DNA from: Saccoglossus kowalevskii
Lineage: Eukaryota; Hemichordata; Enteropneusta; Harrimaniidae
Length of the DNA stretch: 33,814 nucleotides
NCBI RefSeq assembly: GCF_000003605.2
Contig: NW_003116199.1
Location: 1 to 33,814 of the forward strand
Direction of reading: 5' to 3'
In this document: piece after piece, positions 1-33,814 of the stretch
Numbering within the stretch: position 1 is the first letter of the stretch
How the letters are laid out: each line of letters starts with the position of its first letter
Made by a program: the position numbers and the translations under genes
The notes under the pieces: model-generated
The model's input: the letters and a program-made list of their open reading frames with translations, nothing else
What the model was told of the DNA's origin: nothing
Database searches by the model: none

Positions 1-47
1 ATACTTGTGTTTTCCCGATAAATAGGAAACGCTTTCAAATGATAACG

Positions 48-119
48 TCCCATATGTTCTAGTGGTTAGGATTTGGCGCTTTCACCGCCATGGCCTGGGT
101 TCAATTCCCGGTGTGGGAA
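48..119 (+). tRNA. tRNA-Glu(UUC) copy 1, variant
   Basis: It has G10T, A44T and C49T (a T-G wobble in the T-stem). All other stems pair, so it may fold, with a weakened D-stem. Confidence 0.6.
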
Positions 120-332
120 CACCTGTTTTAGATTCTTGGTCAGTTGAACATCGCAGCTTGTATAAAACGCTCATAGACAATTTAATTAAAATATATAAAT
201 TGGCCTCTCGTATTTGTTGCCTTATTACAAGAGAATATATAATACACGACGTGCAGTTCATGTCACAAACATCTGATTGTATGCCATACTTGTGTTTTCC
301 CGATAAATAGGAAACGCCTTCATACGACATCG

Positions 333-404
333 TCCCATATGGTCTAGTGGTTAGGCTTTGGCGTTTTCACCGCCAAGGCCCGGGTTCATTTTCCGGTGTG
401 GTAA
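333..404 (+). pseudogene. tRNA-Glu-like copy 2, degenerate
   Basis: It has A24C, C32T, A57T, C60T and G70T. The B box is broken (GGTTCATTTTC) and the acceptor has a C2-T70 mismatch. Confidence 0.75.
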
Positions 405-617
405 CACCTGGTTTAGATTCCTGGTCAGTTGAACATCGCAGCTTGTATAAAATGCTCATAGACAATTTAATTAAAAGATATAAATTGGCGTCTCCTATTT
501 GTTGCCTTATTACAAGAGAATATATAATACACGACGTGCAGTTCATGTCACAAACATCTGATTGTATGCCATACTTGTGTTTTCCCGATAAATAGGAAAC
601 GCCTTCATACGACAACG

Positions 618-689
618 TCCCATATGCTATAGTGGTTAGGATTTGGCGTTTTCACCGCCAAGGCCCGGGTTCAATTCCCGGTGTGGGAA
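618..689 (+). tRNA. tRNA-Glu(UUC) copy 3, D-stem variant
   Basis: It has G10C, C12A and C32T. Two of the three D-stem pairs are lost, while the anticodon and T arms are intact. Confidence 0.45.
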
Positions 690-902
690 TACCTGTTTTA
701 GATTCCTGGTCAGTTGAACATCGCAGTTTGTACAAAATTCTCAAAGACAATTTAAATAAAAGATATAAATTGGTCTCTCGTATTTGTTGCCTTATTACCA
801 GAGAATATATAATACACGACGTGCAGTTCATGTCACAAACATCCGATTGTATGCCATACTTGTGTTTTCCCGATAAATAGGAAACGCTTTCAAATGATAA
901 CG

Positions 903-974
903 TCCCATATGTTCTAGTGGTTAGGTATTGGCGCTTTCACCGCCAAGGCCTGGGTTCAATTCCCGGTGTGGGAA
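903..974 (+). tRNA. tRNA-Glu(UUC) copy 4, variant
   Basis: It has G10T, A24T, T25A and C49T. The T10-A25 pair forms, but T11-T24 does not. Confidence 0.45.
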
Positions 975-1187
975 CACCTGTTTTAGATTCCTGGTCAGTT
1001 GAACATCGCAGCTTGTATAAAACGCTCATAGACAATTTAATTAAACTATATAAATTGGCCTCTCGTATTTGTTGCCTTATTACAAGAGAATATATAATAC
1101 ACGACGTGCAGTTCATGTCACAAACATCTGATTGTATGCCATACTTGTGTTTTCCCGATAAATAGGAAACGCCTTCATACGACAACG

Positions 1188-1259
1188 TCCCATATGCTCT
1201 AGTGGTTAGGATTTGGCGTTTTCACCGCCAAGGCCCGGGTTCAATTCCCGGTGTGGTAA
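1188..1259 (+). pseudogene. tRNA-Glu-like copy 5
   Basis: It has G10C, C32T and G70T, giving a C2-T70 acceptor mismatch. It is the counterpart of copy 16 in the 3127-bp offset duplication. Confidence 0.6.
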
Positions 1260-1472
1260 CACCTGTTTTATATTCCTGGTCAGTTGAACATCGCAGCTTG
1301 TATAAAATTCTCAAAGACAATTTAAATAAAAGATATAAATTGGCCTCTCGTATTTGTTGCCTTATTACAAGAGAATATATAATACACGACGTGCAGTTCA
1401 TGTCACAAGCATCCGATTGTATGCCATACTTGTGTTTTCCCGATAAATAGGAAACGCCTTCATACGACAACG

Positions 1473-1543
1473 TCCCATATGTCCAGTGGTTAGGATTTGG
1501 CGCTTTCACCGCCAAGGCCCGGGTTCAATTCCCGGTGTGGGAA
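1473..1543 (+). tRNA. tRNA-Glu(UUC) copy 6, del10
   Basis: This 71-nt copy has del10 and T13C. The anticodon, T and acceptor arms match the consensus. Confidence 0.45.
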
Positions 1544-1756
1544 CACCTGTTTTAGATTCCTGGTCAGTTGAACATCGCAGCTTGTATAAAATGAACATAG
1601 ACAATTTAATTAAAAGATTTAAATTGGCCTCTTGTATTTGTTGCCTTATTACAAGAGAATATATAATACACGACGTGCAGTTCATGTCACAAGTATCCGA
1701 TTATATGCCTTACTTGTGTTTTCCCGATAAATAGGAAACGCCTTCATACGACAACG

Positions 1757-1827
1757 TCCCATATGTCTAGTGGTTAGGATTTGGCGCTTTCACCGCCAAG
1801 GCCCGGGTTCAATTCCCGGTGTGGGAA
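1757..1827 (+). tRNA. tRNA-Glu(UUC) copy 7, del10 only
   Basis: The only change is del10, which shortens the 8-10 region and shifts the A box. Confidence 0.5.
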
Positions 1828-2040
1828 CACCTGTTTTAGATTCCTGGACAGTTGAACATCGCAGCTTGTATAAAATTCTCAAAGACAATTTAAATAAAAG
1901 ATATAAATTGGCCTCTCGTATTTTTTGCCTTATTACAAGAGAATATATAATACACGACGTGCAGTTCATGTCACAAGTATTGTATTATATGCCTTACTTG
2001 TGTTTTCCTGATAAATAGGAAACGCCTTAATACGACAACG

Positions 2041-2111
2041 TCCCATATGTCTAGTGGTTAGGATTTGGCGCTTTCACCGCCAAGGCCCGTGTTCAATTCC
2101 CGGTGTGGGAA
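2041..2111 (+). pseudogene. tRNA-Glu-like copy 8, del10
   Basis: It has del10 and G51T, which breaks the T-stem and the first base of the B box. Confidence 0.6.
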
Positions 2112-2324
2112 CACCCGTTTTAGATTCCTGGTCAGTTGAACATCGCAGCTTGTATAAAATGCTCATGAACAATTTAATTAAAAGATATAAATTGGCGTCT
2201 CGTATTTGTTGCCTTATTACAAGAGAATATATAATTCACGACGTGCAGTTCATGTCACAAGTATCCTATTAAATGCCTTACTTGTGTTTTCCCGATAAAT
2301 AGGAAACGCCTTCAAATGTCAACG

Positions 2325-2396
2325 TCCCATATGCTCTAGTGGTTAGGATTTGGCGCTTTCACCGCCAAGGCTCGGGTTCAATTCCCGGTGTGGGAA
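2325..2396 (+). tRNA. tRNA-Glu(UUC) copy 9, variant
   Basis: It has G10C and C48T (a wobble with G64). The rest is consensus. Confidence 0.5.
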
Positions 2397-2540
2397 CACC
2401 CGTTTTAGATTCCTGGTCAGTTGAACATCGCAGCTTGTACAAAATTCTCAAAGACAATTTAAATAAAAGATATAAATTGGCCTCTCGTATTTGTTGCCTT
2501 ATTACAAGAGAATATATAATACACGACGTGCAGTTCATGT

Positions 2541-2571
2541 CACAAGTATCCTATTATATGCCTTACTTGTG
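2541..2571. repeat. Spacer hairpin followed by TTTT (representative)
   Basis: CACAAGTA and TACTTGTG form a perfect 8-bp stem with a 15-nt loop, followed at once by TTTTCCC. This is the version found in spacers ending GTATCCTATTATATGCCT. The alternative version (CACAAGCATCCGATTG) has one C-A mismatch in the stem. It could act as a fail-safe Pol III stop for readthrough transcripts, which is inference. Confidence 0.55.
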
Positions 2572-2609
2572 TTTTCCCGATAAATAGGATACGCCTTCAT
2601 ACGACAACG

Positions 2610-2681
2610 TCCCATATGGTCTAGTGGTTAGGATTTGGCGCTTTCACCGCCAAGGCCTCGGTTCAATTCCCGGATTGGGAA
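2610..2681 (+). pseudogene. tRNA-Glu-like copy 10, acceptor and T-stem broken
   Basis: It has C49T, G50C, T65A and G66T (CCCGGATTGGGAA). Two acceptor pairs and a T-stem pair fail. The same haplotype recurs in copies 22 and 27. Confidence 0.75.
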
Positions 2682-2894
2682 CATCTGTTTTAGCTTCCTG
2701 GTCAGTTGAACATCGCAGCTTGTACAAAATTCTCAAAGACAATTTAAATAAAAGATATAAATTGGCCTCTCGTATTTGTTGCCTTATTACAAGAGAATAT
2801 ATAATACACGACGTGCAGTTCATGTCACAAGTATTCTGTTATATGCCTTACTTGTGTTTTCCCGATAAATAGGAAACGCCTTTACAAGACCACG

Positions 2895-2966
2895 TCCCAT
2901 ATGGTCTATCAGTTAGGATTTGGCGCTTTCACCGCCAAGGCCCGGGTTCAATTCCTGGTGTGGGAA
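2895..2966 (+). pseudogene. tRNA-Glu-like copy 11, D-loop TCAG class
   Basis: D-loop bases 15-17 are TCA instead of GTG, which removes part of the conserved GG pair and damages the A box. It also has C61T. It is preceded by the private leader CCTTTACAAGACCACG. Confidence 0.7.
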
Positions 2967-3174
2967 CACCTGTTTTAGGTTCCTGGTCAGTTGAACATCG
3001 CAGCTTGTACAAAATTCTGAAAGACAATTTAAATAAAAGATATAAATTGGCCTCTCGTATTTGTTGCCTTATTACAAGAGAATATATAATACATGACGTG
3101 CAGTTCATGTCACAAGTATTCTGTTATATGCCTTACTTGTGTTTTCCCGATAAATAGGAAACGCCTTTATCGCG

Positions 3175-3246
3175 TCCCATATGGTCTAGTGGTTAGGATT
3201 TGGCGCTTTCACCGCCAAGGCCCGGGTTCAATTCCCGGTGTGGGAA
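3175..3246 (+). tRNA. tRNA-Glu-TTC: tRNA-Glu(UUC) copy 12, exact consensus
   Basis: It matches the reference copy at all 72 positions. Its spacer carries the markers of copy 3 (CAGTTTGTAC, TTGGTCTC, ATTACCAG), so tRNA and spacer come from different parents. The leader before it lacks 5 bp (AAGAC), making the preceding unit 280 bp. Confidence 0.93.
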
Positions 3247-3459
3247 CACCTGTTTTAGATTCCTGGTCAGTTGAACATCGCAGTTTGTACAAAATTCTCA
3301 AAGACAATTTAAATAAAAGATATAAATTGGTCTCTCGTATTTGTTGCCTTATTACCAGAGAATATATAATACACGACGTGCAGTTCATGTCACAAACATC
3401 CGATTGTATGCCATACTTGTGTTTTCCCGATAAATAGGAAACGCATTCAAATGATAACG

Positions 3460-3531
3460 TCCCATATGTTCTAGTGGTTAGGTATTGGCGCTTTCACCGC
3501 CAAGGCCTGGGTTCAATTCCCGGTGTGGGAA
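3460..3531 (+). tRNA. tRNA-Glu(UUC) copy 13, variant
   Basis: It has G10T, A24T, T25A and C49T, identical to copy 4 (2557 bp upstream). Confidence 0.45.
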
Positions 3532-3744
3532 CACCTGTTTTAGATTCCTGGTCAGTTGAACATCGCAGCTTGTACAAAATTCTCAAAGACAATTTAAATA
3601 AAAGATATAAATTGGCCTCTCGTATTTGTTGCCTTATTACAAGAGAATATATAATACACGACGTGCAGTTCATGTCACAAGTATTCTGTTATATGCCTTA
3701 CTTGTGTTTTCCCGATAAATAGGAAACGCCTTTATAAGACCACG

Positions 3745-3816
3745 TCCCATATGGTCTATCAGTTAGGATTTGGCGCTTTCACCGCCAAGGCCCGGGTTCA
3801 ATTCCTGGTGTGGGAA
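3745..3816 (+). pseudogene. tRNA-Glu-like copy 14, D-loop TCAG class
   Basis: It has the same tRNA haplotype as copy 11 (G15T, T16C, G17A, C61T), with the leader CCTTTATAAGACCACG. Confidence 0.7.
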
Positions 3817-4036
3817 CACCTGTTTTAGGTTCCTGGTCAGTTGAACATCGCAGCTTGTACAAAATTCTGAAAGACAATTTAAATAAAAGATATAAATTGG
3901 CCTCTCGTATTTGTTGCCTTATTACAAGAGAATATATAATACATGACGTGCAGTTCATGTCACAAGTATTCTGTTATATGCCTTACTTGTGTTTTCCCGA
4001 TAAATAGGAAACGCCTTTATAAGACCGCGTCCCATA

Positions 4037-4047
4037 TGGTCTAGTGG
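4037..4047 (+). promoter_or_regulatory. A box of reference copy
   Basis: TGGTCTAGTGG covers tRNA positions 8-18 and fits the eukaryotic A-box pattern TRGYNNARNNG. It is the site read by TFIIIC. In the del10 copies this box loses a base, and in copies 11, 14, 23 and 28 its 3' half is changed to TATCAG. Confidence 0.85.
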
Positions 4048-4079
4048 TTAGGATTTGGCGCTTTCACCGCCAAGGCCCG

Positions 4080-4090
4080 GGTTCAATTCC
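4080..4090 (+). promoter_or_regulatory. B box of reference copy
   Basis: GGTTCAATTCC covers positions 51-61 and matches GGTTCRANYCC. It is the strongest TFIIIC contact. It stays intact in most units, including many whose tRNA fold is broken, so TFIIIC binding could persist on pseudogene copies. Confidence 0.85.
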
Positions 4091-4107
4091 CGGTGTGGGA
4101 ACACCTG

Positions 4108-4111
4108 TTTT
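4108..4111 (+). terminator. Pol III T-run terminator of reference copy
   Basis: TTTT begins 7 nt after the discriminator base, in the context CACCTGTTTTAG. The same run follows almost every full-length copy, so the predicted trailer is only about 6 nt plus U residues. Copy 46 is an exception where the run is TTAT. Confidence 0.85.
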
Positions 4112-4159
4112 AGATTCCTGGTCAGTTGAACATCGCAGCTTGTATAAAACGCTCATAGA

Positions 4160-4184
4160 CAATTTAATTAAACTATATAAATTG
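4160..4184. repeat. AT-rich inverted repeat in spacer (representative)
   Basis: CAATTTA and TAAATTG form a perfect 7-bp inverted repeat around an 11-bp AT-rich centre. The arms are kept in nearly all units while the centre varies (ATTAAAAGATA, AATAAAAGATA, ATTAAAATATA). Confidence 0.6.
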
Positions 4185-4314
4185 GCCTCTCGTATTTGTT
4201 GCCTTATTACAAGAGAATATATAATACACGACGTGCAGTTCATGTCACAAACATCTGATTGTATGCCATACTTGTGTTTTCCCGATAAATAGGAAACGCC
4301 TTCATACGACAACG

Positions 4315-4386
4315 TCCCATATGCTCTAGTGGTTAGGATTTGGCGTTTTCACCGCCAAGGCCCGGGTTCAATTCCCGGTGTGGTAA
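4315..4386 (+). pseudogene. tRNA-Glu-like copy 16
   Basis: It has G10C, C32T and G70T, as in copy 5. Confidence 0.6.
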
Positions 4387-4599
4387 CACCTGTTTTATAT
4401 TCCTGGTCAGTTGAACATCGCAGCTTGTATAAAATTATCAAAGACAATTTAAATAAAAGATTTAAATTGGCCTCTCGTATTTGTTGCCTTATTACAAGAG
4501 AATATATAATACACGACGTGCAGTTCATGTCACAAGCATCCGATTGTATGCCATACTTGTGTTTTCCCGATAAATAGGAAACGCCTTCATACGACAACG

Positions 4600-4670
4600 T
4601 CCCATATGTCCAGTGGTTAGGATTTGGCGCTTTCACCGCCAAGGCCCGGGTTCAATTCCCGGTGTGGGAA
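4600..4670 (+). tRNA. tRNA-Glu(UUC) copy 17, del10
   Basis: It has del10 and T13C, as in copy 6. The unit is duplicated next door as copy 18. Confidence 0.45.
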
Positions 4671-4883
4671 CACCTGTTTTAGATTCCTGGTCAGGTGAAC
4701 ATCGCAGCTTGTATAAAATGAACATAGACAATTTAATTAAAAGATTTAAATTGGCCTCTTGTATTTGTTGCCTTATTACAAGAGAATATATAATACACGA
4801 CGTGCAGTTCATGTCACAAACATCTGATTGTATGCCATACTTGTGTTTTCCCGATAAATAGGAAACGCCTTCATACGACAACG

Positions 4884-4954
4884 TCCCATATGTCCAGTGG
4901 TTAGGATTTGGCGCTTTCACCGCCAAGGCCCGGGTTCAATTCCCGGTGTGGGAA
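4884..4954 (+). tRNA. tRNA-Glu(UUC) copy 18, del10
   Basis: It has del10 and T13C. It is an extra unit relative to the 975-3158 block and moves the offset from 3127 to 3411 bp. Confidence 0.45.
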
Positions 4955-5167
4955 CACCTGTTTTAGATTCCTGGTCAGGTGAACATCGCAGCTTGTATAA
5001 AATGAACATAGACAATTTAATTAAAAGATTTAAATTGGCCTCTCGTATTTGTTGCCTTATTACAAGAGAATATATAATACACGACGTGCAGTTCATGTCA
5101 CAAGTATCCTATTATATGCCTTACTTGTGTTTTCCCGATAAATAGGAAACGCCTTCATACGACAACG

Positions 5168-5238
5168 TCCCATATGTCTAGTGGTTAGGATTTGGCGCTT
5201 TCACCGCCAAGGCCCGGGTTCAATTCCCGGTGTGGGAA
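5168..5238 (+). tRNA. tRNA-Glu(UUC) copy 19, del10 only
   Basis: It has del10 and no other change. It is the counterpart of copy 7. Confidence 0.5.
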
Positions 5239-5451
5239 CACCTGTTTTAGATTCCTGGACAGTTGAACATCGCAGCTTGTATAAAATTCTCAAAGACAAT
5301 TTAAATAAAAGATATAAATTGGCCTCTCGTATTTTTTGCCTTATTACAAGAGAATATATAATACACGACGTGCAGTTCATGTCACAAGTATCGTATTATA
5401 TGCCTTACTTGTGTTTTCCTGATAAATAGGAAACGCCTTAATACGACAACG

Positions 5452-5522
5452 TCCCATATGTCTAGTGGTTAGGATTTGGCGCTTTCACCGCCAAGGCCCG
5501 TGTTCAATTCCCGGTGTGGGAA
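5452..5522 (+). pseudogene. tRNA-Glu-like copy 20, del10
   Basis: It has del10 and G51T, as in copy 8. Confidence 0.6.
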
Positions 5523-5735
5523 CACCCGTTTTAGATTCCTGGTCAGTTGAACATCGCAGCTTGTATAAAATGCTCATAGACAATTTAATTAAAAGATATA
5601 AATTGGCGTCTCGTATTTGTTGCCTTATTACAAGAGAATATATAATTCACGACGTGCAGTTCATGTCACAAGTATCCTATTAAATGCCTTACTTGTGTTT
5701 TCCCGATAAATAGGAAACGCCTTCAAATGTCAACG

Positions 5736-5807
5736 TCCCATATGCTCTAGTGGTTAGGATTTGGCGCTTTCACCGCCAAGGCTCGGGTTCAATTCCCGGT
5801 GTGGGAA
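5736..5807 (+). tRNA. tRNA-Glu(UUC) copy 21, variant
   Basis: It has G10C and C48T. It is followed by the rare trailer GACCCG, shared only with copy 26. Confidence 0.5.
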
Positions 5808-6020
5808 GACCCGTTTTAGATTCCTGGTCAGTTGAACATCGCAGCTTGTACAAAATTCTCAAAGACAATTTAAATAAAAGATATAAATTGGCCTCTCGTA
5901 TTTGTTGCCTTATTACAAGAGAATATATAATACACGACGTGCAGTTCATGTCACAAGTATCCTATTATATGCCTTACTTGTGTTTTCCCGATAAATAGGA
6001 TACGCCTTCATACGACAACG

Positions 6021-6092
6021 TCCCATATGGTCTAGTGGTTAGGATTTGGCGCTTTCACCGCCAATGCCTCGGTTCAATTCCCGGATTGGGAA
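6021..6092 (+). pseudogene. tRNA-Glu-like copy 22
   Basis: It has the copy 10 haplotype plus G45T. Confidence 0.75.
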
Positions 6093-6305
6093 CATCTGTT
6101 TTAGCTTCCTGGTCAGTTGAACATCGCAGCTTGTACAAAATTCTCAAAGACAATTTAAATAAAAGATATAAATTGGCCTCTCGTATTTGTTGCCTTATTA
6201 CAAGAGAATATATAATACACGACGTGCAGTTCATGTCACAAGTATTCTGTTATATGCCTTACTTGTGTTTTCCCGATAAATAGGAAACGCCTTTATAAGA
6301 CCACG

Positions 6306-6377
6306 TCCCATATGGTCTATCAGTTAGGATTTGGCGCTTTCACCGCCAAGGCCCGGGTTCAATTCCTGGTGTGGGAA
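6306..6377 (+). pseudogene. tRNA-Glu-like copy 23, D-loop TCAG class
   Basis: It has the same haplotype as copy 11. Confidence 0.7.
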
Positions 6378-6590
6378 CACCTGTTTTAGGTTCCTGGTCA
6401 GTTGAACATCGCAGCTTGTACAAAATTCTGAAAGACAATTTAAATAAAAGATATAAATTGGCCTCTCGTATTTGTTGCCTTATTACAAGAGAATATATAA
6501 TACATGACGTGCAGTTCATGTCACAAGTATTCTGTTATATGCCTTACTTGTGTTTTCCCGATAAATAGGAAACGCCTTTATAAGACCGCG

Positions 6591-6662
6591 TCCCATATGG
6601 TCTAGTGGTTAGGATTTGGCGCTTTCACCGCCAAGGCCTGGGTTCAATTCCCGGTGTGGGAA
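6591..6662 (+). tRNA. tRNA-Glu(UUC) copy 24, near-consensus
   Basis: The only change is C49T, which keeps pairing as T-G. It is likely foldable and has both promoter boxes intact. Confidence 0.85.
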
Positions 6663-6875
6663 CACCTGTTTTAGATTCCTGGTCAGTTGAACATCGCAGC
6701 TTGTATAAAATTCTCAAAGACAATTTAATTAAAAGATATAAATTGGCCTCTCGTATTTGTTGCCTTATTACAAAAGAATATATAATACACGACGTGCAAT
6801 TCATGTCACAAGCATCCGATTGTATGCCATACTTGTGTTTTCCCGATAAATAGGAAACGCTTTCAAATGATAACG

Positions 6876-6947
6876 TCCCATATGTTCTAGTGGTTAGGAT
6901 TTGGCGCTTTCACCGCCAAGGCCTGGGTTCAATTCCCGGTGTGGGAA
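6876..6947 (+). tRNA. tRNA-Glu(UUC) copy 25, variant
   Basis: It has G10T and C49T. Its spacer has CTGATTAC and AAATATGAA, shared with copies 36 and 42. Confidence 0.6.
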
Positions 6948-7160
6948 CACCTGTTTTAGATTCCTGGTCAGTTGAACATCGCAGCTTGTATAAAACGCTC
7001 ATAAACAATTTAATTAAACTATATAAATTGACCTCTCGTATTTGTTGCCTGATTACAAGAGAATATATAATACACGACGTGCAGTTCATGTCACAAGCAT
7101 CCGATTGTATGCCATACTTGTGTTTTCCCGATAAATATGAAACGCCTTCATACGACAACG

Positions 7161-7231
7161 TCCCATATGTCTTGTGGTTAGGATTTGGCGCTTTCACCGC
7201 CAAGGCCCGGGTTCAATTCCCGGTGTGGGAA
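7161..7231 (+). tRNA. tRNA-Glu(UUC) copy 26, del10, chimeric unit
   Basis: It has del10 and A14T. Its 5' part is of the TCTTGTGG class, yet it is followed by the GACCCG trailer of copy 21, so an exchange point lies inside the tRNA. Confidence 0.4.
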
Positions 7232-7444
7232 GACCCGTTTTAGATTCCTGGTCAGTTGAACATCGCAGCTTGTACAAAATTCTCAAAGACAATTTAAATA
7301 AAAGATATAAATTGGCCTCTCGTATTTGTTGCCTTATTACAAGAGAATATATAATACACGACGTGCAGTACATGTCACAAGTATCCTATTATATGCCTTA
7401 CTTGTGTTTTCCCGATAAATAGGATACGCCTTCATACGACAACG

Positions 7445-7516
7445 TCCCATATGGTCTAGTGGTTAGGATTTGGCGCTTTCACCGCCAAGGCCTCGGTTCA
7501 ATTCCCGGATTGGGAA
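7445..7516 (+). pseudogene. tRNA-Glu-like copy 27
   Basis: It has the same lesions as copy 10 (C49T, G50C, T65A, G66T). Confidence 0.75.
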
Positions 7517-7729
7517 CATCTGTTTTAGCTTCCTGGTCAGTTGAACATCGCAGCTTGTACAAAATTCTCAAAGACAATTTAAATAAAAGATATAAATTGG
7601 CCTCTCGTATTTGTTACCTTATTACAAGAGAATATATAATACACGACGTGCAGTTCATGTCACAAGTATTCTGTTATATGCCTTACTTGTGTTTTCCCGA
7701 TAAATAGGAAACGCCTTTATAAGACCACG

Positions 7730-7801
7730 TCCCATATGGTCTATCAGTTAGGATTTGGCGCTTTCACCGCCAAGGCCCGGGTTCAATTCCTGGTGTGGGA
7801 A
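7730..7801 (+). pseudogene. tRNA-Glu-like copy 28, D-loop TCAG class
   Basis: It has the same haplotype as copy 11, 1424 bp after copy 23. Confidence 0.7.
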
Positions 7802-8014
7802 CACCTGTTTTAGGTTCCTGGTCAGTTGAACATCGCAGCTTGTACAAAATTCTGAAAGACAATTTAAATAAAAGATATAAATTGGCCTCTCGTATTTGTT
7901 GCCTTATTACAAGAGAATATATAATACATGACATGCAGTTCATGTCACAAGTATTCTGTTATATGCCTTACTTGTGTTTTCCCGATAAATAGGAAACGCC
8001 TTTATAAGACCGCG

Positions 8015-8086
8015 TCCCATATGGTCTAGTGGTTAGGATTTGGCGCTTTCACCGCCAAGGCCTGGGTTCAATTCCCGGTGTGGGAA
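8015..8086 (+). tRNA. tRNA-Glu(UUC) copy 29, near-consensus
   Basis: The only change is C49T (wobble). It is the counterpart of copy 24. Confidence 0.85.
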
Positions 8087-8299
8087 CACCTGTTTTAGAT
8101 TCCTGGTCAGTTGAACATCGCAGCTTGTATAAAATTCTCAAAGACAATTTAATTAAAAGATATAAATTGGCCTCTCGTATTTGTTGCCTTATTACAAAAG
8201 AATATATAATACACGACGTGCAGTTCATGTCACAAGCATCCGATTGTATGCCATACTTGTGTTTTCCCGATAAATAGGAAACGCTTTCACATGATAACG

Positions 8300-8371
8300 T
8301 CCCATATGTTCTAGTGGTTAGGATTTGGCGCTTTCACCGCCAAGGCCTGGGTTCAATTCCCGGTGTGGGAA
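8300..8371 (+). tRNA. tRNA-Glu(UUC) copy 30, variant
   Basis: It has G10T and C49T. Confidence 0.6.
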
Positions 8372-8584
8372 CACCTGTTTTAGATTCCTGGTCAGTTGAA
8401 CACCGCAGCTTGTATAAAACGCTCATAAACAATTTAATTAAACTATATAAATTGGCCTCTCGTATTTGTTGCCTTATTACCAGAGAATATATAATACACG
8501 ACGTGCAGTTCATGTCACAAGCATCCGATTGTATGCCATACTTGTGTTTTCCCGATAAATAGGAAACGCTTTCAAATGATATCG

Positions 8585-8656
8585 TCCCATATGTTCTAGT
8601 GGTTAGGATTTGGCGCTTTCAACGCCAAGGCCTGGGTTCAATTCCCGGTGTGGGAA
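8585..8656 (+). tRNA. tRNA-Glu(UUC) copy 31, variant
   Basis: It has G10T, C38A in the anticodon loop, and C49T. Confidence 0.5.
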
Positions 8657-8869
8657 CACCTGTTTTAGATTCCTGGTCAGTTGAACATCGCAGCTTGTAT
8701 AAAACGCTCATAGACAATTTAATTAAACTATATAAATTGGCCTCTCGTATTTGTTGCCTTATTACAAGAGAATATATAATACACGACGTGCAGTTCATGT
8801 CACAAACATCTGATTGTATGCCATACTTGTGTTTTCCCGATAAATAGGAAACGCCTTCATACGACAACG

Positions 8870-8941
8870 TCCCATATGCTCTAGTGGTTAGGATTTGGCG
8901 TTTTCACCGCCAAGGCCCGGGTTCAATTCCCGGTGTGGGAA
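8870..8941 (+). tRNA. tRNA-Glu(UUC) copy 32, variant
   Basis: It has G10C and C32T. T in place of C at 32 is still a pyrimidine. Confidence 0.6.
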
Positions 8942-9154
8942 CACCTGTTTTAGATTCCTGGACAGTTGAACATCGCAGCTTGTATAAAATTCTCAAAGAC
9001 AATTTAAATAAAAGATATAAATTGGCCTCTCGTATTTGTTGCCTTATTACAAGAGAATATATAATACACGACGTGCAGTTCATGCCACAAGCATCCGATT
9101 GTATGCCATACTTGTGTTTTCCCGATAAATAGGAAACGCCTTCATACGACAACG

Positions 9155-9225
9155 TCCCATATGTCTTGTGGTTAGGATTTGGCGCTTTCACCGCCAAGGC
9201 CCGGGTTCAATTCCCGGTGTGGGAA
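9155..9225 (+). tRNA. tRNA-Glu(UUC) copy 33, del10
   Basis: It has del10 and A14T. A14 normally takes part in a tertiary pair with T8. Confidence 0.4.
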
Positions 9226-9438
9226 CACCTGTTTTAGGTTCCTGGTCAGTTGAACATCGCAGCTTGTACAAAATTCTCAAAGACAATTTAAATAAAAGAT
9301 ATAAATTGGCCTCTCGTATTTGTTGCCTTATTACAAGAGAATATATAATACACGACGTGCAGTTCATGTCACAAGTATCGTATTATATGCCTTACTTGTG
9401 TTTTCCCGATAAATAGGAAACGCCTTCATACGACAACG

Positions 9439-9509
9439 TCCCATATGTCTAGTGGTTAGGATTTGGCGCTTTCACCGCCAAAGCCCGTGTTCAATTCCCG
9501 GTGTGGGAA
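9439..9509 (+). pseudogene. tRNA-Glu-like copy 34, del10
   Basis: It has del10, G45A and G51T. Its spacer has a 4-bp TATA expansion near 9668-9675, making the unit 288 bp. Confidence 0.6.
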
Positions 9510-9726
9510 CACCCGTTTTAGATTCCTGGTCAGTTGAACATCGCAGCTTGTATAAAATGCTCATACACAATTTAATTAAAAGATATAAATTGGCGTCTCG
9601 TATTTGTTGCCTTATTACAAGAGAATATATAATACACGACGTGCAGTTCATGTCACAAGTATCCTATTATATATATGCCTTACTTGTGTTTTCCCGATAA
9701 ATAGGAAACGCTTTCAAATGATAACG

Positions 9727-9798
9727 TCCCATATGTTCTAGTGGTTAGGATTTGGCGCTTTCACCGCCAAGGCCCGGGTTCAATTCCCGGTGTGGGAA
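9727..9798 (+). tRNA. tRNA-Glu(UUC) copy 35, G10T only
   Basis: The only change is G10T, which removes a G-T wobble in the D-stem. Confidence 0.7.
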
Positions 9799-10011
9799 CA
9801 CCTGTTTTAGATTCCTGGTCAGTTGAACATCGCAGCTTGTATAAAATTCTCAAAGACTATTTAATTAAAAGATATAAATTGGCCTCTCGTATTTGTTGCC
9901 TTATTACAAAAGAATATATAATACACGACGTGCAATTCATGTCACAAGCATCCGATTGTATGCCATACTTGTGTTTTCCCGATAAATAGGAAACGCTTTC
10001 AAATGATAACG

Positions 10012-10083
10012 TCCCATATGTTCTAGTGGTTAGGATTTGGCGCTTTCACCGCCAAGGCCTGGGTTCAATTCCCGGTGTGGGAA
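10012..10083 (+). tRNA. tRNA-Glu(UUC) copy 36, variant
   Basis: It has G10T and C49T. It is the counterpart of copy 42 (1705 bp downstream). Confidence 0.6.
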
Positions 10084-10296
10084 CACCTGTTTTAGATTCC
10101 TGGTCAGTTGAACATCGCAGCTTGTATAAAACGCTCATAAACAATTTAATTAAACTATATAAATTGACCTCTCGTATTTGTTGCCTGATTACAAGAGAAT
10201 ATATAATACACGACGTGCAGTTCATGTCACAAGCATCCGATTGTATGCCATACTTGTGTTTTCCCGATAAATATGAAACGCCTTCATACGACAACG

Positions 10297-10367
10297 TCCC
10301 ATATGTCTTGTGGTTAGGATTTGGCGCTTTCACCGCCAAGGCCCGGGTTCAATTCCCGGTGTGGGAA
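10297..10367 (+). tRNA. tRNA-Glu(UUC) copy 37, del10
   Basis: It has del10 and A14T. Confidence 0.4.
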
Positions 10368-10579
10368 CACCTGTTTTAGATTCCTGGTCAGTTGAACATC
10401 GCAGCTTGTACAAAATTCTCAAAGACAATTTAAATAAAAGATATAAATTGGCCTCTCGTATTTGTTGCCTCATTACAAGAGAATATATAATACACGACGT
10501 GCAGTTCATGTCACAAGTATCGTATTATATGCCTTACTTGTGTTTTCCCGATAAATAGGAAACGCTTCATACGACAACG

Positions 10580-10650
10580 TCCCATATGTCTTGTGGTTAG
10601 GATTTGGCGCTTTCACCGCCAAGGCCCGTGATCAATTTCCGGTGTGGGAA
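10580..10650 (+). pseudogene. tRNA-Glu-like copy 38, degenerate
   Basis: It has del10, A14T, G51T, T53A and C60T. The B box is broken. The spacer lacks CG in CGTATTTG (reads GTCTATATTTG). Confidence 0.75.
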
Positions 10651-10862
10651 CACCCGTTTTAGATTCCTGGTCAGTTGAACATCGCAGCTTGTTTAAAATG
10701 CTCATAGACAATTTAATTAAAAGATATAAATTGGCGTCTATATTTGTTGCCTTATTACAAGAGAATATATAATGCACGACGTGCAGTTCATGTCACAATT
10801 ATCGTATTATATGCCTTACTTGTGTTTTCCCGATAAATAGGAAACGCCTTCATACGACAACG

Positions 10863-10933
10863 TCCCATATGTCTTGTGGTTAGGATTTGGCTCTTTCACC
10901 GCCAAGGCCCGTGATCAATTTCCGGTGTGGGAA
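10863..10933 (+). pseudogene. tRNA-Glu-like copy 39, degenerate
   Basis: It has del10, A14T, G31T (last anticodon-stem pair lost), G51T, T53A and C60T. Confidence 0.8.
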
Positions 10934-11146
10934 CACCCGTTTTAGATTCCTGGTCAGTTGAACATCGCAGCTTGTTTAAAATGCTCATAGACAATTTAAT
11001 TAAAAGATATAAATTGGCGTCTCGTATTTGTTGCCTTATTACAAGAGAATATATAATACACAACTTGCAGTTCATGTCCCAAGCATCCGATTGTATGCCA
11101 TACTTGTGTTTTCCCGATAAATAGGAAACGCCTTCAAATGTCAACG

Positions 11147-11218
11147 TCCCATATGCTCTAGTGGTTAGGATTTTGCGCTTTCACCGCCAAGGCTCGGGTT
11201 CAATTCCCGGTGTGGGAA
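11147..11218 (+). tRNA. tRNA-Glu(UUC) copy 40, variant
   Basis: It has G10C, G28T (anticodon-stem mismatch with C42) and C48T. Confidence 0.4.
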
Positions 11219-11431
11219 CACCTGTTTTAGATTCCTGGTCAGTTGAACATCGCAGCTTGTATAAAATTCTCAAAGACTATTTAATTAAAAGATATAAATT
11301 GGCCTCTCGTATTTGTTGCCTTATTACAAAAGAATATATAATACACGACGTGCAGTTCATGTCACAAGCATCCGATTGTATGCCATACTTGTGTTTTCCC
11401 GATAAATAGGAAACGCTTTCAAATGATAACG

Positions 11432-11503
11432 TCCCATATGTTCTAGTGGTTAGGATTTGGCGCTTTCACCGCCAAGGCCCGGGTTCAATTCCCGGTGTGG
11501 GAA
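11432..11503 (+). tRNA. tRNA-Glu(UUC) copy 41, G10T only
   Basis: The only change is G10T, as in copy 35. Confidence 0.7.
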
Positions 11504-11716
11504 CACCTGTTTTAGATTCCTGGTCAGTTGAACATCGCAGCTTGTATAAAATTCTCAAAGACTATTTAATTAAAAGATATAAATTGGCCTCTCGTATTTG
11601 TTGCCTTATTACAAAAGTATATATAATACACGACGTGCAATTCATGTCACAAGCATCCGATTGTATGCCATACTTGTGTTTTCCCGATAAATAGGAAACG
11701 CTTTCAAATGATAACG

Positions 11717-11788
11717 TCCCATATGTTCTAGTGGTTAGGATTTGGCGCTTTCACCGCCAAGGCCTGGGTTCAATTCCCGGTGTGGGAA
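11717..11788 (+). tRNA. tRNA-Glu(UUC) copy 42, variant
   Basis: It has G10T and C49T. Confidence 0.6.
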
Positions 11789-12001
11789 CACCTGTTTTAG
11801 ATTCCTGGTCAGTTGAACATCGCAGCTTGTATAAAACGCTCATAAACAATTTAATTAAACTATATAAATTGACCTCTCGTATTTGTTGCCTGATTACAAG
11901 AGAATATATAATACACGACGTGCAGTTCATGTCACAAGCATCCGATTGTATGCCATACTTGTGTTTTCCCGATAAATATGAAACGCCTTCATACGACAAC
12001 G

Positions 12002-12072
12002 TCCCATATGTCTTGTGGTTAGGATTTGGCGCTTTCACCGCCAAGGCCCGGGTTCAATTCCCGGTGTGGGAA
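12002..12072 (+). tRNA. tRNA-Glu(UUC) copy 43, del10
   Basis: It has del10 and A14T. Confidence 0.4.
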
Positions 12073-12284
12073 CACCTGTTTTAGATTCCTGGTCAGTTGA
12101 ACATCGCAGCTTGTACAAAATTCTCAAAGACAATTTAAATAAAAGATATAAATTGGCCTCTCGTATTTGTTGCCTTATTACAAGAGAATATATAATACAC
12201 GACGTGCAGTTCATGTCACAAGTATCGTATTATATGCCTTACTTGTGTTTTCCCGATAAATAGGAAACGCTTCATACGACAACG

Positions 12285-12355
12285 TCCCATATGTCTATTG
12301 GTTAGGATTTGGCGCTTTCACCGCCAAGGCCCGGGTTCAATTCCCGGTGTGGGAA
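12285..12355 (+). tRNA. tRNA-Glu(UUC) copy 44, del10
   Basis: It has del10 and G15T. The anticodon, T and acceptor arms match the consensus, but the 3' flank is that of degenerate copy 38. Confidence 0.4.
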
Positions 12356-12568
12356 CACCAGTTTTAGATTCCTGGTCAGTTGAACATCGCAGCTTGTATA
12401 AAATGCTCATAGACAATTTAATTAAAAGATATAAATTGGCGTCTATATTTGTTGCCTTATTACAAGAGAATATATAATGCACGACGTGCAGTTCATGTCA
12501 CAATTATCGTATTATATGCCTTACTTGTGTTTTTCCCGATAAATAGGAAACGCCTTCATACGACAACG

Positions 12569-12639
12569 TCCTATATGTCTTGTGGTTAGGATTTGGCGCT
12601 TTCACCGCCAAGGCCCGTTATCAATTTCCGGTGTGGGAA
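12569..12639 (+). pseudogene. tRNA-Glu-like copy 45, degenerate
   Basis: It has C4T, del10, A14T, G51T, G52T, T53A and C60T. The B box is lost. Its spacer contains CACGTG from a G-to-C change in CACGACGTG. Confidence 0.8.
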
Positions 12640-12852
12640 CACCTGTTTTAGATTCCTGGACAGTTGAACATCGCAGCTTGTATAAAATGCTCATAGACAA
12701 TTTAATTAAAAGATATAAATTGGCCTCTCGTATTTGTTGCCTTATTACAAGAGAATATATAATACACCACGTGCAGTTCATGTCACAAGTATCCTATTAT
12801 ATGCCTTACTTGTGTTTTCCCGATAAATAGGAAACGCCTTCATTCGACAACG

Positions 12853-12924
12853 TCCCATATGGTCTAGTGGTTAGGATTTGGCGCTTTCACCGCCAATGCC
12901 CGTGTTCAATTCCCGGTGTGGGAA
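12853..12924 (+). tRNA. tRNA-Glu(UUC) copy 46, no adjacent terminator
   Basis: It has G45T and G51T (T-stem mismatch). The usual TTTT is TTAT at 12931-12934, so the next T4 run downstream is at 13100-13103. Confidence 0.45.
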
Positions 12925-13137
12925 TACCTGTTATAGATTCCTGGTCAGTTGAACATCGCAGCTTGTATAAAATTCTCAAAGACAATTTAATTAAAAGATA
13001 TAAATTGGCCTCTCGTATTTGTTGCCTTATTACAAGAGAATATATAATACACGACTTGCATTTCATGTCACAAGCATCCGATTGTATGCCATACTTGTGT
13101 TTTCCCGATAAATAGGAAACGCCTTCAAATGTGAACG

Positions 13138-13209
13138 TCCCATATGGTTTAGTGGTTAGGATTTGTCGCTTTCACCGTCAAGGCTCGGGTTCAATTCTCG
13201 GTGCGGGAA
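13138..13209 (+). pseudogene. tRNA-Glu-like copy 47, degenerate
   Basis: It has C12T, G29T with C41T (T-T mismatch), C48T, C61T and T67C. Confidence 0.75.
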
Positions 13210-13422
13210 CACACGTTTTAGATTCCAGGTCAATTGAACATCGCAGCTTGTACAAAATTCTCAAAGACAATTTAAATAAAAGATATAAATTGGCCTCTCG
13301 TATTTGTTGCCTTATTACAAGAGAATATATAATACACGACTTGCAGTTCATGTCACAAGCATCCGATTGTATGCCATACTTGTGTCTTCCCGATAAATAG
13401 GAAACGCCTTCATACGTCAACG

Positions 13423-13494
13423 TCCCATATGGTCTGGTGGTTAGGATTTGGCGCTTTCACCGCCAATGCGCGGGTTCAATTCCCGGTGTGGGAA
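13423..13494 (+). tRNA. tRNA-Glu(UUC) copy 48, variant
   Basis: It has A14G, G45T and C47G. All stems are intact. Confidence 0.6.
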
Positions 13495-13707
13495 CATCTG
13501 TTTTAGATTCCTGGTCAGTTGAACATCGCTGCTTGTATAAAATGCTCATAGACAATTTAATTAAAATATATAAATTGGCCTGTCGTATTTGTTGCCTTAT
13601 TTCAAGAGAATATATAATACACGACGTGCAATTCATGTCACAAGCATCCTATCATATGCCTTACTTGTGTTTTCCCGATAAATAGGAAACGCCTTCATAC
13701 GACAACG

Positions 13708-13779
13708 TCCCATATGGTCTAGTGGTTTGGATTTGGCGCTTTTACCGCCATGGCCCGGGTTCAATTCCCGGTGTGGGAA
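13708..13779 (+). tRNA. tRNA-like copy 49 with TTT (Lys-type) anticodon
   Basis: C36T changes the anticodon at 13741-13743 to TTT in a loop reading CTTTTAC. It also has A21T and A44T. All stems, both promoter boxes and the terminator are intact. If expressed it would read AAA/AAG codons, while the body keeps tRNA-Glu identity. It may equally be a silent decayed copy. Confidence 0.55.
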
Positions 13780-13992
13780 TACCTGTTTTAGATTCCTGGT
13801 CAGTTGAACATCGCAGCTTGTTTAAAATTCTCAAAGACAATTTAATTAAAAGACATAAATTGGCCTCTCGTATTTGTTGCCTTATTACATGAGAATATAT
13901 AATACACGACGTGCAGTTCATGTCACAAGCATCCGATTGTATGACATACTCGTGTTTTCCCGATAAATAGGAAACGCCTTCGTACGACAACG

Positions 13993-14064
13993 TCCCATAT
14001 GGTCTAGTGGTTAGGATTTGGCGCTTTCACCGCCAAGGCCCGGGTTCAATTACCGGTGTGGGAA
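13993..14064 (+). tRNA. tRNA-Glu(UUC) copy 50, one change
   Basis: The only change is C60A, which opens the G52-C60 pair and alters the B box. Confidence 0.65.
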
Positions 14065-14277
14065 CACCTGTTTTAGATTCCTGGTCAGTTGAACATCGCA
14101 GCTTGTATAAAATGCTCATAGACAATTTAATAAAAATATGTAAATTGCCCTCTCGTATTTGTTGCCTTATTACAAGAGAATATATAATACACGACGTGCA
14201 GTTCATGTCACAAGTATCCTATTATATGCCTTACTTGTGTTTTCCCAATAAATAGGAAACGCCTTCATACGACAACG

Positions 14278-14349
14278 TCCCATATGGTCTGGTGGTTAGG
14301 ATTTGGCGCTTTCACCGCCAATGACAGGGTTCAATTCCCGGTGTGGGAA
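14278..14349 (+). pseudogene. tRNA-Glu-like copy 51
   Basis: It has A14G, G45T, C47A and C49A (T-stem mismatch with G63). Confidence 0.55.
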
Positions 14350-14562
14350 CACCTGTTTTAGATTCCTGGTCAGTTGAACATCGCAGCCTGTATAAAATGC
14401 TCATAGACAATTTAATTAAAATATATAAATTGGCCTCTCGTATTTGTTGCCTTATTACAAGAGAATATATAATACACGGCTTGTAGTTCATGTCACAAGC
14501 ATCCGATTGTATGCCATACTTGTGTCTTCCCGATAAATAGGAAACGCCTTCAAATGTCAACG

Positions 14563-14634
14563 TCCCATATGGTTTAGTGGTTAGGATTTGTCGCATTCAC
14601 CGCAAAGGCCCGGGTTCAATTCTAGGTGTGGGAA
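14563..14634 (+). pseudogene. tRNA-Glu-like copy 52, degenerate
   Basis: It has C12T, G29T, T33A (invariant U33 lost), C42A, C61T and C62A. Its spacer matches copy 45's, including CACGTG. Confidence 0.8.
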
Positions 14635-14847
14635 CACCTGTTTTAGATTCCTGGACAGTTGAACATCGCAGCTTGTATAAAATGCTCATAGACAATTTAA
14701 TTAAAAGATATAAATTGGCCTCTCGTATTTGTTGCCTTATTACAAGAGAATATATAATACACCACGTGCAGTTCATGTCACAAGTATCCTATTATATGCC
14801 TTACTTGTGTTTTCCCGATAAATAGGAAACGCCTTCATTCGACAACG

Positions 14848-14919
14848 TCCCATATGGTCTAGTGGTTAGGATTTGGCGCTTTCACCGCCAATGCCCGTGT
14901 TCAATTCCCGGTGTGGGAA
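14848..14919 (+). tRNA. tRNA-Glu(UUC) copy 53, variant
   Basis: It has G45T and G51T, as in copy 46, but the TTTT terminator is present here. Confidence 0.5.
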
Positions 14920-15132
14920 TACCTGTTTTAGATTCCTGGTCAGTTGAACATCGCAGCTTGTATAAAATTCTCAAAGACAATTTAATTAAAAGATATAAAT
15001 TGGCCTCTCGTATTTGTTGCCTTATTACAAGAGAATATATAATACACGACTTGCATTTCATGTCACAAGCATCAGATTGTATGCCATACTTGTGTTTTCC
15101 CGATAAATAGGAAACGCCTTCAAATGTGAACG

Positions 15133-15204
15133 TCCCATATGGTTTAGTGGTTAGGATTTGTCGCTTTCACCGTCAAGGCCCGGGTTCAATTCTCGGTGCG
15201 GGAA
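15133..15204 (+). pseudogene. tRNA-Glu-like copy 54, degenerate
   Basis: It has C12T, G29T, C41T, C61T and T67C. It is the counterpart of copy 47 at 1995 bp. Confidence 0.75.
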
Positions 15205-15417
15205 CACCCGTTTTAGATTCCAGGTCAATTGAACATCGCAGCTTGTACAAAATTCTCAAAGACAATTTAAATAAAAGATATAAATTGGCCTCTCGTATTT
15301 GTTGCCTTATTACAAGAGAATATATAATACACGACTTGCAGTTCATGTCACAAGCATCCGATTGTATGCCATACTTGTGTCTTCCCGATAAATAGGAAAC
15401 GCCTTCATACGTCAACG

Positions 15418-15489
15418 TCCCATATGGTCTAGTGGTTAGGATTTGGCGCTTTCACCGTCAAGGCCTGGGTTCAATTCCCAGTGTGAGGA
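15418..15489 (+). pseudogene. tRNA-Glu-like copy 55
   Basis: It has C41T (wobble), C49T with G63A (a restored T-A pair), G69A and A71G. The acceptor is weakened. Confidence 0.6.
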
Positions 15490-15702
15490 CACCTGTTTTA
15501 GAACTCTGGTCAGTTGAACATCGCAGCTTGTATAAAATGCTCATAGACAATTTAATTAAAATATATTAATTGGCCTGTCGTATTTGTTGCCTTATTTCAA
15601 GAGAATATATAATACACGACGTGCAGTTCATGTCACAAGCATCCGATTGTATGACATACTCGTGTTTTCCCGATAAATAGGCAACGCTTTCAAATGTCAA
15701 CG

Positions 15703-15812
15703 TCCCATAAGGTCTAGTGGTTAGGATTTTGTGCAGTTCATGTCACAAGCATCCGATTGTATGCCGTACTTGTGTTTTCCCGATAAATAGGAAACGCCTT
15801 CATACGACAACG
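15703..15812 (+). repeat. Short unit S1 (110 bp, 5' tRNA fragment)
   Basis: It keeps tRNA positions 1-27 (with T8A), then jumps to TGTGCAGTTCATG of the spacer, which deletes about 175 bp. The A box is partly kept. There is no anticodon arm, B box or T-arm. Confidence 0.85.
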
Positions 15813-15884
15813 TCCCATATGGTCTAGTGGTTAGGATTTGGCGCTTTCACCGCCAAGGCCCGGGTTCAATTCACGGTGTGGGAA
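15813..15884 (+). tRNA. tRNA-Glu(UUC) copy 57-equivalent, one change
   Basis: The only change is C61A (G51-A61 mismatch, B box altered). It lies between short units S1 and S2. Confidence 0.6.
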
Positions 15885-16097
15885 TACCTGTTTTATATTC
15901 CAGGTCAGTTGAACATCGCAGCTTGTATAAAATTCTCAAAGACAATTTAATTAAAAGACATAAATAGGCCTCTCGTAATTGTTGCCTTATTACATGAGAA
16001 TATATAATACACGACGTGCAGTTCATGTCACAAGCATCCGATTGTATGCCATACTCGTGTTTTCCAGATAAATAGGAAACTCTTTCAAATGTCAACG

Positions 16098-16207
16098 TCC
16101 CATATGGTTTAGTGGTTAGGATTATGTGCAGTTCATGTCACAAGCATCCGATTGTATGCCGTACTTGTGTTTTCCCGATAAATAGGAAACGCCTTCATAC
16201 GACAACG
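16098..16207 (+). repeat. Short unit S2 (110 bp)
   Basis: This short unit reads GGATTATGTGCAG at the junction (others read GGATTTTGTGCAG). It also has C12T. Confidence 0.85.
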
Positions 16208-16279
16208 TCCCATATGGTCTAGTGGTTAGGATTTGGCGCTTTCACCGCCAAGGCCCGGGTTCAATTCCCGGTGTGGGAA
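16208..16279 (+). tRNA. tRNA-Glu-TTC: tRNA-Glu(UUC), exact consensus
   Basis: It matches all 72 reference positions. Its spacer has a 3-bp insertion (GGTGATGAAC), making the unit 288 bp. Confidence 0.95.
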
Positions 16280-16495
16280 CACCTGTTTTAGATTCCTGGT
16301 CAGGTGATGAACATCGCAGCTTGTATAAAATGCTCATAGACAATTTAATAAAAATATATAAATTGCCCTCTCGTATTTGTTGCCTTATTACAAGAGAATA
16401 TATAATACACGACGTGCAGTTCATGTCACAAGCATCCGATTGTATGCCTTACTTGTGTTTTCCCGATAAATAGGAAATGCCTTCATACGTCAACG

Positions 16496-16567
16496 TCCCA
16501 TATGGTCTAGTGGTTAGGATTTGGCGCTTTCACCGCCAAGGCCTGGGTTCAATTCCCGGCGTGAGAA
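16496..16567 (+). pseudogene. tRNA-Glu-like, acceptor-broken class
   Basis: It has C49T, T65C and G69A, so two acceptor pairs fail. The identical haplotype occurs at 17066 and 20877. Confidence 0.65.
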
Positions 16568-16780
16568 CACCCGTTTTAGAACTCTGGTCAGTTGAACATC
16601 GCAGCTTGTATAAAATGCTCATAGGCAATTTAATTAAAATATATAAATTGGCCTGTCGTATTTGTTGCCTTATTTCAAGAGAATATATAATACACGACGT
16701 GCAGTTCATGTCACAAGCATCCGATTGTATGCCGTACTTGTGTTTTCCCGATAAATAGGAAACGCCTTCATACGACAACG

Positions 16781-16852
16781 TCCCATATGGTCTAGTGGTT
16801 GGGATTTGGCGCATTCACCGCCAAGGCCCGGGTTCAATTCCTGGTGTGGGAA
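16781..16852 (+). pseudogene. tRNA-Glu-like, T33A class
   Basis: It has A21G, T33A and C61T. The invariant U33 before the anticodon is lost. The identical haplotype occurs at 17351 and 21162. Confidence 0.6.
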
Positions 16853-17065
16853 CACCTGTTTTAGATTCCTGGTCAGGTGAACATCGCAGCTTGTATAAAA
16901 TGCTCATAGACAATTTAATTAAAAGATATAAATTGGCCTCTCGTATTTGTTGCCTTATTACAAGAGAATATATAATACACGACTTGCAGTTCATGTCACA
17001 AGCATCCGATTGTATGCCATACTTGTGTCTTCCCGATAAATAGGAAACGCCTTCATACGTCAACG

Positions 17066-17137
17066 TCCCATATGGTCTAGTGGTTAGGATTTGGCGCTTT
17101 CACCGCCAAGGCCTGGGTTCAATTCCCGGCGTGAGAA
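17066..17137 (+). pseudogene. tRNA-Glu-like, acceptor-broken class
   Basis: It has C49T, T65C and G69A. It is the second copy of the 570-bp dimer. Confidence 0.65.
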
Positions 17138-17350
17138 CACCCGTTTTAGAACTCTGGTCAGTTGAACATCGCAGCTTGTATAAAATGCTCATAGGCAATT
17201 TAATTAAAATATATAAATTGGCCTGTCGTATTTGTTGCCTTATTTCAAGAGAATATATAATACACGACGTGCAGTTCATGTCACAAGCATCCGATTGTAT
17301 GCCGTACTTGTGTTTTCCCGATAAATAGGAAACGCCTTCATACGACAACG

Positions 17351-17422
17351 TCCCATATGGTCTAGTGGTTGGGATTTGGCGCATTCACCGCCAAGGCCCG
17401 GGTTCAATTCCTGGTGTGGGAA
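17351..17422 (+). pseudogene. tRNA-Glu-like, T33A class
   Basis: It has A21G, T33A and C61T. It is the second copy of the 570-bp dimer. Confidence 0.6.
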
Positions 17423-17635
17423 CACCTGTTTTAGATTCCTGGTCAGGTGAACATCGCAGCTTGTATAAAATGCTCATAGACAATTTAATTAAAAGATATA
17501 AATTGGCCTCTCGTATTTGTTGCCTTATTACAAGAGAATATATAATACACGACTTGCAGTTCATGTCACAAGCATCCGATTGTATGCCATACTTGTGTCT
17601 TCCCGATAAATAGGAAACGCCTTCATACGTCAACG

Positions 17636-17707
17636 TCCCATATGGTCTAGTGGTTAGGATTTGGCGCTTTCACCGCCAAGGCCCGGGTTCAATTCCCGGT
17701 GTGGGAA
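17636..17707 (+). tRNA. tRNA-Glu-TTC: tRNA-Glu(UUC), exact consensus
   Basis: It matches all 72 reference positions. The spacer is of the GGTGTACATCGCAGCTAG type. Confidence 0.95.
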
Positions 17708-17920
17708 CACCTGTTTTAGATTCCTGGTCAGGTGTACATCGCAGCTAGTATAAAATGCTCATAGACAATTTAATAAAAATATATAAATTGCCCTCTCGTA
17801 TTTGTTGCCTTATTACAAGAGAATATATAATACACGACGTGCAGTTCATGTCACAAGCATCCGATTGTATGCCATACTTGTGTTTTCCCGATAAATAGGA
17901 AACGCCTTCATACGACAACG

Positions 17921-17991
17921 TCCCATATGTCTTGTGGTTAGGATTTGGCGCTTTCACCGCCAAGGCCCGGGTTCAATTCTCGGTGTTGAAA
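17921..17991 (+). pseudogene. tRNA-Glu-like, del10, degenerate
   Basis: It has del10, A14T, C61T, G68T and G70A. The acceptor 3' side reads TGTTGAAA. Confidence 0.75.
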
Positions 17992-18204
17992 TACCTGTTT
18001 TAGATTCCTGGTCAGTTGCACATCGCAGCTTGTACAAAATGCTCATAGGCAATTTAATTAAAATATATAAATTGGCCTGTCGTATTTGTTGCCTTATTTC
18101 AAGAGAATATATAATACACGACGTGCAGTTCATGTCACAAGCATCCGATTGTATGCCATACTCGTGTTTTCCCGATAAATAGGCAACGCTTTCAAATGTC
18201 AACG

Positions 18205-18314
18205 TCCCATATGGTCTAGTGGTTAGGATTTTGTGCAGTTCATGTCACAAGCATCCGATTGTATGCCGTACTTGTGTTTTCCCGATAAATAGGAAACGCC
18301 TTCATACGACAACG
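18205..18314 (+). repeat. Short unit S3 (110 bp)
   Basis: It keeps consensus tRNA positions 1-27 and then TGTGCAG. It is preceded by the leader GGCAACGCTTTCAAATGTC. Confidence 0.88.
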
Positions 18315-18386
18315 TCCTATATGGTCTAGTGGTTAGGATTTGGCGCTTTCACCGCCAAGGCCCGGGTTCAATTCCCGGTGTGGGAA
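18315..18386 (+). tRNA. tRNA-Glu(UUC), near-consensus
   Basis: The only change is C4T, which still pairs as T4-G68. Confidence 0.82.
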
Positions 18387-18599
18387 CACCTGTTTTAGAT
18401 TCCTGGTCAGGTGTACATCGCAGATAGTATAAAATGCTCATAGACAATTTAATAAAAATATATAAATTGCCCTCTCGTATTTGTTGCCTTATTACAAGAG
18501 AATATATAATACACGACGTGCAGTTCATGTCACAAGCATCCGATTGTATGCCATACTTGTGTTTTCCCGATAAATAGGAAACGCCTTCATACGACAACG

Positions 18600-18670
18600 T
18601 CCCATATGTCTTGTGGTTAGGATTTGGCACTTTCACCGCCAAGGCCCGGGTTCAATTCCAGGTGTGGGAA
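18600..18670 (+). pseudogene. tRNA-Glu-like, del10
   Basis: It has del10, A14T, G31A and C62A. Confidence 0.65.
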
Positions 18671-18883
18671 CACCTGTTTTAGATTCCTGGACAGTTGAAC
18701 ATCGCATCTTGTATAAAATGCTCATAGACAATTTAATTAAAAGATATAAATTGGCCTCTCGTATTTGTTGCCTTATTACAAGAGAATATATAATACACGA
18801 CGTGCAGTTCATGTCACAAGTATCCTATTATATGCCTTACTTGTGTTTTCCCGATAAATAGGAAACGCCTTCATACGACAACG

Positions 18884-18955
18884 TCCCATATGGTCTAGTG
18901 GTTAGGATTTGACGCTTTCACCGCCAAGGCCCGGGTTCAATTCCCGGTGTTGAAA
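18884..18955 (+). pseudogene. tRNA-Glu-like, degenerate
   Basis: It has G29A (A-C mismatch), G68T and G70A. Confidence 0.65.
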
Positions 18956-19168
18956 TACCTGTTTTAGATTCCTGGTCAGTTGCACATCGCAGCTTGTATA
19001 AAATTCTCAAAGACAATTTAATTAAAAGATATAAATTGGCCACTCGTATTTGTTGCCTTATTACAAGAGAATATATAATACACGACTTGCATTTCATGTC
19101 ACAAGCATCCGATTATATGCCATACTTGTGTTTTCCCGATAAATAGGAAACGCCTTCAAATGTCAACG

Positions 19169-19240
19169 TCCCATATGGTTTAGTGGTTAGGATTTGTCGC
19201 TTTCACCGCCAAGGCTCGGGTTCAATTCCCGGTGTGAGAA
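19169..19240 (+). pseudogene. tRNA-Glu-like, GTCGC class
   Basis: It has C12T, G29T, C48T and G69A. It is the founding example of a linked four-change haplotype shared with 25029, 25883, 29235, 30656 and 31795. A related form is at 27701. Confidence 0.65.
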
Positions 19241-19453
19241 CACCCGTTTTAGATTCCTGGTCAATTGAACATCGCAGCTTGTACAAAATTCTCAAAGACA
19301 ATTTAAATAAAAGATATAAATTGGCCTCTCGTATTTGTTGCCTTAGTACAAGAGAATATATAATACACGACGTGCAGTTCATGTCACAAGTATCCTATTA
19401 TATGCCTTACTTGTATTTTCCCGATATATAGGAAACGCCTTCATACGACAACG

Positions 19454-19525
19454 TCCCATATGGTCTAGTGGTTAGGATTTGGCGCTTTCACCGCCAAGGC
19501 CAGGGTTCAATTCCCGGTGTGGGAA
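19454..19525 (+). tRNA. tRNA-Glu(UUC), one change
   Basis: The only change is C49A (mismatch with G63 in the T-stem). Confidence 0.65.
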
Positions 19526-19738
19526 TACCTGTTTTAGATTCCTGGTCAGTTGAACATCGCATCTTGAATAAAATTCTCAAAGACAATTTAATTAAAAGAT
19601 ATAAATTGGCCTCTCGTATTTGTTGCCTTATTACAAGAGAATATATAATACACGACGTGCAGTTCATGTCACAATTATCCTATTATATGCCTTACTTGTG
19701 TTTTCCCGATAAATAGGAAACGCCTTCATACGTCAACG

Positions 19739-19809
19739 TCCCATATGTCTAGTGGTTAGGATTTGGCGCTTTCACCGCCAAGGCCCGGGTTCAATTCCAG
19801 GTTTGGGAA
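19739..19809 (+). pseudogene. tRNA-Glu-like, del10
   Basis: It has del10, C62A and G66T. Confidence 0.6.
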
Positions 19810-20022
19810 CACCTGTTTTAGATTCCTGGACAGTTGAACATCGCAGCTTGTATAAAATGCTCATAGAGAATTTAATTAAAAGATATAAATTGGCCTCTCG
19901 TATTTGTTGCCTTATTACAAGAGAATATATAATACACGACGTGCAGTTCATGTCACAAGTATCCTATTATATGCCTTACTTGTGTTTTCCCGATAAATAG
20001 GAAACGCCTTCATACGTCAACG

Positions 20023-20094
20023 TACCATATGGTCTAGTGGTTAGGATTTGGCGCTTTCACCGCCAAGGCCTGGGTTCAATTCCCGGTGTGAGAA
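20023..20094 (+). pseudogene. tRNA-Glu-like, acceptor-broken
   Basis: It has C2A, C49T and G69A. Two adjacent acceptor pairs fail. Confidence 0.65.
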
Positions 20095-20307
20095 CACCTG
20101 TTTTAGAACTCTGGTCAGTTGAACATCGCAGCTTGTATAAAATGCTCATAGGCAATTTAATTAAAATATATAAATTGGCCTGTCGTATTTGCGGCCTTAT
20201 TTCAAGAGAATATATAATACACGACGTGCAGTTCATGTCACAAGCATCTGATTGTATGCCGTACTTGTGTTTTCCCGATATATAGGAAACGCCTTCATAC
20301 GACAACG

Positions 20308-20379
20308 TCCCATATGGTCTAGTTGTTAGGATTTGGCGCTTTCACCGCCAAGGCCAGGGTTCAATTCCCGGTGTGGGAA
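20308..20379 (+). tRNA. tRNA-Glu(UUC), variant
   Basis: It has G17T in the conserved D-loop GG and C49A. Confidence 0.45.
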
Positions 20380-20592
20380 TACCTGTTTTAGATTCCTGGT
20401 CAGTTGAACATCGCAGCTTGAATAAAATTCTCAAAGACAATTTAATTAAAAGATATAAATTGGCCTCTCGTATTTGTTGCCTTATTACAAGAGAATATAT
20501 AATACACGACGTGCAGTTCATGTCACAAGTATCCTATTATATGCCTTACTTGTGTTTTCCCGATAAATAGGAAACGCCTTCATACGTCAACG

Positions 20593-20663
20593 TCCCATAT
20601 GTCTAGTGGTTAGGATTTGGCGCTTTCACCGCCAAGGCCCGGGTTCAATTCCAGGTGTGGGAA
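20593..20663 (+). pseudogene. tRNA-Glu-like, del10 plus C62A class
   Basis: It has del10 and C62A (T-stem reads CCAGG). Confidence 0.5.
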
Positions 20664-20876
20664 CACCTGTTTTAGATTCCTGGACAGTTGAACATCGCAG
20701 CTTGTATAAAATGCTCATAGACAATTTAATTAAAAGATATAAATTGGCCTCTCGTATTTGTTGCCTTATTACAAGAGAATATATAATACACGACGTGCAG
20801 TTCATGTCACAAGTATTATATTATATGCCTTACTTGTGTTTTCCCGATAAATAGGAAACGCCTTCATACGTCAACG

Positions 20877-20948
20877 TCCCATATGGTCTAGTGGTTAGGA
20901 TTTGGCGCTTTCACCGCCAAGGCCTGGGTTCAATTCCCGGCGTGAGAA
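20877..20948 (+). pseudogene. tRNA-Glu-like, acceptor-broken class
   Basis: It has C49T, T65C and G69A. It is a third copy of the 16496 type, at 3811 bp from 17066. Confidence 0.65.
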
Positions 20949-21161
20949 CACCCGTTTTAGAACTCTGGTCAGTTGAACATCGCAGCTTGTATAAAATGCT
21001 CATAGGCAATTTAATTAAAATATATAAATTGGCCTGTCGTATTTGTTGCCTTATTTCAAGAGAATATATAATACACGACGTGCAGTTCATGTCACAAGCA
21101 TCCGATTGTATGCCGTACTTGTGTTTTCCCGATAAATAGGAAACGCCTTCATACGACAACG

Positions 21162-21233
21162 TCCCATATGGTCTAGTGGTTGGGATTTGGCGCATTCACC
21201 GCCAAGGCCCGGGTTCAATTCCTGGTGTGGGAA
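21162..21233 (+). pseudogene. tRNA-Glu-like, T33A class
   Basis: It has A21G, T33A and C61T. Confidence 0.6.
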
Positions 21234-21446
21234 CACCTGTTTTAGATTCCTGGTCAGGTGAACATCGCAGCTTGTATAAAATGCTCATAGACAATTTAAT
21301 TAAAAGATATAAATTGGCCTCTCGTATTTGTTGCCTTATTACAAGAGAATATATAATACACGACTTGCAGTTCATGTCACAAGCATCCGATTGTATGCCA
21401 TACTTGTGTCTTCCCGATAAATAGGAAACGCCTTCATACGTCAACG

Positions 21447-21518
21447 TCCCATATGGTCTAGTGGTTAGGATTTGGCGCTTTCACCGCCAAGGCCCGGGTT
21501 CAATTCCCGGTGTGGGAA
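21447..21518 (+). tRNA. tRNA-Glu-TTC: tRNA-Glu(UUC), exact consensus
   Basis: It matches all 72 reference positions and lies 3811 bp after its counterpart at 17636. Confidence 0.95.
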
Positions 21519-21731
21519 CACCTGTTTTAGATTCCTGGTCAGGTGTACATCGCAGCTAGTATAAAATGCTCATAGACAATTTAATAAAAATATATAAATT
21601 GCCCTCTCGTATTTGTTACCTTATTACAAGAGAATATATAATACACGACGTGCAGTTCATGTCACAAGCATCCGATTGTATGCCATACTTGTGTTTTCCC
21701 GATAAATAGGAAACGCCTTCTTACGACAACG

Positions 21732-21810
21732 TCCCATATGTCTTGTGGTTAGGATTTGGCGCTTTCACCGCTTTCACCGCCAAGCCCGGGTTCAATTCCC
21801 GGTGTGGGAA
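21732..21810 (+). pseudogene. tRNA-Glu-like with duplicated anticodon loop
   Basis: CTTTCACCG is tandemly duplicated (21762-21770 and 21771-21779), giving two TTC triplets and a 79-nt copy. It also has del10, A14T and loss of one G in the variable region. The normal anticodon arm cannot form with a 7-nt loop. Confidence 0.8.
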
Positions 21811-22023
21811 CATCTGTTTTAGATTCCTGGTCAGTTGAACATCGCAGCTTGTACAAAATTCTCAAAGACAATTTAATTAAATGATATAAATTGGCCTCTC
21901 GTATTTGTTGCCTTATTACAAGAGAATATATAATACACGACTTGCAGTTCATGTCACAAGCATCCGATTGTATGCCATACTTGTGTCTTCCCGATAAATA
22001 GGAAACGCCTTCAAACGTCAACG

Positions 22024-22095
22024 TCCCATATGGTCTAGTGGTTAGCATTTGGTGCTTTCACCGCCAAGGCCAGGGTTCAATTCCCGGTGTGAGAA
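22024..22095 (+). pseudogene. tRNA-Glu-like, GGTGC class
   Basis: It has G23C, C30T, C49A and G69A. The same haplotype is at 22704. Confidence 0.6.
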
Positions 22096-22308
22096 CACCT
22101 GTTTTAGCTTCCTGGTCAGTTGAACATCGCAGCTTGTATAAAATGCTCAAAGACAATTTAATTAAATGATATAAATTGGCCTGTCGTATTTGTTGCCTTA
22201 TTACAAGAGAATATATAATACACGACGTGCAGTTCATGTCACAAGCATCCGATTGTATGCCATACTCGTGTTTTCCCGATAAATAGGAAACGCTTTCAAA
22301 TGTCAACG

Positions 22309-22418
22309 TCTCATATGGTCTAGTGGTTAGGATTTTGTGCAGTTCATGTCACAAGCATCCGATTGTATGCCATACTTGTGTTTTCCCGATAAATAGGAAA
22401 CGCTTTCAAATGACAACG
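22309..22418 (+). repeat. Short unit S4 (110 bp)
   Basis: It has C3T in the tRNA fragment and otherwise the usual TTTTGTGCAG junction. Confidence 0.85.
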
Positions 22419-22490
22419 TCCCATATGGTCTAGTGGTTAGGATTTGGCGCTTTCACCGCCAAGGCCTGGGTTCAATTCCCGGTGTGGGGA
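22419..22490 (+). tRNA. tRNA-Glu(UUC), near-consensus
   Basis: It has C49T and A71G, both wobble-compatible. Confidence 0.72.
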
Positions 22491-22703
22491 TACCTGTTTT
22501 AGATTCCTGGTCAGTTGAACATCGCAGCTTGTATAAAATTCTCAAAGACAATTTAATTAAAAGACATAAATTGGCCTCTCGTATTTGTTGCCTTATTACA
22601 TGAGAATATATAATACACGACGTGCAGTTCATGTCACAAGCATCCGATTGTATGCCATACTTGTGTCTTCCCGATAAATAGGAAACGCCTTCAAACGTCA
22701 ACG

Positions 22704-22775
22704 TCCCATATGGTCTAGTGGTTAGCATTTGGTGCTTTCACCGCCAAGGCCAGGGTTCAATTCCCGGTGTGAGAA
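22704..22775 (+). pseudogene. tRNA-Glu-like, GGTGC class
   Basis: It has G23C, C30T, C49A and G69A. The unit is 287 bp because of small insertions near 22970-22980. Confidence 0.6.
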
Positions 22776-22990
22776 CACCCGTTTTAGAACTCTGGTCAGT
22801 TGAACATCGCAGCTTGTATAAAATGCTCATAGACAATTTAATTAAAAGATATAAATTGGCCTCTCGTATTTGTTGCCTTAATACAAGAGAATATATAATA
22901 CACGACGTGCAGTTCATGTCACAAGCATCCGATTGTATGCCATACTTGTGTTTTCCCGATTATTAGGAAACCGCCTTTCATACGACAACG

Positions 22991-23061
22991 TCCCATATGT
23001 CTTGTGGATAGGATTTGGCGCTTTCACCGCCAAGGCCCGGGTTCAATTCCCGGTGTGGGAA
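22991..23061 (+). tRNA. tRNA-Glu(UUC), del10
   Basis: It has del10, A14T and T19A. The other arms are consensus. Confidence 0.38.
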
Positions 23062-23274
23062 CACCTGTTTTAGATTCCTGGTCAGTTGAACATCGCAGCT
23101 TGTACAAAATTCTCAAAGACAATTTAATTAAATGATATAAATTGGCCTGTCGTATTTGTTGCCTTATTACAAGAGAATATATAATACACGACGTGCAGTT
23201 CATGTCACAAGCATCCGATTGTATGCCATACTCGTGTTTTCCCGATAAATAGGAAACGCTTTCAAATGTCAACG

Positions 23275-23384
23275 TCCCATATGGTCTAGTGGTTAGGATT
23301 TTGTGCAGTTCATGTCACAAGCATCCGATTGTATGCCATACTCGTGTTTTCCCGATAAATAGGCAACGCTTTCAAATGTCAACG
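23275..23384 (+). repeat. Short unit S5 (110 bp), tandem with S6
   Basis: It keeps tRNA positions 1-27 and the usual junction. It is the first of two adjacent short units. Confidence 0.88.
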
Positions 23385-23494
23385 TCCCATATGGTCTAGT
23401 GGTTAGGATTTTGTGCAGTTCATGTCACAAGCATCCGATTGTATGCCGTACTTGTGTTTTCCCGATAAATAGGAAACGCCTTCATACGACAACG
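23385..23494 (+). repeat. Short unit S6 (110 bp), tandem with S5
   Basis: It has the same structure as S5, and differs in reading GCCGTACTTG for GCCATACTCG and in its leader. Confidence 0.88.
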
Positions 23495-23566
23495 TCCCAT
23501 ATGGTCTAGTGGTTGCGATTTGGCGCTTTCACCGCCAAGGCCCGGGTTCAATTCCCGGTGTGGGAA
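23495..23566 (+). tRNA. tRNA-Glu(UUC), variant
   Basis: It has A21G and G22C in the D-loop. All stems are consensus. Confidence 0.6.
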
Positions 23567-23779
23567 CACCTGTTTTAGATTCCTGGTCAGGTGAACATCG
23601 CAGCTTGTATAAAATGCTCATAGACAATTTAATTAAAAGATATAAATTGGCCTCTCGTATTTGTTGCCTTTTTACAAGAGAATATATAATACACGACTTG
23701 CAGTTCATGTCACAAGCATCCGATTGTATGCCATACTTGTGTCTCCCCGATAAATAGGAAACGCCTTCATACGTCAACG

Positions 23780-23851
23780 TCCCATATGGTCCAGTGGTTA
23801 GGATTTGACGCTTTCACCGCCAAGGCCTGGGTTCAATTCACGGTGTGAGAA
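23780..23851 (+). pseudogene. tRNA-Glu-like, degenerate
   Basis: It has T13C, G29A, C49T, C61A and G69A. Confidence 0.7.
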
Positions 23852-24064
23852 CACCCGTTTTAGAACTCTGGTCAGTTGAACATCGCAGCTTGTATAAAAT
23901 GCTCATAGACAATTTAATTAAAATATATAAATTGGCCTGTCGTATTTGTTGCCTTATTTCAAGAGAATATATAATACACGACGTGCAGTTCATGTCACAA
24001 GCATCCGATTGTATGCCTTACTTGTGTCTTCCCGATAAATAGGAAACGCTTTCAAATGTCAACG

Positions 24065-24174
24065 TCCCATATGGTCTAGTGGTTAGGATTTTGTGCAGTT
24101 CATGTCACAAGCATCCGATTGTATGCCGTACTTGTGTTTTCCCGATAAATAGGAAACGCCTTCATACGACAACG
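24065..24174 (+). repeat. Short unit S7 (110 bp)
   Basis: It keeps consensus tRNA positions 1-27 and then TGTGCAG. Confidence 0.88.
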
Positions 24175-24245
24175 TCCCATATGTCTTGTGGTTAGGATTT
24201 GGCGCTTTCACCGCCAAGGCCCGGGTTCAATTCCAGGTGTGGGAA
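24175..24245 (+). pseudogene. tRNA-Glu-like, del10 plus C62A class
   Basis: It has del10, A14T and C62A. It is the counterpart of 26563. Confidence 0.5.
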
Positions 24246-24458
24246 CACCTGTTTTAGATTCCTGGACAGTTGAACATCGCAGCTTGTATAAAATGCTCAT
24301 AGACAATTTAATTAAAAGATATAAATTGGCCTCTCGTATTTGTTGCCTTATTACAAGAGAATATATAATACACGACGTGCAGTTCATGTCACAAGTATCT
24401 TATTATATGCCTTACTTGTGTTTTCCCGATAAATAGGAAACGCCTTCATACGACAACG

Positions 24459-24530
24459 TTCCATATGGTCTAGTGGTTAGGATTTGGCGCTTTCACCGCC
24501 AAGGCCCGGGTTCAATTCCCGGTGTTGGAA
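24459..24530 (+). pseudogene. tRNA-Glu-like, acceptor variant
   Basis: It has C2T (wobble) and G68T (C4-T68 mismatch). The same haplotype is at 26847. Confidence 0.5.
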
Positions 24531-24743
24531 TACCTGTTTTAGATTCCTGGTCAGTTGCACATCGCAGCTTGTATAAAATTCTCAAAGACAATTTAATTAA
24601 AAGATATAAATTGGCCACTCGTATTTGTTGCCTTATTACAAGAGAATATATAATACACGACGTGCAGTTCATGTCACAAGTATCCTATTATATGCCTTAC
24701 TTGTGTTTTCCCGATAAATAGGAAATGCCTTCATACGACAACG

Positions 24744-24815
24744 TCCCATATGGTCTAGTGGTTAGGATTTGGCGCTTTCACCGCCAAGGCCCGGGTTCAA
24801 TTCCCGGTGTGGGAA
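24744..24815 (+). tRNA. tRNA-Glu-TTC: tRNA-Glu(UUC), exact consensus
   Basis: It matches all 72 reference positions. The trailer is TACATGTTTT. Confidence 0.95.
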
Positions 24816-25028
24816 TACATGTTTTAAATTCCTGGTCAGTTGAACATCGCAGCTTGTATCAAATGCTCATAGACAATTTAATTAAAAGATATAAATTGGC
24901 CACTCGTATTTGTTGCCTTATTACAAGAGAATATATAATACACGACGTGCAGTTCATGTCACAAGTATCCTATTATATGCCTTACTTGTGTTATCCCGAT
25001 AAATAGGAAACGCCTTCAAATTTTAACG

Positions 25029-25100
25029 TCCCATATGGTTTAGTGGTTAGGATTTGTCGCTTTCACCGCCAAGGCTCGGGTTCAATTCCCGGTGTGAGAA
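25029..25100 (+). pseudogene. tRNA-Glu-like, GTCGC class
   Basis: It has C12T, G29T, C48T and G69A. Confidence 0.65.
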
Positions 25101-25313
25101 CACTCGTTTTAGATTCCTGGTCAATTGAACATCGCAGCTTGTACAAAATTCTCAAAGACAATTTAAATAAAAGATATAAATTGGCCTGTCGTATTTGTTG
25201 CCTTATTACAAGAGAATATATAATACACGACGTGCAGTTCATGTCACAAGTATCCTATTATATGCCTTACTTGTGTTTTCCCGATAAATAGGAAACGCCT
25301 TCATACGACAACG

Positions 25314-25385
25314 TCCCATTCGGTCTAGTGGTTAGGATTTGGCGCTTTCACCGCCAAGGCCCGGGTTCAATTCCCGGTGTGGGAA
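25314..25385 (+). pseudogene. tRNA-Glu-like, A7T T8C
   Basis: It has A7T (mismatch with T65) and T8C. The rest is consensus. Confidence 0.45.
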
Positions 25386-25598
25386 TACCTGTTTTAGATT
25401 CCTGGTCAGTTGAACATCGCAGCTTGAATAAAATTCTCAAAGACAATTTAATTAAAAGATAAAAATTGGCCTCTCGTATTTGTTGCCTTATTACAAGAAA
25501 ATATATAATACACGACGTGCAGTTCATGTCACAAGTATCCTATTATATGCCTTACTTGTGTTTTCCCGATAAATAGGAAACGCCTTCATACGTCAACG

Positions 25599-25669
25599 TC
25601 CCATATGTCTAGTGGTTAGGATTTGGCGCTTTCACCGCCAAGGCCCGGGTTCAATTCCCGGTGTGGGAA
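25599..25669 (+). tRNA. tRNA-Glu(UUC), del10 only
   Basis: The only change is del10. Confidence 0.5.
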
Positions 25670-25882
25670 TACCTGTTTTAGATTCCTGGTCAGTTGCACA
25701 TCGCAGCTTGTATAAAATTCTCAAAGACAATTTAATTAAAAGATATAAATTGGCCACTCGTATTTGTTGCCTTATTACAAGAGAATATATAATACACGAC
25801 TTGCATTTCATGTCACAAGCATCCGATTGTATGCCATACTTGTGTTTTCCCGATAAATAGGAAACGCCTTCAAATGTCAACG

Positions 25883-25954
25883 TCCCATATGGTTTAGTGG
25901 TTAGGATTTGTCGCTTTCACCGCCAAGGCTCGGGTTCAATTCCCGGTGTGAGAA
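25883..25954 (+). pseudogene. tRNA-Glu-like, GTCGC class
   Basis: It has C12T, G29T, C48T and G69A. Confidence 0.65.
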
Positions 25955-26167
25955 CACCCGTTTTAGATTCCTGGTCAATTGAACATCGCAGCTTGTACAA
26001 AATTCTCAAAGACAATTTAAATAAAAGATATAAATTGGCCTCTCGTATTTGTTGCCTTATTACATGAGAATATATAATACACGACGTGCAGTTCATGTCA
26101 CAAGCATCCGATTGTATGCCATACTCGTGTTTTCCCGATAAATAGGAAACGCTTTCAAATGTCAACG

Positions 26168-26277
26168 TCCCATATGGTCTAGTGGTTAGGATTTTGTGCA
26201 GTTCATGTCACAAGCATCCGATTGTATGCCGTACTTGTGTTTTCCCGATAAATAGGAAACGCCTTCATACGACAACG
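26168..26277 (+). repeat. Short unit S8 (110 bp)
   Basis: It keeps consensus tRNA positions 1-27 and then TGTGCAG. Confidence 0.88.
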
Positions 26278-26349
26278 TCCCATATGGTCTAGTGGTTAGG
26301 ATTTGGCGCCTTCACCGCCAAGGCCCGGGTTAAATTCCCGGTGTGGGAA
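26278..26349 (+). pseudogene. tRNA-Glu-like, loop-damaged
   Basis: It has T33C (invariant U33 lost) and C55A, which destroys the TTC core of the T-loop and the B box. The stems are intact. Confidence 0.6.
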
Positions 26350-26562
26350 CACCTGTTTTAGATTCCTGGTCAGGTGTACATCGCAGCTAGTATAAAATGC
26401 TCATAGACAATTTAATAAAAATATATAAATTGCCCTCTCGTATTTGTTGCCTTATTACAAGAGAATATATAATACACGACGTGCAGTTCATGTCACAAGC
26501 ATCCGATTGTATGCCATACTTGTGTCTTCCCGATAAATAGGAAACGCCTTCATACGACAACG

Positions 26563-26633
26563 TCCCATATGTCTTGTGGTTAGGATTTGGCGCTTTCACC
26601 GCCAAGGCCCGGGTTCAATTCCAGGTGTGGGAA
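26563..26633 (+). pseudogene. tRNA-Glu-like, del10 plus C62A class
   Basis: It has del10, A14T and C62A. Confidence 0.5.
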
Positions 26634-26846
26634 CACCTGTTTTAGATTCCTGGACAGTTGAACATCGCAGCTTGTATAAAATGCTCATAGACAATTTAAT
26701 TAAAAGATATAAATTGGCCTCTCGTATTTGTTGCCTTATTACAAGAGAATATATAATACACGACGTGCAGTTCATGTCACAAGTATCTTATTATATGCCT
26801 TACTTGTGTTTTCCCGATAAATAGGAAACGCCTTCATACGACAACG

Positions 26847-26918
26847 TTCCATATGGTCTAGTGGTTAGGATTTGGCGCTTTCACCGCCAAGGCCCGGGTT
26901 CAATTCCCGGTGTTGGAA
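26847..26918 (+). pseudogene. tRNA-Glu-like, acceptor variant
   Basis: It has C2T and G68T. Confidence 0.5.
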
Positions 26919-27131
26919 TACCTGTTTTAGATTCCTGGTCAGTTGCACATCGCAGCTTGTATAAAATTCTCAAAGACAATTTAATTAAAAGATATAAATT
27001 GGCCACTCGTATTTGTTGCCTTATTACAAGAGAATATATAATACACGACGTGCAGTTCATGTCACAAGTATCCTATTATATGCCTTACTTGTGTTTTCCC
27101 GATAAATAGGAAACGCCTTCATACGACAACG

Positions 27132-27203
27132 TCCCATATGGTCTAGTGGTTAGGATTTGGCGCTTTCACCGCCAAGGCCCGGGTTCAATTCCCGGTGTGG
27201 GAA
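27132..27203 (+). tRNA. tRNA-Glu-TTC: tRNA-Glu(UUC), exact consensus
   Basis: It matches all 72 reference positions and is the counterpart of 30087 at 2955 bp. Confidence 0.95.
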
Positions 27204-27416
27204 TACATGTTTTAGATTCCTGGTCAGTTGAACATCGCAGCTTGAATAAAATTCTCAAAGACAATTTAATTAAAAGATATAAATTGGCCTCTCGTATTTG
27301 TTGCCTTATTACAAGAAAATATATAATACACGACGTGCAGTTCATGTCACAAGTATCCTATTATATGCCTTACTTGTGTTTTCCCGATAAATAGGAAACG
27401 CCTTCATACGTCAACG

Positions 27417-27487
27417 TCCCATATGTCTAGTGGTTAGGATTTGGCGCTTTCACCGCCAAGGCCCGGGTTCAATTCCCGGTGTGGGAA
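27417..27487 (+). tRNA. tRNA-Glu(UUC), del10 only
   Basis: The only change is del10. Confidence 0.5.
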
Positions 27488-27700
27488 TACCTGTTTTAGA
27501 TTCCTGGTCAGTTGCACATCGCAGCTTGTATAAAATTCTCAAAGACAATTTAATTAAAAGATATAAATTGGCCACTCATATTTGTTGCCTTATTACAAGA
27601 GAATATATAATACACGACTTGCATTTCATGTCACAAGCATCCGATTGTATGCCATACTTGTGTTTTCCCGATAAATAGGAAACGCCTTCAAATGTCAACG

Positions 27701-27772
27701 TCCCATATGGTTTAGTGGTTAGGATTTGTCGCTTTCACCGCCAAGGCACGGGTTCAATTCCCGGTGTGAGAA
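27701..27772 (+). pseudogene. tRNA-Glu-like, GTCGC class variant
   Basis: It has C12T, G29T, C48A and G69A. Its spacer is of the GAACTCTGG type, unlike other members of the class. Confidence 0.65.
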
Positions 27773-27985
27773 CAACCGTTTTAGAACTCTGGTCAGTTGA
27801 ACATCGCAGCTTGTATAAAATGCTCATAGGCAATTTAATTAAAATATATAAATTGGCCTGTCGTATTTGTTTCCTTATTTCAAGAGAATATATAATACAC
27901 GACGTGCAGTTCATGTCACAAGCATCCGATTGTATGCCATACTTGTGTTTTCCCGATAAATAGGAAACGCCTTCATACGACAACT

Positions 27986-28057
27986 TCCCATATGGTCTAG
28001 TGGTTAGGATTTGGCGCTTTCACCGCCAAGGCCCGGGTTCAATTCCCGGCGTGGGAA
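27986..28057 (+). tRNA. tRNA-Glu(UUC), one change
   Basis: The only change is T65C, which opens the last acceptor pair (A7-C65). The leader has CAACTT for CAACGT. Confidence 0.7.
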
Positions 28058-28270
28058 CACCTGTTTTAGATTCCTGGTCAGGTGTACATCGCAGCTAGTA
28101 TAAAATGCTCATAGACAATTTAATAAAAATATATAAATTGCCCTCTCGTATTTGTTGCCTTATTACAAGAGAATATATAATACACGACGTGCAGTTCATG
28201 TCACAAGCATCCGATTGTATGCCATACTTGTGTTTTCCCGATAAATAGGCAACGCTTTCAAATGTCAACG

Positions 28271-28380
28271 TCCCATATGGTCTAGTGGTTAGGATTTTGT
28301 GCAGTTCATGTCACAAGCATCCGATTGTATGCCGTACTTGTGTTTTCCCGATAAATAGAAAACGCCTTCATACGACAACT
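28271..28380 (+). repeat. Short unit S9 (110 bp)
   Basis: It keeps consensus tRNA positions 1-27 and then TGTGCAG. The leader to the next tRNA is CAACTT. Confidence 0.88.
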
Positions 28381-28452
28381 TCCCATATGGTCTAGTGGTT
28401 AGGATTTGGCGCTTTCACCGCCAAGGCCCGGGTTCAATTCCCGGCGTGGGAA
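28381..28452 (+). tRNA. tRNA-Glu(UUC), one change
   Basis: The only change is T65C, as at 27986, with the same CAACTT leader. This suggests a local duplication around S9. Confidence 0.7.
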
Positions 28453-28665
28453 CACCTGTTTTAGATTCCTGGTCAGGTGTACATCGCAGCTAGTATAAAA
28501 TGCTCATAGACAATTTAATAAAAATATATAAATTGCCCTCTCGTATTTGTTGCCTTATTACAAGAGAATATATAATACACGACGTGCAGTTCATGTCACA
28601 AGCATCCGATTGTATGCCATACTTGTGTTTTCCCGATAAATAGGAAACGCCTTCATACGACAACT

Positions 28666-28736
28666 TCCCATATGTCTTGTGGTTAGGATTTGGCGCTTTC
28701 ACCGCCAAGGCCCGGGATCAATTCCAGGTGTGGGAA
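28666..28736 (+). pseudogene. tRNA-Glu-like, del10
   Basis: It has del10, A14T, T53A and C62A. The B box is damaged. Confidence 0.6.
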
Positions 28737-28949
28737 CACCTGTTTTAGATTCCTGGACAGTTGAACATCGCAGCTTGTATAAAATGCTCATAGACAATTT
28801 AATTAAAAGATATAAATTGGCCTCTCGTATTTGTTGCCTTATTACAAGAGAATATATAATACACGACGTGCTGTTCATGTCACAAGTATCCTATTATATG
28901 CCTTACTTGTGTTTTCCCGATAAATAGGAAACGCCTTCATACGACAACG

Positions 28950-29021
28950 TCCCATATGGTCTAGTGGTTAGGATTTGGCGCTTTCACCGCCAAGGCCCGG
29001 GTTCAATTCCCGGTGTGGGAA
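28950..29021 (+). tRNA. tRNA-Glu-TTC: tRNA-Glu(UUC), exact consensus
   Basis: It matches all 72 reference positions. Confidence 0.95.
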
Positions 29022-29234
29022 TACCTGTTTTAGATTCCTGGTCAGTTGCACATCGCAGCTTGTATAAAATTCTCAAAGACAATTCAATTAAAAGATATAA
29101 ATTGGCCACTCATATTTGTTGCCTTATTACAAGAGAATATATAATACACGACTTGCATTTCATGTCACAAGCATCCGATTGTATGCCATACTTGTGTTTT
29201 CCCGATAAATAGGAAACGCCTTCAAATGTCAACG

Positions 29235-29306
29235 TCCCATATGGTTTAGTGGTTAGGATTTGTCGCTTTCACCGCCAAGGCTCGGGTTCAATTCCCGGTG
29301 TGAGAA
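29235..29306 (+). pseudogene. tRNA-Glu-like, GTCGC class
   Basis: It has C12T, G29T, C48T and G69A. Confidence 0.65.
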
Positions 29307-29519
29307 CATCCGTTTTAGATTCCTGGTCAATTGAACATCGCAGCTTGTACAAAATTCTCAAAGACAATTTAAATAAAAGATATAAATTGGCCTCTCGTAT
29401 TTGTTGCCTTATTACAAGAGAATATATAATACACGACGTGCAGTTCATGTCACAAGTATCCTATTATATGCCTTACTTGTGTTTTCCCGATAAATAGGAA
29501 ACGCCTTCATACGACAACG

Positions 29520-29590
29520 TCCCATATGGTCTAGTGGTTAGGATTTGGCGCTTCACCGCCAAGGCCCGGGTTCAATTCCCGGTGTGGGAA
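29520..29590 (+). pseudogene. tRNA-Glu-like, 6-nt anticodon loop
   Basis: One T is deleted from the anticodon loop, which reads CTTCAC at 29551-29556. Everything else is consensus. Either U33 or the frame of the anticodon is lost. Its counterpart at 32080 is intact, so the deletion is recent or was corrected there. Confidence 0.7.
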
Positions 29591-29802
29591 TACCTGTTTT
29601 AGATTCCTGGTCAGTTGAACATCGCAGCTTGAATAAAATTCTCATAGACATTTTATTAAAAGATATAAATTGGCCTCTCGTATTTGTTGCCTTATTACAA
29701 GAGAATATATAATACACGACGTGCAGTTCATGTCACAAGTATCCTATTATATGCTTTACTTGTGTTTTCCCGATAAATAGGAAACGCCTTCATACGTCAA
29801 CG

Positions 29803-29873
29803 TCCCATATGTCTAGTGGTTAGGATTTGGCGCTTTCACCGCCAAGGCCCGGGTTCAATTCCAGGTGTGGGAA
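29803..29873 (+). pseudogene. tRNA-Glu-like, del10 plus C62A class
   Basis: It has del10 and C62A. Confidence 0.5.
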
Positions 29874-30086
29874 CACCTGTTTTAGATTCCTGGACAGTTG
29901 AACATCGCAGCTTGTATAAAATTCTCAAAGACAATTTAATTAAAAGATATAAATTGGCCACTCGTATTTGTTGCCTTATTACAAGAGAATATATAATACA
30001 CGACGTGCAGTTCATGTCACAAGTATCCTATTATATGCCTTACTTGTGTTTTCCCGATAAATAGGAAACGCCTTCATACGACAACG

Positions 30087-30158
30087 TCCCATATGGTCTA
30101 GTGGTTAGGATTTGGCGCTTTCACCGCCAAGGCCCGGGTTCAATTCCCGGTGTGGGAA
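30087..30158 (+). tRNA. tRNA-Glu-TTC: tRNA-Glu(UUC), exact consensus
   Basis: It matches all 72 reference positions. Confidence 0.95.
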
Positions 30159-30371
30159 TACATGTTTTAGATTCCTGGTCAGTTGAACATCGCAGCTTGA
30201 ATAAAATTCTCAAAGACAATTTAATTAAAAGATATAAATTGGCCTCTCGTATTTGTTGCCTTATTACAAGAAAATATATAATACACGACGTGCAGTTCAT
30301 GTCACAAGTATCCTATTATATGCCTTACTTGTGTTTTCCCGATAAATAGGAAACGCCTTCATACGTCAACG

Positions 30372-30442
30372 TCCCATATGTCTAGTGGTTAGGATTTGGC
30401 GCTTTCACCGCCAAGGCCCGGGTTCAATTCCCGGTGTGGGAA
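30372..30442 (+). tRNA. tRNA-Glu(UUC), del10 only
   Basis: The only change is del10. Confidence 0.5.
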
Positions 30443-30655
30443 TACCTGTTTTAGATTCCTGGTCAGTTGCACATCGCAGCTTGTATAAAATTCTCAAAGA
30501 CAATTTAATTAAAAGATATAAATTGGCCACTCGTATTTGTTGCCTTATTACAAGAGAATATATAATACACGACTTGCATTTCATGTCACAAGCATCCGAT
30601 TGTATGCCATACTTGTGTTTTCCCGATAAATAGGAAACGCCTTCAAATGTCAACG

Positions 30656-30727
30656 TCCCATATGGTTTAGTGGTTAGGATTTGTCGCTTTCACCGCCAAG
30701 GCTCGGGTTCAATTCCCGGTGTGAGAA
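30656..30727 (+). pseudogene. tRNA-Glu-like, GTCGC class
   Basis: It has C12T, G29T, C48T and G69A. Confidence 0.65.
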
Positions 30728-30940
30728 CACCCGTTTTAGATTCCTGGTCAATTGAAGATCGCAGCTTGTACAAAATTCTCAAAGACAATTTAAATAAAAG
30801 ATATAAATTGGCCTGTCGTATTTGTTGCCTTATTACAAGAGAATATATAATACACGACGTGCAGTTCATGTCACAAGTATCCTATTATATGCCTTACTTG
30901 TGTTTTCCCGATAAATAGGAAACGCCTTCATACGACAACG

Positions 30941-31012
30941 TCCCATACGGTCTAGTGGTTAGGATTTGGCGCTTTCACCGCCAAGGCCCGGGTTCAATTC
31001 CCGGTGTGGGAA
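30941..31012 (+). tRNA. tRNA-Glu(UUC), T8C
   Basis: The only change is T8C. Base 8 is almost always U in tRNAs and is also the first base of the A box. Confidence 0.55.
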
Positions 31013-31225
31013 TACCTGTTTTAGATTCCTGGTCAGTTGAACATCGCAGCTTGAATAAAATTCTCAAAGACAATTTAATTAAAAGATATAAATTGGCCTC
31101 TCGTATTTGTTGCCTTATTACAAGAAAATATATAATACACGACGTGCAGTTCATGTCACAAGTATCCTATTATATGCCTTACTTGTGTTTTCCCGATAAA
31201 TAGGAAACGCCTTCATACGTCAACG

Positions 31226-31296
31226 TCCCATATGTCTAGTGGTTAGGATTTGGCGCTTTCACCGCCAAGGCCCGGGTTCAATTCCAGGTGTGGGAA
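31226..31296 (+). pseudogene. tRNA-Glu-like, del10 plus C62A class
   Basis: It has del10 and C62A. Its spacer has AAATATGAA instead of AAATAGGAA. Confidence 0.5.
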
Positions 31297-31509
31297 CACC
31301 TGTTTTAGATTCCTGGACAGTTGAACATCGCAGCTTGTATAAAATGCTCATAGACAATTTAATTAAAAGATATAAATTGGCCTCTCGTATTTGTTGCCTT
31401 ATTACAAGAGAATATATAATACACGACGTGCAGTTCATGTCACAAGTATTCTATTATATGCCTTACTTGTGTTTTTCCGATAAATATGAAACGCCTTCAT
31501 ACGACAATG

Positions 31510-31581
31510 TCCCATATGGTCTAGTGGTTAGGATTTGGCGCTTTCACCGCCAAGGCCCGGGTTCAATTCCCGGTGTGGGAA
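31510..31581 (+). tRNA. tRNA-Glu-TTC: tRNA-Glu(UUC), exact consensus
   Basis: It matches all 72 reference positions. The leader is GACAATG rather than GACAACG. Confidence 0.95.
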
Positions 31582-31794
31582 TACCTGTTTTAGATTCCTG
31601 GTCAGTTGCACATCGCAGCTTGTATAAAATTCTCAAAGACAATTTAATTAAAAGATATAAATTGGCCACTCATATTTGTTGCCTTATTACAAGAGAATAT
31701 ATAATACACGACTTGCATTTCATGTCACAAGCATCCGATTGTATGCCATACTTGTGTTTTCCCGATAAATAGGAAACGCCTTCAAATGTCAACG

Positions 31795-31866
31795 TCCCAT
31801 ATGGTTTAGTGGTTAGGATTTGTCGCTTTCACCGCCAAGGCTCGGGTTCAATTCCCGGTGTGAGAA
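31795..31866 (+). pseudogene. tRNA-Glu-like, GTCGC class
   Basis: It has C12T, G29T, C48T and G69A. Confidence 0.65.
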
Positions 31867-32079
31867 CACCCGTTTTAGATTCCTGGTCAATTGAACATCG
31901 CAGCATGTACAAAATTCTCAAAGACAATTTAAATAAAATATATAAATTGGCCTCTCGTATTTGTTGCCTTATTACAAGAGAATATATAATACACGACGTG
32001 CAGTTCATGTCACAAGTATCCTATTATATGCCTTACTTGTGTTTTCCCGATAAATAGGAAACGCCTTCATACGACAACG

Positions 32080-32151
32080 TCCCATATGGTCTAGTGGTTA
32101 GGATTTGGCGCTTTCACCGCCAAGGCCCGGGTTCAATTCCCGGTGTGGGAA
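32080..32151 (+). tRNA. tRNA-Glu-TTC: tRNA-Glu(UUC), exact consensus
   Basis: It matches all 72 reference positions. Confidence 0.95.
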
Positions 32152-32364
32152 TACCTGTTTTAGATTCCTGGTCAGTTGAACATCGCAGCTTGAATAAAAT
32201 TCTCAAAGACAATTTAATTAAAAGATATAAATTGGCCTCTCGTATTTGTTGCCTTATTACAAGAGAATATATAATACACGACGTGCAGTTCATGTCACAA
32301 GTATCCTATTATATGCCTTACTTGTGTTTTCCCGATAAATAGGAAACGCCTTCATACGTCAACG

Positions 32365-32435
32365 TCCCATATGTCTAGTGGTTAGGATTTGGCGCTTTCA
32401 CCGCCAAGGCCCGGGTTCAATTCCAGGTGTGGGAA
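32365..32435 (+). pseudogene. tRNA-Glu-like, del10 plus C62A class
   Basis: It has del10 and C62A. Confidence 0.5.
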
Positions 32436-32648
32436 CACCTGTTTTAGATTCCTGGACAGTTGAACATCGCAGCTTGTATAAAATGCTCATAGACAATTTA
32501 ATTAAAAGATATAAATTGGCCTCTCGTATTTGTTGCCTTATTACAAGAGAATATATAATACACGACGTGCAGTTCATGTCACAAGTATCCTACTATATGC
32601 CTTACTTGTGTTTTCCCGATAAATAGGAAACGCCTTCATTCGACAACG

Positions 32649-32720
32649 TCCCATATGGTCTAGTGGTTAGGATTTGGCGCTTTCACCGCCAAGGCCCGGG
32701 TTCAATTCCCTGTGTGGGAA
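32649..32720 (+). tRNA. tRNA-Glu(UUC), one change
   Basis: The only change is G63T (mismatch with C49 in the T-stem). Confidence 0.65.
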
Positions 32721-32933
32721 TACCTGTTTTAGATTCCTGGTCAGTTGAATATCGCAGCTTGTATAAAATTCTCAAAGACAATTTAATTAAAAGATATAAA
32801 TTGGCCTCTCGTATTTGTTGCCTCATTACAAGAGAATATATAATACACGACTTGCAGTTCATGTCACAAGCATCCGATTGTATGCCATACTAGTGTCTTC
32901 CCGACAAATAGGAAACGCCTTCATACGTCAACG

Positions 32934-33005
32934 TCCCATATGGTCTAGTGGTTAGGATTTGGCGCTTTCACCGCCAAGGCCTGGGTTCAATTCCCGATGT
33001 GAGAA
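32934..33005 (+). pseudogene. tRNA-Glu-like, degenerate
   Basis: It has C49T, G64A and G69A, so both the T-stem and the acceptor are weakened. Confidence 0.6.
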
Positions 33006-33199
33006 CACCCGTTTTAGTACTCTGGTCAGTTGAACATCGCAGCTTGTATAAAATGCTCATAGGCAATTTAATTAAAATATATAAATTGGCCTGTCGTATT
33101 TGTTGCCTTATTTCAAGAGAATATATAATACACGACGTGCAGTTCATGTCACAAGCATCCGATTGTATGCCATACTTATGTTTTCCCGATAAATAGGAA

Positions 33200-33247
33200 T
33201 AAGTATCCTATCATATGCCTTACTTGTATTTTCCCGATAAATAGGAA
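33200..33247 (+). repeat. Extra 48-bp partial spacer duplication
   Basis: The spacer end (AAGTATCC to ATAGGAA, with the hairpin arms) appears a second time with no tRNA between, making this unit 333 bp. The inserted piece is of the TCCTATCATATGCC type otherwise seen near 13647, so it was copied from another unit. Confidence 0.8.
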
Positions 33248-33266
33248 ACGCCTTCATACGACAACG

Positions 33267-33338
33267 TCCCATATGGTCTAGTGGTTTGGATTTGGCGCTT
33301 TCACCGCCAAGGCCCGGGTTCAATTCCTGGTGTGGGAA
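33267..33338 (+). tRNA. tRNA-Glu(UUC), variant
   Basis: It has A21T and C61T (G51-T61 wobble). The stems are otherwise intact. Confidence 0.6.
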
Positions 33339-33551
33339 TTCCTGTTTTAGATTCCTGGTCAGTTGAACATCGCAGCTTGTATACAATTCTCAAAGACAAT
33401 TTAATTAAAAGATATAAATTGGCCTCTCGTATTTGTTGCCTTATTACAAGAGAATATATAATACACGACGTGCAGTTCATGTCACAAGCATCCGATTGTA
33501 TGCCATACTCGTGTTTTCCCGATAAATAGGAAACGCTTTCAAATGTCAACG

Positions 33552-33661
33552 TCCCATATGGTCTAGTGGTTAGGATTTTGTGCAGTTCATGTCACAAGCA
33601 TCCGATTGTATGCCGTACTTGTGTTTTCCCGATAAATAGGAAACGCCTTCATACCACAACG
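33552..33661 (+). repeat. Short unit S10 (110 bp)
   Basis: It keeps consensus tRNA positions 1-27 and then TGTGCAG. Confidence 0.88.
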
Positions 33662-33733
33662 TCCCATATGGTCTAGTGGTTAGGATTTGGCGCTTTCACC
33701 GCCAAGGCCCGGGTTCAATTCCCGGTGTGGGAA
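33662..33733 (+). tRNA. tRNA-Glu-TTC: tRNA-Glu(UUC), exact consensus, last copy
   Basis: It matches all 72 reference positions and has a TTTT terminator. Its spacer is truncated by the window edge. Confidence 0.95.
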
Positions 33734-33814
33734 CACCTGTTTTAGATTCCTGGTCAGGTGTACATCGCAGCTTGTATAGAGAATGCTCATAGACAATTTA
33801 ATAAAAATATATAA

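What the first reader, a model, noticed from the sequence alone, without database searches (positions are those of the whole stretch)
1..33814. A 117-copy single-isoacceptor tRNA-Glu(UUC) tandem array with no other genes
Every ~285 bp the sequence carries a tRNA-Glu-like gene in one orientation, with A box, B box and a TTTT stop, over the full 33.8 kb and past both edges. Tandem tRNA arrays are known (for example Entamoeba tRNA arrays and the Xenopus tRNA repeat), but this density of one isoacceptor inside a satellite-like monomer is striking. It could supply tRNA-Glu, feed tRNA fragments, or act as a TFIIIC-bound chromatin element.
Basis: partly seen in the sequence, partly recalled or inferred. 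Interest (0 to 1): 0.85.

Follow-up and report, generated by a model that had tools for sequence, protein, structure and literature searches.

The report
Decaying tRNA-Glu gene satellite array
An animal DNA contig consists of a glutamate-tRNA gene copied head to tail about 115 times; most copies are imperfect and intact glutamate-tRNA genes exist elsewhere, so it looks like a repeat of a kind already reported rather than a new tRNA factory.

Summary
The array is real. The window is one whole contig (33,814 bp) of a 572-Mb assembly, apparently animal: tRNA-Glu monomers of about 285 bp in one orientation, 115 full-length units plus 10 truncated (not 117). Of the 115, 114 read UUC and one UUU; 12 are perfect, 32 carry an indel, 43 have every stem paired.

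"Single isoacceptor" holds on this contig and nearly so on its closest relatives; other contigs with the same monomer mix CUC and UUC. At least eight contigs (about 287 kb, partly read) belong to the family.

The same tRNA body occurs off the arrays as four intact solitary CUC genes. A different UUC gene lies at five other places, so the array is not the only UUC source. It looks like an amplified CUC-type gene whose wobble base changed. tRNA and spacer vary about equally, two-sided stem changes are rare, and truncated units spread too.

Best reading: a tRNA-gene satellite homogenised by unequal exchange, with a minority of intact, probably transcribable copies. Comparable arrays are reported in Hydractinia, Phytophthora and Entamoeba, and a tRNA-Glu-derived tandem family in a newt. 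New member of a known kind; expression untested.

The parts
1..33814 (+). Whole contig C983: head-to-tail array of tRNA-Glu(UUC) monomers, consensus 285 bp (72-nt tRNA plus 213-bp spacer), 115 full and 10 truncated units
3175..3246 (+). Example of a perfect tRNA-Glu(UUC) copy (one of 12: also 4030, 16208, 17636, 21447, 24744, 27132, 28950, 30087, 31510, 32080, 33662)
   Evidence: 63.3 bits; exact 72-nt match
1188..1259 (+). Example of an imperfect copy (50.3 bits), used to locate the flanking elements
1157..1164 (+). GATAAATA at -31 to -24 from tRNA +1, inside the imperfect inverted repeat TTTTCC...GGAAA (within 1150-1170); present in the consensus of all four contigs compared; possible upstream TATA-like element (inferred)
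1266..1269 (+). TTTT 3' of the tRNA (Pol III terminator-like); TTTT within 25 nt in 113 of 115 copies
13708..13779 (+). Copy whose anticodon changed to UUU (called tRNA-Lys by ARAGORN), 59.0 bits
18123..18232 (+). Example of a 110-bp truncated unit (spacer from GTGCAGTTC to tRNA nt 27). Ten such units have their tRNA remnant at 15703, 16098, 18205, 22309, 23275, 23385, 24065, 26168, 28271, 33552, each joined to TGTGCAGTTC

Best explanation
This is a tRNA-gene satellite. One tRNA-Glu gene with the body of the genome's solitary tRNA-Glu(CUC) genes was amplified head to tail with about 213 bp of flanking DNA. Unequal crossing-over and conversion spread and homogenised the unit into at least eight array contigs in two subfamilies: A, about 285 bp and nearly all UUC, which includes the window; and B, mostly 291-298 bp, with CUC and UUC interspersed. 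A wobble C-to-T change turned CUC units into UUC units. Individual copies decay at about the rate of the spacer. A minority stay intact with internal promoter and terminator and are probably transcribed by Pol III, adding redundant tRNA-Glu rather than essential supply. Shown: the array, two subfamilies, anticodon mixture, decay pattern, off-array genes. Inferred: direction of the wobble change, unequal exchange, transcription.
For: Array and single orientation. The 113 aligned monomers are 93% identical on average. Mean diversity 0.058 in the tRNA versus 0.069 in the spacer, p=0.32; 46 of 285 circular 72-nt windows are more conserved than the tRNA, and gaps are commoner in the tRNA (0.0039 versus 0.0004 per site). 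Over 479 copies and 21 stem pairs, 510 cells are broken by a one-sided change, 288 keep a standard pair through a one-sided change, and 9 are changed on both sides and still paired. Ten truncated units carry one shared junction. The longest run of 98%-identical monomers repeated inside the window is six. Mixed CUC/UUC sister arrays. Within B the wobble base follows the spacer haplotype: 88.7% agreement with the nearest spacer on another contig versus a shuffled mean of 54.0%. Solitary genes of the same body are 4 of 4 perfect, versus 9 of the 45 fetched array copies with the same 21-nt CUC core, p=0.0034. UUC genes of another body off the arrays.
Against: The consensus tRNA of subfamily A and of B-UUC is the same in all 72 positions while their spacers differ by 9 substitutions and 11 gap columns, so constraint on the array consensus is possible; I ran no test of this contrast. 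TTTT is kept in 113 of 115 window copies, though several spacer stretches are as conserved. 57 perfect UUC copies exist genome-wide, enough to matter if transcribed. No expression data were available.
Confidence: 0.68

Rival explanations
1. Functional multigene array: the array is kept because it supplies large amounts of tRNA-Glu, for example in oocytes or another tissue, with concerted evolution keeping enough intact copies.
For: 57 perfect UUC copies genome-wide, all on contigs read as arrays or, for C3505, presumed to be one; tRNA consensus identical in A and B-UUC; TTTT in 113 of 115; GATAAATA upstream in the consensus of both subfamilies; within B, UUC copies keep the 13 conserved positions checked more often than CUC copies (89 of 105 versus 70 of 213).
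Against: Only 12 of 115 window copies perfect; 32 with an indel. tRNA diversity does not differ from spacer. UUC genes of another body exist at 5 places. The cleaner B-UUC copies also have less diverged spacers (0.029 versus 0.046), so they may simply be younger.
Confidence: 0.2
2. Structural or chromatin array: TFIIIC/Pol III binding to many A/B boxes acts as boundary, clustering or centromere-like element, independent of tRNA product.
For: Regular spacing and a B-box match in 97 of 115 window copies; a human tRNA tandem repeat is proposed as a boundary element (abstract, PMC4041453).
Against: 125 of 213 CUC copies of subfamily B have changed A58, a conserved B-box letter. No occupancy data. 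No chromosome position is known.
Confidence: 0.08
3. SINE-derived satellite: the unit came from a tRNA-headed retroposon that became tandem.
For: SINE-derived satellites and a newt tRNA-Glu-derived tandem family are in print (passages of PMC10702118).
Against: The tRNA consensus is a full gene identical to solitary genes, followed by TTTT. The four solitary genes share the tRNA and at most 18 nt beyond it with the array unit. A LINE-derived tail was not looked for by homology, and the spacer was not scanned genome-wide.
Confidence: 0.04

Closest known systems
Hydractinia tRNA tandem arrays (PMC11067881, passages read)
   Same: Animal; evenly spaced arrays of tens or hundreds of near-identical tRNA copies with near-identical spacers; assembly rich in other tandem repeats.
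   Different: [quoted passage not shown] here only the tRNA-Glu family was established and the spacer is 213 bp. Species of this genome not determined.
Phytophthora infestans tRNA arrays (PMC9584435, passages read)
   Same: Single-tRNA arrays of hundreds of copies (271 tRNA-Cys, 513-nt unit); arrays with two anticodons of one amino acid (Gln CTG/TTG); variation among copies.
   Different: Oomycete; the Gln anticodons belong to dimeric or trimeric repeat units, here CUC and UUC units are irregularly interspersed variants of one monomer.
Entamoeba tRNA gene arrays (PMC2652664, start of abstract in the search listing only)
   Same: Tandem tRNA units forming long arrays.
   Different: Units with up to 5 tRNA genes and short tandem repeats between genes, holding almost all tRNA genes of the organism.
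Newt tRNA-Glu-derived tandem family (Nagahashi et al. 1991; title and a summary seen in PMC10702118; paper itself not read)
   Same: Tandem unit of a few hundred bp (about 360 nt) with a tRNA-related part.
   Different: Described as tRNA-like and derived by retroposition; here many copies are complete tRNA genes, 12 in the window perfect.

Membership tests
Tandem tRNA gene array | Many evenly spaced, same-orientation copies of a tRNA unit with conserved spacer | tested here: met
   115 full units, spacing 280-292 bp apart from ten 110-bp units and one 333-bp spacing, one strand
Tandem tRNA gene array | Copies able to make mature tRNA (intact sequence, internal promoter, terminator) | tested here: inconclusive
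   12 of 115 perfect, 43 fully paired, 97 with B-box match, 113 with TTTT; expression not testable
Satellite DNA (homogenised tandem repeat) | Unit decays without regard to the gene within it; partial units spread | tested here: met
   tRNA versus spacer diversity p=0.32; ten 110-bp truncated units with one junction
SINE-derived satellite | Dispersed retroposed copies of the whole unit with LINE-derived tail | tested here: inconclusive
   The four off-array same-body genes found share the tRNA and at most 18 nt more; no genome-wide scan with the spacer (the one DNA query, could not be scored)
Sole source of tRNA-Glu(UUC) | No other UUC gene in the genome | tested here: not met
   Five UUC genes of another body on four contigs, C2360, C2367 (two, 1.1 kb apart), C2917, C4447

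The most novel reading that the evidence does not exclude
The arrays are a standing pool in which a tRNA-Glu(CUC) body was converted to UUC by a wobble-base change and then nearly fixed over more than 150 kb of array (C983, C1449, C2654), giving the animal a second, array-only tRNA-Glu(UUC) isodecoder beside the off-array one, used where a large tRNA supply is needed (for example germ line). Isoacceptor replacement would then be seen happening through concerted evolution.
Probability: 0.15. Interest if true: 0.6.

Novelty: new member of a known kind. Interest (0 to 1): 0.33.

Why it matters
It shows a tRNA gene behaving as a satellite and an anticodon wobble change riding on array homogenisation, with the same tRNA body intact at solitary loci as an internal control. 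It also warns that raw tRNA counts from assemblies with such arrays can overstate the functional gene number.

Tried and rejected
Chance or prokaryotic origin: no match in phages or plasmids with one monomer or in IMG/VR with two exact patterns; the own genome is 572 Mb in 4,830 contigs and carries a thrombospondin C-terminal domain, from which I infer an animal.

Sole supplier of tRNA-Glu(UUC): searches showed no off-array UUC copy of this body, with a different T-arm letter, found five UUC genes of another body, so I dropped it. (One search missed them because they have G where I required a letter other than G.)

Selection on array UUC copies from the B-UUC versus B-CUC contrast: not kept, because the UUC copies also have less diverged spacers and the A58 change may be shared by descent.

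Higher-order repeat structure: only short runs. Duplicate contigs or haplotypes: among the nine stretches read from eight contigs, the longest stretch of 98% identity or more is 1,967 bp (C742/C1197), and 244 bp for the window (C1449), so those read are not copies of each other. One monomer folded as RNA is no more stable than shuffles (z 0.04).

Not resolved: species, tRNA arrays of other amino acids, total tRNA count, whether a CUC gene of another body exists, and the edges of the arrays. The family search RF00005, COX1 (34, 40, 50, 88), an 18S pattern (57, 63), a CUC pattern (89, 91, 92, 96, 98, 99, 101, 105, 108, 110, 112) and an initiator-Met pattern (102, 106, 113) did not complete.
Full report
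What is there. The window is the complete contig C983, 33,814 bp, of an assembly of 572,110,611 bp in 4,830 contigs. The whole contig is a head-to-tail array with a 285-bp consensus unit: a 72-nt tRNA-Glu(UUC) and a 213-bp spacer. ARAGORN reports 112 tRNA genes, all on the + strand (110 Glu ttc, 1 Lys ttt, 1 undetermined), and none in 20 Markov simulations or the reversed sequence. By blastn there are 125 tRNA-bearing units: 115 full or nearly full and 10 holding only nt 1-26/27. Rfam RF00005 reaches its gathering score 108 times.

Quality of the copies. Of 115 copies, 114 have anticodon UUC and 1 UUU; 12 are perfect, 43 have all stems in standard pairs, 32 carry an indel, 97 match my B-box pattern, and 113 have TTTT within 25 nt. 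The commonest indel is a missing base aligned at position 9, in 31 of 113 monomers. Diversity among the 113 aligned monomers does not differ between tRNA and spacer (means 0.058 and 0.069; medians 0.035 and 0.018; p=0.32); 46 of 285 circular 72-nt windows are more conserved than the tRNA; gaps are commoner in the tRNA. Over 479 copies from eight contigs and 21 stem pairs, 510 cells are broken by a one-sided change, 8 by a two-sided change, 288 keep a standard pair through a one-sided change (100 of them at the D-stem pair 10-25) and 9 through a two-sided change; cells count copies, not events. Ten 110-bp truncated units share one junction, which suggests that they spread as copies of one event. 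The longest run of monomers repeated at 98% or more is six. This is the pattern of unequal exchange with decay, not of copy-by-copy selection.

Relatives in the same genome. Exact 21-nt cores of the UUC form occur 453 times (about the first hundred places listed, the count whole) and of the CUC form 52 times (all listed). Array contigs: C742 (25,412 bp), C103 (14,945), C1197 (32,659), C1449 (10,071), C2654 (129,187), C3111 (29,528), C4635 (10,905) and the window, together about 287 kb (sum of contig lengths), plus C3505 (two perfect copies; not fetched). C742, C103 and C1197 were read whole; 10,000 bases each of C1449 and C4635, 19,528 of C3111, and only the last 2,187 of C2654, where exact hits run from 934 to 127,911. 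Those read are not duplicates of one another: the longest stretch of 98% identity or more is 1,967 bp. A degenerate remnant with three tRNA copies lies at C409:10752-11724.

Two subfamilies. By spacer, A (C983, C1449, end of C2654; about 285 bp) differs from B (C742, C1197, C103, C3111, C4635; mostly 291-298 bp) by 11 majority-base substitutions plus 6 gap columns. A is almost all UUC: 152 of 155 copies, with 2 CUC and 1 UUU; no exact CUC core lies on C2654. B is mixed: 213 CUC, 105 UUC, 5 UUU and 1 UUA of 324. In B the order of CUC and UUC along the array is irregular, but the wobble base follows the spacer haplotype (88.7% of 275 monomers agree with the nearest spacer on another contig; shuffled mean 54.0%, maximum 64.7%), so these are interspersed lineages rather than repeated mutation. 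Mean differences from reference are 0.038 (A-UUC), 0.026 (B-UUC) and 0.056 (B-CUC) per tRNA base, and 0.046, 0.029 and 0.046 per spacer base; the tRNA figure includes indels and is taken against the intact gene, the spacer figure against its own consensus. Of B-CUC copies, 125 of 213 have lost the conserved A58 of the T loop and B box (standard numbering recalled).

Genes outside the arrays. The same tRNA body occurs at four solitary places, C166 (two), C257 and C354, all CUC, all 72 of 72 perfect, with a T run downstream and at most 18 nt of further similarity to the array unit. Fetched array copies with the same 21-nt CUC core are perfect in 9 of 45 (Fisher p=0.0034; both sets were found by that core). 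No solitary UUC gene of this body was found with two patterns, one needing an exact 5' part and a preceding base other than G, one an exact 3' part and a following base other than C. The 57 perfect UUC copies all lie on array contigs, C3505 presumed. A different tRNA-Glu(UUC), 10 mismatches over 65 aligned bases, is present at five places on four contigs with identical tRNA sequence. The array body is therefore that of the solitary CUC genes, and the array UUC is best read as a wobble change of it (inferred). Whether a CUC gene of another body exists could not be tested (search unanswered).

How it most likely works. A tRNA gene with its flank became a satellite: exchange between misaligned units expands, contracts and homogenises the array, copies decay, and a minority remain intact. 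These carry the internal promoter, TTTT and an upstream GATAAATA at -31 to -24 found in the consensus of both subfamilies, and probably still recruit Pol III (inferred). The genome has other genes for both Glu anticodons, so loss of array function would probably be tolerated. The identity of the A and B-UUC tRNA consensus (0 differences of 72) and the 57 perfect copies keep the supply hypothesis alive.

What is known. [quoted passage not shown] Passages of a survey give Nematostella more than 17,000 tRNA genes and pseudogenes, 89% clustered (PMC2888827). Background passages of a paper on SINE-derived satellites list tRNA-related tandem families of amphibians, one of which, by its cited title, derives from tRNA-Glu in the newt (PMC10702118). 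Isoacceptor shifts, mostly at the first anticodon base and including Glu, are documented (passages, PMC3923123). This array is thus a new member of a known kind. My ten paper searches, judged by titles and abstract starts, listed no report of this particular array, but the species is unidentified.

Limits. No expression or chromatin data; species not named; the genome-wide tRNA scan did not complete by the service; no array edge other than the C409 remnant was seen.

Noticed in passing
G000 contigs C982 and C984 (L040, L041; first 3 kb read of each): Two other contigs, next in number to the window's, are tandem repeats of 56 bp and 52 bp throughout the part read, so short contigs of this assembly include other satellites.
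   Followed up: no
L042/L043 (C166:1370001-1390000): Near the two perfect solitary tRNA-Glu(CUC) genes lie degenerate tRNA-Glu-like fragments (85%, 82% and 82% identity), a small cluster unlike the arrays.
   Followed up: partly
L047 (C409:10752-11724): Short degenerate remnant of the array (three tRNA copies, about 90% identity) inside a 240-kb contig; the only place I saw where array DNA meets other sequence.
   Followed up: partly
window 13708-13779; C742, C1197: Rare anticodon variants in the arrays: UUU (Lys-like, 6 of 479 copies) and UUA (1 of 479).
   Followed up: no
L045:4963-5394 (C354): Open frame with a thrombospondin C-terminal domain about 0.5 kb downstream of a solitary tRNA-Glu(CUC) gene.
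   Followed up: no
window 1150-1170 and the same place in the monomer consensus: Imperfect inverted repeat TTTTCC-CGATAAATA-GGAAA just upstream of the tRNA, among the less variable spacer stretches.
   Followed up: partly
L058, L059 (C2367:27685-29000): The two UUC genes of the other body on C2367 lie 1.1 kb apart with similar flanks, a local duplication of the off-array gene.
   Followed up: no
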